Below are positions 1 to 64,000 of a stretch of DNA of 64,000 nucleotides, one piece after another (the first letter of the stretch is position 1; the number at the start of each line of letters is the position of its first letter). The position numbers and the translations under genes were made by a program. The notes under the pieces are model-generated. The model did no database searches and had not been told where the DNA came from. It saw nothing but the letters and a program-made list of their open reading frames with translations. The stretch comes from an archaeon (GTDB lineage Archaea; Iainarchaeota; Iainarchaeia; CSSED10-239): assembly GCA_029563035.1 (NCBI GenBank), contig JAKQTP010000123.1, positions 1 to 64,000 of the forward strand, written 5' to 3'.

Positions 1-57
1 AAACTTAAATTGATAACTACAATATTTACAATCTCTGCATTTGTTAGATAGTTTCAT
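1..57 (-). CDS. N-terminus of a small Cys-rich protein, cut by window edge
   Basis: The minus strand has an ATG at 57 that reads leftwards off the window with no stop. The visible 19 residues hold a cluster of three cysteines in the form CRDCKYC, which suggests a metal-binding knuckle. An AAGGA ribosome binding site lies about 8 nt upstream on the minus strand, in the region of 66-70, and supports this start. The function is unknown. It is probably divergent from the small plus-strand gene at 202. Confidence 0.55.
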   Translation of the reverse strand, partial: MKLSNKCRDCKYCSYQFKF

Positions 58-201
58 ATAGTAAATCCTTTATTATAATATAAGTATATAATCTAGATTT
101 AGTATTCTAACATGTATTTTAATTTAGATAATATTTATTACTTAAATTCTGTAGAATATTTGTATGTTTAAATAAAGTATATCTTCTATTTCAATAGTTC
201 T

Positions 202-378
202 ATGAAAATTTATAAAGTTTTGGGCTGTTCTGTATCTCCTACAGAATACCATTTTTTTAGAGAAATACCTCAGTTAGGATTACTTTGTAAAAAATGTAAT
301 CTTCTTATTCATTTTCAAGAAGAGGAATATTACAAAATAACTAATTTTATTTCTTCTTGTTCTTGCGAAGAATTTTAG
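202..378 (+). CDS. 58-residue Cys-containing small protein, unknown
   Basis: This is a short open frame from ATG 202 to TAG 376-378. The protein begins MKIYKVLGCSVSPTEYHFF and carries a CKKC pair in its middle and a CSC group near its C-terminus, so a small zinc ribbon is possible. No clear ribosome binding site is seen ahead of the ATG, which lowers confidence. It converges on the minus-strand gene that ends at 394. The region 58-201 to its left holds only AT-rich sequence and presumably divergent promoters. Confidence 0.4.
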   Translation: MKIYKVLGCSVSPTEYHFFREIPQLGLLCKKCNLLIHFQEEEYYKITNFISSCSCEEF

Positions 379-393
379 AGTTGTATTTACATT

Positions 394-606
394 CTAAAAA
401 TCTATTAATATAGTATCTGTTGTATCATATATAATAAATGTACCTCTTTTTATATACCAATCAAGTGTCTGCTGATTTAAATTATGTATAACATCCTTTC
501 TGTATATACTTGTTAGAATATACATATTATTTTTATACCTATCTATATCAAAACATTCACCTTTTCTGGTAAAAACACTAGATGGTTTACTTACTATAGC
601 TTTCAA
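394..606 (-). CDS. Hypothetical protein, 70 residues
   Basis: A small protein that I do not recognise. Translation starts at a TTG (604-606), and an AGGA ribosome binding site about 8 nt upstream makes that start credible. The sequence mixes charged and aromatic residues and has no membrane segment or cysteine cluster. It could be one of the small early-type proteins common in large phages, but nothing in the sequence fixes a role. Confidence 0.5.
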   Translation of the reverse strand: MKAIVSKPSSVFTRKGECFDIDRYKNNMYILTSIYRKDVIHNLNQQTLDWYIKRGTFIIYDTTDTILIDF

Positions 607-682
607 AAATTTGATCCTAAAATTTTTTATATTTTTTTATATTTATTTTTTGTAGAGGATATATTTTCTTTTGGATGGGAAT

Positions 683-952
683 ATGAAAAAATTATACATT
701 ATTTTGATTATGTGTTTATGTATGTTCTTTTCAATTGTAGTAGCACAAGAAGATATTTCTAATAAAGATTCTTGTGCTGATATTGAGCAAGCAGAAAAAG
801 AAGGTAGAATTACTTTATTACAAGTATCCAAAGTTGATTTTGTTGCAGTATGGTATACCACCGAAAAAAAGATAATTAAAATAATTAAGTTTAAATTTGA
901 TACACCACCGAATATGAATGAATCCAGTAACTTAGTACCAATACAATATTAA
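683..952 (+). CDS. Small exported protein with signal peptide
   Basis: The frame is open from a TTG at 671, but the ATG at 683 is the better start. It gives a classical signal peptide (MKK, then a hydrophobic run of about 15 residues, then VVA before QED), and a GGATGGGA element lies just upstream. The mature part is about 68 residues, has a single cysteine and no recognised domain. It probably acts in the periplasm or outside the cell. The gene ends just before a bidirectional hairpin terminator that it shares with the convergent Hsp20 gene. Confidence 0.6.
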   Translation: MKKLYIILIMCLCMFFSIVVAQEDISNKDSCADIEQAEKEGRITLLQVSKVDFVAVWYTTEKKIIKIIKFKFDTPPNMNESSNLVPIQY

Positions 953-962
953 ACATAACTAT

Positions 963-988
963 AAAGCCCCTTATTTCTAAGGGGCTTT
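963..988. terminator. Bidirectional hairpin terminator
   Basis: A perfect 11-bp inverted repeat (AAAGCCCCTTA / TAAGGGGCTTT) surrounds a 4-nt TTTC loop. It is GC-rich at its centre and has T runs on both strands. It sits between the convergent genes ending at 952 (+) and 994 (-), exactly where a two-way intrinsic terminator is expected. Confidence 0.9.
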
Positions 989-993
989 TGATT

Positions 994-1449
994 CTACTTG
1001 ATAGTTATTTGCTTCGTGGCAAACTTTTCTTTTTGTGGTATATTAATTGTAAGTAAACCATCTTTAACTTCTGCTTGTGCTTTCATATAATCTAATTTAT
1101 TCGATAGTTTTATACGTTTTTCAAAAGAATTCTTTTTAATTTTACCATCAATAAGTCTCCAAGAAGTATCTATATCTTCCTGATCCTGAACTTCACCTCT
1201 TACAATAATACCATCATCTTCTGCCTCTAATTTAATATCATCTTTTGACATACCTGTTACTGTAATCTCTATCTTGATCTCCTTCTTATCATTTACATAG
1301 ATATTGGTTATTGGATAACCTTGAGAATGCACAACATCGTGAAAATCAGAAAAGAGAAAATCTGGGAAAGCTACATTAACAAATCCTTCCAGATCCCTAA
1401 AAAATGGCGAGGCATCTTGAGACAATAAGCGTGCTAATTGTTTAGTCAT
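994..1449 (-). CDS. hsp20: Small heat shock protein, Hsp20/alpha-crystallin family
   Basis: This is a 151-residue ATP-independent holdase chaperone. The alpha-crystallin domain spans roughly residues 40-145. It contains the typical GMSKDDIKLEAEDDGIIVRGE strand pair (shown here as its core motif), the late ADGLLTI-type signature seen as VKDGLLTINIPQ, and a terminal hydrophobic ITIK that resembles the I-x-I oligomerisation tail. Hsp20 genes are known in many T4-like and jumbo phages, where they may protect virion or replication proteins. A purine-rich AAAGGAG lies ahead of the ATG. It stands alone between a terminator and a 118-nt upstream gap that contains a TATAAAGA element at 1483-1490. Confidence 0.93.
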   Translation of the reverse strand: MTKQLARLLSQDASPFFRDLEGFVNVAFPDFLFSDFHDVVHSQGYPITNIYVNDKKEIKIEITVTGMSKDDIKLEAEDDGIIVRGEVQDQEDIDTSWRLIDGKIKKNSFEKRIKLSNKLDYMKAQAEVKDGLLTINIPQKEKFATKQITIK

Positions 1450-1567
1450 AATTTTTACTCCTTTTGGTAGTAATTTTGTTGATCTTTATAAGTATCAACA
1501 TGAGATTTTTTATCTCAAAATTAAAATAATAAAATATTTTAAAAGAGTCAATTATTTTTTTTTAAAA

Positions 1568-2218
1568 TTAATAATTAAAACTAATTTTATTATCACCAAG
1601 AGTAATATCTGAAGTTTCTTCACCAGAACTATTAAGAAGTTTTAGTTTTTCTTCTTCTTGTTGTTTCTTTTTATATGCAAACCAAGCTAATTGAACTCTG
1701 TAATGTTCTCCTGCAATATCGTTCGCAATCTTTGTAGATAATATAAAACCATTTACATTTTTGGGTTCTAACCATTTTTTAAAAGAATTAAGAATTTTAG
1801 ATGTAATTGGATAATTATTTTCTGAATTTAATATGGTTTTAGTACCATTTTGTGTAATTTCTGTGGAATTGGTTATTTTTAAATAACTTTCAATATATCT
1901 AATTCCTGTAATAAGTTTTTCATTAAATTTGTTTGTACTTACAGAACTAGGTAAGTTATCGGCTAAAATATCATCTACATCGCTTGTCATTTCATAATTA
2001 GAATTATAATCTACATATAATCTATCATTAAGTTTTTTCTGTAATTGTAAAGTAGCTACATTAGTAGAATTATTCTTATTAACATTTACTGCAATAAATC
2101 CTAAAATTATAGAAATAATAATTAATTGAATCCAAATCAACCATAAAACTAGATTTTTCTTTTCTTTTACTGTATTTTTTATTCTTGGTACAGTAGATTT
2201 TTTAATATTAGTATTCAT
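1568..2218 (-). CDS. Single-anchor membrane protein, unknown
   Basis: A 216-residue protein with a short basic N-terminus and one strong membrane segment at about residues 24-46 (LVLWLIWIQLIIISIILGF). A polar domain of about 170 residues follows, rich in Asn, Thr and Lys. This is the layout of a type II inner-membrane protein. The start is well supported by an AGAGGAG site. The gene begins directly after the stop codon of the neighbouring 66-residue membrane protein, so the two are probably translationally coupled. No family is recognised. Confidence 0.7.
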   Translation of the reverse strand: MNTNIKKSTVPRIKNTVKEKKNLVLWLIWIQLIIISIILGFIAVNVNKNNSTNVATLQLQKKLNDRLYVDYNSNYEMTSDVDDILADNLPSSVSTNKFNEKLITGIRYIESYLKITNSTEITQNGTKTILNSENNYPITSKILNSFKKWLEPKNVNGFILSTKIANDIAGEHYRVQLAWFAYKKKQQEEEKLKLLNSSGEETSDITLGDNKISFNY

Positions 2219-2419
2219 TTATTTGCTCCTCTTTACAGGAATTTTATTAATTATATAAGAAAAATAATTTTTAGATCTTATGTTATTATGATTTTTTTCA
2301 TCATAATTTTTTTTAAGATCTAAAAGATTATTTAATAAAATAAGTATTAAAAAAGTAGAAAATATATAACAAAGTTTTCTACAGAATTTAATGAATTTTT
2401 CGTCTGTATATTGTTTCAT
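2219..2419 (-). CDS. Small membrane protein, 66 residues
   Basis: The protein has one hydrophobic segment at about residues 13-32 (LCYIFSTFLILILLNNLLDL) between basic ends. It lies immediately upstream of the single-anchor protein ending at 1568, with stop and start codons touching. No ribosome binding site is evident ahead of the ATG. The pair may form a membrane complex, but that is inference from adjacency only. Confidence 0.55.
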   Translation of the reverse strand: MKQYTDEKFIKFCRKLCYIFSTFLILILLNNLLDLKKNYDEKNHNNIRSKNYFSYIINKIPVKRSK

Positions 2420-2504
2420 AATATTTTATATAATGATTGTATCTTTAATGTCTTATATATTAATAATAAGATAAGTTAACAGATTTAACAACTACCGTTT
2501 GAAA

Positions 2505-2801
2505 TCAACTATTAATTCTTCGTTTATAAGAATTGGATTTTCTTCTTCCGTGTTTTGCTAAATTAATAGGATATTGTTGACCAGGAAGAAGCCCCATCTT
2601 TTTTACTGAGTATTCTTCTTCATTTAATTCATCTGCTTTATTTAATAAATTATTGATTTTATCGTATTGATTTTCTAATACATTTAAAATCTTGTATAAT
2701 TCAGAAGAAACTAAAATATATCTCGGAAACACACAAATTTGATTCCCTTCTAAAAACTTATCTTCTTTTATTTCTACTTCAATCTTTGTTTTTAATGGCA
2801 T
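2505..2801 (-). CDS. Hypothetical protein, 98 residues
   Basis: I place the start at the ATG at 2801 (MPLKTKIEVEI), 4 nt after the stop of the preceding gene. A longer frame opens at a TTG at 2837, but it has no ribosome binding site and would overlap that gene. The middle is predicted helical (YKILNVLENQYDKINNLL) and the C-terminus is very basic and Arg/Lys/Asn-rich. The function is unknown. It is co-directional and almost contiguous with the gene ending at 2806. Confidence 0.5.
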   Translation of the reverse strand: MPLKTKIEVEIKEDKFLEGNQICVFPRYILVSSELYKILNVLENQYDKINNLLNKADELNEEEYSVKKMGLLPGQQYPINLAKHGRRKSNSYKRRINS

Positions 2802-2805
2802 ATAA

Positions 2806-3180
2806 TTATATGGATATATCTGAAATAGAAAAACCAAAAGGAACAGAATCTATCTGAGATATATTAATAGATTCGTTAGTGTTATTAACCGAAGTTGTAT
2901 ATCCAACACTTATGTTAGTATTACTAGATGTTACATTACCAATAATAGGTGTTGTGTACACTGGTGTATACGTATAGCTAATAAACCCCCCGGGTTTATA
3001 GTCTATTATCTTGCATTTTTTTAATATATTTTGTATTACAGTGGTATTAGATATGTTTGTAATAATTTCAAATAAATCTTTACTCATAAAGATTTTAAAA
3101 CATTTTATATCATAATATATGTCTGTACCTTGCAAATCCTTATCTATCAAAAAACTAAATGTTATTGGTGAAGATTCCAT
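2806..3180 (-). CDS. Hypothetical protein, 124 residues
   Basis: The start is well supported by an AGGAG site about 8 nt before the ATG. The N-terminal half is mixed alpha/beta. The C-terminal half is low-complexity, dominated by Thr, Asn, Ser, Ile and Val, of the sort seen in surface-exposed linkers. I recognise no domain. It is transcribed divergently from the acidic plus-strand pair that begins at 3276, with promoters presumably in the 95-nt gap between them. Confidence 0.55.
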   Translation of the reverse strand: MESSPITFSFLIDKDLQGTDIYYDIKCFKIFMSKDLFEIITNISNTTVIQNILKKCKIIDYKPGGFISYTYTPVYTTPIIGNVTSSNTNISVGYTTSVNNTNESINISQIDSVPFGFSISDISI

Positions 3181-3275
3181 ATAAACTCCTATTGTTAAAT
3201 AATATATAAGTAAACCTTAAAATTTCTTTCTAAAAAATTATTTTTTTTAAAAATTAGATATCAAGGAATAGTTTT

Positions 3276-3632
3276 ATGCCAGATCTAACTAGACAACAAG
3301 CTCTTCAAGAAATACAAAAATTACTTGAACAGCAAGATGATTATCTTATTGAATTCATTTTAAATCGAATATATGAAAAGCTAGAAATAGACGATTATGT
3401 TAATATCACTGATACCTTACAAGATCCAACGGAATTTCGTTATGATAAACAAAAATTGATTCAAGAAGCTATTCGACTTTTAGAAATGCCAGACAAACCA
3501 GAATATCTAGTATCTAGATTTAAAGCGGTGTATATGTTACTAGAAGATCTAGCAGAACTAGAATTATCTGAAGAAGCTTCTTATGAAGAAATAGACGCTT
3601 TAGTAGATTCTTGGATAGAAGAAAGTAAATAA
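3276..3632 (+). CDS. Acidic helical protein, unknown
   Basis: A 118-residue, strongly acidic and almost entirely helical protein, for example QEIQKLLEQQDDYLIEFIL and AELELSEEASYEEIDALVD. An AAGGAA ribosome binding site precedes the ATG. It is followed after 2 nt by a second acidic helical gene. Such small acidic proteins in phages are sometimes inhibitors of host nucleic-acid-binding enzymes, but here that would be a guess. Confidence 0.6.
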   Translation: MPDLTRQQALQEIQKLLEQQDDYLIEFILNRIYEKLEIDDYVNITDTLQDPTEFRYDKQKLIQEAIRLLEMPDKPEYLVSRFKAVYMLLEDLAELELSEEASYEEIDALVDSWIEESK

Positions 3633-3634
3633 CT

Positions 3635-4030
3635 ATGGATTATCAAAATTTTATAAATAGCATTAAAACCTCTATGTATAATTTTCTTGTTAAAAAAGCA
3701 GACGTTATTAAAGATAATATTGATCTTTATGGTAATATTCTTATAAGCAGATTACAATCTAATGAAGATCCTGAAGAAGTTATTCTGGATATTCTAACCT
3801 GGATTATAGAAGATTCTATGGAAGATTGTATAATTAATAAAGATTATACACCACAAGAAGCTTTAAATTATATGATCGGTACACATATAGATAACTGGCT
3901 TAAAGAATTTATTTCTACTAATCCTATACTCGCACCTAATCGAGAAGAATATAATTCCATTATTGCTTCTATTAATTTATCTGATATATTCAAAAAAGTT
4001 AGAGATCAGTTATTTAATTATTACAAATAA
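3635..4030 (+). CDS. Acidic helical protein, unknown
   Basis: A 131-residue helical acidic protein, second gene of a two-gene plus-strand unit that starts only 2 nt after the previous stop. It contains segments such as EDPEEVILDILTWIIEDSMED. It may be a distant relative of its upstream neighbour in composition and secondary structure, but I see no convincing alignment. Its last 17 nt overlap the 3' end of the convergent small gene at 4014-4202, and a hairpin terminator follows about 60 nt downstream. Confidence 0.6.
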   Translation: MDYQNFINSIKTSMYNFLVKKADVIKDNIDLYGNILISRLQSNEDPEEVILDILTWIIEDSMEDCIINKDYTPQEALNYMIGTHIDNWLKEFISTNPILAPNREEYNSIIASINLSDIFKKVRDQLFNYYK

Positions 4031-4202
4031 CTCTTTTATTAGGTTGCTTATACCCATAAACAATTAAGGTATTAGTTAAAGCAGAAAAAATTAGGCCTGA
4101 AATTTTCAGGCCTTTTAATTCTGATTGTAACTTTAAATCTTCCCAATTCACATCTATCTCGATTTCTTCCAAACTGTCTATATTTTTTAGTATTCCTTTC
4201 AT
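4014..4202 (-). CDS. Hypothetical 62-residue protein with an internal terminator
   Basis: Its ATG overlaps the stop of the M23 peptidase gene by one base (TAATG), which is good evidence for translational coupling. The N-terminal half is acidic and the C-terminal half more hydrophobic (LKISGLIFSALTNTLIVYGY). Oddly, a strong hairpin at 4093-4113 lies inside the coding region and the last 17 nt overlap the convergent gene. Part of the transcripts may therefore stop before the reading frame ends. It may be a real short protein or a remnant. Confidence 0.4.
   Translation of the reverse strand: MKGILKNIDSLEEIEIDVNWEDLKLQSELKGLKISGLIFSALTNTLIVYGYKQPNKRVICNN
4093..4113. terminator. Hairpin terminator between convergent units
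   Basis: AGGCCTGAAA is followed almost immediately by its complement TTTCAGGCCT, so the stem is 8-9 bp once a realistic loop is allowed. On the plus strand it is followed by TTTT and serves the acidic gene pair that ends at 4030. On the minus strand it is followed by AATTTTTT and would end transcription coming from the M23 peptidase gene. Confidence 0.75.
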
Positions 4203-5503
4203 TAATTTATATGATCTAAAATCATATTAGTAGCAATATAAGCTCTTTCGTCTTCATATCCATAAATAATAAATGAAGCATAGTCATTTAGAAAAGGCAA
4301 AGGATCCACACGATTATGTGCCAGATCGTGCATATCTAAATGTAAATGAGCACCAAAACTATATCCAACATCTGCATACTGACCTAATAATTGATTTTTT
4401 GCTACTTTTTGACCTTGTCTAACCTTTAGATTTACTAAATGAAGGTATCTCATTAGATAGGTTTTCCCACCAATTTTGGATTGAATTACACAGTAATTAC
4501 CACCAGAATTTCTCCAGTCTGTCCATCTAGTTTTGGGATTATATTTATTAAATACTTTAACTACCACACCACCTTCAAATGCATAAACTCTTCTATCAAA
4601 ATTGCTTATTTTCATGTCAACACCGTCATGAAATAAACCAATACCTCGTGTTATTCTAATTCCATTTTTTAATAAAACACCCGACCAAATAGGATAACTC
4701 ATTTCAGATATCATTAGAATAGAAGGATCTCCTTTTCTTACAACAGGATAAGTTGTTTTCAAGTCTGGAGTCCAGGTCATGTATTTAATATACTCACCTG
4801 TAACTTCTTCAATAATACCTATCCTGTGGGATTGTACCTTTCCGTACCAGGTCCCCCTAAAAATAATTAAACTACCGGGTTTAGGTGCAGAGCTAGAAGG
4901 TGATAATCCTACTTCGATGTATGCGTTGATTCTTTTAACAAACATTACCGAATCATCATTACCATCAATATTTGCACCTAATTCATTTAATACCTTTGCT
5001 ATTGCTTGAATAGTTGTATGATTTTTTGTGAATCCTCTTAGAGAGTTAAACCAGATAATGTGTAAATCATCTGGTTGTAACGTATTATACTTATCTAGAC
5101 TATTTCTATTTTTAGCTAGCATAACAAATCTTTTTTCAAACACAAAACCCATATTATTTCTATAATCGAGATAGATTAGAGATAGAATACTTCCAAAGAA
5201 TATAAAGCATGCTACAATTGCTAACATGACTTTAGCATTCTTTTTAAGAAATTCTTTTATCGTATCTTGCATAGTTCTCTCCTTCAGTATTTTTTCTAGC
5301 TTTAGCATATAAGACATACATAAAGCTAGGAATTTCTTTACCTTAGGTGTTATTAGTGATAAAGAAAAAAAGTAAAAAGAACGAATTTTCTTCACCTGTG
5401 TAATCTCTTTTTGAGATCCTTGAGGATTAGAATTTTTGTTCCTCTTATCTTGGCTAACTTTCTTTCCAGACAGAATAGTTAGCAGATTAGTATCTACTTT
5501 CAT
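4202..5503 (-). CDS. Membrane-anchored M23 family metallopeptidase
   Basis: A 433-residue probable peptidoglycan DD-endopeptidase. Residues 91-113 form a membrane anchor after a long basic cytoplasmic-type N-terminus. Residues 140-250 form an unrecognised domain that faintly recalls the second half of NlpC/CHAP folds (PKPGSLIIFRG, then HRIGII) but has no matching catalytic cysteine. The C-terminal M23 domain keeps all expected residues: H292 and D296 of HDGVD, H355, and H386/H388 of the HLH motif. A GGGAG ribosome binding site supports the start. It may act in entry, lysis or virion maturation. The N-terminal extension and membrane anchor are unusual for a plain lysin. Confidence 0.88.
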   Translation of the reverse strand: MKVDTNLLTILSGKKVSQDKRNKNSNPQGSQKEITQVKKIRSFYFFSLSLITPKVKKFLALCMSYMLKLEKILKERTMQDTIKEFLKKNAKVMLAIVACFIFFGSILSLIYLDYRNNMGFVFEKRFVMLAKNRNSLDKYNTLQPDDLHIIWFNSLRGFTKNHTTIQAIAKVLNELGANIDGNDDSVMFVKRINAYIEVGLSPSSSAPKPGSLIIFRGTWYGKVQSHRIGIIEEVTGEYIKYMTWTPDLKTTYPVVRKGDPSILMISEMSYPIWSGVLLKNGIRITRGIGLFHDGVDMKISNFDRRVYAFEGGVVVKVFNKYNPKTRWTDWRNSGGNYCVIQSKIGGKTYLMRYLHLVNLKVRQGQKVAKNQLLGQYADVGYSFGAHLHLDMHDLAHNRVDPLPFLNDYASFIIYGYEDERAYIATNMILDHIN

Positions 5504-5535
5504 TTTAGTATTCTCCCAAAACTATATAATTAGTT

Positions 5536-6165
5536 TTAATTTTCTTCCGAAGTTACCTCTAGAGAAGGATCCAGAAATCCTGAAGGTCTACGATAACCTT
5601 TCTTTCTTCCTGCATTTCCTTCTTTATCAGTTGCTTGTGAATGTCGTAAAGATCTTTGAAAAGTGCTGTTGGCTTTATGTAGATAAAAGTTAGCAACTTC
5701 ACTGCATAATCTCATAATTAGTAAGTTTCTAACTGAATCGTCATAACCAGAATGAAGCGGAGTAGGATGTTTTTTAATAGCAATTATTCGTGAATGTATT
5801 TCTTGTTCTCTAGTATCAAATATCATTAAACCATATGAAGGATTAACATCTTGTATAAATCTTTCTGCTAATCTTGCGAGGTTTTTTGGAACACAAATAT
5901 AGTATTTGTTAGGAACATGTTTAGCAACTAGATCACCTTCTAAACTTTTAAAGTAATCATGTTTCTTCTTTTGTAATTCTAGATCGAGTAAATCACTTTT
6001 AACTACTTTGGTTTCTACTTCTATAATTTCGCTACCTGTATCACATAGCACGTCTGCAATACCACTCATTTCTGAGTAGTTAACTTCAGTAGCAGAGATC
6101 CAGAATCTCTCGAATCTAAAATAACTTATTACTGCTGCTTTTAAGTGTTCTGCTGTTACTTCCAT
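5536..6165 (-). CDS. Possible PD-(D/E)XK-type nuclease
   Basis: A 209-residue protein whose N-terminal half carries the arrangement seen in the PD-(D/E)XK superfamily: a helical start, then GIADVL with D38, then a hydrophobic strand ending in the E-x-K triad E51-T52-K53, then a helix with Lys and His. The C-terminal third is basic and may contact DNA. The fold assignment rests on this motif spacing only, and the substrate is unknown. It lies between the M23 peptidase and the endonuclease/ribonucleotide reductase pair, consistent with DNA metabolism. Confidence 0.5.
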   Translation of the reverse strand: MEVTAEHLKAAVISYFRFERFWISATEVNYSEMSGIADVLCDTGSEIIEVETKVVKSDLLDLELQKKKHDYFKSLEGDLVAKHVPNKYYICVPKNLARLAERFIQDVNPSYGLMIFDTREQEIHSRIIAIKKHPTPLHSGYDDSVRNLLIMRLCSEVANFYLHKANSTFQRSLRHSQATDKEGNAGRKKGYRRPSGFLDPSLEVTSEEN

Positions 6166-6206
6166 GTCCTATAATGAATTATTGGTTTCATATCATATTT
6201 TTAAGG

Positions 6207-7184
6207 TTAAAATATATATTTTACAAGATTGATTTTCTTTGGATTTCTCCAATCATCCTCCCAAAGAATACTAACTTTATAACCAAGATTTTGTAAATTT
6301 ATTATTCTAATAAGATCTTTTTTCCAAATTTCTTCTGCAGTTAATTGGATATGTTTATGATAATAGTTACTACTAAATTTAAGAGGATTACAATGCCAAT
6401 AATCGCCAAAACATTCCATGATTTCATTAGTGTTTTTATTGTATAAATCTACAGTATATCCTGTATCTTGTATAAAGTATTCCATTATCCAGTTTTTATC
6501 TATAGTGATTAACATATTAAAGATTTCTTGTTGAAAACTACTAATAGTATGTACTTTCGAAATTGCCCTGCAGTTATTATTTGTTCTCCACTTTTCTTTT
6601 GCTAAAGCTATCATTTTTTCTTTATATTCAGGATTTTTGTATAAGATTTTTTGTGCTTCACTTCGTTTTTTCTTTACTTCAGGATTTTGTAAACTTTTTC
6701 TTACCTTGGTCGAAACTAATTCTGCATATTCTGGATTAGACCAAAGTATCTTTGCGTTCATACTTCGTTTTTCTTTGGATTCTAATGTATTAGCAGCTTC
6801 TTTAGTTCTTAATCGATGATTTTCTCTAAAATCATCTGATTCAAATAATTTTTTTAAGGATCTACTTACATTTTCACGCATCTGCTGACTGTGTTGTTTT
6901 TCTTTAATTTCTTGAACTTGATTAGGACTTTCTGTTCCATATTTCTTGAGAGAAGTTTCTATTTGTTTACACTTTCTACAAAGTTGATTATCTAAATTCA
7001 ATGAATTTTTGAGTATAATAAATTCTGAATTACATTTATTACAAGAAACTATAATTTTATCATACGATCTTGCAATTTCTAAATTACAAATAATACTAGT
7101 AGTTTTATTTCCAGATAAAACTACCTCTTTTATACTACAATCACCATAAATTGGTATATTATTTCTAATAATTCCTTTTAACAA
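6207..7184 (-). CDS. Homing-type endonuclease, Vsr-like (EDxHD-like) nuclease domain
   Basis: A 325-residue protein. The N-terminus has a CNKC...CRKC zinc ribbon. The centre (about residues 90-200) is a series of short Lys/Glu-rich helical repeats of the NUMOD type, each with an NPEY-like signature (SNPEYAELV, QNPEVKKKR, KNPEYKEKM) used for DNA recognition. The C-terminal 110 residues resemble Vsr-like nuclease domains: GYTVDLY, then ECFGDYWHCNP, then LGYKVSILWEDDW. Translation starts at TTG with GGGAG upstream. It lies directly downstream of the ribonucleotide reductase gene, a favourite neighbourhood of phage homing endonucleases. Confidence 0.8.
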   Translation of the reverse strand: MLKGIIRNNIPIYGDCSIKEVVLSGNKTTSIICNLEIARSYDKIIVSCNKCNSEFIILKNSLNLDNQLCRKCKQIETSLKKYGTESPNQVQEIKEKQHSQQMRENVSRSLKKLFESDDFRENHRLRTKEAANTLESKEKRSMNAKILWSNPEYAELVSTKVRKSLQNPEVKKKRSEAQKILYKNPEYKEKMIALAKEKWRTNNNCRAISKVHTISSFQQEIFNMLITIDKNWIMEYFIQDTGYTVDLYNKNTNEIMECFGDYWHCNPLKFSSNYYHKHIQLTAEEIWKKDLIRIINLQNLGYKVSILWEDDWRNPKKINLVKYIF

Positions 7185-7205
7185 GTTAATATAACTCCCT
7201 ACAAC

Positions 7206-9557
7206 TTAATTGCATACCGAAAATCCACAAGATGGACAGCATATACAGCCTTCTTTGTAAGCTAGTTTATTACCGCAAGAAGGGCATTTACCTGCTTCTT
7301 GTCCATCTTCTATGTATTTCTTAAGAGTTCTTGCTAATACTTTTGCAAGATGCGTAATATCGCCTTCACTTTTATTTAGAGTTTCAACTACATATTGAAT
7401 GGGAGCACCATGCCTTAATCCCATTGAAATAGTTCTAGCAAAAGCATCATTTTCTTTATTAGCAAAGGTCTTACAAATATTACTTACTATAATTTCACCA
7501 TCATATTCGAATGAATAATGTCTTGATTTTTGTTTTATAATAAACCCTTCAGTTATATTTTTTGGTATAGTAACATCTTCAGAAGATCCAGCAAAAATCT
7601 CATATGGTTTATTCTCCAAAAGACCAACAAATACAACCCAAGCTTTTCCTTGATACATTACTTTGTATACATCACATGGGAGTTTCTTAGGTCTTTTGGG
7701 TGCATGTCTTTCTACAATTTTATCTCCATTCCCATTTAAAGAAGTATTATGAACAAGTATTCCTTCTCTACACCCATCTCTATAAATAGTAACTCCTATT
7801 ATTCCTCTTTTGTGTGCTTCTATAAATACTTCTGCAACTTCTTCTTTTGTAGCAGTAGAAGGTAAATTCACTGTTTTTGAAACTGAAAGTGCAGTTTGAT
7901 TACACGCAGCTTCTAGTATATCTAAATGTTCTATTGGTGTTAAGTCACCTGCAGTAACGAATATTTTTCTTATTTCTTCAGGTATATCTTTACATTTTTG
8001 GCAGGATCCTTGATTTTCAGTAATTTCTTTAAGAATCTTTTCTTTTGTTTGTTTATCAAAAGTTTCATCTAGATATTTTTCAAAGATAGGATCTGTAATA
8101 TATACAACTTCATATTCTCTATTAAGTTTTTCAATTTTTCTAGCATATGATAAAGCAAATACTGGTTCAATACCACCAGAGACATTAGCTATAAAACTAA
8201 TACTTCCGGTAGGTGCAATTGAAGTAGTAGCTGAATTTCTAACACCATATTCTTTAATCTCTTTTTTTAATTCTTCAATATTAATATCTCTACAATTTTT
8301 TGTGAAAAATCTTTCATTAGCTTTCATATATAAATCTATATTTATTGCTTCATATCCTCCAATAGAAGCTTTATTAGAAATAAACTGCCATTTCGAATCC
8401 TTAGATAGCTGATATTCTCGATATTCCTTAGCTAATTTTACTGATTCTTGCATAGACCGTAAAGTAAGATATCGTATAACATCCTCAGTAAATTGTTTTG
8501 CTTTTTCTGAGTTATAAGGAATATCCTTAAGATATAGAGCATGAGCTAGACCCATTATACCTATACCTATTGCTCGTACTTTTAGTGTAGTTTCTAGTAT
8601 TTTTCTGAGAGGATAATTATTAACATCTAGCGTATTATTTATAAATCTTGTTGCATGTACTATTGTTTCTTCAAATCGTTCCCAATTAAATCTTTTTCCA
8701 TCTAACATTTTTACTAGATTAATAGATCCTAGAGCACAGGAGGTATAAGGTATATTTGTATATTCTGAACACGGGTTCATAATAACATTCGTATTAAGAT
8801 GAGTAACTGTACATCTATCAAATGCTATAGTTTCATTAAAAATACCAGGTTCTGCACATTTCCATGCTTGAGAAATAATAAGATCCCAAAGTTGTTTTAC
8901 AGACACCTTGTTTCCTTTAATATCTTCTAAATCTTTATATGAATTATCTTTAAATTTAACTTTATGAATACTTTCGGGATCTTTTTCTAATTTTTCATAA
9001 AAACTAGAAGGTATCATGATAGATAAATTTAACCTATTTATTTTAGATAAAGTATCTTTTAACTTAATAAATTCTAATATATCTGGATGCTCAATAGAAA
9101 GTAATCCAGCACCTGCGCCTCTTCGTTTACCACCTTGGCGAATACTATCAAGCATAGAATTAAAATTTTCAATAAATGCTAAAGGTCCGCTTGATTTTGC
9201 ATCCAAAGTTTTAATAATTTCTTGTGACGAACGTAATGTAGAAAAGTTTAGCCCAATTCCTCCCCCACTTTTAGTTACTATAGCACATTCTTTTAATGCA
9301 TCGAATATACCTTCAATAGAATCTTCAATATTCATGGGAAAGCAGGAACTTAATGTTCCGGATCTTTTATCAGTACCACCATTCATAAGTGTAGGTGTAG
9401 ATGGAATAAACCACATATCCTTTATATACGATTCTATGGGTGGATAGATTGTACTAACTCTTTTTGAAATATCTTCCCAAGAACTTTCACCATCAACAAA
9501 GTATCTATCTTGAAGTAGCTTCAAAATTGCATCATTCATTAATATCTCCGAAAACAA
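7206..9557 (-). CDS. nrdJ: Adenosylcobalamin-dependent (class II) ribonucleotide reductase
   Basis: This 783-residue enzyme reduces ribonucleotides to deoxyribonucleotides for phage DNA synthesis using a B12-derived radical. Visible marks are PSTPTLMNGGT near residue 52, the first redox cysteine C72 in SSCFP, the radical site N-P-C-S-E at 261-265 (C263, E265), the partner cysteine C274 in SCALGSINL, the phosphate-binding TSIAPTGS, a TSCPD-like region around 600-730, and a four-cysteine zinc ribbon at the C-terminus (CPSCG...CCPSCGFSVC). The monomeric single-gene form fits a phage. No adjacent nrdB, nrdG or thioredoxin is present in the window. A GGAG site precedes the ATG. Confidence 0.95.
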   Translation of the reverse strand: MFSEILMNDAILKLLQDRYFVDGESSWEDISKRVSTIYPPIESYIKDMWFIPSTPTLMNGGTDKRSGTLSSCFPMNIEDSIEGIFDALKECAIVTKSGGGIGLNFSTLRSSQEIIKTLDAKSSGPLAFIENFNSMLDSIRQGGKRRGAGAGLLSIEHPDILEFIKLKDTLSKINRLNLSIMIPSSFYEKLEKDPESIHKVKFKDNSYKDLEDIKGNKVSVKQLWDLIISQAWKCAEPGIFNETIAFDRCTVTHLNTNVIMNPCSEYTNIPYTSCALGSINLVKMLDGKRFNWERFEETIVHATRFINNTLDVNNYPLRKILETTLKVRAIGIGIMGLAHALYLKDIPYNSEKAKQFTEDVIRYLTLRSMQESVKLAKEYREYQLSKDSKWQFISNKASIGGYEAINIDLYMKANERFFTKNCRDINIEELKKEIKEYGVRNSATTSIAPTGSISFIANVSGGIEPVFALSYARKIEKLNREYEVVYITDPIFEKYLDETFDKQTKEKILKEITENQGSCQKCKDIPEEIRKIFVTAGDLTPIEHLDILEAACNQTALSVSKTVNLPSTATKEEVAEVFIEAHKRGIIGVTIYRDGCREGILVHNTSLNGNGDKIVERHAPKRPKKLPCDVYKVMYQGKAWVVFVGLLENKPYEIFAGSSEDVTIPKNITEGFIIKQKSRHYSFEYDGEIIVSNICKTFANKENDAFARTISMGLRHGAPIQYVVETLNKSEGDITHLAKVLARTLKKYIEDGQEAGKCPSCGNKLAYKEGCICCPSCGFSVCN

Positions 9558-9628
9558 GTTAAATTATGTAAAGAAATCATAAGTAGGTTGGAGTTTCATT
9601 TCATTTGGTATTCTTTATAATATATAAA

Positions 9629-9657
9629 ACTAACTTTATTCTAGAAATAAAGTTAGT
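9629..9657 (-). terminator. Hairpin terminator after the 9653 gene
   Basis: A 12-bp inverted repeat (ACTAACTTTATT / AATAAAGTTAGT) with a 5-nt loop overlaps the stop codon of the gene ending at 9653 and is followed on the minus strand by TTTTATATA. It separates that gene from the ribonucleotide reductase unit, whose promoter should lie between this hairpin and 9557. Confidence 0.75.
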
Positions 9658-10000
9658 GTATAATATTATTTTCTTTATCTTGAAGAATTACAGATTCAAA
9701 TATAGGATCTTTTAAATACTGCGTTTTAATGATTTTATTCGATTTATCTATTAAAGAACATTTTAATTCTTCATTTTCGCTGTAACTAAGAATGAGTTTA
9801 TATTGTTCAAATTCATCTGCTTCTACTGTTACTAATCCCACTCTAGTTATATTTTTAAGTTTTTTAACTTGAGATTTAATCTGGCGTATAGACATATTGT
9901 CTATTCTTAGTTCTAAAATTTCTGGTTCTTCATGATAAATTTCCAGAAAAGAATAATTTATAGACAAAGCTCTATTAATCAAATTCTGATGATAGCTCAT
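9653..10000 (-). CDS. Hypothetical protein, 115 residues
   Basis: A soluble-looking mixed alpha/beta protein with no cysteine cluster or membrane segment. The pattern LELRIDNMSIRQIKSQVKKL suggests a beta-alpha unit. I do not recognise the family. It is the last gene before a terminator and follows the lysis-like cassette in the same direction, so it may be co-transcribed with it. Confidence 0.5.
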   Translation of the reverse strand: MSYHQNLINRALSINYSFLEIYHEEPEILELRIDNMSIRQIKSQVKKLKNITRVGLVTVEADEFEQYKLILSYSENEELKCSLIDKSNKIIKTQYLKDPIFESVILQDKENNIIH

Positions 10001-10050
10001 ATTCGATATCTTAAAATATAATAATTAAATTAAATTTCAACAACTAGTAA

Positions 10051-10665
10051 CTAGAATCTATAGTTAAGCATTAAATCTATTCCAGCTGCATAAGCAGTTT
10101 TATCAAAAGCACCATAACCACTAACAGCACCGCCGAGACCAAATGCACCCCAGAAATGGGTATAACTTACTTTACCACCAATAAGAGGCATGAATCTATG
10201 TCCTGTATTATCATATACAAATAATACTGAAGGACCAAATCCTATATTATGAGATTTTGTAGGACAATTGAAATCTATATTAAAAAAAGCTGTAGTAATT
10301 TTGCAAGTATCCTTTGCTATAACTTTAAGTTTCTTTTCAGTTTCCATAGTAACTGCAATATCTATAACTTTTCCACAAACTGAATTTTTCTCAACAGGTT
10401 TATAAATAGTAGTATGTGGTATGGGTTTTCCGGGTGTTATATCTGGTTTACCTTCTGGTTCACAAGTTTTAGTTCCTATTATGTATAATCCTAAACCTAC
10501 ACCGCCATGAGTAATTAATAATATAGCAACAATAATAAGAGCTTTTTTCCATGTAGCCATTGTTTTCACCTTTTCCCAAAAAGTATTAAAAAATGTAGGA
10601 AGAGTTGTTATGAAAAATACTTTTACTTTTTCAAGAAATGCTAGTAATTTAGGTAAATCTGCCAT
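10051..10665 (-). CDS. Inner-membrane-anchored protein with beta-rich C-terminus, lysis-cassette member
   Basis: A 204-residue protein. Residues 1-40 are amphipathic and basic, and residues 41-64 form a membrane anchor. A Pro-rich linker follows (GKPDITPGKPIPH), then about 110 residues of alternating polar/apolar, Gly- and aromatic-rich sequence that ends in LMLNYRF. A terminal Phe after such strands recalls the sorting signal of outer-membrane beta-barrels. A strong AAAGGAG site precedes the ATG. Its position after a holin-like and a peptidase gene invites comparison with spanins, which bridge the two membranes, but no coiled coil or lipobox is seen. The function is unproven. Confidence 0.5.
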   Translation of the reverse strand: MADLPKLLAFLEKVKVFFITTLPTFFNTFWEKVKTMATWKKALIIVAILLITHGGVGLGLYIIGTKTCEPEGKPDITPGKPIPHTTIYKPVEKNSVCGKVIDIAVTMETEKKLKVIAKDTCKITTAFFNIDFNCPTKSHNIGFGPSVLFVYDNTGHRFMPLIGGKVSYTHFWGAFGLGGAVSGYGAFDKTAYAAGIDLMLNYRF

Positions 10666-10684
10666 AAAATAACTCCTTTAAAAT

Positions 10685-10981
10685 CTATTTTGGATTATTT
10701 TTCCTATCGTCATTATAAAGTTTTAGCCAGATAGCGATATAAGCTAAAAGAGCTACAAACATAGTATCTGTAATTTTATTTCCCCAAGTAGGGTTAAAAA
10801 GTCTTCCAAACCAAGTTATAATTAATAAGATCATCAGGATTGTGACCCAAACATATACTGGTTGTATTTCACCTGTTTCGTCGCTTCCTATAAAAGAAAA
10901 TAGAAATTTACGTATAAAAAATATACAAGAAAGTAAAAATCTACCTATAGCAGAGAAAATATCGTTTATTTTATTTAACAT
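10685..10981 (-). CDS. Two-helix membrane protein, holin candidate
   Basis: A 98-residue protein with a hydrophobic N-terminal segment (residues 14-33), a second membrane segment at about 46-62 (VWVTILMILLIITWFG), a third weaker one at about 72-87 (MFVALLAYIAIWLKLY), and a charged tail NDDRKNNPK. Small size, several membrane segments, a charged C-terminus and position between a peptidoglycan-hydrolase-like gene and a membrane-bridging candidate are what one expects of a holin. No holin family is recognised by sequence. Confidence 0.5.
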   Translation of the reverse strand: MLNKINDIFSAIGRFLLSCIFFIRKFLFSFIGSDETGEIQPVYVWVTILMILLIITWFGRLFNPTWGNKITDTMFVALLAYIAIWLKLYNDDRKNNPK

Positions 10982-10983
10982 AA

Positions 10984-11655
10984 TTATATCACCTTTTCTA
11001 GAAGAATTACCCTATAGAAACCGTACTCAAGATAAAATCGTGTCCCATAATGTTTATACGAACCATTTTTATCTGTATACCCAGAAAGTGCATTTCCATA
11101 AGGATCATTTACAATAAATTCTTTTAAACCTACTTTATTATATCCAACAAGACAATTCATATGTCCTTCTACTGAACTTACAGATTTAAAATTACCACCA
11201 ATAATTCCAGGTAACTTTTTGTATAGTAGCCAAGAACAAATTTCTTCATAGGTTAAATCTGTTTTAAAAACTGCTTTAAATCCTAAAGGATTCATTAAAT
11301 AATTAAATACAAAGCATTCTATATCATAATAAATTCTTCTTTTAGGTGAATTTACTAAATTCCCTAAAGTAGAAGTATTACTTTTAATATATTCTGTTGT
11401 TTCTGATCCATTAATAAATTCAAAAATATAATCTTCTAATTGCATATCAGAAGAACATCCAATATCTTCTTTAGATTTTCCAATAGAAGTTAAACAGTAT
11501 TGAATACACATTGCATTGGAGGTATTAAAACAGGAACTTAGCGGAGCGTATTTATTATCTTCTTGAGGAAAACAAGGAATATCTTCTATTTGAAAAGCTT
11601 GTTCAGAAGCTATACTAATTGCATTATCTATTATTTCATCTATAGCTGACTTCAT
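10984..11655 (-). CDS. C39-like cysteine peptidase, possible endolysin
   Basis: A 223-residue protein with papain-like C39-type signatures. PQEDNKYAPLSSCFNTSNAM carries the probable oxyanion Gln and the nucleophile Cys. About 110 residues later come the His of GHMNCLVGYN and the Asp/Asn of NDPYG. Such peptidases occur as phage endolysins or as processing enzymes. There is no signal peptide, so export would need the holin-like neighbour 2 nt downstream. The ATG has a GGAG site, and a TATAAATA element lies 22 nt upstream. The catalytic reading is by motif only. Confidence 0.6.
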   Translation of the reverse strand: MKSAIDEIIDNAISIASEQAFQIEDIPCFPQEDNKYAPLSSCFNTSNAMCIQYCLTSIGKSKEDIGCSSDMQLEDYIFEFINGSETTEYIKSNTSTLGNLVNSPKRRIYYDIECFVFNYLMNPLGFKAVFKTDLTYEEICSWLLYKKLPGIIGGNFKSVSSVEGHMNCLVGYNKVGLKEFIVNDPYGNALSGYTDKNGSYKHYGTRFYLEYGFYRVILLEKVI

Positions 11656-11676
11656 TTAATATCTCCATATTTCATA

Positions 11677-11684
11677 TATTTATA
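11677..11684 (-). promoter_or_regulatory. TATAAATA, candidate T4-type late promoter
   Basis: The minus strand reads TATAAATA, the consensus of T4 late promoters, 22 nt ahead of the C39-like peptidase start and just after the 11720 terminator. A late promoter would make sense for a lysis cassette. In DNA this AT-rich the octamer occurs often by chance, so the call depends mainly on position. Confidence 0.35.
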
Positions 11685-11719
11685 GAAATATAAGAAATTT
11701 AAGATAGATTTTAGGTGAT

Positions 11720-11754
11720 AAAAATAGGATGTTGCTATTGAACATCCTATTTTT
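11720..11754 (-). terminator. Terminator at the end of the tail/glycan super-operon
   Basis: A 14-bp perfect stem (AAAAATAGGATGTT / AACATCCTATTTTT) with a 7-nt loop is followed on the minus strand by a T run. It lies 25 nt after the stop codon at 11779 and closes the long minus-strand gene series that carries the tail module and glycan island. Its near symmetry could let it act on both strands. Confidence 0.85.
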
Positions 11755-11778
11755 ATATATTACTGGTCTTAAACTACA

Positions 11779-12462
11779 TTATTCTTGTATCGATTTTTCT
11801 ATCTTTTCTTTATTGAGTTCGTATACCTTTCTTCTAACGAAATCTCCTACACTTCCTATAAAGTCTTTTTGTCCGATATGCCCCAATGAAATATTGATAT
11901 CTACCATTACTTGACCGCCCAGATCTCTCCATTTTTTACATAGTAAATGATCTTCACTATAAAGTTCCCCATCTATTATACCAATATCGAATACCATTTT
12001 ACCAATTCCTTTTGGACCTTGATAAAAAGGAGCATCTTCATACAGCTTTTTAATTGCTTCTTTAGAAAAACACATAAAAGCTGCACCAATACCTTTTACA
12101 GGAATTACTTCTTCTTGACCATTAAAGTCATGATCACCTACATTAATAGCAAAAATTTCTTCTTCTGTTTTCTTTCTTCCAGCAACAGCAATAATTTGAT
12201 GTTCACTATTTAGAAGTTTAACAAAATCTTCTGGATTCCAATACATATCGTCGTCTATAAAAAATAATTTATCAACATTATTTTCATATGCAATCTTAAA
12301 CAAATCATTTCTTGCAAGTTGCACAAGAGATTCACCGCAGAGAAAACAATGATGAACTTCAATTCCTATTTTTCTACAAAATTCTTTAGTATTGATTAAG
12401 CTATCTACATATTTAGTATGCAGATTCCAGGTATGACAAGGTGTTCCAATAAGTACTTTCAT
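11779..12462 (-). CDS. GT-A fold glycosyltransferase
   Basis: A 227-residue glycosyltransferase-like protein. The N-terminus MKVLIGTPCHTW opens a Rossmann-like fold. The metal/nucleotide-sugar site is FFIDDDMYW near residue 90, and a late HIG near residue 205 fits the second metal-binding position of such enzymes. It shares general features with family 2 enzymes rather than a close match to the others here. It is the last gene of the operon, directly after the tail fibre gene, so fibre or receptor glycosylation is a reasonable guess. Confidence 0.75.
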   Translation of the reverse strand: MKVLIGTPCHTWNLHTKYVDSLINTKEFCRKIGIEVHHCFLCGESLVQLARNDLFKIAYENNVDKLFFIDDDMYWNPEDFVKLLNSEHQIIAVAGRKKTEEEIFAINVGDHDFNGQEEVIPVKGIGAAFMCFSKEAIKKLYEDAPFYQGPKGIGKMVFDIGIIDGELYSEDHLLCKKWRDLGGQVMVDINISLGHIGQKDFIGSVGDFVRRKVYELNKEKIEKSIQE

Positions 12463-12494
12463 TTAATTCATTTATCCTTTATATTTAAAATATT

Positions 12495-15400
12495 CTACCA
12501 CCAACGATATGGTTTAGATAATGTAAAATTTAATCTATATGTTCTTAATTTATCATTTTGACCATCAACAAAAGCAACATCTGTTCCATTCAAAGAACAA
12601 AGAGCTGGTGCACCTATTGTACCAGAAATAGCTAATTCATTACCAACTGTTGTCCATGTAGTTCCGTTAAATCTATATGTTCTTAATTTGTCGTTTCCAC
12701 TACCAACAAAAGCAACATCTGTTCCATTCAAAGAACAAAGAGCTGGTGCACCTATTGTACCAGAAATAGCTAATTCGTTACCAACTGTTGTCCATGTGGT
12801 TCCGTTAAATCTATATGTTCTTAATTTATCATTTTGACCATCAACAAAAGCAACATCTGTTCCATTCAAAGAACAAAGAGCTGGTGCAACTACAATACCA
12901 GAAATAGCTAATTCATTACCTACTAACTCCCAAAATGTCCAATTAACCTTACCTACTTCCAAACCACCTGCAATAGAAACATTATGGCCTACTTTTAAAT
13001 CTCCATTAATAGTAACATTTTGATTTGCAGAAACACTATTAAAGGTACCTACTATAAGAGACCTGGAAAGATCACCTGCCTCTGAACCTGTATTTTGGTT
13101 GTGAATAAATAACATCTCAGATGCTGTATTATAATATCCTGCATAATATCCCAGAGCTACGTTTCTTTGCGCACTCTGACTACTATAAAGAGAATAAGAT
13201 CCTATCGCAGTATTATAATTACCAGTTGTGTGTGAATATAGAGATACATACCCTACAGCAGTATTTAAATCACCCTCATTATGCAATCCTAGTGCACTAG
13301 ATCCTATTGCTACATTATATCTATCTGTACTACCATTATATGCTAAGCGTTCTAGGGCATTAGATCCTATTGCTACATTATGCGAACCATATGTGTTGTA
13401 ATGCAATGCAGAATTCCCAATTGCAACATTAAATCTGCCTGAATAATTACTACGCATTGCTCGATAACCCAAAGCAATGTTTTGGGTGGCATCACCACCG
13501 CAGTTTCTTAAGGCTTCGTCACCCATAGCAATATTATAAGATGCATTCTCACCTAGAGATATTGTAGAAGGACCAATAGCTATATTAGAATCCCCTGAAA
13601 TGTTTGCACCCAAAGCTTGAAATCCCATTGCAATATTATTGCTTCCAAAGGTGTTTGCCATTAAAGTACCGGCACCTAGACCTATATTTTTGTTACCAAA
13701 GGTATTAGCCGTTAGAGACGCAGGTCCTATTGCAATATTATGAATGCTAGATATATTAGAAATAAAAGACATTGGCCCAATAAAAATATTACTAAATATA
13801 CTTGTGGAAATATCTCCACGGTTTACGTATGCCTCTAAGTTACTTAATAATCCTTCTATTAAAGAAGATTGATAGAATAAATCGCTATTTCCTATAAGAA
13901 TACAAGAAAAATCGAATTGAGACCCCCTCGAAATAGAAATTTTAAATCTTGTAATACCGTCTGCTATTTCAGTATCTTTAAAAAGTAATGGTATAAAGAT
14001 ATTGCTAGCAAAAGTAGTTGTCGGTAGTTTAATAGTAGAACTACCATCTAATGTTCCACTACCTGGTGAAGTTTCATAATGTAACGTTAAATATACTGTA
14101 TCATCTACTGCAGGATACATTGTAGTAACTACTGGCCTACAAAGTATCCACACAAAATCATTCTCTTTAGTAAACATATATGCAGTTAAATCTACACTAT
14201 TTGTAACTGTTACATAAGAATATATACCACTACTTGTAATACCTGTACTAGTTATAGTATAACCTGTACTGGATATTGCTCCTGTGGTCGAATCTGTAAA
14301 GGATATTTTACCATCTGTAGGATATAGAGAAATAGTTGAATAATCTAACTGACGAGTTTCTTTTACTGGTTGTAAATATGTTCTGGCATCAATAACCCTA
14401 GCATCTACTAAGCTGGTTTCTCCTGATTGTAGGTAAAGGATCCATAAAGGAAGAATACCTGTACTTGTTACTCTTAGAACACTAGAAGTTTCTGCAGGAT
14501 CTCCTGTTCCTATTTCATATACTAATTCAGAATTATTTACTCCTATTAAATCACATCTATTTCCAGGATAGCTATAATAACAATCTACCGTTTCGTTCAT
14601 TATATTTCCGCCAACGATAGTTGTAACTTCGCCTGTGCTGGTATTTATAGTATAGTCTACACCCTCAATAAAAGCGTTACCGCTTGATTGTTCTATTAAG
14701 TGTACATTACTTACAGGTGAATAAGCTAGAGCAAATGTTACTGGTTGTGTATTTCCTACTATGTGTGTTTCTGGATTAGTTCTAGCTGTATAATTACCAA
14801 TATAAACTTGACCTTGTTCAACAATATTAAAATCTGTATTAGAATAGGTTATAACAGTAGCACCATTTACAATTGCTTTTCCCGTCTTAATTCTAATAGC
14901 TGTTCCGCTACTTGTTAATTCATAATCAAATTGTTCATAAACATTAGGTGCTACACCGGATAAATGCAGTTTATTCATATCTGGGTCTGATGCAGATATA
15001 CCTATCTGATAAGTATCCCAATCAGGTGATTGTTTAATATTTCTAATTTCTGTTCTTATTCTATTAAGTTCTTCTTCTAGGTTATCCGCTGTTCCATAAA
15101 ATTCGTCGTCTTCTGCCCCTGCAGGTATTTCTGATTCTACTACATCTATAGCAAAATACGTTACAGAACTCAAATCAACAGATAATAATGGATTACCAGA
15201 TCCTTGTGCAATAGTAGAACCTAAAAATACTAACTCTGCTTTTTGTGCGGCAGTCAAAGCATTATATTCTGCAACAGTATATACTACAATTTCTAAATCT
15301 TCTATCTTTCTGTTATAAATAAGTGTTCCGTCATATAAATCTACTGCTTTTTTCTCTCCTTCCACAATAGTTTCTGTTCTTCTATTATATGATCCATATA

Positions 15401-15725
15401 CATAAGAACACTTAGCATATACATTATTAACAGTTCCATAAGTAGTGTCTGATAATGCAATACTAGAAATATCAGAATTATATTCTATTAAAAGACCACT
15501 ATTTGTAATTACTAACCCAGTACCACTATTTTGCGTTACTTCTAAATATAGATTATTGGAAGGATCTACACGTAAAACAAAGTTTTTAATAATAGAAGAA
15601 GAAAGTTCACCAGATACTATACTTTTTAGTATTTTTAATACCTCTGTAGAAACATTATCTTGAAGATACTGGTAATCTTCACTATATAAATCTACTACTC
15701 TTCCTGGGAAGTATAATTGGTTCAT
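12495..15725 (-). CDS. Tail fibre protein with YadA-like beta-roll and C-terminal repeats
   Basis: A 1076-residue fibre or receptor-binding protein. Residues 1-200 look like a baseplate-attachment part. The middle is beta-rich and Thr/Ser-rich. Residues of about 645-865 form roughly ten repeats of about 22 residues with the signature NIAIG..AL (NVAIGNSAL, NTAVGYVSL), as in the left-handed beta-roll head of trimeric YadA-type adhesins. Residues of about 924-1062 hold three 46-residue repeats (NELAISGTIGAPALCSLNG) that look like blades of a beta-propeller or stacked sheets. It is placed after the gpI-like gene, with the glycan island in between, as a fibre gene should be. No chaperone domain is visible at the C-terminus. 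Confidence 0.85.
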   Translation of the reverse strand: MNQLYFPGRVVDLYSEDYQYLQDNVSTEVLKILKSIVSGELSSSIIKNFVLRVDPSNNLYLEVTQNSGTGLVITNSGLLIEYNSDISSIALSDTTYGTVNNVYAKCSYVYGSYNRRTETIVEGEKKAVDLYDGTLIYNRKIEDLEIVVYTVAEYNALTAAQKAELVFLGSTIAQGSGNPLLSVDLSSVTYFAIDVVESEIPAGAEDDEFYGTADNLEEELNRIRTEIRNIKQSPDWDTYQIGISASDPDMNKLHLSGVAPNVYEQFDYELTSSGTAIRIKTGKAIVNGATVITYSNTDFNIVEQGQVYIGNYTARTNPETHIVGNTQPVTFALAYSPVSNVHLIEQSSGNAFIEGVDYTINTSTGEVTTIVGGNIMNETVDCYYSYPGNRCDLIGVNNSELVYEIGTGDPAETSSVLRVTSTGILPLWILYLQSGETSLVDARVIDARTYLQPVKETRQLDYSTISLYPTDGKISFTDSTTGAISSTGYTITSTGITSSGIYSYVTVTNSVDLTAYMFTKENDFVWILCRPVVTTMYPAVDDTVYLTLHYETSPGSGTLDGSSTIKLPTTTFASNIFIPLLFKDTEIADGITRFKISISRGSQFDFSCILIGNSDLFYQSSLIEGLLSNLEAYVNRGDISTSIFSNIFIGPMSFISNISSIHNIAIGPASLTANTFGNKNIGLGAGTLMANTFGSNNIAMGFQALGANISGDSNIAIGPSTISLGENASYNIAMGDEALRNCGGDATQNIALGYRAMRSNYSGRFNVAIGNSALHYNTYGSHNVAIGSNALERLAYNGSTDRYNVAIGSSALGLHNEGDLNTAVGYVSLYSHTTGNYNTAIGSYSLYSSQSAQRNVALGYYAGYYNTASEMLFIHNQNTGSEAGDLSRSLIVGTFNSVSANQNVTINGDLKVGHNVSIAGGLEVGKVNWTFWELVGNELAISGIVVAPALCSLNGTDVAFVDGQNDKLRTYRFNGTTWTTVGNELAISGTIGAPALCSLNGTDVAFVGSGNDKLRTYRFNGTTWTTVGNELAISGTIGAPALCSLNGTDVAFVDGQNDKLRTYRLNFTLSKPYRWW
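12541..12954. repeat. Three tandem 138-bp direct repeats in the fibre gene
   Basis: Units start at 12541, 12679 and 12817, each 138 bp (46 codons). The outer two copies share an identical first part of about 70 bp that differs in the middle copy. The first and middle copies share the second part, from which the third has diverged. This mosaic suggests recent amplification with partial conversion. Confidence 0.9.
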
Positions 15726-15794
15726 TAGACAAAATCTCCATATATTCGTATTTTGTTAAAATAATAAGAAACAAATAGAGATTTTAAGTAATTA

Positions 15795-16721
15795 TTATCT
15801 GCGATTTCTTTTTGGTATTTCATTAACTGGAACTTTTTTAATGGGTTTAACACAAAATTCTTTAACTGAATCTTCTAACGGCATTCTTAGAATTTCAGTT
15901 AAAATACCACCTTCTGTAGAATTTATACATTTTATCTTGTTTTGAAAGATAAGATCTAATAAAGTATTTCTATAAAGAAGTAATAATTTAGTTGTTTTTA
16001 TATAATATGTATCAATATCTATAATTGTATCGTGATTGAGTTCTCTTTTAATAAGAACATCCATTCCAACACCCGTAGTATCATAAAGTTTTCTTTCTAG
16101 AAATCCATTACAATACGGTTTATTATCTGTAAATCCAAAATCATATCCAACAAAAATAACAGAACTAGGATTAAATATTTTAGAAAATAAAAACATTGTA
16201 GCACCTACAAAGTAATTATTTTCTAAATCACCAGCACCGCTCGTATATGTGGTTATTTCAGATAGAACTTTTTGTTTTTCAGATCCAGGTTTATCTGTTT
16301 GGTTAAAAAAGAATACATTACCTTTCCATTCATTTAATGCAATAGAACTTACAGTAGTTGGGCAAATAAAATTACAATTAGAGGTATCCACCCCCTTCCA
16401 AAATCTAGAGAAAGAATCACTAGGATCTATTGTGCAAACAAAATCTGGATGAATTCCTTCTTCCATTAATCTGTATAAAACTACATCTGCACATATAATT
16501 AAATAATTTTCAGAATACTGTTTTAGTATATGTATATTTTTTTCTAGAGATGGTCCTGCTGCTACTAAAACGCAAGGTATCTTATTATAAAAGGTATTAT
16601 TAATCAAAAACTTAAGATATCTAGAATTTGGTCTAGTGAAGACACCTTCTTCTAGATTTCTTTTATAGTTTTCTTTCCACTTTTCAACGATAGGATCAAT
16701 TATTTTGGTTTGTTCATTCAT
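15795..16721 (-). CDS. Maf/DUF115 (MptE-like) family protein
   Basis: A 308-residue protein with the family signature PCVLVAAGPSLEKNIHIL at about residues 49-66, DPSDSF, a GYDFGF motif and NSTEGG near the end. These match the 6-hydroxymethylpterin pyrophosphokinase MptE-like / Maf family. Bacterial members transfer nonulosonic sugars to flagellin. Here the gene lies between the tail fibre and an RmlD-like gene, so it may glycosylate a virion protein or a cell surface structure. No nonulosonic acid synthesis genes (NeuB type) are in the window, so the donor would come from elsewhere. Confidence 0.75.
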   Translation of the reverse strand: MNEQTKIIDPIVEKWKENYKRNLEEGVFTRPNSRYLKFLINNTFYNKIPCVLVAAGPSLEKNIHILKQYSENYLIICADVVLYRLMEEGIHPDFVCTIDPSDSFSRFWKGVDTSNCNFICPTTVSSIALNEWKGNVFFFNQTDKPGSEKQKVLSEITTYTSGAGDLENNYFVGATMFLFSKIFNPSSVIFVGYDFGFTDNKPYCNGFLERKLYDTTGVGMDVLIKRELNHDTIIDIDTYYIKTTKLLLLYRNTLLDLIFQNKIKCINSTEGGILTEILRMPLEDSVKEFCVKPIKKVPVNEIPKRNRR

Positions 16722-16725
16722 GTTT

Positions 16726-17604
16726 TCACTTCTTTAAGGTTGATATAAAATCTTCTAATGCTATTTTCCAAGGACGTATCTGAAAACCAAAGGTATTCTC
16801 AAAATTTCTACTATTTAGATAAGAATTTACTAATCTTTTTGCAGATGTTTTATATTCACTACTAGTAATAGGTTCAATGGTCACAAATCTTTGTAGGGTT
16901 CTAGGTAAAACTTCATAAATCATTATTAATCTATAAACTTCTTTAGCAAATTCAAACCAATCTGTCTTGTTTTTATTACTAAAGTTATACACACCATATC
17001 TGGTAGAATTGGATTCTATAATTTTAAAAATACCTTCTACTAAATCTTTTGTATATGTAGGACTTCCTGTTTCGTCATCAACGATTTGAATTTTTGGTGT
17101 TTGTTTACCTATAAGTTTAAATAGAGTAGATACAAAGGTAATACCATATTTTCCATATAACCAAGAGGATCTTATAATAAAGTACTTTTCTAAAGATTTT
17201 TTTATAATGTTTTCACCTTCCAGTTTAGATTTTCCATAAATATTAATAGGATCTGGTATATCAAATTCAGAATATTCCGTATCTTTTTTACCATTAAATA
17301 TTTGAACATCTGAAATATGAATAAGTTTGCTATTATACTGTTTCGCTATTTCACATATATTTTTTATCCCTTCTACATTTACTTTGTAAGCTAAAGAAGG
17401 ATTATTCTCTGCTAAATCTGCATTAGAGATACCAGAACAATTAATAATCCAATCTATTTCTTTATTTCTACAAATATTATGTAAATTGTCTAGTATACCT
17501 ATATCGCTTTCCTTATCATATGGAACATACGCAATAGAATGTGATCTAAGATACAATTCTAGTTCTGTTCCTAGTAATCCTTTATTTCCTATAAGTAAAA
17601 TCAT
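16726..17604 (-). CDS. RmlD-like sugar-nucleotide reductase
   Basis: A 292-residue extended short-chain dehydrogenase resembling dTDP-4-dehydrorhamnose reductase. The NAD(P)-binding glycine motif is GNKGLLG at 6-12, and the catalytic Y123-x-x-x-K127 lies in YGKSK. SSWLYG and DDETGSPTYTKDL are typical of RmlD. No RmlA, RmlB or RmlC partners are recognisable in the window, so the substrate is uncertain and may be another 4-keto sugar nucleotide. The stop abuts the start of the next gene. Confidence 0.85.
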   Translation of the reverse strand: MILLIGNKGLLGTELELYLRSHSIAYVPYDKESDIGILDNLHNICRNKEIDWIINCSGISNADLAENNPSLAYKVNVEGIKNICEIAKQYNSKLIHISDVQIFNGKKDTEYSEFDIPDPINIYGKSKLEGENIIKKSLEKYFIIRSSWLYGKYGITFVSTLFKLIGKQTPKIQIVDDETGSPTYTKDLVEGIFKIIESNSTRYGVYNFSNKNKTDWFEFAKEVYRLIMIYEVLPRTLQRFVTIEPITSSEYKTSAKRLVNSYLNSRNFENTFGFQIRPWKIALEDFISTLKK

Positions 17605-18318
17605 TTATTCACCAGTAATATTAAATTGTTTATTAGAATGTTGCCTATAAAATAAAAGACAAGTATTACATTTTTTTGCATTCCATCCAAAGTTTACTAT
17701 TCTTTTATACAAACTATAATCTTCCGGTATATCAGATTTTATATATCCAGAAATATCTTCGAAGCATTTTCTTCTAAAAAGAGAACCTCCATGAATAAAA
17801 TTTCTATTTTGTAGTAATTTTTTAGATTCTTCATTAAATTCAGGAAACATTCTTTTAAAGTATCCTTTTTGTATTTCTCCACCTTTTTCTTCCTGTGGTA
17901 CATCATAGTATCTTGGTGGAGCAAATTGATCGAATAGTATAAAATCTGTATAAACAATACCTATTTCTTGATTATTATCTAATATTCTAGATGTATCTTC
18001 TAGATAAGTAGTTGATATGTAATCGTCTGCGTCTAAAAAACATAGATAATCGCAAGAAGAATGATTAACAGCAATATTTCTACAAGCAATTACACCCTTT
18101 CTACTTGAGTTGTAAGTAACAATAAGATCTATATTAAGATTGTTACCGTAAATATAGTTTTGCAATTCTATATATTTAGAAAAAGAAGAATCGGTGGAAT
18201 AATCATCTATAATAACTATTTCTTTTGGTAATTTACTTTGATTAAGTATAGAATCTAACGCTTCTTTTATATAATTACTATAATTTCTGTTTATTATTAA
18301 TAAGCTAATATTACTCAT
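17605..18318 (-). CDS. Family 2 glycosyltransferase
   Basis: A 237-residue GT-A enzyme. I take the ATG at 18318 as the start, since SNISLLIINRNYSNYIKEAL begins the fold. A GTG at 18357 would only add a leader that no ribosome binding site supports. Motifs are IVIIDDYSTD at the nucleotide site, LCFLDADDY with the metal-binding Asp, and EDYSLY as the probable catalytic base region. It overlaps the GDPD-like gene upstream by 8 nt. Acceptor and donor are unknown. Confidence 0.88.
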   Translation of the reverse strand: MSNISLLIINRNYSNYIKEALDSILNQSKLPKEIVIIDDYSTDSSFSKYIELQNYIYGNNLNIDLIVTYNSSRKGVIACRNIAVNHSSCDYLCFLDADDYISTTYLEDTSRILDNNQEIGIVYTDFILFDQFAPPRYYDVPQEEKGGEIQKGYFKRMFPEFNEESKKLLQNRNFIHGGSLFRRKCFEDISGYIKSDIPEDYSLYKRIVNFGWNAKKCNTCLLFYRQHSNKQFNITGE

Positions 18319-18751
18319 ATCTGAATTCTTTAATATAATCACTACATATTCCTGCACAAGAATATGAATTAATATTAATATCTTTTGGATATCCCTGTAT
18401 AACTATAATTGAATTAGGTGTTAGCTCTTTATTTGGAAATGTCCAAATGTATTTGTTCGAAGTTAATGTACAAGCATCTGTATTATGAAAAAAACAGGTG
18501 GTTCTCAGTACAAGAAGCATATCTAGAGTTTTAGGTGTTTTTGCATGACACCATAAGCCTTTGGTTAATAAAAACTTTTCGTCAATAGTCAGCCAAGGTC
18601 CATCGTGGCCCAGATAAAACTTACCATTTTCATACCATACGTCTATTTCTACAGTATATCCAGAATCTAGTGCTTTCAAAATATAATCTGGGTGATTTTC
18701 TTTATACTTATCTGGACCTGTAAGATTACCTCTATGAGCAATAAGTATCAT
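18311..18751 (-). CDS. GDPD-like phosphodiesterase, compact form
   Basis: A 146-residue protein with the core of the glycerophosphodiester phosphodiesterase family: H6-R7-G8, E18-N, E35-I-D37 and G48-H49-D50. The usual family length is about 230-300 residues, so the second half of the TIM barrel is reduced. In an island of sugar enzymes it may hydrolyse or transfer a polyol-phosphate linkage. It overlaps the methyltransferase gene upstream by 4 nt. It could be a truncated but functional variant or a degraded copy. Confidence 0.7.
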   Translation of the reverse strand: MILIAHRGNLTGPDKYKENHPDYILKALDSGYTVEIDVWYENGKFYLGHDGPWLTIDEKFLLTKGLWCHAKTPKTLDMLLVLRTTCFFHNTDACTLTSNKYIWTFPNKELTPNSIIVIQGYPKDININSYSCAGICSDYIKEFRYE

Positions 18752-19323
18752 TCTTTTGGCCTCAAAATTAAAAATCCTTGATGTCTATAATCTTTAGTTA
18801 TATTATGAGTAGTTTGAAATAAATCATATATAAATTTATTACTTTTTCTATACTTACTTGTAAGGTTATCTGGCATTTTCAATTCGTATAATCCTTCTTC
18901 AAACAACTGAAGATCATCTATAATAAAAGTATCTTTACAATCTTTTCTATATTTATAAATTAATTCAATTTCTGTTTGTAAGGGTAGCTTAATAGTTTCT
19001 TCTATTTCGTCATCGTACGATCCTAGTTGAAAATCAGCCCCAGGAAAGTGCGCATCTAACCAAAACAATATCTTATCTTCTTTAGATATAGTAGGCAATA
19101 TTTTTTGTAGTCCTTCTAAAGAAGTCATATTTAATAAAGTTAATTTAGTTGAAATATACCTAGTTTTACAATACTCATATAATTCTTTATTAATTTCTAT
19201 TGAATAAAAACTTTTAAAAGGAAACTGTAAAGCATGTTTTAATCCCGTACCTTTACCAGTTCCAGTTTCAATAAAAATATTGCATTTATATTTATCTAAA
19301 TTATGAAGGTATAATTCTCCCAT
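18748..19323 (-). CDS. Class I SAM-dependent methyltransferase-like protein
   Basis: A 191-residue protein with ETGTGKGTGLKHA as the SAM-binding loop at about residues 19-31, FYSIEINKELYEY giving the acidic residue that binds the SAM ribose, and LFWLDAHFPGAD further on. It overlaps the cupin gene by one base and the GDPD gene by four. The target may be a sugar hydroxyl or amine. Members of this type are common in bacterial polysaccharide loci. Confidence 0.7.
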   Translation of the reverse strand: MGELYLHNLDKYKCNIFIETGTGKGTGLKHALQFPFKSFYSIEINKELYEYCKTRYISTKLTLLNMTSLEGLQKILPTISKEDKILFWLDAHFPGADFQLGSYDDEIEETIKLPLQTEIELIYKYRKDCKDTFIIDDLQLFEEGLYELKMPDNLTSKYRKSNKFIYDLFQTTHNITKDYRHQGFLILRPKE

Positions 19324-19643
19324 TATTCTGTATACTTATCTCCTATTAAAGATGGAACCTTTACTACTACAACAGCGGCATCTGTAAGTGCTTTAAAATG
19401 TGCTTTTTCGCCCGGTTCTATGATTACAATATCGTCTACCATAAAAGCTTTTCCATTCATTTCTATAGCACCTTCTGTTACTACATTAATTTCAGTAGCT
19501 ACTCGATGAATATGTGGTGTTTCTGTATCACCAGCTTTATATCGTTGAATTGCTACTTCAAAATCTTCGGTTTTCCAAACAGTAGGAGAAAAGTTTCCAA
19601 TAAACCAACCTCGAATCATTTCTTGAATTTTACTAGTTTTCAT
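19323..19643 (-). CDS. Single-domain cupin
   Basis: A 106-residue cupin with the first metal motif seen as TPHIHRVATEINVVTEG (two His and one Glu) and a later PGEKAHF. Such stand-alone cupins may be sugar isomerases/epimerases or small regulators of sugar metabolism. It overlaps the nucleotidyltransferase gene by 11 nt, and the two may supply and modify the same nucleotide sugar. Confidence 0.8.
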   Translation of the reverse strand: MKTSKIQEMIRGWFIGNFSPTVWKTEDFEVAIQRYKAGDTETPHIHRVATEINVVTEGAIEMNGKAFMVDDIVIIEPGEKAHFKALTDAAVVVVKVPSLIGDKYTE

Positions 19644-20418
19644 ACAATTTCTTAAACTCCTCTAAATCTTCTGGTGTACCTAATCCATGCATTGCACACG
19701 TAGGAATAGGAAATGCAAGTATTTTTTGATTTTTTGGTACAATTAATTCATTATACACAGGACAAACATAAAATTCATTATTTACTCTTAAGTTTTTGTT
19801 AATCATTTCGTCAGCTGCCCAAACAAAGTCTGATCCGTGTTTAAACCAATAAATACCTACAGTAGCATAAGTAGAAATAGGTTCTTTTTCTCTTACTCTA
19901 GTAACGAATCCTTTATTATCTAATTCTGCATAAGACCATTTAGGATGTGTTCCATGAAAAACGGGGATACATCCATCTGCTTTTGTATCTGCTATTGCTT
20001 GCATAAATAAATATACAGTCCAATCTATAAATTGATCACTATTAGCAATCAGTAAGGATTCATTTGTATTAATAATATCCCTTGCTTTCAATACAGTACA
20101 AGCAGCACCTTCAGTAATATAATTTATTTGTATAATATTTGTTTTATCTGCTATATCTCTACCGCATACTGCTGTAATGGCTTCTTTAATTCTTAGATCA
20201 AACTGAAATTTCTTGCAATGATCTTCTTGAACTATAAAAGTAAAACTAGGCTGGTGAAAATCGTATCCTTTAGTAGTCCATATTGTGGTAAAATCCAAGT
20301 TTTTAATAACCCATTCGATCATGGGTTTATTTTTAATAGGAATGAAGGGTTTTGGATCTTTATATCCTGCATCTATAAATCGTTGCCCACGTCCCGCCAT
20401 AGGTATAACTATATGCAT
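19633..20418 (-). CDS. Sugar-phosphate nucleotidyltransferase
   Basis: A 261-residue enzyme expected to activate a sugar-1-phosphate with an NTP. The signature MHIVIPMAGRGQRF and PKPFIPIKNKPMIEW form the nucleotide site, and ANSDQFIDW provides the metal-binding Asp. The start at 20418 is fixed by a very strong AAGGAGGAG site. A longer open frame to 20541 has no support and would overlap the upstream methyltransferase. It is close to the short nucleotidyltransferases found in capsule loci. Whether it uses CTP, GTP or TTP cannot be told. Confidence 0.88.
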   Translation of the reverse strand: MHIVIPMAGRGQRFIDAGYKDPKPFIPIKNKPMIEWVIKNLDFTTIWTTKGYDFHQPSFTFIVQEDHCKKFQFDLRIKEAITAVCGRDIADKTNIIQINYITEGAACTVLKARDIINTNESLLIANSDQFIDWTVYLFMQAIADTKADGCIPVFHGTHPKWSYAELDNKGFVTRVREKEPISTYATVGIYWFKHGSDFVWAADEMINKNLRVNNEFYVCPVYNELIVPKNQKILAFPIPTCAMHGLGTPEDLEEFKKLYEN

Positions 20419-20419
20419 T

Positions 20420-21061
20420 CTACTCCTCCTTAGTACAAAACCATAATTTTCTCTGACCAGATTCCCAAGTACCTGTATTTCTAATAATCCAATCATATTT
20501 ATGCGGGCCAGAGTTGCAAGAAGAATCTTCGAGTCTTTCAAATTTAAACTTATGTTCTATTAGAATAGCCTCTATCATACCGACAGAAATTCTACAACCT
20601 ACGTCATGCAGTGATTGATCATAATCTTCTTTTACATCCTTCCAGTATATGATTTTAGAAGGATCGTAACTATCCACTACTTCTGTTTCTAGAATCATAT
20701 ATTTACAAAACTTACAAGAAGTGTGTAAAAGATAAATAGGATCTTTTAAATGGTATAACAACCCCATATTTATAATAATGTCTACTGGTTCTATTTCAAA
20801 TTTTTCGATGTCTAAATCTTTTTGTAGTGCAGTAATATTTTGATAAGTAGATTGTATATACTCAAGATTATCTTTTCTACCTTCTATACATGTTACAGCT
20901 GAACCTAAGGTAGAAAAATGATATCCAATATCACCAAATCCTGCACCTAATTCTACTAATGTTTTACCTTGGAAAAATTCTTTAGTAAAATATTTCTCAA
21001 TAGTAGCTATTCTTTTAGAACGCCATTCTGTATAATGGTCGTCAAATCTGTTTCTGTCCAT
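20420..21061 (-). CDS. SAM-dependent methyltransferase
   Basis: A 213-residue class I methyltransferase. LVELGAGFGDIGYHF is the SAM-binding motif, VTCIEGRKDNLEYI binds the ribose, and IINMGLLYHLKDP is motif IV/post-IV. I prefer the ATG at 21061 (MDRNRFDDHY). An in-frame ATG at 21091 has no ribosome binding site. It overlaps the end of the next methyltransferase gene by 20 nt. It is similar in type to sugar O-methyltransferases of surface polysaccharide loci. Confidence 0.82.
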   Translation of the reverse strand: MDRNRFDDHYTEWRSKRIATIEKYFTKEFFQGKTLVELGAGFGDIGYHFSTLGSAVTCIEGRKDNLEYIQSTYQNITALQKDLDIEKFEIEPVDIIINMGLLYHLKDPIYLLHTSCKFCKYMILETEVVDSYDPSKIIYWKDVKEDYDQSLHDVGCRISVGMIEAILIEHKFKFERLEDSSCNSGPHKYDWIIRNTGTWESGQRKLWFCTKEE

Positions 21062-21755
21062 AAATCCATATCCAACAAGGATGATGATCATCTACTGTGT
21101 TACTTAATTCTGTAGTAACATCTTTAAAACCTATATCTAAAAAATCTAGAATAACTTCTTGTCTTGTATCCACTCTACAATCTAGTCTCCCATTAGTAGT
21201 AGTAGCTTCATAAAAATTTTCTGTATAACCAAAGGTAGGTGTTCCATTCATAGATGGGCCAAAAGCAAGTTGAATTGCTATTCTTCCACCAGGTTTTAAA
21301 CTTTCTAGCATATTTTCTAGTATTTTTCTTCTAATAGAATAGCAAGGAATATGTTGTAAGCAAATGACAGAATAACAAAAATCATATTTATCTTCTAAAG
21401 GAACTTGTGTCCCATCTGTTACTTTTAAAATTCCATTATATGAAGATCCTATATATTGTTTTGCATTATCCAGATTCTTTTGTGAAATATCAACGCCATC
21501 TACCCGCTTAAATAAATTAAAAATTCTTCTAATCTGTCTTCCTGGTCCACATCCATATTCGTAGCAGATATGCTCTTTAGAAGGTATATAATATTTAAAT
21601 AGCCATTGTTCATATGGAAATTTTTCTTGATTTGGAAAATTTCCTACGATATGATCTTCTAAGCATTTTCCATCTGTATAATAACTTGCTCTAGCATTAG
21701 TTTCATACCAGTTTTTTTGCATTTGTGTATACTTAAATTCTTCAGATGTTTGCAT
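21042..21755 (-). CDS. SAM-dependent methyltransferase
   Basis: A 237-residue class I methyltransferase with CYEYGCGPGRQIRRI, VDGVDISQKNLDNA and FCYSVICLQHIPCY as the three classical motifs, followed by LKPGGRIAIQL. The ATG at 21755 has a GGAAGG site, while the TTG at 21773 does not. It overlaps the HAD phosphatase gene by 14 nt. It is one of four methyltransferases in this island, so the final glycan is probably rich in O- or N-methyl groups. Confidence 0.85.
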   Translation of the reverse strand: MQTSEEFKYTQMQKNWYETNARASYYTDGKCLEDHIVGNFPNQEKFPYEQWLFKYYIPSKEHICYEYGCGPGRQIRRIFNLFKRVDGVDISQKNLDNAKQYIGSSYNGILKVTDGTQVPLEDKYDFCYSVICLQHIPCYSIRRKILENMLESLKPGGRIAIQLAFGPSMNGTPTFGYTENFYEATTTNGRLDCRVDTRQEVILDFLDIGFKDVTTELSNTVDDHHPCWIWIYGQKQI

Positions 21756-22368
21756 TCTTAACCTTCCGTTCAATGTTTTCTATTGTAACATACTTTGGAT
21801 TCTTAACTTCTAAAACATGCGCACCAGATTTAATAGCCGCAGTTATTCCTTTTTCAGAATCTTCTATTATCAAGCATTCTTGCGTATTTAATTTTATTTT
21901 TTCTATAGCCAGACAATAACAATAAGGATCTGGTTTAGGTTTTATACCAAAATCTTCATTCCCCAGAAAAAACTCCATAAATTCCAACTGACCTGTTTGC
22001 CTTAAAGCTAATTCTATGGTGTTTCTAATAGAGTTAGAAACACAAATTAATTTATAGTTTTTACTTCTTAGATATGTATGTAATTCTATTTTTTGTGTAT
22101 CTAAGGATAAACAAGATTTAATTGCATTTATGGTATTATCTTGTTTTAATTTCCATACTTTTTCCTTATCTTTTGGATCTAGAATTCCCCTATTAACAAG
22201 CATTTGTAGTTTAACATTTGAAGGAATACCATTATAATATCTCCAAAATTCATATTCCGAAATAGTATACCCACAAATTTCTAGTAATGCAGAATCCAAT
22301 GCGTGTCTATGTACTTGTACTAGATCACATAAGACTCCATCTAAATCAAATATTATACATTTAATCAT
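21742..22368 (-). CDS. HAD-superfamily phosphatase, beta-phosphoglucomutase-like
   Basis: A 208-residue HAD protein. The nucleophile motif is FDLDGVL (D8, D10), motif II is ICVSNS, and the KPKPDPYCY and IIEDSEKG motifs III and IV follow. The cap domain inserted after motif I makes it similar to beta-phosphoglucomutase and sugar-phosphatase subfamilies. In this setting it may dephosphorylate a sugar bisphosphate or isomerise a sugar phosphate before the nucleotidyltransferase. Overlap with the upstream gene is 4 nt. Confidence 0.88.
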   Translation of the reverse strand: MIKCIIFDLDGVLCDLVQVHRHALDSALLEICGYTISEYEFWRYYNGIPSNVKLQMLVNRGILDPKDKEKVWKLKQDNTINAIKSCLSLDTQKIELHTYLRSKNYKLICVSNSIRNTIELALRQTGQLEFMEFFLGNEDFGIKPKPDPYCYCLAIEKIKLNTQECLIIEDSEKGITAAIKSGAHVLEVKNPKYVTIENIERKVKNANI

Positions 22369-23024
22369 TTAGTTTGGTATTTAATACCATCAGAAAAACC
22401 ATATGCTGTTTTAGACAAAACCAATACTTGATCTTTAAAAGAACCGTGTTTACAAAATTCATCACCTAAACATTGTTCTGTAGTATATTTATTAGTTATT
22501 TGCGTATTTGAAAATACTTTAGTTTTATATGCAAAATTTCCTTCTACAATAAAAAATTGCGGCATAAAATCTGAAATTCCATCAAATTGATACCTTCCAC
22601 CGCAAATGACCGGTGGGTTAGAAGTTGAGCTATGAAAATCTTGTCCTATAGCTTGTGATACAGCTAATACTTTTTTATTATCTAACATTTGTCTGTAAAT
22701 TCTATCTAATCCTTTAATATCGCTAATCAATGTATCTCCAGTTATAGCGACTATATAAGGAGCACTAAAATAAGTACTATATAATTTAGAAAAAGCTAAA
22801 TTATAATTTCTCGTTACTGCTACAGCAGGTAATTCATGAATAGGAACTGCCCCAGCTAAGTTAGGCAATACTTCATAGATATCGGCACCTTCTATCTTCC
22901 GATCAGATTCTGATTGAATTACTATTATTTTAGATCCGAAGAATTGTTTTTTAATAGTATTAATATTAAACTGAACAGTATTAACTTCATTATACATAGT
23001 TATACAAAAAACTACATTTGTCAT
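22365..23024 (-). CDS. Glycosyltransferase-like protein, GT-A type, uncertain
   Basis: A 219-residue protein that opens like a GT-A enzyme (VVFCITMYNEVNTVQFNI) and continues with KIIVIQSESD, YIVAITGDTL and GNFAYKT. The usual double or triple Asp site is reduced to GDT, so it may be a divergent nucleotide-diphospho-sugar transferase or a relative without activity. It is tightly packed between epimerase and phosphatase genes in the island. Confidence 0.6.
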   Translation of the reverse strand: MTNVVFCITMYNEVNTVQFNINTIKKQFFGSKIIVIQSESDRKIEGADIYEVLPNLAGAVPIHELPAVAVTRNYNLAFSKLYSTYFSAPYIVAITGDTLISDIKGLDRIYRQMLDNKKVLAVSQAIGQDFHSSTSNPPVICGGRYQFDGISDFMPQFFIVEGNFAYKTKVFSNTQITNKYTTEQCLGDEFCKHGSFKDQVLVLSKTAYGFSDGIKYQTK

Positions 23025-23033
23025 TACAATACC

Positions 23034-24098
23034 TTATAGATATAATTTAGTAAGAAGTTCTACATTATTTGTTACCCATCGAATAATTTGCTGATAACCT
23101 TCTTCTACACCAATTTTAGGTTCCCAACCAATTGCTTCTTTTATTTTTCTGATATCAGAAATATAAATAACATGATCAGCTTTCCTTGGTTCTTCTATAA
23201 TAGAAATCTTCATTTTTCTGTTAAATTCTCTTTCTACTAAAGAAGTTGCTTCAATAAGTGATAGACTAATATCTTTTCCACCACCAATATTAAAAACCTG
23301 TCCTTTAACTTTATCTATACTATCAATTTCCATTTCAACTAACTTACAAATATCGTCAATGAAAAGAGCATCTCTTACTTGTTTTCCTTTCCATCCAATA
23401 TACACTAATGGTAGATTAAACATAGCTGCAATAGCCCACCAGGCAACCCAACCTTGTGCACTTTTACCCCATTGTCGCGGTCCTGCCAAACAAGAAAATC
23501 TATTTACAACTGTTTTAACACCAAAGGCATCGAAATATTCTTGACAGGCAAGATCAGACATTACTTTACTCATTCCATAAATAGAATGTTGTCCACCATC
23601 GATGCTGAATTCATTCGAAAAACCATATCTAGAATCCCATCCTTTAGTAGAACTTTCTTGTAGGATCCATCTGTATCGTGTATCAGATTCATACAATTCA
23701 AAAGAATTGATTTTATCTCCACTATATACTTTATTTGTTGACCAAAAGATGACAGCAGGTTTATTCTCTTGTTTTCTAGCAAATTCTAGAACATTAAATA
23801 ATCCAAGGGTATTATTAGAAAAATCATAATATGGGTTATTATATCCATCAATAGCAGAAGGTTGTGCACTACATTCACAAATAGCGTCAAAAGTTCCAAG
23901 ATTATCAAAATCTTCTTTACACCGGATATCACCGTGAACAAACTTTACGCCTTTGTTCTTGAAGTCATCTAAATTATATTCTGAACCTCTTCTTGCTAAA
24001 TTATCAAAAGCAGTCACTTTATATCCTTTTTCCGCAAAGTAAAGAGATAAGTTAGCACCCACGAATCCACAGCCACCTAAAATTAGAATTTTTTTCAT
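23034..24098 (-). CDS. NAD-dependent sugar epimerase, CDP-paratose 2-epimerase-like
   Basis: A 354-residue extended SDR. The NAD loop is GGCGFVG at 8-14, with ECSAQPSAI, FWSTNKVYSG and the catalytic Y-x-x-x-K in SIYGMSK. The stretch VVNRFSCLAGPRQWGKSAQG and GWKGKQVRDALFIDD strongly recall CDP-paratose/tyvelose 2-epimerases. A true CDP-tyvelose pathway also needs CDP-glucose 4,6-dehydratase and others not seen here, so the substrate is left open. It could be a related UDP- or GDP-sugar epimerase. Confidence 0.85.
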   Translation of the reverse strand: MKKILILGGCGFVGANLSLYFAEKGYKVTAFDNLARRGSEYNLDDFKNKGVKFVHGDIRCKEDFDNLGTFDAICECSAQPSAIDGYNNPYYDFSNNTLGLFNVLEFARKQENKPAVIFWSTNKVYSGDKINSFELYESDTRYRWILQESSTKGWDSRYGFSNEFSIDGGQHSIYGMSKVMSDLACQEYFDAFGVKTVVNRFSCLAGPRQWGKSAQGWVAWWAIAAMFNLPLVYIGWKGKQVRDALFIDDICKLVEMEIDSIDKVKGQVFNIGGGKDISLSLIEATSLVEREFNRKMKISIIEEPRKADHVIYISDIRKIKEAIGWEPKIGVEEGYQQIIRWVTNNVELLTKLYL

Positions 24099-24101
24099 TT
24101 A

Positions 24102-25073
24102 TTACTTCTCCAAAAGTTTTTCGTATTCTTGAACAATTCTATTTGCAATATTTTTATAAGACCAAGTAGTTTCCATAAAACTTCTAACTTCTTTAGATCG
24201 ATATTCTAATTGTTCTGGATTATTACAATAATATAATATCTGATTTTTAATCTCTTCTATATTATTTACACGATCAAAAGGAAAAATATCAGTTTTATGA
24301 AATTCTTTAAAAGTTTCTTCAAAATTTCCATCTGCACTTACCATTGTAGGTATTCCTAACGCAAGATTTTCTACAGTAGTCATGCCGTGAAAACCTCTCC
24401 AAATTGCATCAAATCCTAAAGTACATGTTTTCTTGATTTCAATGATTCTTTTATTAGCTAAATCTCTATGAATATTTACCTTAATATTTTTATTTTGTGA
24501 TTTCACTTGATTAATAGCTGCGAGTAATTCGTTAGTATTTTTATTATTAGGATCACCCGTAGGGAAATGACCTATTATTACTTCTTTTCTATTTATGTTA
24601 GTATATGAGTATTCATCAGAGTCACAATTTACTACATCTGGTATATACACACAGTCTTTATAAATTTGGAGAGCTTGTGGGATAGATGAAAAGATTGCAT
24701 TATAACCTATCTCTTCTTTTTTATTCCAAATATCTTTTGCTTCTGCTCTTTCGCTCCATCTTCCCATAAAACTATTATAATCATGAAAAATCTTAACTTT
24801 ATCTTTTACAAGATCATTCCAATCGAATCCAAAATTATGTGGGCTATTATACGTGTGTGTAGCTGAGCAAAAATGAAGAATATCTGCTTCTCGTATTAGT
24901 TGCATAAATTCTTCTTTATTATAATTCTCTGGTCCGAGATCTAATGTATTATAAAAAGTTTTTACTGCTCTGAAATGTCTGGCTTTCCAATTAGTATGTA
25001 GGTTAATAGCTTCAGCTTGTTTAAAAGAACATCCAGCTGCATCCCATGCCATGTTAATAAATAACGTTTTCAA
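24102..25073 (-). CDS. GT-B glycosyltransferase
   Basis: A 323-residue protein of the GT4/GT1-like GT-B fold. The C-terminal donor domain includes IIGHFPTGDPNNKNT, then FHGMTTVENLALGIPTMVSA, which is the conserved E-x7-E-like region, and a final helical return (RSFMETTWSYKNIANRIV). The N-terminal acceptor domain has HFCSATHTYN. Neighbours are a methyltransferase and an epimerase. Donor and acceptor are unknown. Confidence 0.8.
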   Translation of the reverse strand: MKTLFINMAWDAAGCSFKQAEAINLHTNWKARHFRAVKTFYNTLDLGPENYNKEEFMQLIREADILHFCSATHTYNSPHNFGFDWNDLVKDKVKIFHDYNSFMGRWSERAEAKDIWNKKEEIGYNAIFSSIPQALQIYKDCVYIPDVVNCDSDEYSYTNINRKEVIIGHFPTGDPNNKNTNELLAAINQVKSQNKNIKVNIHRDLANKRIIEIKKTCTLGFDAIWRGFHGMTTVENLALGIPTMVSADGNFEETFKEFHKTDIFPFDRVNNIEEIKNQILYYCNNPEQLEYRSKEVRSFMETTWSYKNIANRIVQEYEKLLEK

Positions 25074-25658
25074 TTAGATCTCCTTTTTTAATATTCCAAT
25101 AAGTAGTTTATTACCACAACCCCAAGGATTATCATAGAAATCTCCAAGAATTGTGGTATCATTATCTTGAATCCATTTATATTCTTCAATTCTTTTCATA
25201 AAGTATATTTCATCAAAAATAATTTCTTTCTTATCTATCTGTGCATCAAGAATCTTATTCCATCCCAAAGGTATTGTAATAACACACATACCACTGTTTG
25301 CAAGTAAATTATCTTTTATATTTTCTATTGATCTTTTAATTTTAGAAGGATCTTTTATCTCCGGAGCTTCATAGCCTACATGTTCTAATGTGGAGATACT
25401 TACAATTAAATCATATTTTATAGAAGTTAAATAGCTAACAATATCATGTTTAATGCAACGAGATGAGATATCATATTTATCGAGTACGTCATGCGTTATT
25501 GTATAATAGTTAGATAAAACATTACCAATTTCCAGTATTTTTTTATCTTTAAACTGTTGGACGTAGTCAAAGATAATAGGTAGTTCTACTATTCTTTCTA
25601 CTTTACTCTGAGTATGATATTGATATTGTTTATTATTAAAAATAAAACTATCATTCAT
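25074..25658 (-). CDS. SAM-dependent methyltransferase-like protein
   Basis: A 194-residue class I methyltransferase-like protein. KILEIGNVLSNYY replaces the glycine-rich loop with a less regular version, while YDLIVSISTLEHVGY and MCVITIPLGWNK are typical motifs IV and V. The degenerate first motif leaves some doubt about activity. It overlaps the UDP-glucuronate decarboxylase gene by one base (TAATG type). Confidence 0.7.
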   Translation of the reverse strand: MNDSFIFNNKQYQYHTQSKVERIVELPIIFDYVQQFKDKKILEIGNVLSNYYTITHDVLDKYDISSRCIKHDIVSYLTSIKYDLIVSISTLEHVGYEAPEIKDPSKIKRSIENIKDNLLANSGMCVITIPLGWNKILDAQIDKKEIIFDEIYFMKRIEEYKWIQDNDTTILGDFYDNPWGCGNKLLIGILKKEI

Positions 25659-26614
25659 TACAAATCACCTTTTAATATTAATTGTTTTTCAAAATATGAA
25701 ATAGTGCTGCTTAATCCTATTTCAAAAGATTTTGTTGGTGACCAATTTAATATATTTTGTGCTAAAGAGATATCTGGTTTTCTTCTACAAGGATCATCTT
25801 TAGGTAATTCTTTAAAAATAATTTGAGATTTAGACCCGGTATATCTTATAATTTTTTCTGCTACTTGGAGTATTGTCATCTCATTTGGATTTCCTAAATT
25901 TACTGGTCCTGGAAATTCTGGGTATTGCATAAGTTTATATAATCCTTCAACAAGATCACTGATATAGCAAAAAGATCGTGTTTGACTTCCATCTCCGTAA
26001 ACTTCTAAAGGAGTGCCTTTTAATGCATTAACTATAAAATTACTAATTACTCTACCATCTTCTAAGTTGAAACGAGGTCCATATGTGTTAAATATTCTAG
26101 CTATTCTTATATCTACATTATTTTGTCTATGATAATCACAAAATAATGCTTCTGCACATCTTTTACCTTCATCGTAACATGCTCTGAGTCCGACTGGATT
26201 TACATTACCCCAATACTCTTCTTTTTGTGGATGTATTTCCGGATCACCGTATACTTCACTTGTTGATGCTTGAAGAATTCTTGCTTTTACTCGCTTTGCG
26301 AGACCTAGCATATTAATAGAACCCATTACATTTGTTTTTATTGTTTTAACAGGATTATATTGATAATGAATCGGTGATGCAGGTGATGCTAAATTATATA
26401 TTTCATTTACTTCCAAATAGATAGGTTCTGTTACATCATGTCTAATAATTTCAAATTTAGAGTGTTCAGAAAGTTTATATAAATTCTGCTTAGAACCTGT
26501 AAAAAAATTATCTAGACAAATCACATAATATCCTTGACTTATCAGATATTCACATAAATGAGAACCGATAAATCCTGCTCCTCCTGTTACAAGTGCTGTC
26601 TTATCAGAATTCAT
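25658..26614 (-). CDS. uxs: UDP-glucuronate decarboxylase (UDP-xylose synthase)
   Basis: A 318-residue extended SDR that should convert UDP-glucuronate to UDP-xylose or UDP-4-keto-pentose. Marks are [10 protein letters not shown] (11-20), [33 protein letters not shown], the catalytic Y147-D-E-G-K151, and [10 protein letters not shown] with [14 protein letters not shown]. This combination is characteristic of the UXS family. The ATG at 26614 has AAGGAT upstream. A TTG at 26632 would overlap the previous gene without need. It supplies a pentose donor for the island glycosyltransferases. Confidence 0.93.
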
Positions 26615-26615
26615 T

Positions 26616-27515
26616 TTAATATCCTTTTTCAATTATTTCACTAAAAATTTCTTTTAATTTATTATTAAAATTAATATAAGTAAGTTGTTCTACTTTTTGT
26701 CTTCTTTTAAGTACTTTATCTTCAATTGATACCAGAATATCAATTAATTTAGTTATATTACCTGCTGGAAACATATATTCTACATTGAATTCTGGAATGA
26801 ATCCTACATCTGAACTTATTATAGGGATTCCGCAAGCCATAGCTTCCTCTGGTGCTACTGGACCACCTTCCCATAACGAAGGTATAAGAAGAAAATCTAT
26901 CTTTTCGTATAATTCACTTTGTTTTACATTTTTATACTCATCTGGTGTGTATCTATAAACTTCATTTCTTATACCAAGTTGATTCATTCTATTTGTAACT
27001 ACTTCCCATCCTCTACCGCAAAAGATAAATTTAAAATTACTCAAGTTAAATCTATTTACAAGATCCAGCATGAAATATAATCCTTTTCCCACCACTTCGC
27101 CATTCTGAAAAATACCTATTTTAATAGTAGGTTTAAATTTATGTATTTCTATAGGAGAAGTGAGGTTGTAATTACGTTCTTGAGGAAATCCAAGATTTAG
27201 AAACTGTTGAAGGCTTCTTTGCGATTGATGCACCCAAGCATTCATCAGTTTAAATCTATTAAAATCTGCACCACCCAAATCTTTGCTGTGCTCTTTTGGG
27301 TCATTTGCATGGATATGTGTTACATATGCAATATCTCTTTTAGTTTTTTGAGAAAAATTTAGAAATACATTATAGCAAATATAAAAATTTATATCTACAT
27401 CAAATCTCTGTCCATAAGATACTGAATAATTCATATCTGTTTGATTATATTCTAATATCTTATCAGACCAAAACTTCTTAATCCAATTACCTTCAGTTAC
27501 GATATGTACTTTCAT
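26616..27515 (-). CDS. GT-B glycosyltransferase, family 4-like
   Basis: A 299-residue glycosyltransferase. The donor-binding domain shows [33 protein letters not shown] and [16 protein letters not shown], which is the classic E-x7-E motif of family 4. The N-terminal half has VTHIHANDP. It sits just upstream of UDP-glucuronate decarboxylase, so a pentose or uronic acid donor is plausible. Confidence 0.88.
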
Positions 27516-27517
27516 AA

Positions 27518-28087
27518 CTATCTTGTTTCCGTGGATTGTGAATTAAAATCATAATAGTAAAGTACTTTATCTATTCTAACTTCATTTTTAATCTCTTTAC
27601 ATGCACGAACAACCCAATTAACATCTTCTCCGTTATTAATATTAGGAAACATATGTCTTTTAGCAATAGAAGATCTCCATACCATGGTATGTGCTGGTTT
27701 ACCACGCCATTGATCACCTACTTCACTATAAGCAAAATCTTTACTATATTTTGAATAGGTTGTTTTTTCTGTAACATTGATTGTTGTAATACAATCAAAT
27801 ACTATGCAATCTGCGGTTGGATTCGCATAAATAGTATCCATAATAGATTGAATATAATCTTCTGCTATTCTATCATCATCGTCGATAAATGTTAAGAATT
27901 CACCTTGTGCTAAGTTAAGCAGTGCATTTCTTTTTAAACCTACAGATCTTTTTTTATTATCATAAAATCCAAGAATTTCAATATCATCTCTATTCTTGAT
28001 TTGTTCCTGTAAACTATTGATTAATCTTGGATAAAATGTTGTTAATCTACTCGGAACTGTTGGAACTAAAATTGAAAACTTTATCAT
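27518..28087 (-). CDS. Family 2 glycosyltransferase, short
   Basis: A 189-residue GT-A enzyme. It begins KFSILVPTVPSRLTTFYPRL, has LTFIDDDDRIAEDYI as the metal site and NNGEDVNWVVRAC with the probable catalytic base. It is shorter than typical members and has no membrane segment. Related short family 2 proteins occur in cyanophage and marine phage genomes. Confidence 0.85.
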   Translation of the reverse strand: MIKFSILVPTVPSRLTTFYPRLINSLQEQIKNRDDIEILGFYDNKKRSVGLKRNALLNLAQGEFLTFIDDDDRIAEDYIQSIMDTIYANPTADCIVFDCITTINVTEKTTYSKYSKDFAYSEVGDQWRGKPAHTMVWRSSIAKRHMFPNINNGEDVNWVVRACKEIKNEVRIDKVLYYYDFNSQSTETR

Positions 28088-28096
28088 TATATTCTC

Positions 28097-28816
28097 CTAA
28101 CCAAAGAGTTTCTGTGCTAATTGATGGCATTTTAAATCGTATTGTCTACCAATTTTTCCTTGATAGCCAAAATCTGTATGTGTATTTTGTTCTGGGTGTG
28201 TTCTATAAGAAGTTAATATCTCAGGAACTTTATAATATCTATATTTAGTAGAAAGTCTTATAGCAAAATCATAATCTTCTACACCTAAAACTTCTTCATT
28301 AAACATACCAACATCATCTATAACTTCTTTTGCTATAAGTAAGTTACTCCACATTCCAAAATAAGAGGCAATAAGAAATTTCTGCTGTTGGCGTAAATCA
28401 GGGAATACTGGATCTCTATGTATACTTAAAACTTTTTTATTTACATCTATTAACTCAAAATCACCATGAATTATCTTAGCTTCGGCATTTCTGTTAATTA
28501 AAGTAGTTTGTAATTGAAGTTTGTATGGTTTCCAAATATCATCAGAAGCTAATCCGGCCCACCAATTACCCTTCATAATTCTTATACCAGCATTTAAAGC
28601 TGCCGCTGTTTTTTTATTTTCTTGATCAATAACAATTACATTTTCTTTATTTCTAATAGAATCTAGAAATTTAAGTGTTTCTTCTCTAGTAGACCCATCA
28701 TTTACAAAAATACTTTCAATAGGTTTATATGTTTGATTCCAAATGCTATCAAAACATTCTTGCAGATATTCAGCTTTAGTATTATATACAGGAGTAACAA
28801 CAGAAATATTAATCAT
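28097..28816 (-). CDS. Family 2 glycosyltransferase
   Basis: A 239-residue GT-A enzyme with ISVVTPVYNTKAEYLQECFD, IFVNDGSTREE, WAGLASDDIW and GVEDYDFAIRLS followed by YRTHPEQNT. It is therefore a complete catalytic domain. The ATG overlaps the stop of the radical SAM gene by one base, which indicates coupled expression. Donor and acceptor are unknown. Confidence 0.9.
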   Translation of the reverse strand: MINISVVTPVYNTKAEYLQECFDSIWNQTYKPIESIFVNDGSTREETLKFLDSIRNKENVIVIDQENKKTAAALNAGIRIMKGNWWAGLASDDIWKPYKLQLQTTLINRNAEAKIIHGDFELIDVNKKVLSIHRDPVFPDLRQQQKFLIASYFGMWSNLLIAKEVIDDVGMFNEEVLGVEDYDFAIRLSTKYRYYKVPEILTSYRTHPEQNTHTDFGYQGKIGRQYDLKCHQLAQKLFG

Positions 28817-29775
28817 TATACAAATTCCTTGTGTTTTAGAGGTTCCGTCATTTTTTCAAGTATTGTATTATATTCATTATAATAGCATCTGGAACAAATT
28901 GAACCATTAAAATATCTTTGTTCTTCATAGATAAATTTTAGATCGCTTAATTTTCCCATAGACATTACCTTACTACATTCTAATGATGGTGGATCGTATG
29001 CATATTGAGCACCACAACACGGGTAAATGTTTCCATCTGCATTTATAACTGGTTTTAATAAACTAATCAAGCATTTTTTCGTCCCTTTTGTAAATTCTTT
29101 TCTTCCTTGATATATAACAAGCGAATCGTTTATATGTTCTTTTTGTAATAATTCTTTAATATTTTTCATACTTTGAGTACTATCTAAATCGAGTAGATCA
29201 GATACAAGCCTTACATGTGTGAAATTATAATCATTAGCTGTTTTAATAATATTTATTAGTGTATCTTTATTGAGATTTGCAGTAACTACGTAGCTAAATC
29301 CCCAATCTACATATTTACATTGTTCTATAATATTTAACAATACATTTCTATATGGAGGATTAAAAGTTCTATCATCACTGTGACTAATCCTGCACCATGT
29401 CATGGAATCTAATAAATTTTTGTCCACATTACTTAAACTAATACCGTTAGTTGCCATACCTACAGAAATTTTATTGATAATTAAAAATTCTAATATCTTA
29501 TTAATTTGAGGATGAAGTGTAGGTTCACCACCACCAGATATTGTAACAGCTTTACACCCCAATGATATAGCATCTGACATAACTCTTTTAATATCTTCTA
29601 AAGATAAAGTTTCTTTTCTATTTCTATTTGCACAGCTACAAAAAGAACAATTTAGATTACAAACATTTGTTGGGTATAGTTGTACATGATAGGGTATAAT
29701 TTTATCCCCATGCATTATGGGATTCTGTAAAATTTTAGTAGGAAATGCGCTGGCGGATATAAACGAACTATTCAT
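28816..29775 (-). CDS. Radical SAM protein with C-terminal Cys-rich domain
   Basis: A 319-residue protein. The [4Fe-4S]-binding motif C39-x3-C43-x2-C46 sits in TNVCNLNCSFCSC, followed by ISGGGEPTLHP, the SAM-binding GGE motif. The C-terminus has more cysteines (YPCCGAQY, then SICSRCYYNEY), in the style of SPASM or related auxiliary-cluster domains. Such enzymes modify peptides or sugars by radical chemistry. Inside a glycan island a sugar dehydrogenation, epimerisation or a peptide-modification step is possible. I cannot choose between them. Confidence 0.85.
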   Translation of the reverse strand: MNSSFISASAFPTKILQNPIMHGDKIIPYHVQLYPTNVCNLNCSFCSCANRNRKETLSLEDIKRVMSDAISLGCKAVTISGGGEPTLHPQINKILEFLIINKISVGMATNGISLSNVDKNLLDSMTWCRISHSDDRTFNPPYRNVLLNIIEQCKYVDWGFSYVVTANLNKDTLINIIKTANDYNFTHVRLVSDLLDLDSTQSMKNIKELLQKEHINDSLVIYQGRKEFTKGTKKCLISLLKPVINADGNIYPCCGAQYAYDPPSLECSKVMSMGKLSDLKFIYEEQRYFNGSICSRCYYNEYNTILEKMTEPLKHKEFV

Positions 29776-29777
29776 TA

Positions 29778-30581
29778 TTACTCACCCTTATAAATTCTAT
29801 CTTTAAAATCTTCTATACGCATTGCAGAAGAAATATATCTAGTTTTAGGATCTTTATAATATACCATAACATTTTCATGATATATACGTCTATTTGTGGT
29901 ATTACATATATCCTTCCATGCGCGATAATTTTGCTGCTTATTTTCTACTTCTGCTTCATATCCAAAATTTTCTGGTAAATGTATACCTAGATTATCTTTC
30001 ATATATGCTAGAATAAAACCATCATAATATGCCCTAAAAGAAAAATCTGCATCTTCTTCCCCATATTTTTGATAATCTTCTCTCCAATACCCAAGTGTAT
30101 CATGAGTTCGTTTAGGTATTAAAACACAAGCACCACCGATAGCGCCATTAACTTTTTGTTGAACTGTATAATTACCAAAAGTTTTTAATGGAAAAGATTG
30201 TTGTTCAAATTTATATGCTAGAATACCTATTTGCGGAACATTATCTACAATTTCTACCATAGGTTGCAACCAATTAGGATTTTTAAATGTAATATCATTA
30301 TCAAATTTAATATAATAAGTATCATCTTCTAATTGCCAACCTAGATTAGCTGCTTTAGCAACACCTAGATTTTCTTCTAATAATACTAAATTTTGTATAA
30401 TTCCTTCTTTCCATTTATTTTTTAGATACTCTGCAGTTTCATCTTTACTATTATTATCTACAACTGTAAGAATAAATGGGTATCCTACTTTTCTACTTTC
30501 TACCAAAGAATCTAATGTTAATTTAGTGAAATCTATTCGATTGAAAGTTGTCATACAAATATGAACGGGTTTATTACTCAT
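29778..30581 (-). CDS. Family 2 glycosyltransferase
   Basis: A 267-residue GT-A enzyme. The start at ATG 30581 (MSNKPVHICMTTFNRI) has AAGAG upstream. A longer frame to 30641 would add a hydrophobic leader inside the upstream gene and is less likely. Motifs are FILTVVDNNSKDETAEYL, YIKFDNDITF with the metal site, GGACVLIPKRT and YGEEDADFSFRA. Close to the family of glycosyltransferases that act on surface polysaccharides and phage structural proteins. Confidence 0.88.
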   Translation of the reverse strand: MSNKPVHICMTTFNRIDFTKLTLDSLVESRKVGYPFILTVVDNNSKDETAEYLKNKWKEGIIQNLVLLEENLGVAKAANLGWQLEDDTYYIKFDNDITFKNPNWLQPMVEIVDNVPQIGILAYKFEQQSFPLKTFGNYTVQQKVNGAIGGACVLIPKRTHDTLGYWREDYQKYGEEDADFSFRAYYDGFILAYMKDNLGIHLPENFGYEAEVENKQQNYRAWKDICNTTNRRIYHENVMVYYKDPKTRYISSAMRIEDFKDRIYKGE

Positions 30582-30585
30582 ATAT

Positions 30586-32343
30586 TTACTCTTGAAAAAA
30601 GTTTTTATACCATAAAAGTAGTACAATAAGAGAAAAAACAAATCTTGGATTATTAAGATTTGTTCCTATTGTCATACCTAGCTTGATTGTATTAAAAAAA
30701 GGAAAGTTAATATCTTCTACAAATTCTCGTATAGGTATAGTTTTAAAAAAAGAAGTAATCCAATCTTCCATAGGAAGAACAAATCCTTGCTTCTTTCTCT
30801 TAATTATATCTTCTGGTAATAATTTTTCTGCGATATTTTTTAAAATTACTTTTTCTGTACCGAAGATTTTTTGATCAGCATGAAGATTTAAACCAAATTC
30901 TACTACTTTTGGATCTAAAAAAGGAGCTCTTCCTTCTATACTATTTGCCATAGTCATTCTATCAAATTTTACTAATAAATCGTCTGGTAACCATGTTGTT
31001 AAATCGGCAGAAGTAACATATTGTATAGAATCATTTGCGGAATTTAACCATTCTATCCAAGAAGATTCCCAGTAATCCTTATCGAACATATATTCTTCAT
31101 TTAATAAGGAAAATGCGTGTTGCATAGATGCGACAAGAGGAAAACCAGAAGGAGTGTAATTAAAATTTTTAGAAATAAATCTATTAGATATATCTTTTAG
31201 ATTAGAATCAACTGTAAATCTTGGATAATATGAATAACCACCAAAAATTTCATCACCACCTTCACCTGATAAAACAACTTTTAGTTTACCCTTACATTGT
31301 TCCGCCAACCAATATACCGGTAAAATTGCTTGATCACCTACTGGTTCATCTAGGTATTTAATTACTTTTGATAGCAAACTTAAAAAAGAATCTTCGTTAA
31401 ACATCAAATTTGTATGATTTGTTTTAAATCTTTCTGCAATTAGATTAGAATAAGTACTTTCATCATAATTCTTACTGTAAAAACCCATTGAAAATGTAGA
31501 GATATTAGATTTTATATTGGATGCCAACGCTGTAATTATGCTAGAATCTATACCACCAGATAAGAAAATACCTACTGGTACGTCTGCTTCTAATCTTGAA
31601 GAGACAGCGTCTTGCAATAAATCTAGTAATAATTCTTCTTTTTTAACAGTTCCTACTTCTAGCTTAGGTTTATAATAGCAAATATTTTTAATAGAAAGAT
31701 TTTCTAATTTAATTTCTAGATAATGACCTGGTAATACCTTTTTGATAAAATTGAATATAGTATACTGCCCAGGTATATAATGCAGACATATATAATATAC
31801 TAAAGATATTTTAGATAATGTAAAATCTATCCAATTCAAATACTTAAATGTTTTTAAATAAGAAGAATACGCAAATTTATTTTCTTTGATACAATAAAAT
31901 AAGGGTTTTTCACCGAATCTATCTCTAATTAGATATAAAGTATTAGATTCTGTATCGAAAATTGAAATAGCATACATTCCATCTAATTTTTCAAGTAGTT
32001 TTGTAATACCCCAAGCTTCGTATCCAATAGAAATTACTTCTGTATCACAATGTGTATCAAAAGTATAATTCTGTGCTTCTAATTCTTTCCTAAGCTTTTT
32101 ATAATTATAAATCTCACCGTTTTGAAATATAACATATTTTTTGTTAGGCGAAAGAAAAGGTTGATCTCCTTGATCTAAATCTATAATAGATAATCTTGTC
32201 ATTACTTGAAGAATATTTTCTTTATAGAAAGATCCTGTAGAATCTGGTCCTCTGTGTTTCATTGCAGTACTTATCTTTTCTATCAAGTCAGAAGAGATAG
32301 TACTAGTTAATGAAGAATCTATAATACCAGCAATACCACACAT
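30586..32343 (-). CDS. asnB: Asparagine synthase-like glutamine amidotransferase
   Basis: A 585-residue two-domain enzyme. The N-terminal class II glutaminase begins MCGIAGI with the nucleophile C2 and RGPDSTG. The C-terminal synthetase domain has the pyrophosphate loop LSGGIDSS at 261-268 and VLSGEGGDEIFGGYSYY. AsnB-like enzymes occur in capsule and O-antigen loci where they amidate sugar carboxylates such as uronic acids. A uronic acid donor is consistent with UDP-glucuronate chemistry nearby. The ATG overlaps the previous stop by one base. Confidence 0.92.
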   Translation of the reverse strand: MCGIAGIIDSSLTSTISSDLIEKISTAMKHRGPDSTGSFYKENILQVMTRLSIIDLDQGDQPFLSPNKKYVIFQNGEIYNYKKLRKELEAQNYTFDTHCDTEVISIGYEAWGITKLLEKLDGMYAISIFDTESNTLYLIRDRFGEKPLFYCIKENKFAYSSYLKTFKYLNWIDFTLSKISLVYYICLHYIPGQYTIFNFIKKVLPGHYLEIKLENLSIKNICYYKPKLEVGTVKKEELLLDLLQDAVSSRLEADVPVGIFLSGGIDSSIITALASNIKSNISTFSMGFYSKNYDESTYSNLIAERFKTNHTNLMFNEDSFLSLLSKVIKYLDEPVGDQAILPVYWLAEQCKGKLKVVLSGEGGDEIFGGYSYYPRFTVDSNLKDISNRFISKNFNYTPSGFPLVASMQHAFSLLNEEYMFDKDYWESSWIEWLNSANDSIQYVTSADLTTWLPDDLLVKFDRMTMANSIEGRAPFLDPKVVEFGLNLHADQKIFGTEKVILKNIAEKLLPEDIIKRKKQGFVLPMEDWITSFFKTIPIREFVEDINFPFFNTIKLGMTIGTNLNNPRFVFSLIVLLLWYKNFFQE

Positions 32344-35246
32344 TATCTAGATTCCCCAGCTAACCAAGCTTCTTGAAAAACTTCAGCATACTTATCTAGC
32401 ATCTCTTGATGTGTTGTCATTCCTTTTTTAATTATTTGGGTATTAGTAGAATAATATCTTCTTAATTCTGGATTAAGTATCATAGAAACCATTTCAATCA
32501 TAAGTGCATTAGAATTTGATAATGGATAATACTTTCCATTTACTTTATTGAATATCTGTTCTTGTACACCCATTGTTGGAACAGTTATTACAGGAAGATC
32601 GAAATGCATAGCTTCTAATATAACCCTAGGGAAACTTTCTAGTTTACTTGTTAAAATAAAGCAATCTGCTGCTTCATATAATTCTTGAACACAAGAAGTT
32701 TCTTGTAACATAATTATATTATCTCTTTTTTCTTTTGGAAACTTTGAAATGAGATCATGCAGCATAGAACTATACCCAGAAGGTCTATCTCCTGCAATAA
32801 TAATTTTATATTTATTAGAATAGATATTTGGTAGTTCACTTATTGCTAACAGTAGATCTAGTTGATTTTTTCTATCGCAGACTGTACCAACAGATAAAAA
32901 TACTACTTGATCGTCTGTTATATTATATTTTTCTCTAGTTTTTTGTCTATTATTCGATTCGGAAAATCTAGAGGTATTAATACCATTATGTATTACAGTA
33001 AAATTATTTTTTGCTTCTAGCTGAAGACATCTGTGTTTAGTAGAATTTGCAACAAAAACAACTTTGTAAGGATAGTAAAAACAATTTAAGGCTCGTTGTT
33101 GAATATCTTCACCAAAATGTGTATAATATGTAAAGATTGGTTCGCTTTCTCTAACATTCCAAATAGAAGGTATATTTAATTGTTTTGCTACATCTATACC
33201 ATAAAACATCTGCAGCGTATTTGCATAAATAATTTCTGGATTTATTTGTTTAATTAAACTCTTAAGATTCTCAAGTCCTTCTAAATACTCTTTTATAAAA
33301 AATCCTCTTGATAGCGGAGAAGGTTTAATAACTACTTCTATACCTTCTCGTTCGTATTCTTTTCTAAGAGGTCCATCTTGAAAGCAATATATTACAGGAT
33401 CCAGTATTTGTTTTCTTTTTAAACCAGAAATCATTTCAAAGTTACTATAGCTAGATCCTTCTAAATTAAGATTATATGCAAATCCTAATGTTTTAATTGC
33501 ATAAGGTATTTTAGAAGTATTTACAATAGAAGATTCTATGCTAAATGTTGTATCTTTAAACGATAGATTTGCATTATAATGTTTATCTTTATAATCTTTA
33601 TATAAAAGACGATATGTAAATTCATTTCGTATATCATCTCGACTATACTTTTCTACTCTTCGTGTAAAATTTTCATGATGAAATAAGATAGAATTAGCAC
33701 TATAGACGATTCTATATCCAAGTTTTTCTATTCTATGGCAGTAATCTGGATCATTATACCCTACACTAAAGTTTTTTTCATCAAATCCACATACTTGCTT
33801 AAATAAATCCGTTTTAGTTAGCATACAAGCAGCAGTTACCGCTGAACATTCTCTAGATAATCTTTCAAATGCCATATACGTCCCATGATTTGATTTCATC
33901 ATTTTAAATGCTGGTTCTACTCTACCATTATTATACCCATGAACTAATCCAGCATGTTGAATTAAACCATTAGGAAAAATTAATCTTGCACCCACTGCTC
34001 CTACATCTTGTACATTAAGATAACCTACCATTTGATTAAGCCATTGTGGTGCAAGAATTTCTGTATCATTGTTTAAAAATAATACATAAGGTGTTTTAAC
34101 GTGTTTAATAGCTTCATTATTTATTTTAGAAAAATTAAATTTTTCTTCACCGTTCGAAATTTTAATAACTCTGCAAGGCAAGTTATCTAAATAATCTAAA
34201 CTTTTTGGGTCATTGCTATCATTATCTATAACTAATATCTCATAATTAGAATATTGAGTTTTTTCGATAATGGATTTAATGCATCTATCCAAAATGGTAT
34301 GTTGATTAAAAGTTGGTATTACAATAGTAACAGCAGGTCCAGAAGAAGGAAAATGCAACTCATAGTAACCGCAGTTCCATTCTACCGCCCATTTTGGTCT
34401 AGAAACACTTGCTTGAATATTTCTTCTTTGTAATGCTTCTATTATAGCATTTTGTCCTGCAATAAAACTTTCTGGTTTTGCTTGCGCAGTTTTTGCAGTC
34501 GATCCATCTACTGCTTTCCAATGATATAGAATTTTTGGAATATGATAAATATTTTTTGTTACTTCTGATAATCTTAATAGTAAATCGAAATCCTGTGATC
34601 CATCAAATTCTTTTCTAAAACCTGTAAATTGTCTAAAAAAAGAAGTTCTTATTACTAGAAGATGCCCTATATACATGTAACTAAGAAGTAATTCTGGGTT
34701 CCAATCGGGTTTAAATTGCGGTTCATATCTAACACCTGAAACAGATATTTTATCATCATCAGAATATATAATATCTGCAGTATTATGTGTGTTTAATTCT
34801 ATTATATTTTCTGCTAAAGCGTCTGGTGATAAGATATCATCATTATCAACAAAAGCAATAAATTCACCGCTAGCTAGCGTAATTGCGGTATTAGTACATT
34901 CTGAAATTCCTGAATTCTTTGAAGTCTTAGTTATTTTTATTTTTACATTAAATTGTAATTCATTAAGGAATTCTATTAAATCTGTATTTGTGCTGCAATC
35001 GTCACAAATACATAGTTCCCAATTATCATACACCTGTTCATAAATACTTTGTAATGTCTGTTTAAAAATAGAAACATTTACATTGTATACAGGCATTATA
35101 ATACTAATTAAAGGTTGATATGATAAAGATTTAAGAGTGTGTATTAACTGCTGTTCTTTTCTTGAATTCCATTTATTAACTTGGAGCCAAGAGGTATACT
35201 TGTCTTCTTGTGCAAGAAGATGGAGTTGCAATGGTCTAGATTTCAT
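32343..35246 (-). CDS. Three-domain glycosyltransferase (GT2-GT2-GT4)
   Basis: A 967-residue polypeptide with three catalytic modules. Residues about 45-275: GT-A with LISIIMPVYNVN, CICDDCSTN, AFVDNDDILS and GSQDFDLLLRL. Residues about 305-560: a second GT-A with VTIVIPTFNQH, LVIDNDSND, LFLNNDTEIL and GYNDPDYCHRIE. Residues about 580-960: GT-B with NIPSIWNVRES, SVGTVCDRKNQ, EAADCFILTSKLESFPRVIL and a final helix. Such a chain may assemble several linkages in series. It overlaps the neighbouring GT gene by 4 nt and abuts the amidotransferase gene. Confidence 0.9.
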   Translation of the reverse strand: MKSRPLQLHLLAQEDKYTSWLQVNKWNSRKEQQLIHTLKSLSYQPLISIIMPVYNVNVSIFKQTLQSIYEQVYDNWELCICDDCSTNTDLIEFLNELQFNVKIKITKTSKNSGISECTNTAITLASGEFIAFVDNDDILSPDALAENIIELNTHNTADIIYSDDDKISVSGVRYEPQFKPDWNPELLLSYMYIGHLLVIRTSFFRQFTGFRKEFDGSQDFDLLLRLSEVTKNIYHIPKILYHWKAVDGSTAKTAQAKPESFIAGQNAIIEALQRRNIQASVSRPKWAVEWNCGYYELHFPSSGPAVTIVIPTFNQHTILDRCIKSIIEKTQYSNYEILVIDNDSNDPKSLDYLDNLPCRVIKISNGEEKFNFSKINNEAIKHVKTPYVLFLNNDTEILAPQWLNQMVGYLNVQDVGAVGARLIFPNGLIQHAGLVHGYNNGRVEPAFKMMKSNHGTYMAFERLSRECSAVTAACMLTKTDLFKQVCGFDEKNFSVGYNDPDYCHRIEKLGYRIVYSANSILFHHENFTRRVEKYSRDDIRNEFTYRLLYKDYKDKHYNANLSFKDTTFSIESSIVNTSKIPYAIKTLGFAYNLNLEGSSYSNFEMISGLKRKQILDPVIYCFQDGPLRKEYEREGIEVVIKPSPLSRGFFIKEYLEGLENLKSLIKQINPEIIYANTLQMFYGIDVAKQLNIPSIWNVRESEPIFTYYTHFGEDIQQRALNCFYYPYKVVFVANSTKHRCLQLEAKNNFTVIHNGINTSRFSESNNRQKTREKYNITDDQVVFLSVGTVCDRKNQLDLLLAISELPNIYSNKYKIIIAGDRPSGYSSMLHDLISKFPKEKRDNIIMLQETSCVQELYEAADCFILTSKLESFPRVILEAMHFDLPVITVPTMGVQEQIFNKVNGKYYPLSNSNALMIEMVSMILNPELRRYYSTNTQIIKKGMTTHQEMLDKYAEVFQEAWLAGESR

Positions 35247-36484
35247 TTCATCTCTTCTAATAGCGTTAGTTTAAGAGGCTTTAATATAGAATCCCAATTA
35301 TATTGAGAATATAATAGTTCATGTTCTGCGGAAATATCTATATGTAATAGATTAGAAAAAGCTTTTATATCTTCCAATTCTTCACGAATAAAATCACCAC
35401 CTACAATTTCATAAATAAGTCTATCATCTAAATATTTAGATTCTTCTAAAATAGGTGAATTATTAGTAATAATTACTGGCATTCCGTATGACATCACTTC
35501 AAAAATTCTTGCTCGATGAGAATATCTATTTTCTAGCCAATGTTGAGATAGACAGATACAAGCATCGTATTTTTCAAATAATTTTCTAGGATCTAATGAA
35601 TTATATTCACCTATTATTTTCATATTAGAAGATGTATTTATATAATCCAAGTTTACCGATTTTTGTAGAAATCTAGTAAATCTTGGATGCTGTATTCCAT
35701 AAAAGTCTATTTTTATAGATGAATGATTATAAAGATTTGTAATTAAATTCTCGAAATCATACCATGGATAAAATGGTCCATACCATAATAATTTTAATTT
35801 ATCAGAATGCTCTCTAGTTACAGGTTTATGCCAAGTTATACCATAAGGAATCTTAAGTAAAGGTGAATTCTTATAATTATCTACATTAAGTTTATTTAAT
35901 AAGAATAATTGGCCTTCATAATATCTTTTTTGTCTATCATTTGCATATAATATAAGATCTGCTCTTTTTAAAAGTTCAGAATATTGACGTAGTAATGTCA
36001 ACCATTGATATTTTTTTAGTTTTTCATCTGTATGATAGCTAACTGCTGCTGGAAATTCAGCTAATAGTGGTATATAACCATCTAAAATAACTCGAATGTG
36101 TGGTCTTAATTTTACAATATTCTTAAACCCTATACCACCTGTACACTGTAAAATAACAATATCAAATTTAGAAAGAATATTTTTTAATTCTTTGGAATAC
36201 TCCCAAGAACACTTTTTATAGTTATAAGATTCTATAGAATAAGAAAGTTTACTATAATCAATATTATTTTTACCCGGATGATTTAAATCAGGTATTAATA
36301 AAGTTACATCAAAATCAGTTGATAGATATTCTGCAAACTTTTGTGCACGAATACCAGTAGCTGCTGCGTTGCAGCATTTAGATTTCGTTGAATAAAGAAT
36401 TCCATTAATATAAATGGAATCTGGGCAGTTTGATGCAAGGGGTAAATTTACAGCATCCGGTGATAGGATACATAGCTTTTTCAT
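35243..36484 (-). CDS. GT-B glycosyltransferase, paralogue of the 38691 gene
   Basis: A 413-residue GT-B family 4-like enzyme. It opens LCILSPDAVNLPLAS. Later motifs are RADLILYANDRQKRYYEG, PLLKIPYGITWHK, LKLLWYGPFYPWYDFENL and FEVMSYGMPVIITNNSPIL. The gene at 38691-39929 carries the same landmarks in the same order (LVANERQTFFYEG, PLLKVPYGI, LKLLWYGTVYPW, ALEMLANQLPIIIND), so the two are duplicates that now flank a structural gene. The C-terminal half holds the nucleotide-sugar site. Confidence 0.88.
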   Translation of the reverse strand: MKKLCILSPDAVNLPLASNCPDSIYINGILYSTKSKCCNAAATGIRAQKFAEYLSTDFDVTLLIPDLNHPGKNNIDYSKLSYSIESYNYKKCSWEYSKELKNILSKFDIVILQCTGGIGFKNIVKLRPHIRVILDGYIPLLAEFPAAVSYHTDEKLKKYQWLTLLRQYSELLKRADLILYANDRQKRYYEGQLFLLNKLNVDNYKNSPLLKIPYGITWHKPVTREHSDKLKLLWYGPFYPWYDFENLITNLYNHSSIKIDFYGIQHPRFTRFLQKSVNLDYINTSSNMKIIGEYNSLDPRKLFEKYDACICLSQHWLENRYSHRARIFEVMSYGMPVIITNNSPILEESKYLDDRLIYEIVGGDFIREELEDIKAFSNLLHIDISAEHELLYSQYNWDSILKPLKLTLLEEMK

Positions 36485-36518
36485 TTCATTTTTTATAATA
36501 TAACTTAGTTAATTTTTT

Positions 36519-38681
36519 CTAAACTAAAAATTCAGAAGTTGAATCATTACAATATACAACTCTATAAATTAATTCTGGTGGTATTACCTCTGAAAATACA
36601 CTTAATAATCTATCCAACTGAAAATCTGGTATATCCTCATTATCTACAGCATATATTATTATAGTAATATAAGTAGCTTTTCTTTGTGCAAGATACTCAC
36701 TAGATACCTTAGTATTAGGTAGATTTATAACTTCTGTTGGATGATCAAATGAAGTAAAGGTATATAAAGGAGGTGTTCTCGTAGATGTTGATAGGTTATT
36801 ATTGCTGATATCTACAAATAAATTTGCATGCAATTGGCTAACAAAGGTTAAATTACTATAGTCATATACAGAATTAGATCCTTTATACTTGTATACATTA
36901 TAAGTTTCAATTCCATTTACTTCTGGCCACATGATAACATTAAAACCTTGATATCCTGTACTGCTTTCTAATCCCGTACTTGTTGGCCACCAGCGATTAT
37001 CTATACGTAGTGTTGTTGCGGAACTTTCTTGGTCACCATTTACTGATGTAACACCATAATAATAGTTATCTCTTTCTAATCCCCATTCTCCTGTAGAACT
37101 ATTAATTACAAAACTCCTACTAGTTTTTTTAGGATCATATAATGAATTATTATAGTAAATTTCATAATGATCAAATTCATCAATATTTTCTTGAAAAGCA
37201 TCTAATATGATATTTAAAGCCTCTCGATATCCACCGTATTCATATGCTAAATAGATAGCTATAGCAATATTTCTGTAAGGTTCTGCTTCTTCTGAAATAT
37301 CCCTATAATATTCTATTAAGGAAGATATTCTTTCTTCGAAAGCCTCAAATCTACTTTCTGTTAAGGATAGATCATCTTTTTGTAAATTAATTTCAGTCCA
37401 TATATCTGTATATTCCTTACCTAATGCTGCAAAGAAAGAATATAAATTTACTATATTTATTGTTTGTTTTGTAGATTTTCTAGAAAACCCTATATTTTTA
37501 TAATCTCTGGCATGCAATTGTAAATGAGAAGTTCCTTTTGATAAAGAAACACCGAATTCAAAATTACCATAAGAATCTGTAATTACAAACTGATTATGAT
37601 TACCATTCAAATAAACATCTACTTTAGCATTACTAATACCTAAATACCCTTTAAAAAGGTATTTACCTTTCAAAGCAGGTATATCAAATTTATTCTTATT
37701 ATAATAATTATGATCTATTAAAACATTTTTAAGATACTTCCAATAAGGTTGCTGCAGATAATCAATAGGAGAATTATCCACCGATCTGAGATAGGGAGAT
37801 TTATCTTGTAAGGCTTGTGTAATTATTGGATAAGTAGCATAATTGCTTAGTAGTCTATTTGGATTAACCGCAGCAACATAATATAGATAATTACAATTTC
37901 TTTTTGCTGTGATATCTGTATATGATGTATTTTTTGTGTATCCAAGTAATGAAGGTGTAGTAGAATAATCTACTACATAAATAGCTAAATTTCTAAATCT
38001 TGCAGAATAATCCTGACTTTGATCAAATACAAAGCTACTTCTATTAGAATCTGTAGCAAAAAATACTCCTTCAATAGATACCTGACCATACCAAATACTT
38101 TTCTTTAATATATCTATTACATATACATAGCTTTTATAAGTAAAAGCATCGGATACCAAAGCACCTGTAGCTGCATCTAAATATGCATCTGTAGGTACAC
38201 TCATTTCTGTTCTATATACCGCATAATTACTTAATTGACTATTTTTAGAATCTGTAGTATCTAATGCATCCCAGGATAAGCTTGTATCATAATTGTCATA
38301 TCCTACAACTAAATTTTCTGGTGTAGATAATAACGTATATACAACTAAATCTGCTGTTCTGGCGGAATGTTCTTGATTAGCTGCAATCGCTTCAACAGAA
38401 TAAAAGATTTTTCTACCAAAATCTTCTTCTGGTACTGTATACGAAAAATAAGTTTTATTTGTGATTAAGTCATTATATGTGCTTATTGTAGAACTTTGAT
38501 TAGCACTTTCGTCTACTTTAATATCGCAGCTAATAGAATGCCCACTAGTATCTGTAGATTTAAATAATTCATAACCACCAATATTTGGATCAGTATGAAT
38601 ATCAAATTCAAAAATAATAGTTTGTACATTATCTTCTACTGTAATAGAAGAAACCGCAAAGTTAGTTATGCTCGCTATCAC
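36519..38681 (-). CDS. Tail/baseplate protein with FnIII-like modules, gpI-like position
   Basis: A 720-residue structural protein. Residues 1-115 and 118-290 look like fibronectin-III-like beta domains (STPENLVVGYDNYDTSLSWD). Residues of about 335-405 resemble a carboxypeptidase-regulatory-like Ig domain (ISNAKVDVYLNGNHNQFVI). A helical stretch at 410-500 follows (TDIWTEINLQKDDLSLTE), then more beta structure. It follows the J-like gene in the operon with only one glycosyltransferase gene between, where P2-like phages carry gene I, and the fibre gene comes further on. The function is assigned from position and composition only. Confidence 0.6.
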   Translation of the reverse strand: MIASITNFAVSSITVEDNVQTIIFEFDIHTDPNIGGYELFKSTDTSGHSISCDIKVDESANQSSTISTYNDLITNKTYFSYTVPEEDFGRKIFYSVEAIAANQEHSARTADLVVYTLLSTPENLVVGYDNYDTSLSWDALDTTDSKNSQLSNYAVYRTEMSVPTDAYLDAATGALVSDAFTYKSYVYVIDILKKSIWYGQVSIEGVFFATDSNRSSFVFDQSQDYSARFRNLAIYVVDYSTTPSLLGYTKNTSYTDITAKRNCNYLYYVAAVNPNRLLSNYATYPIITQALQDKSPYLRSVDNSPIDYLQQPYWKYLKNVLIDHNYYNKNKFDIPALKGKYLFKGYLGISNAKVDVYLNGNHNQFVITDSYGNFEFGVSLSKGTSHLQLHARDYKNIGFSRKSTKQTINIVNLYSFFAALGKEYTDIWTEINLQKDDLSLTESRFEAFEERISSLIEYYRDISEEAEPYRNIAIAIYLAYEYGGYREALNIILDAFQENIDEFDHYEIYYNNSLYDPKKTSRSFVINSSTGEWGLERDNYYYGVTSVNGDQESSATTLRIDNRWWPTSTGLESSTGYQGFNVIMWPEVNGIETYNVYKYKGSNSVYDYSNLTFVSQLHANLFVDISNNNLSTSTRTPPLYTFTSFDHPTEVINLPNTKVSSEYLAQRKATYITIIIYAVDNEDIPDFQLDRLLSVFSEVIPPELIYRVVYCNDSTSEFLV

Positions 38682-38690
38682 TTATATGTC

Positions 38691-39929
38691 CTAAAAATTT
38701 TCAATATAATCTATTACCGGTAAAAGTGTGTTATTCCAATTAAAAATATTTGTAAAGGTTTCATAAGAATCTTTAGATATCTTACTAGATTTTTTGTTTT
38801 CGCATATTGTTATCAAATTTTCTTTTATACTGGGTATATTTACATTTCTAATATTATCTTTTAAAAAGTCTAATTCTGTATTTAAATTATCTAGATCATT
38901 AATAATAATAGGGAGTTGATTTGCAAGCATTTCTAATGCTCTAGTTTTATGTACATAAGATTCATATATCCAATTTCTGTTAAGACAAATACCAAAATCA
39001 TATTCTTCATGTGCAGTACCGAGATCAAAATCTATATCATCTATTATTTGTATGTTTGAAATATTGGGTACATTATCAAAAAATGATTTAAAGTAGGTAT
39101 TAAAAACTTTGGGCTGCCTAGTGTGCTTAATATTGATAAAATCTATACTAATTTTATCAAAATCTGCTAATTCCTTAATAAGAACTTCAGGACATTCCCA
39201 AGGATACACTGTTCCATACCATAATAATTTTAAGTTATTGCTTGATATATTAAAATTTGTTTCTGTAAATTCCTTTTTTTCTATACCATATGGAACTTTC
39301 AGTAAAGGTGAAAATTGAAAGGTACTATAATTTAGTTTTCCTATTCCATAAAAAAACCCTTCATAAAAAAATGTTTGTCTTTCATTAGCTACCAGAAGAC
39401 AATTAGATCTAGTAATTAGATCATTATATAACATCATTGCTTTTTGCCAAAAAACTTTTCTAGAAATCATAGAATGTGTTAATAGCTTTCCTGATAATTC
39501 CTGTGGTAGTATGTTATATCCATCTACGATTAAATTTACTGTACTTGGTAATACAGAACAATTTTGTATTCCAGATCCAGAATTACATTGTACAATAACA
39601 AAATTAGCTTTCTTAAGTTTTCTGTCTAATTCTTGTGTCCAGTTCCAAGAAGAAACTCGATAATTATAAGATCCTATTTCAAATTTTATATTACTAAAAT
39701 CTACAATTTCTTTTAATTTATCAGGTAATGCTATATCTGGAACTAACAAAAGTACTTCATATTTTTCTGCAAGAACTGAAGCAAATTTCCAAGATCTAAT
39801 TCCTGCGGGTTCTGCGTAAGTATATTTACTTTTAAATTCTTTTCTTTCTTGTACAGATAAAGAATCTAAATATTCTTTTTTAATAGGTAATGGTACAACG
39901 TCTGATGCGATTATAACAATCGTTTTCAT
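38691..39929 (-). CDS. GT-B glycosyltransferase, paralogue of the 35243 gene
   Basis: A 412-residue family 4-like enzyme. Residues share the landmark series of the 35243 gene: TIVIIASDVVPLPI, then IVQCNSGSGIQN, LIVDGYNILP, LVANERQTFFYEG, LKLLWYGTVYPW and ALEMLANQLPIIIND. It lies alone between the J-like baseplate gene and the gpI-like gene, 38 nt from the former, so it was probably created or moved by a duplication that split the tail operon. Confidence 0.87.
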   Translation of the reverse strand: MKTIVIIASDVVPLPIKKEYLDSLSVQERKEFKSKYTYAEPAGIRSWKFASVLAEKYEVLLLVPDIALPDKLKEIVDFSNIKFEIGSYNYRVSSWNWTQELDRKLKKANFVIVQCNSGSGIQNCSVLPSTVNLIVDGYNILPQELSGKLLTHSMISRKVFWQKAMMLYNDLITRSNCLLVANERQTFFYEGFFYGIGKLNYSTFQFSPLLKVPYGIEKKEFTETNFNISSNNLKLLWYGTVYPWECPEVLIKELADFDKISIDFINIKHTRQPKVFNTYFKSFFDNVPNISNIQIIDDIDFDLGTAHEEYDFGICLNRNWIYESYVHKTRALEMLANQLPIIINDLDNLNTELDFLKDNIRNVNIPSIKENLITICENKKSSKISKDSYETFTNIFNWNNTLLPVIDYIENF

Positions 39930-39967
39930 TTAATTTTTCCTTCATTTATATTTAAATTAATTTATAG

Positions 39968-41431
39968 TTAATAAGTCCATTCTACTAAGGTTACTGTTCC
40001 GACTTTAGGATACTCATTTGAATACATCGGTATATCACCACTAGCTGTGGCCGTTCTTCCATCAGATGCAGTTAATGTAGCAGTAAGTGCATTAATGTTA
40101 TCTACACCTGAGGTATTCTTAATAATATCAAGTATCTCGATTAGTTCTATCCTAGAAGATTCAGAACTATCAAAAGAATCTAAATAACTGCCGATATCTA
40201 GACTTGCTGCTGATATTACAGTATTAATATTTACACCCGTATTTACTTTAACTAAAGCGTATACATCTATTCCAATTTCAGATTGTTCTCTAACTAAATA
40301 ATCTCTATTATCATAGGCATTTACATCGGAATTTAAATCACTTTCAACAGTAGTTAAAAGCTTATTATAGTTATATCGTATTTCTATTTCATCATTTGCT
40401 TGAAAATAGCCTAATGCGGCAATACCATCACTATTAAGTTCAACTTTATCACTACTCCTGGTGGATTTTGCTAAAGTTCCTGTATCTTTAGTTAGAGTAT
40501 AATAATCGCTATCTACAGTGGTACCATTTTTGATAACCATAGTAATACTATCTACTGGTTGATATGTTAGTATTATACCTGTGCTAGTATATGCACAATC
40601 TTCTATATAGCCTTCTAATCCTGTGGATGTAATGGTTATAGTATCTGTTACACCTTCTAAAATTTGATCTTTAATATAAATATCTATAGCACCGCCTAAT
40701 CCTTCGCTTCTAAGCATTAATGCATCATTAGATCCTACTACTGTGGCTGTGGGTGAATAGCTTTGAACATATAATAATAATCCAGCTGTTGTGCTAAGAC
40801 TTCTACCTTTAAATTTAGTTCTAACTTGATTTAATCTATCTGTTAAAGATCCTTCTGCATCGCCGCCAGTTATAGCATCATTATTAATACACCCCTCTAT
40901 TCCATTAATTGAAGAAGTAAGTTGTGTAATGGTTTGGGCACCAATAGACCCATCAGGACCAGCCATATCCGCAATAATATTTACCGTTATTTCGTATCTA
41001 GAATTTGTAGCATTATAATAAGAAGAAATATCCGATACAGGTATTACGTAGTAACCAGAAACAGTATAAGTTTTGGTACCATCAGCATTTTTTCCACCTT
41101 TGCTAGAATCTATAATTATATCCGCAGCTGGTATGTTATGTGTGTAGAAAGTTAATTCACCAGTAGAATATGTAGCAGGTATAATGCCTACATCATAGTT
41201 TCTGCATATAACATCTAAATCCTCTGTTAGTAGTTGATCTGCATAAATAAAAGGTGCTTGCAACTTATATAAATATTCTAATGCTGTCCAAATATCTAAT
41301 AATTGACCTTCTATAGGTGCTTCTACAAAGGTATCTTTTTCTGGTGTACCATCCGTTAGATCGATATCTATTAATCTATTATAACTAGTTATTAATGATG
41401 TTCTAAGATCAGTAGCAGTTTTAAAATCCAC
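39968..41431 (-). CDS. Baseplate J-like protein (gp6/J family)
   Basis: A 487-residue baseplate wedge protein. The region YYVIPVSDISSY, NIIADMAGPDGSIGAQTI and GGDAEGSLTDRLNQVRTKF matches the J family, in which an N-terminal domain is followed by a conserved Gly/Asp-rich core and a C-terminal domain. It lies 2 nt from a gp25-like gene, as in P2 and T4-type modules. In the assembled baseplate these proteins form the wedge ring around the hub. Confidence 0.85.
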   Translation of the reverse strand: MDFKTATDLRTSLITSYNRLIDIDLTDGTPEKDTFVEAPIEGQLLDIWTALEYLYKLQAPFIYADQLLTEDLDVICRNYDVGIIPATYSTGELTFYTHNIPAADIIIDSSKGGKNADGTKTYTVSGYYVIPVSDISSYYNATNSRYEITVNIIADMAGPDGSIGAQTITQLTSSINGIEGCINNDAITGGDAEGSLTDRLNQVRTKFKGRSLSTTAGLLLYVQSYSPTATVVGSNDALMLRSEGLGGAIDIYIKDQILEGVTDTITITSTGLEGYIEDCAYTSTGIILTYQPVDSITMVIKNGTTVDSDYYTLTKDTGTLAKSTRSSDKVELNSDGIAALGYFQANDEIEIRYNYNKLLTTVESDLNSDVNAYDNRDYLVREQSEIGIDVYALVKVNTGVNINTVISAASLDIGSYLDSFDSSESSRIELIEILDIIKNTSGVDNINALTATLTASDGRTATASGDIPMYSNEYPKVGTVTLVEWTY

Positions 41432-41433
41432 TT

Positions 41434-41868
41434 CTATACCTCTTGAGAAAGATTCAATGTAGTCGTTTGTCCAGTAGCTACCTTTAATTGAATATTAAAT
41501 CTAATCTTTTGTGCATTATTTAAATCTTGATAAACACTAAAAACTAGATCTGTAATTACTTCAGACATGGATAAATTATTTCTAGTCTCTTGTAACGTAA
41601 CGTAATATTTAATAGAATCACTTAATTGTAATTCTAACATATCTAATGTAGCTTTTTGTGTAAGATTTTTATATAATTCTACATTATTTATATTAGTCCC
41701 ATAGCTTGGATTATATCTCGTATAGGTAGTTTTATTGGAAGATGTCTCTTTATCTGTAACTAAGAATTTTACAAAATCTCTTTTTACCTTATCTATATTC
41801 TGTACGAAAACTAGTCTTTTGTTGCTTAGAACAAAATCACCATTCACAAACTGTAAACCTATTGCCAT
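41434..41868 (-). CDS. gp25/W-like baseplate wedge protein
   Basis: A 144-residue protein just before the J-like gene. The sequence contains ELQLSDSIKYYVTLQETRNN and SEVITDLVFSVYQDLNNAQK followed by an amphipathic strand and FNIQLKVATGQTTTLNL, which fits the compact lysozyme-like fold of T4 gp25 and P2 W. Length and position are the main support, and I see no strict signature. The ATG is preceded by AAAGGTC. Confidence 0.6.
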   Translation of the reverse strand: MAIGLQFVNGDFVLSNKRLVFVQNIDKVKRDFVKFLVTDKETSSNKTTYTRYNPSYGTNINNVELYKNLTQKATLDMLELQLSDSIKYYVTLQETRNNLSMSEVITDLVFSVYQDLNNAQKIRFNIQLKVATGQTTTLNLSQEV

Positions 41869-41914
41869 AGTAGACCTTTTGTTATAAAAATAAGAATGCT
41901 ATAAGAATTTTAAG

Positions 41915-42415
41915 TTATAACGCGTCAATCTTAGATTTTAAAGTTGTAATAGAATCCTCTAAATCAGTCATATAGCTTATTTCTTCTTGTAAGCTATTAA
42001 TAAGATACCCTAGATATGCCTGCTCTCTTCTACAGTTATAAAGTTCACGCATACCGGAATCTACACTAGTATCTATTGTTCTTTGAATCATTGTCATATA
42101 TGCAGAATCTAGCACTTCATTTACTGTACGTATATCCTGTTTATATTTTATATATCGTTGATCTAATGCGTTAGTATTAAAATAGTTATCATTTAACGAT
42201 TCAATTCTTTTATCTATAATAAGTTTTCTTTGAATTAAATGATTTAATTTTTCTGTATCTGTATATTTAATTTCTATTAAATTGTCTTCAAGTGTATCCA
42301 ATATAATTTTAAGATTCTGAGCACCGGTATCTGTATCTGTATCTACAGTAATAGATTGTGCTGCTAATTGTTCTAGATAATCTTGAACATCTTGATCGTT
42401 TACTGAATATTGCAT
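41915..42415 (-). CDS. Coiled-coil structural protein, unknown
   Basis: A 166-residue, mostly helical protein with repeated hydrophobic heptads, for example QNLKIILDTLEDNLIEIKY and LEDSITTLKSKIDAL. It lies inside the baseplate module between the gp25-like gene and a Gly/Cys-containing protein, so it is probably a baseplate component or assembly factor. No family is recognised. Confidence 0.6.
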   Translation of the reverse strand: MQYSVNDQDVQDYLEQLAAQSITVDTDTDTGAQNLKIILDTLEDNLIEIKYTDTEKLNHLIQRKLIIDKRIESLNDNYFNTNALDQRYIKYKQDIRTVNEVLDSAYMTMIQRTIDTSVDSGMRELYNCRREQAYLGYLINSLQEEISYMTDLEDSITTLKSKIDAL

Positions 42416-42446
42416 TGTAAATATATCACTTTCTATAATAAATTAA

Positions 42447-42920
42447 TTATAGCCACATTCTTGCGCCTAGTAATAATTGTCCGCCTTGTATAGTACAACC
42501 ACACAATAAATCGTATGTAGCATCTACAAATGAATGAATAATATCATTCCAGTTTTTTCCTTTAAAAGAATTGCATATATTTATAAACTTTTGTTTTTCT
42601 CGATCATTAATGTCTATATTGATATTACCAAATCTAGTCATGAAATGTAAACTATTAATTATTTCTAAAGCAACATTATCTAAATAATCGTATTCATTCT
42701 TTTTAATTATATCAGACATTTTATCTATAAAAGCTTGCCGTAATTCTAAAGGTGTACGCAATACTACTATACCACCGAAGCTAAATCTCACAGTTAATGA
42801 ATGTAAACAACCTATATAATACGTTGCGAATAAATGAGATAGGTTATCTAAAGAGTTCTCTTTACCTTTATATCTTTTCAAGTTATCTAATATTAATTTA
42901 TCTATTTTAGTTTCGTTCAT
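42447..42920 (-). CDS. Baseplate-module protein, unknown
   Basis: A 157-residue protein with a helical N-terminal half (RFSFGGIVVLRTPLELRQAF) and a C-terminus with two closely spaced cysteines (LLCGCTIQGGQLLLGARMW). It starts directly after the stop of the Pro-rich spike-region gene. Its location between spike and wedge genes suggests a structural or assembly role. I cannot name it. Confidence 0.55.
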   Translation of the reverse strand: MNETKIDKLILDNLKRYKGKENSLDNLSHLFATYYIGCLHSLTVRFSFGGIVVLRTPLELRQAFIDKMSDIIKKNEYDYLDNVALEIINSLHFMTRFGNINIDINDREKQKFINICNSFKGKNWNDIIHSFVDATYDLLCGCTIQGGQLLLGARMWL

Positions 42921-43562
42921 TTATCCACCTACTTCATTTTGTTGTGATCTTACATAATTAGGGCATCCTTGTGGAAGCATCCATTTTGGTGGCACAGAAA
43001 TATTAAAAGCTGGTATATTAGGTAATTTAGGCATTGCAGGTATACCTGGAATCTTAAAAGGAAACCATTTTGAAGGATCCACCTGCCACCCAGGTGTTTT
43101 TTTAGTATAAGTACATTGTGTTTTTGCACCACAAGTTGGAAATCCTGGGCATTTGAAGGTAATTTGAAGACCAAAATCAAAAGGACCTGTACCTATAGAT
43201 ATAGGAATTTCAGGAGAACCTGGAAAACCTAAAATTTGATTAAAATCTACTCCCGGAAATGTAAAAGAAATGGGTAATCCAATATCTACACCAGTCATAC
43301 TAACTGTTACTTTTGGAAAAAAAGGTGCAGAAGAATCTATATCTACTATTATTCCAGCAGGTAAATCCGGTGGTGTAGGATCTGGTTGATCAGGTAATTG
43401 ACCACTAGTTAATTCTAATCCAGTAGAAGTAATAATAGTAATTGCACCAGATTCATCTATAGTAACTATAGGTGCAGGCGTTTCTGTTGTTACTTCATAT
43501 ACACCAGTTGAAGTATCATATTTATAAACAACACCTGAGGATGTTAAAAAAGGAGGTACCAT
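42921..43562 (-). CDS. Pro-rich protein next to the spike, possible tip or plug
   Basis: A 213-residue protein very rich in Pro, Gly, Ile and Phe (LGFPGSPEIPISIGTG, IPAMPKLPNIPAFNIS), with three or more cysteines in FKCPGFPTCGAKTQC. It follows the spike gene by 11 nt. The composition is compatible with a beta-rich, metal-holding tip such as PAAR-repeat proteins, but the PAAR motif itself is not seen. The role is inferred from position. Confidence 0.5.
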   Translation of the reverse strand: MVPPFLTSSGVVYKYDTSTGVYEVTTETPAPIVTIDESGAITIITSTGLELTSGQLPDQPDPTPPDLPAGIIVDIDSSAPFFPKVTVSMTGVDIGLPISFTFPGVDFNQILGFPGSPEIPISIGTGPFDFGLQITFKCPGFPTCGAKTQCTYTKKTPGWQVDPSKWFPFKIPGIPAMPKLPNIPAFNISVPPKWMLPQGCPNYVRSQQNEVGG

Positions 43563-43573
43563 TTAAATTAACC

Positions 43574-45100
43574 TTAATTTGCGCTAACACCTATTTTAGC
43601 TACTTGTAACTGTCCTGCTACAGTAGCTGTTACTTTCATAAGTAATGGAAGCATAGGTGGACCCATAGGACCTTTATGTAAATGATTATCGAAAGCTTGA
43701 TCTAGAAAGTCCGCAGTAGCTTCTCCCAATAACAGTACTTCCGAGGAGGCAGAACTTGAAGGTACACCTAATGTAATAGTATCTGTTCCTGCTACAATTA
43801 CATCTTTAGAAGCTATGGTAACAACTCCTCCTGACATACTTATATCAAATCCAGTATTTTTTAACATAAGTGACCCACCAGATTTATGTTGAATTATGAT
43901 ATCCCCATTATCTGTAAAAGAAATACCAGATCCGCTGGAATGCACTAAACTGGGTCCTTCTTTATCGCTGAATGATGTTATATTATTGTTACATCTTACG
44001 CTAAATTCAGTCTTACCGTTTTCATCCTTTCCAAACATCATTTGATCATTATTATCTTTATTAATAATACTAAATTTTTCACTGTTACATGAAAAAGCCA
44101 TTTCAGAGGTAACAAAGTCTAATTGTGTTGTATCAACATCAGAAGTTGAAAAATTTGTTCTAAATTTAAAATAAGATTCCGTTTGTTCATTTACAATGTA
44201 AAAGTTGCCATTTTCATCTACACCCATTTTTATTTTTGAAGGTAGCTTTAAAAGAAAATTTACTACGGTATCCAAATCTCTCAATAGTTTTTCTGGATCT
44301 CCTACCTGATTAAATACTTTACTTGCAAAAGCTAAAGTACCTGTTGTAGGCGCCGTATCTAATCCTGTATCTTCATCTGTTTCTAAAGAAGGATTTCCAG
44401 TCTCATTATTATATTTAGTTCCAATATCTACTCTAAATTCTGTGTGTGTAGTAACTGTTTCGTTTTCTTCTCCTTCATTAGTAATATCTCTCATAATTTG
44501 GGGGATATTAGTTTGTGAAGCATCGTCTTCTAAAACTCTTTTTACTCTTCCTGCTTTAATACTCACATCCAAAACTTCTATATCTAAATCATTTGCTAAC
44601 ATATTTATAGATTGTGAGTATTCGCTTAATTCTATAAAATTTCCAGATCCCCCATTTATTTTAACACTCCCATCATTAGTTAAATATACTTCTGCCTGTC
44701 CTGCACTAATGATTTGTACTTCTCCTGGATCTAGATATCTTAATAATGTAATTGCACCTGTTTTTGTTTCTTGTTTGTTTGAAGAAGATGTTTCTACTAC
44801 ATCCTCTGGAAGAAAGTATCCTATATGATGATACCCAAATTTATTTTTACCAGAACTATCTTTATATAGTAATGCTAGAACAGTACCAGGAATAGGAAGA
44901 GATCGTATTCCAGATCCTGCTAGTGTCAATACTTGATTAATTGCAACCTCGTCTACATCGTGTAATCCTCGAACATATACAGACATAGTTTGTCGCATAG
45001 AATCTACTTTTGTAATATCTGCATAATAAATAGGTCCTTGAATGCTTTGACTTACATATAAAGCATTATTATGGGGTTTACCTGGAAACGATATTGCCAT
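43574..45100 (-). CDS. Tail spike of the baseplate hub (gp5/VgrG-like)
   Basis: A 508-residue protein with an N-terminal OB-fold-like part at about residues 15-110 (ADITKVDSMRQTMSVYVRG, IPGTVLALLYKD) and a long repetitive beta-prism part. Its C-terminus has the typical DNHLHKGPMGPPMLP motif, which in this family precedes the needle tip. Together these support the trimeric membrane-piercing spike. It lies between the hub gene and the Pro-rich possible tip gene. Confidence 0.8.
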   Translation of the reverse strand: MAISFPGKPHNNALYVSQSIQGPIYYADITKVDSMRQTMSVYVRGLHDVDEVAINQVLTLAGSGIRSLPIPGTVLALLYKDSSGKNKFGYHHIGYFLPEDVVETSSSNKQETKTGAITLLRYLDPGEVQIISAGQAEVYLTNDGSVKINGGSGNFIELSEYSQSINMLANDLDIEVLDVSIKAGRVKRVLEDDASQTNIPQIMRDITNEGEENETVTTHTEFRVDIGTKYNNETGNPSLETDEDTGLDTAPTTGTLAFASKVFNQVGDPEKLLRDLDTVVNFLLKLPSKIKMGVDENGNFYIVNEQTESYFKFRTNFSTSDVDTTQLDFVTSEMAFSCNSEKFSIINKDNNDQMMFGKDENGKTEFSVRCNNNITSFSDKEGPSLVHSSGSGISFTDNGDIIIQHKSGGSLMLKNTGFDISMSGGVVTIASKDVIVAGTDTITLGVPSSSASSEVLLLGEATADFLDQAFDNHLHKGPMGPPMLPLLMKVTATVAGQLQVAKIGVSAN

Positions 45101-45118
45101 CTATTACTCCTTATTCAT

Positions 45119-48100
45119 TTATTTCTTAATAATATAGCTAGGGCAAGAACCGTTTTGTTCTTCCAAGCTACTGGAACCTAATCCACTAGAAACAGCACCT
45201 ACGCCTGCTAAATTACTTCCGCTAGCAGCTGTTAATTCTGCTTTTTTCTTACTTGTGCTTTGTGGTAATTCTGTATCATCTCGTATTGTCCATTTTATCC
45301 TTATTTTAGTAGTATCATTATAATAAGAATACTTTGGTATTGTTAAATAAAGTTGCTGCAATAATGGTAAACTGCTTAACTTAGCTTGTTGTTCTTTTTC
45401 GTTTTCATCACTAGTTGTATCTGTAGCATAGGGTTTAGAAGGTTTCTTCCTAGTTTTAGTAGTTTTATCGAAAGACACACTACCATTATAAATAGTTTGA
45501 CCAAAAGTAGAATAGTCTTCTAAGGCAGAAGTTAATTTTTTATCATAATCATTTTTAGTATTTGTTTCTTTAGTAACTTTTTCTACTAAAGTTTTCCATT
45601 CTTTATAATATTTATTTTTGTCTTTTCCTGCTTGTAACTTTTCGCTGCTACCTTCTGGATATGAATTATAGTTATTTCTAGAAGTTTTAAGATTCTGATA
45701 TGCTATATCTCGATCCTCTTCATCTTTATTAATATTTTGCTGTAGTTTATCTATTATATCTATTTGTTCTTTTAAGCTTTTTTCTTTATTTTGTAATGTA
45801 ATAAAAGCATTATTAACTTCTATCATTTTAAGTTCAAGAGCACTACTTTGAGATTCTGTTAGAATATCATCACCTAACTTTCTTCCTATAGTTGGAAGAT
45901 TTTGATTTTCTGCTGTACTTCTTTCTGTAACTATCTTATTATCTGTAGCAGCTGCATATACACTGTCATTATAATTTAAGTGCCCTATGCAATCATGTGC
46001 TACATATAAGCCACCATTAACTGGATTACCAGTAATTGTAGGTAGAAAAGTTGCAACAGAATTTGCTATAGTTTGACCCAATATGCCAACGCCCTGTCCT
46101 ACCCAACTTCCGGTGTTATAAAATTCGTCAGTTGCTGGTATTTTAGAGGAAGTTAAAGTTCCTAATGTTTTATAATATTTCAAAGCTTTTTGATTAAAAT
46201 AACTATTAGAATGTGAATTGGAACCTAATGCATCTTCTAATAGAGTAGAAGCATTATTTGCTAATTTATTTTTAGAAAGAGAAGTAACTTTCGATACACC
46301 TCTAGAAGTAGGCGATAATGCGGTTAAAGATGCACTATCAAATGCTGTTTTATTTAGTAAGTTAACTGTTTCGGTAGTATCCGGTAATGAAAGCGTACTT
46401 TGCATATTTCCTATATTTAAATTTATACCAGTATCAGGTCTAGCAAAAGGCATTACACCTAAAACTGGGCTAGCAACAGTATCCAATTCATTTAAAGAAT
46501 ATGAGTATGTAATAGAATTTCTTCTTATATAAGAAAGAGTAGCAGAACTAGTAAATGGTTGTTCTATACCATATTTTATAGAAAAGGTGGTAAGCAAGCC
46601 AATAGAGTACTTATCTTCTAGATAGTAAGGACGATTTAGCCAAAATTCTGGCCTTCCTACAAGATCTATACTAAATATAGTTGCTTGCGATGTCATTCTA
46701 TTAAAAAGTGTTTTAGCAAATCTTACTGCTTCTTGTCCATTATCTATTGCAGTGTTAATAATTGTAGGTCCCGGATTATAACCATATTTAGATACAAAAT
46801 CTGTATTAGGATTATATAAACCGCTTCTTTCTAATACTTTTAAATCTCCTCTGGTTAATATAGGAAAAGCTGCAGTATCTGGTAATAAATCTTTTATGTT
46901 ATCATGCATTCCTTGTATTATCATGCTTTTTAGACCATTGCCAGATAATAGACAAATTTCATACGCACGAGATAATTCAGTAGTTAATAGTGCTTCTACA
47001 GAGCCAACGCTTCTAGTTTCTAATGAAGAAGTTTTAACTGGTTGTGAAGATCCAGCTCTACTTTCTATTTTAAAAACTTCTGCAATATCAGAAATAGATA
47101 AATTAGCAAGACCTTTAGTAGATTTAATATTATATTTTCCTAAAAATAATAATAAATTATCTGAAATAGCTTTAGTACCAGATGTATTAGAACTTGATCC
47201 AACTGTAGTACTCTGGATATCCTTATTTGATAAATACTGAATAAGTTTATATATATTGGGGCATACCTGATTTAGTACAATCCAAGAATATACTGTTAAA
47301 TCTTTGAAAGGACTACCTGCATTATCAATAATAAATTGTTGAATAGTTGTAGCACTATACTCAACTTGCAATTTTTGATGAACAGCAGCAATATCAGAAT
47401 GTGCAAAAGATTTAATATTTTGTTTAGAGAAATTTACTGCTGAAGTACCAGATTCTTCAATTAAGGAGTATAATGTATTATCACCTCTATCTGCTAATAG
47501 CGTATCTAAAAGTATAGAATTGTAACTACTGGTAAGCTCATCTACTCTATTTCCTAATTTAATCTTTTTTGTCCAATTTTCTAGAGAATCGTCGCCACGG
47601 AATACGTTAGGAAAACCATCTGCAATATATATGCCAGGTTGAAAATTCATTGCTTCTTTATTTTTAGTATCATCTGTTATATTTTTATGAATAGTAAAAT
47701 ATCTACCAACACGCATGAAACCAGCTAGAGTAGCATCTATCATTCCTTGCCCACCGGAGCTACTTCCTTCAACAATAACACTAGTTCTAATCATTTCGGG
47801 TTTAATTGTTTCACTAACACGCATTGTATCTTTTTGAGTTATAAACAATGGATGATTAGCTTTAGTATTAAAAAAGTAAGCATAATCTTTTCTATATACT
47901 ACCTTTTCTCCATCTGTGGTATTGTTAAAATTTCTAAAGTAAACTGGTTTTTTATCATAAACAGGATCTCTTTCTTCTATTTTAGACATAAACTTAGAAG
48001 GATGAAAATCATACATAATAGGTTCTATAAAGATATCACCCATAGGAGAACAATATACACAATATTCTTCATCATTTGTAAGTTTTTCTATTGCATCATA

Positions 48101-50350
48101 GGATGATGTTATGTTTTCTTCTGTTAAAAGTAATTCACTTATAGTCCAACGATCCTTATCACGTTTTCTAAACTTCTTGGGCCATAAGAAAAATAATCTA
48201 GGTCTAAAATAATTTTTCTGAGTTCCCATTTGTGCCGGACTATCTATTGCACTGAGTTCTGTAGGACTACCTAACACCATTTCTTTTAATCTTTCATAGG
48301 GTGTTACTACTATACTATCAAGTAAATCAGGTCTTCCGGTTTTTGGATTTATGGCTGCATTATATACATCTTCTACTCTATGAAAGTTGTTAATAAAATC
48401 ATATGTAAGGGCAGGATGAATACCACATACACCGAATCCACTATTACTTTGCCATCCAGTCTTAGTAGTATCAATTGAATTGTTAAAGGGATAACCTTTG
48501 GAAACTGCATTGATAGCTTGACTGGCTGCAGTACCTACTTTAGCTTTTCCAGTAAGCTTATCTACACCAGAAACTGCTTCATTTATTAAAGCACTACCAA
48601 CCTTAGATACAAGATTGGCTTCGTCTTTTAGAGAATAATCTTTTGTCCAATATCTTACAGAAGTATCATAAAAGGGTTTGATATTCTCTTCTTTAAAATC
48701 TTCTATAGTTATTTCGTTATATTGTAAATAGATATCATTCCAAGGACCCAGATTAAAACAATCTGGATCAGCTAAATAAGGTTTATCTTGTTTAAACCAA
48801 GATTCAAAATTGGTTTGTCTTCCAGATTCAATTCCTATTTGCTGTGCTACAGCTTCTGTTATTTTACCACCTAATTCCGTTGTTTTATAAACACTTTGTA
48901 CTTTACTATCAAGTGTATTTATAACTTTACCCTGAAACTTTGTAAGCCCTTTATCTATTTGATTTTGTAAACTATTTGAATCAAAACCAGTCAGTGCAGT
49001 AAACGGTCTTAGATTTTGAATCGTTCCGGTATTACCTATAGGTATCATAGTGCCAGGATTCATTACTGTATTTAATCCGGTATCAACAAGATTTAATCCT
49101 GCATTAACAAGATTTAATCCTGCACCTGTTATACTCGTAAGAGAAGATAATAAACCAGAAGTAACGCTTCTTAAAGTAAATTCTCTACACATCATTCCAT
49201 CAATATAATTTTGATTAGAATTTACTCCTGTTTTAAACTCGTGGGCTTCACGAAACACATTCATATACCTTTCTAAATTTGTACTGCTACTAGAAGTATT
49301 ATATGGTGGTGGATTGCTATTAGATTTAGCTAAAGTATTAGCAGAGGTATAGTAAAAATGACTATTTTCTATAGCTTTATACTGTCTTTCATCTTGTGAG
49401 AAAAACATTACTTTAACTAAAGTATTAAATGCACCTGGTTGCCCAGACTCAATTTTTTGTCCTCTATTGGCAAGTCCTTTGATACCACTTTCATGAGAAG
49501 CAGCACGAATTAAAGAACCTTTATCAGTATATTTCTTTCTTTTGTAAATATATAAAGGATCAGATCCTTGTATAGTTATTATATCGTCAGATCCATATGA
49601 TCTACTTTGGTCTAGTCCACTTATTACACCACTAAATCCAAAATACCAGTAAGAAGAAAATCTTCCTTTAAAAAATACATATATGGGATCTCTAAAATCA
49701 AAAATAATCTCACCTGCTTTCTTTGGGCAATTACTATGAAATTTTATTTCATATAACATTCTAGTAATACCCATACTATCATTTATCTTTAAATTAGTAA
49801 GAGAATTTATACTATTAATTATATCTGATTCTACAGTATTTCTACCTATTTTATCAAATGCCGCAGAAAAATCAGATGGGTTTAAATCTGTTTTTAATGA
49901 TCTTTCTACTTTAGTAGATACATTATCATAAGGCGATCCTTGTTTATTTAACCAAGGATATTCATATGCTTGCAAAATATCTTTATCTTCTCTCCATCTT
50001 CCTTGATTGGCTTCTCCTATTAGATCTGTAATATCTACATTATACTTTCCTCTGGGGTTAGATAAAGTTATGGTACAACCACCATTTGCAGCATCATCAT
50101 AACTGGTATCTACTCCTATAACATCTTTAGTTACTTCTGCACCACATAAAAAAACTCTGCATTCAGGACTTAAATTAACTAAAGTTACACCATCTTCTCT
50201 TTCTCTTTCTATAGCAGAGACAGGATATGTTTTATCAAATGTACCAAATACTATACCTTGTGCATTTGCAGAAGAATCTGTAGTATTTACTACTAGCTTT
50301 TTTCCTTCAGCTTTTAATTTATCTCTAAAGCGTTCAATAGGAGTAGGCAT
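45119..50350 (-). CDS. Large baseplate hub protein with C-terminal coiled coil
   Basis: A 1743-residue structural protein, the longest in the window. N-terminal parts (NGGCTITLSNPRGKYNV and GFSGVISGLDQSRSYGSDD with IITIQGSDPLYIYKR) recall the ring-forming domains of gpD/gp27-like hub proteins. The centre is large and of no clear family. Residues about 1500-1610 form a long coiled coil (FITLQNKEKSLKEQIDII), followed by Lys/Asp/Thr-rich sequence and a Gly/Ser-rich end. The size suggests that several hub parts of smaller phages are fused. The position between the 273-residue protein and the spike supports the call. Confidence 0.65.
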   Translation of the reverse strand: MPTPIERFRDKLKAEGKKLVVNTTDSSANAQGIVFGTFDKTYPVSAIEREREDGVTLVNLSPECRVFLCGAEVTKDVIGVDTSYDDAANGGCTITLSNPRGKYNVDITDLIGEANQGRWREDKDILQAYEYPWLNKQGSPYDNVSTKVERSLKTDLNPSDFSAAFDKIGRNTVESDIINSINSLTNLKINDSMGITRMLYEIKFHSNCPKKAGEIIFDFRDPIYVFFKGRFSSYWYFGFSGVISGLDQSRSYGSDDIITIQGSDPLYIYKRKKYTDKGSLIRAASHESGIKGLANRGQKIESGQPGAFNTLVKVMFFSQDERQYKAIENSHFYYTSANTLAKSNSNPPPYNTSSSSTNLERYMNVFREAHEFKTGVNSNQNYIDGMMCREFTLRSVTSGLLSSLTSITGAGLNLVNAGLNLVDTGLNTVMNPGTMIPIGNTGTIQNLRPFTALTGFDSNSLQNQIDKGLTKFQGKVINTLDSKVQSVYKTTELGGKITEAVAQQIGIESGRQTNFESWFKQDKPYLADPDCFNLGPWNDIYLQYNEITIEDFKEENIKPFYDTSVRYWTKDYSLKDEANLVSKVGSALINEAVSGVDKLTGKAKVGTAASQAINAVSKGYPFNNSIDTTKTGWQSNSGFGVCGIHPALTYDFINNFHRVEDVYNAAINPKTGRPDLLDSIVVTPYERLKEMVLGSPTELSAIDSPAQMGTQKNYFRPRLFFLWPKKFRKRDKDRWTISELLLTEENITSSYDAIEKLTNDEEYCVYCSPMGDIFIEPIMYDFHPSKFMSKIEERDPVYDKKPVYFRNFNNTTDGEKVVYRKDYAYFFNTKANHPLFITQKDTMRVSETIKPEMIRTSVIVEGSSSGGQGMIDATLAGFMRVGRYFTIHKNITDDTKNKEAMNFQPGIYIADGFPNVFRGDDSLENWTKKIKLGNRVDELTSSYNSILLDTLLADRGDNTLYSLIEESGTSAVNFSKQNIKSFAHSDIAAVHQKLQVEYSATTIQQFIIDNAGSPFKDLTVYSWIVLNQVCPNIYKLIQYLSNKDIQSTTVGSSSNTSGTKAISDNLLLFLGKYNIKSTKGLANLSISDIAEVFKIESRAGSSQPVKTSSLETRSVGSVEALLTTELSRAYEICLLSGNGLKSMIIQGMHDNIKDLLPDTAAFPILTRGDLKVLERSGLYNPNTDFVSKYGYNPGPTIINTAIDNGQEAVRFAKTLFNRMTSQATIFSIDLVGRPEFWLNRPYYLEDKYSIGLLTTFSIKYGIEQPFTSSATLSYIRRNSITYSYSLNELDTVASPVLGVMPFARPDTGINLNIGNMQSTLSLPDTTETVNLLNKTAFDSASLTALSPTSRGVSKVTSLSKNKLANNASTLLEDALGSNSHSNSYFNQKALKYYKTLGTLTSSKIPATDEFYNTGSWVGQGVGILGQTIANSVATFLPTITGNPVNGGLYVAHDCIGHLNYNDSVYAAATDNKIVTERSTAENQNLPTIGRKLGDDILTESQSSALELKMIEVNNAFITLQNKEKSLKEQIDIIDKLQQNINKDEEDRDIAYQNLKTSRNNYNSYPEGSSEKLQAGKDKNKYYKEWKTLVEKVTKETNTKNDYDKKLTSALEDYSTFGQTIYNGSVSFDKTTKTRKKPSKPYATDTTSDENEKEQQAKLSSLPLLQQLYLTIPKYSYYNDTTKIRIKWTIRDDTELPQSTSKKKAELTAASGSNLAGVGAVSSGLGSSSLEEQNGSCPSYIIKK

Positions 50351-51171
50351 TATAGTATTTTAACCATTCCATTCTGTAGATTAGTAGTAGATGTATACAT
50401 ACCAGGAACTCTTTGTGAAATAGTAATTTTTCTTAGATTTTCTACAATATATTCAAAGCTATAATGAACTGTTTGTGCATCATCTTTAGTTTCTGGTACT
50501 TGAAAAGACGTGAAATATCCTTCTGCTATTACACCAGTAGGAAATTGTTTTGTATACATCTTTATATATTTTACATTATAATGTTCTTGTCCATCATTAT
50601 CATAATAATATGCAGGTTGATCTGCTAAATCTTTTAATCTTTGTAAGAATAATCTGGGTGAATTATCTGTATTATCTGCGTGTCTTCCAGCTTTAATTCT
50701 ATTACTTTCTGAAAGACTTGGATTCCATTTATTTAATTGAGCTTTTAATTTATTGGGATCTATTTGACCATTTCTTGTATACGAATTATATGTATTTCTT
50801 AATCCTTGTTTAATATAATTAGTATTTCCTTTTAGAAGGTTAAAAGCACCAGTTTCAGCATTTTGCGAAGCAGATTCAATTTGAACCCAACCAACTGCAC
50901 CTTCCACAGTGATTACTTTTACATCTTGTCTGTAATGAAAAGTAACAATAGAACCTGCTGTATGCTGTCTATTTTGAATATATTTATCTTGTATAGTAAT
51001 AGAAGAAGGATTTATCCACATTTCATACCAAGAATTTTTTATTTGCGTAGAATCAGATACAACACCCTTAGTTAATAAACTAGTTAGATTAGTGCTAAGA
51101 TATGATCTTTTTTGTAAAGCCATTTGCTGTAGCATATTTGAAGAAAATAAAAAAGGAGTTAAGCCTGCCAT
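50350..51171 (-). CDS. Tail/baseplate protein upstream of the hub
   Basis: A 273-residue protein with a beta-rich N-terminal half (YEMWINPSSITIQDKYIQNR, GSIVTFHYRQDVKVITVEG) and a helical central part. In many contractile-tail phages a protein of this size between the tape measure and the hub (gp53, XkdP or LysM-type) joins the tube to the hub, but no LysM motif is seen here. Start and stop overlap the neighbouring genes by one base or by a few nt. Confidence 0.6.
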   Translation of the reverse strand: MAGLTPFLFSSNMLQQMALQKRSYLSTNLTSLLTKGVVSDSTQIKNSWYEMWINPSSITIQDKYIQNRQHTAGSIVTFHYRQDVKVITVEGAVGWVQIESASQNAETGAFNLLKGNTNYIKQGLRNTYNSYTRNGQIDPNKLKAQLNKWNPSLSESNRIKAGRHADNTDNSPRLFLQRLKDLADQPAYYYDNDGQEHYNVKYIKMYTKQFPTGVIAEGYFTSFQVPETKDDAQTVHYSFEYIVENLRKITISQRVPGMYTSTTNLQNGMVKIL

Positions 51172-51174
51172 ATA

Positions 51175-53307
51175 TTATCCACCTATTAAACCCATTCTTC
51201 TAGCAAATACTTCTTCTATTTTATTAAGAAAGGTATTATCTGTTAATATTGATCCATTTATATTTAAAGTAATTTCTATTTTTTTGTCTGAAGTTCCCAT
51301 TCCGCCACTAACTCTATTCATAGCATTTTTAGTAGTTTGCGGAGAACCAATTTGTATATCATGCGAAGGATTAAAAGCATAAAAACTATCACGTCCAAGA
51401 GATTTCATAGATTCACTTGTAAGAACTTCGCTTACTGTTCCTCGTTTTATAACGCCACCAATATGTTTCTTTCCACCTTCTTCCATTCCTATAATATCTT
51501 TTAATACGTTTTTACTTTCTCTATACGCTTGCAGAGCTTTTGCAGGTGTTGCTTCTCCTTTTGCAAGTTGTACCAAAAGTGTTGCAACTCTATCTTGCCA
51601 TTTTTGTGTAATTAATTCAAATTTAACCAACTGTCCTAGCTTTTCATCTGGTGGTTTCATTTCTTGCTGTATTGCTGGTACTAGTTCATCTAATTTTTCT
51701 GCAGGTGTTAGCATTAATGTTCTTAGCGTTTCCATATCTTTAATAGGTGCAATTCCAGCTTGCATTGCAGCCATACCTTTTTGAAACCCTGCAGGTCCAC
51801 TTAGAATTAGTTTTTGAAATTCTCTTATTGTTCTTAAGGTTATATCTCTGCCTGTTATCCCGGACTCTTCTAGAGAATACCCGCCACCTTCTCTTTCTTT
51901 GAAGTATTTTCCTCCCAACATATATTGTTCCATTTGTTGAGTTAATGAGCCTTTTAATCCTATTTGGTTGGCCCAGAATGCACTAACAGCCATTCCTTGT
52001 TGTGCTCTTCCACCAATAATGTCTGCAGATACCTTTCCAATATTTTGTTTAGTAATGCCAGCTCTAAAAAGTAATTCCTGATTTTTTAGTAATCCTTGAG
52101 TTACTCTGGCTACGGTTTCCATATCTACACCTAGGTATCTAGCTTGTACCGCACTATCACCTATCCATTTAGCTATATCTTGTAAAGGAATACCTGCTTG
52201 TTTTGCAGTTTCTCTAAATTGACTCATAGTCTGTTCTACAATCTTCCACGTATCTCTTACTGAATTAGAAGATTGAATTATACTGGAGGTAAATGCAGAA
52301 GCAATATCCTCACCGTAAGTTTTGCTTATTAGAGCATATCCTTTAATTTCTTCTTCCGCTTCTTCTTTAGTTCTCCCAATAATACCTTTTCTAAAAGCTG
52401 TTTCACCATACTGGGTAAATTCCTCTCTAGTTAATTGACTACTTGCCATTACACTAATACCACCAGGTGCGCCTAATGCTCCGGCTCTTGCAGAAAAAAC
52501 TCTTTGCTGTAATCTTCTTTTGTAATCATACATCATAGATTCTATTAAAGCATTGGCAGTTCCTCCTATAAATCCACCTACTGCTGGTATACCTTTTAAT
52601 ATACCAGTTAGTGCCCCTGTAACTTTAGAAATTTCACCTGTTTTTTCTAGTTCTCGTTCTCTTCTTCTTTCAGTATATCCTTTAAGTTTTTCCGTACCAA
52701 ATCTACCAAAAGCAGAAGCAGTACCTACCATACTTTTCAATGCACCTTCAGGACCTGCTGCACCTGCTGCACCAAAAACTAATTTAAACTGTGCCCCTAC
52801 CTCAGATGCTAATTTTTTTATATCCTGTAAATTTTTTCTTTTTATTTGGAGTTCTTTATTTATTTCTTTAGAAGTTTTAACTTGTTTTCCTATTTCTTCT
52901 GAAACTTTCTTATACGAACCTTCTACAGATTTAATTGCTGATAGTAATGCCTTATTAGCAGCAGTATGTTTTTTAGTTTCCTCAGCTGCTTTTTTTAAAG
53001 TTTCTAAAGCGTCTTGATATGATTTTCCTGTTTTTTCTTGTATTGCTTGTGCTGCTTTAAGGACAGAAGGTACTTTATCTAATGCATCCTTTGTTTCACT
53101 AACAGATTTTTTAGATCTAGATAAAGCTTCATCCATTTCTAATTCTGTTGCTAACATTTTTCTCTGGGTGGAATCAATGCTGGAAAATATATCTTTTAAA
53201 GCTTCTGCGTTTTTTAGTTGTTCAGTTAAATCTGCAGTAGCACCTTTAGATACCTCAGCAGCTTTTTTTACATCCAGCATTACTTGATCTAATTTTGGAT
53301 CTGGCAT
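51175..53307 (-). CDS. Tail tape measure protein
   Basis: A 710-residue protein with extended coiled coils over residues 1-165 (LTEQLKNAEALKDIFSSID), a hydrophobic Gly/Ala stretch near 165-260 (GAAGAAGPEGALKSMVG; IPAVGGFIGGTANALI) and helical sequence to the end. Length and position directly after the chaperone frames are those of a tape measure. At the usual rise of about 1.5 angstrom per residue, the tail would be near 105 nm, if this protein alone sets the length. Confidence 0.82.
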   Translation of the reverse strand: MPDPKLDQVMLDVKKAAEVSKGATADLTEQLKNAEALKDIFSSIDSTQRKMLATELEMDEALSRSKKSVSETKDALDKVPSVLKAAQAIQEKTGKSYQDALETLKKAAEETKKHTAANKALLSAIKSVEGSYKKVSEEIGKQVKTSKEINKELQIKRKNLQDIKKLASEVGAQFKLVFGAAGAAGPEGALKSMVGTASAFGRFGTEKLKGYTERRRERELEKTGEISKVTGALTGILKGIPAVGGFIGGTANALIESMMYDYKRRLQQRVFSARAGALGAPGGISVMASSQLTREEFTQYGETAFRKGIIGRTKEEAEEEIKGYALISKTYGEDIASAFTSSIIQSSNSVRDTWKIVEQTMSQFRETAKQAGIPLQDIAKWIGDSAVQARYLGVDMETVARVTQGLLKNQELLFRAGITKQNIGKVSADIIGGRAQQGMAVSAFWANQIGLKGSLTQQMEQYMLGGKYFKEREGGGYSLEESGITGRDITLRTIREFQKLILSGPAGFQKGMAAMQAGIAPIKDMETLRTLMLTPAEKLDELVPAIQQEMKPPDEKLGQLVKFELITQKWQDRVATLLVQLAKGEATPAKALQAYRESKNVLKDIIGMEEGGKKHIGGVIKRGTVSEVLTSESMKSLGRDSFYAFNPSHDIQIGSPQTTKNAMNRVSGGMGTSDKKIEITLNINGSILTDNTFLNKIEEVFARRMGLIGG

Positions 53308-53316
53308 AATAATATC

Positions 53317-53730
53317 CTATATACTTACTGCGATTCCATCTATATTTAATCTATCTTTCATATCCTTATCTGATATAAGAACTTCTCCAGTTTTCATGCT
53401 AACCAATCCTTTAGTAGGATCATAATATGTATCTGCAGAAGCATAATGAGAATCACCCATATTTACTGTATCAGGAAGACCCTGTTTTTTATTCTTTTCT
53501 TTTTGATCATGATACTTTTTCCATTCACCATAGTTTTCTGGTGCTACTATGCTGGATATGAATTCACCGTGAGGTCTCATCATATCAGTCCATTCTTCAT
53601 ATAGTTTGTATCGTCTACAGCGAATAGCAATAAGCCAATAACTAATAGGTATTGACTTAACTTCTTCAGAGTAAGGATTCCATCCATTCATTGCGCAGAT
53701 GAAAAGTTTCATGAAATTGAAGTCGCCCAT
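53317..53730 (-). CDS. Tail assembly chaperone, downstream part reached by -1 frameshift
   Basis: A 137-codon open frame (MGDFNFMKLFICAMNGWNPY) that follows the 237-residue gene in the -1 frame. The ATG at 53730 has no proper ribosome binding site and lies inside a predicted stem. The frame is continuous upstream with no stop as far as the slippery heptamer at 53775-53781. It is therefore best read as the C-terminal part of a fusion of about 388 residues, in the manner of lambda G-T and P2 E-E'. Position just before the tape measure gene is the one expected. Independent start at 53730 or at 53712 cannot be excluded. Confidence 0.75.
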   Translation of the reverse strand: MGDFNFMKLFICAMNGWNPYSEEVKSIPISYWLIAIRCRRYKLYEEWTDMMRPHGEFISSIVAPENYGEWKKYHDQKEKNKKQGLPDTVNMGDSHYASADTYYDPTKGLVSMKTGEVLISDKDMKDRLNIDGIAVSI

Positions 53731-53781
53731 TAATTCATCTGCGTCTTCCCATTCTTCAAATGGACGACTTATGAGTTTTTT
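53720..53781 (-). promoter_or_regulatory. Programmed -1 ribosomal frameshift signal
   Basis: The minus-strand mRNA reads CTA AAA AAC TCA TAA in the zero frame. A AAA AAC (53775-53781) is a canonical X XXY YYZ heptamer, two codons ahead of the zero-frame stop. After a 4-nt spacer, AAGTCGTCCATT (53759-53770) can pair with AATGGGCGACTT (53720-53731) as a 12-bp stem with one G-U pair. The stem closes a 27-nt loop and holds the ATG of the downstream frame in its 3' arm. Confidence 0.8.
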
Positions 53782-54482
53782 AGTTTATCTAGCGCTTTGT
53801 CTCTTTCATCTTCTAATTCAAGATATTTTGAATAAAGAAGATCTATAATTCTAGGAGCCATACCAACTAGATAAGCTCTTAAAGATTTTTTGACTGTAAT
53901 AATGTAGTCAATTTTAGAGGGGTGATCTTGAGGTTGTATTTCTGGAAAGAATTGATAAATAGGGATGCCATCAATGGCTTCTATTGAATATACTACTTTT
54001 GAAAAGACAACCGATGTAATTCTTCCAGCTTCGGTTTCTATACTATCCTTAAGATCATCCATTGCTAAAAGGATGTCCCCTTGATCTAGCGCTCTTAGTG
54101 TCCAAGTATGACCTGCTACATCGAAAGTCTTTTTTAATTCACCTTTAGCTAATAAATCAGCTAAAATATTTCTTGGATGCTCAGGAGCAGCTTCGTTTTT
54201 CTTTTTAACAGCTTCGACTTCTTTTAAAAGCCGTTCTTCTGCTAAAGTATTTTTAGATAGATATTTCTCTATCTCTGCATCTATCTCATTTTTTCTTTCT
54301 TTTGTTATAAACTGAGGTTCTTGATGCAATTTTGTATCCGCAAATGAATCTAATTCTTTTTCAATTTCTGCATCAGGATGCATCATAACTCCTGGGGGCA
54401 TTGGAATACCTCTCATTTTAGAAGGAGCTTGAGGACCTGTTAAAAATTCACTCTGATTAAAATCTTCTAATTCTTGTTTCAT
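53769..54482 (-). CDS. Tail assembly chaperone, upstream frame
   Basis: A 237-residue protein. The N-terminal 95 residues are charged and partly coiled. Residues of about 105-150 contain FDVAGHTWTLRALDQGD, typical of tail assembly chaperones that wrap the tape measure. The end (KYLELEDERDKALDKL) is helical. It lies between the small 69-residue gene after the tube and the tape measure gene. Its last codons contain the slippery heptamer from which the downstream frame is reached. Confidence 0.75.
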   Translation of the reverse strand: MKQELEDFNQSEFLTGPQAPSKMRGIPMPPGVMMHPDAEIEKELDSFADTKLHQEPQFITKERKNEIDAEIEKYLSKNTLAEERLLKEVEAVKKKNEAAPEHPRNILADLLAKGELKKTFDVAGHTWTLRALDQGDILLAMDDLKDSIETEAGRITSVVFSKVVYSIEAIDGIPIYQFFPEIQPQDHPSKIDYIITVKKSLRAYLVGMAPRIIDLLYSKYLELEDERDKALDKLKNS

Positions 54483-54511
54483 TTGTATTTCATTTTCTCC
54501 TTTACTGGTTT

Positions 54512-54721
54512 TTAATTAAATTCAACAATACCGTTTATAATTTGTAACCTGCTTATTAGAGATATTAATTCCTGTTTTTGATTTTCAAATTCTTTCACAT
54601 CTGTCCATACGGCATCTTCAAAAAAAGCAGGATATATGGTGTGTCTAAATAAATCTGCTGCAAATCTGTTATTATCTGCAGCTAGTTTTCTATAGAACAC
54701 TTCTAAATCTCTAGATTGCAT
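54512..54721 (-). CDS. Small tail-module protein, 69 residues
   Basis: A 69-residue helical protein (MQSRDLEVFYRKLAADNN) that begins 2 nt after the tube gene stop and ends 29 nt before the chaperone start. No family is recognised. It may be a minor chaperone or a scaffolding aid for the tube. Conservation of position in relatives would be the test. Confidence 0.55.
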   Translation of the reverse strand: MQSRDLEVFYRKLAADNNRFAADLFRHTIYPAFFEDAVWTDVKEFENQKQELISLISRLQIINGIVEFN

Positions 54722-54723
54722 AA

Positions 54724-55398
54724 TTATGCACCAGCTAGAATAGGACGAATTCTAGTAGCAGTTAAAGTACCGTTTTCTAGAATAGGACCATTCTTTTCTG
54801 CTGTTGGTATATCCTCACCTATATCTGTAAACCAGCATTCTTCAAATACCCTACCAAATACAATAGTTCCTACTGTAGGAGATAAGAATTGTTGATAAAT
54901 ATACACTGGTCTAACCTGTTGAATAAGAGATACATAAGGATTTTGTAATGCACCGGTATATTGAATCTCATTATTATTTTGTATTTGCTCGGTATCTTCT
55001 GTACCTGCTCCGTCTATTCTCATAAGAGATCTAAGAAGATTGGAACTATATAAAGCATATCTACTTAAGGTAATGTCCACGCCATTTACTTTTCCAGGTA
55101 TAACTTCAATCGGTTCACCTGGCCAATAAAAGGTCTGACCAAATCTAGCAGTTGCTAGATTAGTAGCAGATTCAAATGTACCATTAGGATAAGCTTCTAT
55201 TTGATGAAGAATTTCTTTATCTCTAGTCATAGTCCATTTAAATTGTTGCACATATCCTATAGCAAATTGTTTACCATCACCAAAGCGAACCGCCATGGTA
55301 ATAGATTGCATTGCTGCTTTTGGTACAGTATCAGTATCTGAAACTCTTCCACCCCCACCGGTTGCCCAGTTCATTGGGAAGATTCGTGATGTAGCCAT
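54724..55398 (-). CDS. Tail tube protein
   Basis: A 224-residue protein of beta-rich composition (SITMAVRFGDGKQFAIGYVQ, GTIVFGRVFEECWF, then TLTATRIRPIL). It precedes chaperones and the tape measure, and it follows the sheath gene apart from one inserted endonuclease gene. The length is a little above usual tube proteins (about 140-190). The ATG has a strong AAGGAG site. It would assemble as hexameric rings inside the sheath. Confidence 0.75.
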   Translation of the reverse strand: MATSRIFPMNWATGGGGRVSDTDTVPKAAMQSITMAVRFGDGKQFAIGYVQQFKWTMTRDKEILHQIEAYPNGTFESATNLATARFGQTFYWPGEPIEVIPGKVNGVDITLSRYALYSSNLLRSLMRIDGAGTEDTEQIQNNNEIQYTGALQNPYVSLIQQVRPVYIYQQFLSPTVGTIVFGRVFEECWFTDIGEDIPTAEKNGPILENGTLTATRIRPILAGA

Positions 55399-55516
55399 AT
55401 TATGATCTCCTTACAGATTATATTACAAAGATTACCTAGTTATCATTCATTTGAATTAAAATATGATTTTTATTACTGATTTTTAAGGTTTTCTGAAAAA
55501 AATTAAATGGAAACTA

Positions 55517-57343
55517 TTAATAAGTATATTCTTTAATAGCTTTAAGATTTCCAGCATCGTAAATTCTTAGATATTTGTTTTTAAACATATTTTCACTTTC
55601 AGATAAATTTTTATCATAAGTAGTTAATATTTTTTCCAGTTTGTGTTTTTGAAATTTTTCTCTAGAATAGAGAATATACATATTATTTAAATGAAAATAG
55701 AAATAATTAGGTGCTGTTAGTATATCAATATTAAAGTTAGACGATAAATAACTAGAACCGTCAAAGTATCTTACATTGATGTAACTAATTAATTTTTCTG
55801 GTTTAACAGTATCTTCAAAATATTTTAACAATTTTTGAAAACCACCTATAATAGAGTAATTTAATAATGTACAAGATCGTATTAATTCATAACAATTTGT
55901 ACTTTTATCATATCTAGATTTAGAGAAAGAACAAATACTAACAAGTTTATCTTCATAAAATAACCCTAATCGTATATTTGCTGATACATAACCTTGCAAA
56001 TGATTTGCTTCTAAAAATTCTCGGTATTGTATAGAAGAAATTTCTTTAATATTGCATTTTCTAGCGTATATAGCTGTAGTTTTATGTAATTTAGATAAAA
56101 TAATGGATTTAACAATATTACATTTACTTAACCATTCGTTTTCAAAAATTTGTATATAATAAATACCAATATTTTTAAAAAAAACATATTTATCCTGGTG
56201 ATATTTTCTAGTTTGTACTTGATCAGAATGCCAGAAAAGACCGTGAAAATCTATTCCTAAATTAAAATCTGGAAGATATATATCAAGTTCGTATGAAGAA
56301 GATTTTCCTTTTCTTCCATATTTTTTATTTGTTTCTATATTTATAATATTTATAGATTTTAACCAATCTACTATTTCTTCTTCATATCTAGATCTGTAGG
56401 CAGAACAGGAACATCCAATACCTTGTGCATAAAATCTATCTGTAGTAAAGATCTTTTCACATTTTAAACACTTAAATGCAAATAAATCTCTTCCAGTACT
56501 GTATTCTTCTTGTGTAAATAAAGGTTCTAATTTTTTTAGTTTTAATATTTCTATAAAAGTATCCCAATATTTAAACCTATCGTTTGTTCTTCTTTTATCT
56601 ATTACTTCTGCAGATTGTGTTGGCCACTCAACGCCTCTTTTTAAAAGATTAGTTTGTTTAAGTTTATCTCGTATAATAGAGGATTTCAACGGATTATCTA
56701 CACCTAAACTTTCGAGTAGCGTATTTTTTATTTTTTCTTGTATCAGTGGCGATTTTAACACGCTTGTTACACCATATTCTTTTAGAACTGTATTTCTACT
56801 TTTTTCTTGTACTTCAGGACTACTCATTGGTCCTTTGCTGCCAAATTTTGGTATGTTATTCTTTCCTCTTTTTTCAAGAGATTCAGGATTCTGCATAGGA
56901 TACTCACAACCATATTTTTTCAACATAGTGTTTTTAAATTTTTCTATTTTTTCAGGTAATTTCATTAAATTAGAATTACCATTTACTTCTAAATTAGTTT
57001 TTTTTCTTTTGATATCTGCATCTTTTTGAAATTGCTTCCAATGTAATTCGCATGATCTATAAGTATATTTTCCTTTCTTAACAATATTTTCTGATCCACA
57101 ATATTTACAAGTTTTTTTGGTAATTGTTGGTTCTTTTTTAGGCATTTGTTTACAACGATCAGATCTTAGCATACCAAAACTAGAAGAACCGTATTTCTTT
57201 TGCAGTGCTTCATTAGTTTTATAAATTTGATCAGGAACTTCTATTGTTTTATAACAAGTAATACAGCAATTATAGATAACACCATTTTTATTTGTTCTAA
57301 GATCTTTAGTAGTTCCACAGTGTTTACATTTTTTTTCTATCAT
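55517..57343 (-). CDS. Large homing-type endonuclease (zinc ribbons, NUMOD-like repeats, Vsr-like nuclease)
   Basis: A 608-residue protein. The N-terminus has zinc knuckles (CKHCG..., CKYCGSENIVKKG). Residues of about 120-230 are four or five repeats with a KYG / LGVDNPL pattern. Residues of about 318-410 form the nuclease domain: SRYEEEIVDWL, then YELDIYLPDFNLGIDFHG and LFWHS, then YYIQIFENEW. The last 190 residues (YREFLEANHLQGYVSA, then YELIRSCTLLNYSIIGG) resemble the acetyltransferase-like or Hef-type C-terminal domain. It is a free-standing gene between sheath and tube, with its own AAGGAA site and after the sheath terminator. Confidence 0.82.
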   Translation of the reverse strand: MIEKKCKHCGTTKDLRTNKNGVIYNCCITCYKTIEVPDQIYKTNEALQKKYGSSSFGMLRSDRCKQMPKKEPTITKKTCKYCGSENIVKKGKYTYRSCELHWKQFQKDADIKRKKTNLEVNGNSNLMKLPEKIEKFKNTMLKKYGCEYPMQNPESLEKRGKNNIPKFGSKGPMSSPEVQEKSRNTVLKEYGVTSVLKSPLIQEKIKNTLLESLGVDNPLKSSIIRDKLKQTNLLKRGVEWPTQSAEVIDKRRTNDRFKYWDTFIEILKLKKLEPLFTQEEYSTGRDLFAFKCLKCEKIFTTDRFYAQGIGCSCSAYRSRYEEEIVDWLKSINIINIETNKKYGRKGKSSSYELDIYLPDFNLGIDFHGLFWHSDQVQTRKYHQDKYVFFKNIGIYYIQIFENEWLSKCNIVKSIILSKLHKTTAIYARKCNIKEISSIQYREFLEANHLQGYVSANIRLGLFYEDKLVSICSFSKSRYDKSTNCYELIRSCTLLNYSIIGGFQKLLKYFEDTVKPEKLISYINVRYFDGSSYLSSNFNIDILTAPNYFYFHLNNMYILYSREKFQKHKLEKILTTYDKNLSESENMFKNKYLRIYDAGNLKAIKEYTY

Positions 57344-57450
57344 ATATATTTTCCTTAATTATTAAATAAACTTAAATCCTGTAATAAGTATAAAATATAA
57401 TAATAGTATCTTAGGTTATTTTTCTATTATTTTTCTGGTAATTCAATAAA

Positions 57451-57479
57451 AAACCCTGAAATAATGAATTTCAGGGTTT
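57451..57479 (-). terminator. Terminator after the sheath gene
   Basis: A 12-bp stem (AAACCCTGAAAT / ATTTCAGGGTTT) with a 5-nt loop is followed on the minus strand by TTTTTTATTG. It lies 29 nt after the sheath stop, so sheath mRNA may end here in part. The endonuclease and tube then need read-through or a separate promoter. Confidence 0.85.
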
Positions 57480-57507
57480 GACTTTTCTAGCTCAGGAAAA
57501 AGGTAAA

Positions 57508-59823
57508 TTACACTGATATACTGTATTCTCCTTCCATGTATTTATTGGTATATACTGAGTAATATGAATATCTGAAGTTTACTGTGTCACGTCTTGTAGT
57601 TGGTAACGTAACAGATATCTGATCTATTTCTTCTATAATTAACTTGGATAGATAATCCTTAAATACGTCGTTTAAGAATTTTTCTACTGTTTGTTTATAT
57701 ACAGGTCTATTTGTAATTAATCTACCAATAAATGTTCTATCGAGTTGAATAGCAACATCTTTAGCAATATAATGCTTAGCAGTAATAATATTAATATTAT
57801 TTTTCTCAACACTAGTATTATCAGTAGTTAAATCATCCTTAATAATTAAAGAACTATCTGAACCTAATCCGCATACTAGAGCACTTGCGCCACCTGCTAA
57901 TTTAAGCATATCATCTGTATAATAATCATCAAAATCTTCTTCAAATAACTCTAGACCCGGAATAGTATGTCTTAAAATTGTTTGTGCTGCATAAGAGAAT
58001 GAATCTCTATATGCGCCAATTGCTGCTGCTATAAAAGCTCCATTTACTGTTGTAGCTGTATCTAATTTAGTAGTAGGATCTTTATAATAATAAGTAGCTC
58101 TTGTAGCATTAATATAAACTACAGATTCATTTCGTATACTATAAGCTATACCACAAACTGAATTAGCTTCATCTGTATCACCTAAATCTGTTAGTGCTGC
58201 TGCTCCTGTATAATACATTCTATATCTACCGTTTTGTGGTAAATTTCTATCGTTAACATGTGCTATAACAGCATTCCTAACCGTACCACTGGTATTTAAA
58301 ACACCAAGTGTTTGTACGTCTCTATGCTTACATTTCTGTAAAGCAGCTACATAATCACTATTTTGATCTGAAGGTGGAACTTGAATAACTGCAATAGTAG
58401 GTACACCATACCAATTAAGTGCTAAATCACAAAGCATTACTAAAGGATTAGCAGGTATACAATCACCTAGATCATCCAATACATCTTGATAAGAACTAAA
58501 TTCTTTATATTTATAATCTGTAGTTGGTCTATTGTATGTATATGTTACATAGTATGTTCCACTATCTGCTACTTTAGGAGTAGTAGTAATGGTAAGAACA
58601 GTTCCTACTAATAGTGCGTTTAATTCTGCTTCTGTTCCAGAAAGATTAATAGTAGTATCAGTAGGAGTTATATCATCAGATATACCGAAAGTATAAGTAT
58701 TTGCACCTACAGTAGCTGTTATTTCTGCGTATCCTGCTGTTCTAGCTATAATAAGTTGGCTAGAAAGTGTAAACTCCATTTGTCCATTAGAAGCAGCTTT
58801 AGCAGTACCGCTTTCTATAGTAACAGTAGAATCTGATCCAGTATCTGTATTAGTAATTACAATATCTGTAGTCGCAGCAGAGCATGTAAAACCATCTGCT
58901 GTAATTGCTGTATTTATTAATGCAGCTATAGCAGCATATGTTAATGTACTTGCTGTTAATATTGTATATTCAGTGCCATTTAAAGTAAAATAATATCTAG
59001 AAGCAGCAGAAAGACCTGAGGCTTGTCCACCACCAGCAGTAATAGTCATTCCAAATCCACCATAACCGCTTGTAGCATCTGCACCAGGAACTGCTGTATC
59101 AAAAGAATCCCAACCTGTTAAGGAAGAGAATAGGTCCGTTCCGCTGGATCCGGCAGCTAATGCAATATTATTTCCAGCACCTGCAGTATCATGTGTTACA
59201 CGAATATCGTTAGTAACAAAACTTGCTGTTACACCTGCACCTACAAGAGCAGCATTCATGCTGTCTACTACATCGTCGTAATCCATAGTAGATGCGCCTG
59301 TACTTGTTAGACTAAAGTAATATTCTGTTCCGTTTACTGTAAAATAATAGGTATCTCCTACCAAACCACAGATAGAAGTATGAACTACATCTAAACCAAC
59401 TTCTTGATAACCACCAGTTGCATCTACGCCAGCAACAGGAGTACCTACTGCACTAAAATGTGTTAATGAGGTTAGTAGATCAGCACCATAGGTTCCGCCT
59501 GAAATTGTTTTGGTTTCTGTATTAATAATCCAAGTAATTTCACCAGTAGTAGTATCTACTGTAAAATCCGTATCTTCTACTAGGTCATTTAATCCTATTT
59601 GTGTACCTGCTGATTCAATTTCATAAATACCTGTAGTATAATATGTTAACTGATCAACAAGACCACTAGATGTTCTAGTAATAGCCTCATTTTTTTCTCG
59701 TTTATATGGGCTAGCTGCACCAATAAAGCAAGGCTTTCTTTGTGAGCTTGACGCATTTGGAGTGGCTGTTTGTGTTATTTCTGTTATAGTTACACCCGGA
59801 AGTGTATATCCTGAATCTGCCAT
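57508..59823 (-). CDS. Contractile tail sheath protein with duplicated inserted domain
   Basis: A 771-residue sheath protein. It opens with TLPGVTITEITQTATPNA, the typical N-terminal arm, and ends with TVNFRYSYYSVYTNKYMEGE, the C-terminal arm that links neighbouring rings. Residues 113-229 and 229-335 are two similar beta-rich domains of about 110 residues, each with SLT..., DAT.GY and YYFT.NGTEY. These insertions make the protein longer than the usual 450-650. They probably sit on the outside of the tail. A GAAGGAG site precedes the ATG and could fold into a short GGAG-CAT-CTCC hairpin. Confidence 0.9.
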   Translation of the reverse strand: MADSGYTLPGVTITEITQTATPNASSSQRKPCFIGAASPYKREKNEAITRTSSGLVDQLTYYTTGIYEIESAGTQIGLNDLVEDTDFTVDTTTGEITWIINTETKTISGGTYGADLLTSLTHFSAVGTPVAGVDATGGYQEVGLDVVHTSICGLVGDTYYFTVNGTEYYFSLTSTGASTMDYDDVVDSMNAALVGAGVTASFVTNDIRVTHDTAGAGNNIALAAGSSGTDLFSSLTGWDSFDTAVPGADATSGYGGFGMTITAGGGQASGLSAASRYYFTLNGTEYTILTASTLTYAAIAALINTAITADGFTCSAATTDIVITNTDTGSDSTVTIESGTAKAASNGQMEFTLSSQLIIARTAGYAEITATVGANTYTFGISDDITPTDTTINLSGTEAELNALLVGTVLTITTTPKVADSGTYYVTYTYNRPTTDYKYKEFSSYQDVLDDLGDCIPANPLVMLCDLALNWYGVPTIAVIQVPPSDQNSDYVAALQKCKHRDVQTLGVLNTSGTVRNAVIAHVNDRNLPQNGRYRMYYTGAAALTDLGDTDEANSVCGIAYSIRNESVVYINATRATYYYKDPTTKLDTATTVNGAFIAAAIGAYRDSFSYAAQTILRHTIPGLELFEEDFDDYYTDDMLKLAGGASALVCGLGSDSSLIIKDDLTTDNTSVEKNNINIITAKHYIAKDVAIQLDRTFIGRLITNRPVYKQTVEKFLNDVFKDYLSKLIIEEIDQISVTLPTTRRDTVNFRYSYYSVYTNKYMEGEYSISV

Positions 59824-59924
59824 CGGAGATGCTCCTTCAAATTATGATTACTTGAAATATTAAGTTTGTCTTTTTAGTTTTAAGGTTCTTTATTTAAAAT
59901 TACCTAAATTATATGTTTTACAGA

Positions 59925-60803
59925 TTAATCATAAGATTCTAAAGGATTTCTTACATCCTCTTCTTCTTCAACTGTATAATAATCTGCCCACCATCTTATA
60001 TCATTTCCATTATACCCCGTACTTGTATAATATCCAGTACTGGTTATTTCTCCCATGCTTCCATAGACATAGATAGGAACATATAAGGTTTCATTACCTG
60101 TAGAAGTTCTTCTATCCATATAATTAAATCCTTCTGTAACTAATATATTCCAATTATCTCCTATATCAGGAAATATATATTCTACAAAAGAATTTAATCT
60201 TACTGTACACGTATATATAAGAGTCTGTGTACTAATATCAGTTACTTCATTTTCTCCTGTTATTTCTACTGGTGTAGTAGTAGGTATAATATTAAACATT
60301 TCTTCGCTATCGCCTTTATATAAATAAGGCCAGCGGTAATAATGAGAAAAACATAATGCTACTAACTCACTAATTTGAGATCTTATATCAGGTGACATAG
60401 CAGCAATTATCAAATCTACTGGAACATCATACATATTAGCATACATATTATAAAAAGATTGTATACTACCATCTGTACTTTCTAATGCATCTTGATATAT
60501 AAAATCATCTGCACCTAAAAAAGGTTTTCTTTCTCTTTTATTTCTAGATGAAATAGCAATTAATGGCATCTTCCTTTCATAAAAAGGAAAATCTCTTTCT
60601 ATATTTAGCTTTGTTTCAGAATCTGTATTTTGTAAAATAATAATTTCAGGAACAGCTATCTTATAACTAGTAACTGAACTAGAAAAGAATTGATTAAGAA
60701 TATCTTTTAACACACTTTTAGTTTGTCTTTCTATTTTATGAAAGCTAAATTGTGTTAAATCTCCGCTAAACGATTCTGGGTGTTGATTAGATTCTATACT
60801 CAT
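59925..60803 (-). CDS. Neck or tail-completion protein, unknown type
   Basis: A 292-residue protein located just upstream of the sheath gene. N-terminal helices (KSVLKDILNQFFSSS) are followed by mixed structure (YKIAVPEIIILQNTDSETKL, FLGADDFIYQDALE). Its place before the sheath suits a tail terminator or connector protein. No specific family signature is seen. Confidence 0.6.
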   Translation of the reverse strand: MSIESNQHPESFSGDLTQFSFHKIERQTKSVLKDILNQFFSSSVTSYKIAVPEIIILQNTDSETKLNIERDFPFYERKMPLIAISSRNKRERKPFLGADDFIYQDALESTDGSIQSFYNMYANMYDVPVDLIIAAMSPDIRSQISELVALCFSHYYRWPYLYKGDSEEMFNIIPTTTPVEITGENEVTDISTQTLIYTCTVRLNSFVEYIFPDIGDNWNILVTEGFNYMDRRTSTGNETLYVPIYVYGSMGEITSTGYYTSTGYNGNDIRWWADYYTVEEEEDVRNPLESYD

Positions 60804-60806
60804 TCG

Positions 60807-61046
60807 TTATGATTCTTCAGTAGTAGTTTCTTCTTCTGGTAATTCGCACAATAAAGTTTCTTTGTGTTCATCTATATTAAAATATACCATATTTAGATAT
60901 TTACAAATAGAAGTATTTACTACACAAGAAGGAATACCATCTTGATCTTTTAAAATATCTTCTCTATCGCTACCTGGGCAATGTGTAGGTACTACTTTTA
61001 CAACAGAAGGATTTATTATAATAGATTCTATTAGTATTTCTCGCAT
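60807..61046 (-). CDS. Small virion-module protein, 79 residues
   Basis: A 79-residue protein with four Cys (THCPGSD, SCVVNTSICKY, LLCELP) and an acidic tail of several Glu and Thr. It begins 5 nt after the previous gene and ends 3 nt before the next. It may bind a metal or carry a disulfide. I do not recognise it. Confidence 0.5.
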   Translation of the reverse strand: MREILIESIIINPSVVKVVPTHCPGSDREDILKDQDGIPSCVVNTSICKYLNMVYFNIDEHKETLLCELPEEETTTEES

Positions 61047-61051
61047 ATTCT

Positions 61052-61345
61052 TTACTTTATGGGTGCATCGGGATTAGCTATCTTTTCTTCTCTTCCTTCT
61101 TCATCTACTTCTCTTCTAGCTAGATGTGGTTGTCCATCTACTAAAATAATAGACCATTCTACAGAACCTGTTTTGGTTCTGTAAGTATTTTGTCCTATTT
61201 TTTCCACTTCTTTTTTTACATCAGGTGTTAATTTAACTAATCTGGAGGACGCAAGTCTCCTTTGTATTTCTTTTCTCTTTTCAGTTTCAAGAAAAGAATC
61301 ACCATATAAAGATGAAAAAATGCTATTATCTCGTTCTTTACTCAT
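61052..61345 (-). CDS. Small virion-module protein, 97 residues
   Basis: A 97-residue, strongly charged protein. The N-terminal half is helical and basic (LETEKRKEIQRRLASSRL). The C-terminal half forms likely beta hairpins (TYRTKTGSVEWSIILVDG). The gene follows the neck-type gene after a 48-nt gap and has an AGGAG site. No family is recognised. Confidence 0.5.
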   Translation of the reverse strand: MSKERDNSIFSSLYGDSFLETEKRKEIQRRLASSRLVKLTPDVKKEVEKIGQNTYRTKTGSVEWSIILVDGQPHLARREVDEEGREEKIANPDAPIK

Positions 61346-61393
61346 TTTAGTGCTCCTATACTTTTAAGAAAAATAAAGAATAAATTTACTTAT

Positions 61394-62407
61394 TTAAGAC
61401 AAATACTGTATTATTTTAACAACATCCTGCTTATCTCTCAAATAAGCAGTGATAAAATCTGTATGGATCATTTTTAATTGTGGTCCATGCATATGAAAAG
61501 TAGATTGTTGTACTTCATAAAATTGATTTTCAAATGTTCCTTGTAGAAATTGAATAATATCAAAATTTTCAATTACTACTTCTGGAAGAACCCACCATCT
61601 TAAAGGACGGACAGTAGCCCAACCATATGGACCTTCTGTAATTTCTGTTCTTTCTTGATCTCTTGCAGCCAAGAAAGCAGGATAATCAATTGCTGAATAA
61701 GTTGGATCTATATCTATTAAATTCTTTTGATTTCTATATCTAAATCTGATAGAATTAAATTCAGGTGAAGGACTTGTTACCGTTCTTTTTAACATAACAA
61801 TTCTAAATCTAATATATTGTGTACCTTTAGTTAAAGTAAAAGTACCTTGTTTATTTGCTAAGTTATTAGTAGAATAAGTAGATGTTGAAATTTCATTCCA
61901 ATTAATATCGTCTGTAGAATAATAATAAGTTATTCTATTTAAAGTTGGATCTGTTCTATCGTTAATTAGAAATCTATCAAAAGCTTCACATCTAGTTAAT
62001 GTAAATCTTTCAGTAGTAATTATACCTTCTCGATTAGTATTTGAAGATATAGTAAATAGACTTCCAGAATCACCAGCTATTGTAATAAAATCATCTTTTG
62101 TAACAGTAGATGGAGTGGATACAACAAATTCTTCATATCCATATTTTTGGTATCCGCCAAGATAGCCGGTACCTAAACATAAGAAATGAGATCTATCTGG
62201 TTGAGCTTTTTCTTCATCCCAACAATAACATTTAGTTTCACCAGATGGTGCAGTTCCATATAAAGTATTTGCTACATTTTTATAAAGAGTACAAGGAGTT
62301 CCACAACCACGCATTTTTACACGAAGTTGTGAGATAGTAAAATCGTATATGAGATGACGATCAATAACCGCGCGTACATCTGTTCTAGATCTAATTGGCC
62401 ACCTCAC
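61394..62407 (-). CDS. Neck- or baseplate-type structural protein with Cys motif
   Basis: A 337-residue protein. I set the start at a GTG (62407) because a strong AAGGAGG lies exactly 6 nt ahead of it. An ATG at 62446 has none and would add 13 residues. The N-terminal part has a likely zinc-binding set (GCGTPCTLY, CYCWDEEKAQPD, FLCLGTG), and then a jelly-roll-like beta region over 90-235 (FTLTRCEAFDRFLI, YYSTDDINWNEIS, TQYIRFRIVML). It would be a minor structural component near the neck. Its start lies inside the 3' end of the endonuclease gene. Confidence 0.6.
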   Translation of the reverse strand: MRWPIRSRTDVRAVIDRHLIYDFTISQLRVKMRGCGTPCTLYKNVANTLYGTAPSGETKCYCWDEEKAQPDRSHFLCLGTGYLGGYQKYGYEEFVVSTPSTVTKDDFITIAGDSGSLFTISSNTNREGIITTERFTLTRCEAFDRFLINDRTDPTLNRITYYYSTDDINWNEISTSTYSTNNLANKQGTFTLTKGTQYIRFRIVMLKRTVTSPSPEFNSIRFRYRNQKNLIDIDPTYSAIDYPAFLAARDQERTEITEGPYGWATVRPLRWWVLPEVVIENFDIIQFLQGTFENQFYEVQQSTFHMHGPQLKMIHTDFITAYLRDKQDVVKIIQYLS

Positions 62408-63815
62408 AATCCACCTCCTTGTAAACTTTATTAAAATAAAATTCATTAAACTGTTCTTCTGTATTATTTAAAACACTATATAAAGAATGAAATTCTCTGT
62501 GGCATGTTTCACAAAGAGTTATTCCATTTTCTAAAATTGTTCGTAATTCTTTATGTTCTGCAAATCCATTTTTGTGGTGTGCATGTAATTTACAATTTGT
62601 TTTTCCACAAACTTGACAAGTGTATAAATCTCTAGAATAAACTGCTTTTCTCCAATCTTCATACTCAATATATCTTCTATTGAGTAATCTATCTTGTAAA
62701 GATAAGTTTGGGTTATATCTTGGATGATTTACACCACATTTTTTCTTCCTAAGTTCTATTTTAGTACATATTCTGCATTTTCTTCCATTTTTTAAAGAAG
62801 CTATAGATAAAGAAGTATGGTGTCCTTCTGGACAAATTAATTGTAGTGTATCAGTAGAAGATAATTCTTTTATATTTGTATCTAGTAATATATAACCTAT
62901 ATTATTTAAGTATTCTTTACATTGAATAGTATATAATTCTTTTTCTCGTATTTCTCTATTTAAATAACCGCACGATTTACAGGTTACCCTGTTATCGACT
63001 ACTGGTTTATATCTAAAAACTTCGAAAGAAGTATAATTATGTCTTCCACAACTACATATATATTCTAAGGGTGTACGTATAGTTAGCTGTTCGATATACT
63101 CAGTTAACAATATGCAATTACGTTTCTCAAAAAATTCTTTTACTTCCTGATAGTTTAATAAATGTCTTATAGAATTTTGTTTTGCTGTTTTACTATGAGA
63201 ACAAATTGAACAACTATAGCTTATTTGATCTAATCCTTTATAGATAATATGTCCATTTTTACATTTACATTTCATTTTTTTGGATTTTATATTATAGCTT
63301 GTTTCTAGTAATTCAAATCCATGTTCTTTAAATAATTCTTTTGCTTTTAAAAATTCTTCTTCTTTTATTTTTTTTAATTTTTCCGTATTTCTGCAACTAT
63401 CACAAATAATATTAAAATTATTATAAGTTATAATACGCATAGCACGTTCTGCTGTGGTTGTAAAAATATCAGCACATATTGTGCATTTAACTTTAAGTTT
63501 TGTTCTCATTGTAGAATAATCTTGTTTACTAGATAGTATAACGGCATTGTGTTTTGTAAAAAATTCTTGTATTTCTTCAAAACTTTTTGTTTTCGGTCTA
63601 TTTTGTATTATTTTTGTGCATTCATAGCAATAAGGATAAATTCTCTTTTGTAAAGTATACCAAGTAGATTCAAATTCCTTTCCACACTTGCAGATGTACT
63701 TTAAAGTTGAATTCCAATCTTTTATTGAATCCGATAATAATATCAAATCATATTTATTAAAAAATTCTTTTATATCTTCTAAAGAAGGATTTCTTTTTTC
63801 TAAATTTGGTTTCAT
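62391..63815 (-). CDS. HNH homing-type endonuclease with zinc-ribbon repeats
   Basis: A 474-residue protein. Residues 1-340 are about five repeats of roughly 70 residues, each with a helix, a beta hairpin and a CxC...CxxC ribbon (CKCGKEF...YCYEC, CKCKNGH...CSIC, CSCGRHN...CKSC). These probably read DNA. The C-terminal HNH domain is seen in YTCQVCGKTNCKLHAHHKNG and NGITLCETCHREFH. The gene stands between a gene only partly in the window and a structural gene, whose ribosome binding site lies in its last codons. Confidence 0.85.
   Translation of the reverse strand: MKPNLEKRNPSLEDIKEFFNKYDLILLSDSIKDWNSTLKYICKCGKEFESTWYTLQKRIYPYCYECTKIIQNRPKTKSFEEIQEFFTKHNAVILSSKQDYSTMRTKLKVKCTICADIFTTTAERAMRIITYNNFNIICDSCRNTEKLKKIKEEEFLKAKELFKEHGFELLETSYNIKSKKMKCKCKNGHIIYKGLDQISYSCSICSHSKTAKQNSIRHLLNYQEVKEFFEKRNCILLTEYIEQLTIRTPLEYICSCGRHNYTSFEVFRYKPVVDNRVTCKSCGYLNREIREKELYTIQCKEYLNNIGYILLDTNIKELSSTDTLQLICPEGHHTSLSIASLKNGRKCRICTKIELRKKKCGVNHPRYNPNLSLQDRLLNRRYIEYEDWRKAVYSRDLYTCQVCGKTNCKLHAHHKNGFAEHKELRTILENGITLCETCHREFHSLYSVLNNTEEQFNEFYFNKVYKEVDCEVAN
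62414..62420 (-). promoter_or_regulatory. Strong ribosome binding site that fixes a GTG start
   Basis: The minus strand reads AAGGAGG followed by 6 nt and GTG at 62405-62407. It is one of the best matches to the anti-Shine-Dalgarno in this window and lies inside the final codons of the HNH endonuclease gene. Confidence 0.75.
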
Positions 63816-63840
63816 ATTTTGTATTTATATATATTTCTCC

Positions 63841-63999
63841 TTAAGGAAGATATTCTAATCTAAATGGTAAAATAGTATTTATCACAAACAATGATTGATT
63901 ATTTTCAACAAAAAATTTATCTATTACTGACATTAATTGATCTGTTTTTTCAGAAGACAAAGTTCTTTGATTATTAAAATATTTTTTTATTTCTTGCAA
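63841..63999 (-). CDS. C-terminal 52 residues of a gene cut by window edge
   Basis: The minus strand has an open frame from the right edge to a TAA at 63841-63843. The visible part (KTDQLMSVIDKFFVENNQSL, then LPFRLEYLP) is mixed in character and gives no family. Its stop codon overlaps an AAGGAG sequence (63837-63842) that has no close start codon. It is probably another structural or head-tail connector gene. Confidence 0.55.
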   Translation of the reverse strand: MQEIKKYFNNQRTLSSEKTDQLMSVIDKFFVENNQSLFVINTILPFRLEYLP

Positions 64000-64000
64000 T

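Follow-up and report, generated by a model that had tools for sequence, protein, structure and literature searches.

The window, the whole stretch of 64,000 nucleotides analysed here, is part of the genome of a tailed jumbo phage of about 236 kb. From position 39929 down to 15795 it harbors 25 ORFs, all on the minus strand, whose family matches lie far above chance (E-values down to 1e-133). On one side this island is bordered by a baseplate-J-like gene (39968..41431, minus strand; PF04865 22.6 bits, just over the cut-off of 21.1) and on the other by a fibre/spike gene (12495..15725, minus strand; phrog_4636 tail spike, 2e-38). A sequence-only reading had placed about 23 glycan-biosynthesis genes between these two borders, and the island indeed lies there. 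Its description of one strand with overlaps of 1-4 nt stands as to the strand, but at the 25 junctions from the gene at 38691-39929 down to the fibre gene the spacing ranges from -56 to +69 nt, and only seven of the 13 overlaps are of 1-4 nt. The larger overlaps depend on mechanically assigned start codons, with the nucleotidyltransferase taken as 19633-20415. Internal promoters and terminators were considered for 24000-42000 and set aside: promoter-like sites numbered 101 versus 122.8 in shuffles, which is no excess, and terminator-like sites 6 versus 4.7, none of which is claimed. The neighbours are phage tail genes and not a flagellin or flagellar locus; among the proteins scanned flagellin was absent, the only trace being a sub-cut-off Flagellin_IN match in 57508-59823.

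Two conserved genes, GT412 and DUF115, frame the island, and the exchangeable genes are referred to as cargo. GT412 (38691..39929, minus strand) has no Pfam match, and a confident structure model predicts the GT-B glycosyltransferase fold, which by itself does not establish an activity. Its paralogue (35243..36484, minus strand; 34% identity), likewise without a Pfam match, has a counterpart as second match in the strain G001. DUF115 (15795..16721, minus strand) is a Maf/MptE-like protein and the proposed protein glycosyltransferase (PF01973 116.5 versus 34.6 bits; E 7e-19 to a named Maf homologue). Its profile also matches 5mu5, which we take to be a Maf protein (E 2.5e-8), with the match confined to 254-368 of that chain and a length of 308 aa versus 666 aa. 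DUF115 therefore has the MptE-like central domain of Maf proteins, that is, the core only, and lacks the further N- and C-terminal domains of a full-length Maf. The third gene, tail720 (36519..38681, minus strand), encodes a tail-like protein of 720 aa without Pfam or PHROG match. Its structure model is of low confidence (pLDDT 68.9) and only hints at FN3-like N-terminal domains, and a role in the tail is suggested by gene position. It is the one tail-like gene found inside the island, where two had been described.

In 6/6 records with a J-like gene, GT412 comes immediately after it; G003, in which no J-like gene was found, was left out of this count. In all seven distinct records tail720 lies directly after GT412 (three) or DUF115 (four), with a 4-nt overlap in two. 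In the window DUF115 adjoins the fibre gene rather than tail720.

Enzymes encoded by the island

Ten proteins of the island are supported as glycosyltransferase-type, where about twelve had been called. The product of 22365..23024 has neither a Pfam nor a PHROG match; it is kept as a cargo protein without family (orthologue in the distant jumbo phage G006, 53%). Like all genes described below it is on the minus strand. Six glycosyltransferases exceed Pfam cut-offs, namely 17605..18357 (GT2, PF00535 81.2 bits), 26616..27515 (GT4-type, PF00534 52.9 bits), 27518..28087 (GT2-like, PF00535 31.4 bits), 28097..28816 (GT2, PF00535 86.8 bits), 29778..30641 (GT2, PF00535 46.5 bits) and 32343..35246. The last is a three-domain GT2-GT2-GT4 enzyme (PF00535 144.3 bits in two stretches, PF00534 90.7 bits) that matches phage GtrB-like O-antigen conversion PHROGs. 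A probable glycosyltransferase is encoded at 24102..25073 (PF00534 E 1.7e-5, under the cut-off; G006 orthologue 72%).

Four sugar-nucleotide calls of the sequence-only reading were confirmed by family scores: a UDP-glucuronate decarboxylase (UXS; 25658..26632, 4e-122 to the solved UXS 2b69), an RmlD-type reductase (16726..17604; TIGR01214 230.2 bits versus an equivalog cut-off of 224.05), a sugar nucleotidyltransferase (19633..20541; PF00483 39 bits, phrog_3980 3.9e-64) and a HAD phosphatase (21742..22368; PF00702 82.2 bits). The nucleotidyltransferase probably starts near 20415, because its relatives align from residue 40-42. The product of 23034..24098, previously termed CDP-paratose-2-epimerase-like, is an epimerase of this kind whose closer name is CDP-tyvelose 2-epimerase-like (8.4e-63 to 9rl0; 3.6e-56 to 1orr). 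A complete rhamnose pathway was considered and rejected: RmlD is present, but the RmlA and RmlB cut-offs are far above the scores of the nucleotidyltransferase and UXS. The Pfam scan gave no RmlC match in the window island and one in G005. NeuB (PF03102), the nonulosonate synthase of a pathway that is frequent though not universal in flagellin glycosylation islands, was found in 0/5 phage records, with a control of 9/14.

A methylated and perhaps amidated product had been envisaged from four methyltransferases and an AsnB-like gene. Methylation is read from one solid methyltransferase (21042..21773; PF08241 51.1 bits), a probable one that falls just under its cut-off (20420..21091; PF13489 26.4 versus 27 bits) and two weak, possible calls (18748..19323, PF02390 E 0.0079; 25074..25658, no Pfam match, G006 orthologue 53%). 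The AsnB-like glutamine-dependent synthetase (30586..32343; Cys2 and SGGxDS) is a solid call, and as it scores as a glutamine-hydrolysing asparagine synthase (TIGR01536 444.9 versus 267.1 bits), amidation is speculative. The radical SAM protein (28816..29775; PF04055 60.1 bits, CxxxCxxC) is equally solid. The cupin-like protein (19323..19643; PF07883 21 bits, under the cut-off of 27.2) and the small GDPD-like protein (18311..18751; no Pfam match, phrog_34507 of unknown function, HRG and ExD motifs) remain weak assignments.

Known family motifs were present in the enzymes checked by pattern match on the translations; as the patterns were written after reading these translations, this reports the presence of residues and is no independent test. 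The C-terminal radical SAM pattern fell within the first motif and adds nothing beyond it. No clear DxD-type motif was seen in 22365, and none in 28097 by the pattern used.

Relatives and exchange of cargo

Relatives were found by alignment-based scans. When viral contigs were scanned with the J-like protein or tail720 as single sequences none appeared, and a genome-contig scan with tail720 gave no provirus or host. Among 50,697 phage records, from which very near records may be absent, no near-DNA match to the island was obtained, nor did tblastn with a 1743-aa tail protein, GT412 and DUF115 match any of them. G007 was left out, being identical to G006 over the 40 kb compared, as was the 4.5 kb contig L053, which has a relative of GT412; G002, whose contig ends 76 bp after tail720, was left out of the cargo count.

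The relatives share a fixed frame and differ in cargo. In four phages 23, 20, 13 and 7 ORFs lie between GT412 and DUF115, all of them on one strand, and cargo lies between both frame genes in 4/4 records that have both and a J-like gene. With respect to tail720 the window places its cargo otherwise than G005, G006 and G008 do; the Pfam scan took in 20 of the 40 cargo ORFs of these three. G004 has tail720 and GT412 without cargo or DUF115.

With G006, one of the 80 viral loci of the nucleotidyltransferase survey, the window has 16 cargo genes in common, nearly collinear. That survey covered the best 80 of at least 583 viral relatives and 61 genome loci, and its shares are therefore not unbiased. 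Median identity to G006 was 59.3% for 18 island pairs, 42.6% for 13 tail pairs and 40.7% for 39 others (p 5.5e-7). Since eight backbone pairs also reach 48-68%, on these alignments single cargo genes are not exceptional, but the block is. Judged by identity, cargo is exchanged between phages in blocks, because the island is about 60% identical to that of G006 versus 41-43% elsewhere. Content that varies among relatives and horizontal exchange, both features of flagellin glycosylation islands, are found here.

G001 and the window are near-identical strains, set apart chiefly by a single cargo tract and by the fibre end. This tract (17278..20651, no strand assigned) holds 203 differences in 3,374 bp versus 14 in 43,349 bp beyond 20651, pointing to a probable recent replacement. 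The fibre-end differences sit in tandem repeats, and part of them may be an assembly effect. Over the island 163 differences are silent and 46 replacing (pN/pS 0.071; overlapping bases are counted twice in the per-gene counts). Scattered unrelated passengers with broken active sites, which the sequence-only reading had named as the outcome that would speak against it, were not what was found: motifs are present, changes are mostly silent and the greater part of the cargo recurs as a block in G006. For the same reasons its view of the set as apparently capable of making a dedicated glycan is supported.

Proposed target of the glycan

By our own hydropathy rule no island ORF has more than one membrane-like segment and no G001 ORF has four. 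As control, loci of at least 15 kb were taken, and a protein with at least five such segments occurred in 30/37 cellular loci versus 0/49 viral loci. PF02397, PF00953 and PF01943 were absent in 5/5 phage records. Thus, neither an initiating transferase nor a flippase nor a multi-membrane protein was detected in the phage by profiles and hydropathy. By the same criteria the island lacks the multi-membrane initiating transferase, flippase or polymerase of a Wzx/Wzy-type O-antigen or capsule locus; these might come from the host. The sequence-only reading had left the target open between fibre, sheath and host surface. Because no membrane machinery was found and two glycosyltransferase-type genes keep by the tail gene, a virion tail protein is the favoured target.

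We propose, with a probability of roughly 0.5, that the locus is a phage tail glycosylation island whose glycan is built cytoplasmically on a tail protein, and on our best reading it would resemble a bacterial flagellin-glycosylation island in its working. Late in infection the enzymes would synthesize activated sugars of an unusual kind within the cytoplasm of the host, and DUF115 or GT412 would attach the first sugar to a tail protein, most likely tail720 and otherwise the fibre; the choice of tail720 follows gene neighbourhood. The remaining transferases would lengthen the glycan and the methyltransferases cap it before tail assembly, with lipid carrier and flippase unneeded, as for Maf-modified flagellin. 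New cargo would then give a new tail sugar coat and alter recognition, stability or virion binders. A more tentative extension is that of a serotype-like, self-contained tail island in a jumbo phage lineage, in which the conserved transferase pair marks the tail protein and swapped cassettes set a methylated oligosaccharide. Several observations count against a tail target: DUF115 is the centre of a Maf only and lies beside the fibre gene instead of tail720, no NeuB was found, G004 keeps tail720 and GT412 without cargo or DUF115, and relatives of the nucleotidyltransferase occur in cyanophage clusters read as host-surface modifiers.

The last point leads to an explanation that we consider rather unlikely, yet the most serious of the competitors, namely that the enzymes remodel the host surface by making or changing its O-antigen, capsule or S-layer sugars with the initiating enzymes and flippases of the host, either excluding rival phages or freeing progeny from receptors. 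Clusters of jumbo cyanophages, which have the nucleotidyltransferase family in common with the island, are so read (PMC7824862), the gene 32343-35246 matches GtrB-like O-antigen conversion PHROGs, and variability fits surface antigens. The missing membrane proteins weigh against it only as far as the host does not supply them, but the array sits in the tail operon, its frame genes stay by the tail gene, and expression late in infection, as supposed here, would leave little time for recoating the host. Improbable in our view is a divided use in which GT412 and DUF115 modify the tail while exchanged cargo, riding in the tail operon, serves the host surface. GT412 kept without cargo in G004 and the differing place of cargo relative to tail720 would fit this, whereas the constant position of cargo between the two frame genes argues against it.

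We give very little weight to glycosylation of modified bases in the phage genome. The thymidylate-synthase/hydroxymethylase family is absent in 5/5 records (control 9/14) and the genes are placed in the tail operon; in the search for the TET/JBP family the control itself was silent. Equally remote is a pathway for a sugar-containing metabolite, or recent imports without use that are under decay. Metabolite clusters, too, contain radical SAM, AsnB-like and cupin-like genes, and a second cyanophage cluster is read in that way (PMC7824862), but ten glycosyltransferase-type proteins predominate, frames are open, motifs are present, most changes are silent, and 16 cargo genes are nearly collinear with those of a phage as distant as G006.

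Comparison with known systems

Few phages are reported to have glycosylated virion proteins, and few genes are involved in each case; searches of open PMC papers yielded no published account of a phage tail operon that contains a glycan island. The Xanthomonas jumbo phage XacN1 encodes two glycosyltransferases (PMC5852040), and glycosylated mycobacteriophage virions were described by Freeman et al. 2023, as cited in PMC12619734. In these, phage-encoded glycosyltransferases, as in the island, go together with virion glycoproteins, as proposed for it, and the cited parts of these accounts describe no large exchangeable island. The genes shared by moraphages, which are aquatic jumbo phages, include four groups of putative glycosyltransferases (PMC12619734); that account, as far as cited here, describes no tail island.

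In breadth the set is approached by jumbo-cyanophage clusters that reach 15 genes (PMC7824862), which qualifies the earlier statement that no such set was known. As there, epimerases, a nucleotidyltransferase, HAD and several glycosyltransferases occur together, including a shared HAD-nucleotidyltransferase pair that is fused in the cyanophage clusters and consists of separate genes here. The neighbours of the three loci compared (B23, S-CAM9 and S-SKS1) are tRNA, psbA or other accessory or host-like genes rather than tail genes, so the gene set is that of the cyanophage clusters and the accessory-region position is not. Among other large viruses, chloroviruses glycosylate a virion protein in the cytoplasm by virus-encoded enzymes (PMC5408694), and like mimiviruses (PMC9614988) they encode both activated-sugar synthesis and glycosyltransferases; they infect eukaryotes, have an unrelated virion and their glycosylation is shown, whereas that by the phage island is proposed.

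If the proposal is true, it matters for host range and also for annotation, as such genes tend to be filed as morons or host-takeover, which is where PHROGs places glycosyltransferases. A prediction open to test follows as well: where a glycosyltransferase island adjoins tail genes and has no membrane partners, the virions are expected to be glycosylated.

The closest likeness is to flagellin glycosylation islands, which in Geobacillus span 13.4-30.4 kb with 11-23 proteins and are absent from 18/36 strains (PMC5109656), occur also in Aeromonas (PMC7874193), and in the Maf-dependent case act in the cytoplasm (PMC4065374). As described in PMC5109656 and PMC7874193, they share with the phage island variable content, a place among filament genes there and tail genes here, glycosyltransferases, a Maf-type protein, methyltransferases and horizontal acquisition. 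In contrast to them, the phage island lies among tail genes, no NeuB was found, DUF115 has the Maf core only, and the system is read from its genes. On the serotype-like reading proposed above, phages would vary their tails by exchanging sugar chemistry as well as fibre sequence, convergent with flagellin islands.

A glycan locus among the tail genes of a jumbo phage

Our verdict is that the glycan locus in this jumbo-phage tail operon is real, under selection and exchangeable. A virus record of a near-identical strain (G001, 236,368 bp) has 93% of the window's sampled words in common and is 99.5% identical across 51 kb; both of its ends join within the fibre-gene repeats, as in a circular assembly. 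The neighbouring genes suggest a contractile-tailed phage, because the J-like protein scored above its Pfam cut-off, matches to a sheath initiator, a tube initiator and a minor tail protein were found below theirs, and the fibre is spike-like. The island is bordered by the J-like gene (39968-41431, minus strand) and the fibre gene (12495-15725, minus strand), and comprises 25 ORFs, every one on the minus strand and almost without gaps. Ten glycosyltransferase-type proteins were supported by family searches, solved-structure searches and one fold. These searches also supported UDP-glucuronate decarboxylase (UXS), CDP-tyvelose 2-epimerase-like, RmlD, nucleotidyltransferase, HAD, radical SAM and AsnB-like proteins. 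One methyltransferase is solid, one borderline and two more are weak calls, as are the cupin and the GDPD-like protein. In those island enzymes that were checked, the family motifs already known were seen. The island contains one tail-like gene, tail720 (36519-38681, minus strand), and its G+C content was not distinguishable from that of its surroundings. The tail region also contains genes resembling homing endonucleases, at 55517-57343 (phrog_3339) and 62391-63815 (weak HNH match).

The trio of HAD, nucleotidyltransferase and GDPD-like genes (18311-22368 in the window) recurs elsewhere (loci L126-L205). Among the best 80 of at least 583 viral relatives of the nucleotidyltransferase, HAD was found nearby in 79 and the GDPD-like gene in 69; at genome loci the counts were 46 and 13 of 61.

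Frame genes and variable cargo

Related phages were gathered by profile searches and their gene maps were then compared. In all six records in which the J-like gene was found (window/G001, G002, G004, G005, G006 and G008) it is directly followed by a gene for GT412, a GT-B glycosyltransferase-fold protein (38691-39929, minus strand), the G005 protein being slightly closer to the paralogue at 35243-36484 (minus strand) of the window than to GT412. The gene directly preceding tail720 is GT412 (window/G001, G002, G004) or the Maf/MptE-like DUF115 (G003, G005, G006, G008; 15795-16721, minus strand, in the window) in 7 of 7 distinct records holding tail720; in G006 and G008 the two genes overlap by 4 nt. 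From GT412 to DUF115 there are 23 ORFs in the window, a count that includes tail720, and 20, 13 and 7 in G006, G005 and G008, where tail720 sits beyond DUF115; none is on the opposite strand. The 20 scanned cargo ORFs of relatives encode mostly glycosyltransferases, epimerases and methyltransferases, besides RmlC, a PglD-like and a nucleotidyltransferase-like protein. The cargo is shown to be dispensable by G004, which keeps GT412, tail720 and the fibre gene consecutively without it; DUF115 was not found in this record (41.9 kb). G002, whose contig stops just past tail720, was left out of the cargo judgement. Neither GT412 nor DUF115 matched a PHROG family or, by tblastn, any of 50,697 phage records.

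Most of 23 aligned DUF115 proteins (alignment A2) end in a short lysine/arginine-rich tail. A tail720 relative, P0004 (1184 aa), has much additional sequence in its final third, where SxDGxxW-like motifs recur; we take these to be reminiscent of Asp-box propellers.

Exchange of the cargo and constraint on it

G006 (217.7 kb) has 16 cargo genes in common with the window at 45-72% identity and in equal order save for one swapped adjacent pair (25074/24102); the shared set lacks UXS. Across their whole genomes, G001 and G006 have 70 reciprocal best hits, with a median identity of 59.3% for 18 island pairs, which take in DUF115 at 46% and the three-domain glycosyltransferase at 31%, 42.6% for 13 tail pairs and 40.7% for 39 others (Mann-Whitney p 5.5e-7). 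Since 8 of these 39 reach 48-68%, single cargo genes are not unique in identity; the contiguous block is. The backbone of G008 is about as distant from G001 (40 pairs, median 38.8%), and the two islands have nothing in common but DUF115 and one UXS-like pair at 20%. The simplest reading of these comparisons is that the cassette was transferred between lineages as a block, directly or via a common donor, and the identity contrast may be due in part to enzymes evolving more slowly than tail proteins.

In G006, an intein bearing a LAGLIDADG homing domain interrupts the radical SAM gene (L057:9626-11707), and the cupin-like gene (L047:5551-6639) is fused to a LAGLIDADG endonuclease; these mobile elements within the cassette possibly aid its exchange.

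Between the window and G001, 256 sites differ across 51,472 aligned bp: 203 within 3,374 bp of cargo (17278-20651), and 39 at the fibre-gene repeat end (12529-13500). The stretch 13501-17277 is free of differences, and the other 43,349 bp contain 14. The sharp edges of the cargo tract suggest that a relative's DNA replaced it by homologous recombination. Of the differences in island genes, 163 are silent and 46 replacing (pN/pS 0.071), and none creates a stop codon; most of this evidence for constraint comes from the seven genes within the tract. The fibre gene has 13 silent and 26 replacing differences; its 3' end (12532-12924), a 138-bp tandem repeat of 2.8 copies, is where the strains differ most outside the cassette. 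About 1 kb of the window (6226-7224), covering most of ORF 6207-7184 (no Pfam match), is missing in G001.

Target of the glycan and comparison with known loci

Judged by a simple hydropathy rule, the cargo proteins of four phages each have at most one membrane-like segment, and four such segments were seen in no G001 ORF of at least 60 aa. As a control, loci of at least 15 kb around nucleotidyltransferase relatives were used: 30 of 37 bacterial/archaeal and 0 of 49 viral loci encoded a protein with five or more such segments. Searches for two families of initiating transferase and one of flippase gave no match in 5 of 5 phage records, of which G002 and G005 are plainly incomplete. A glycan made by the island set alone must be placed on a cytoplasmic target, e.g. 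an unassembled tail protein, or be completed with borrowed host membrane steps. DUF115 holds a Maf-protein domain, one homologue is named as Maf, and its profile matches 5mu5, presumably a Maf protein. The neighbourhood leads us to infer tail720, whose structure model is poor, as the candidate acceptor.

Maf-dependent flagellin glycosylation is described as cytoplasmic and preceding export (PMC4065374), and the capsid protein of chloroviruses as glycosylated in the cytoplasm by their own enzymes (PMC5408694). Alternatively, the cargo enzymes could modify the host surface, as has been proposed for cyanophage clusters sharing the nucleotidyltransferase family (PMC7824862). That proposal and the dispensable cargo of G004 weigh against a tail-protein target. 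We consider virion glycosylation the likeliest candidate purpose. Moraphages are reported to carry four glycosyltransferase groups within shared genes (PMC12619734), and in the open-access texts consulted, no description of an exchangeable island within a tail operon was found.

The phage island follows the plan of Geobacillus flagellin glycosylation islands, which lie among flagellar genes, encode 11-23 proteins, contain maf genes in 16 and methyltransferases in 15 of 18 strains, differ between strains and are absent in 18 of 36 (PMC5109656), with tail genes replacing the flagellar ones. Membership in that class was rejected, as the phage island holds tail genes, not flagellin, and only the Maf core, and NeuB was found in none of 5 phage records. 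We hold that it would work like a flagellin glycosylation island without belonging to the class.
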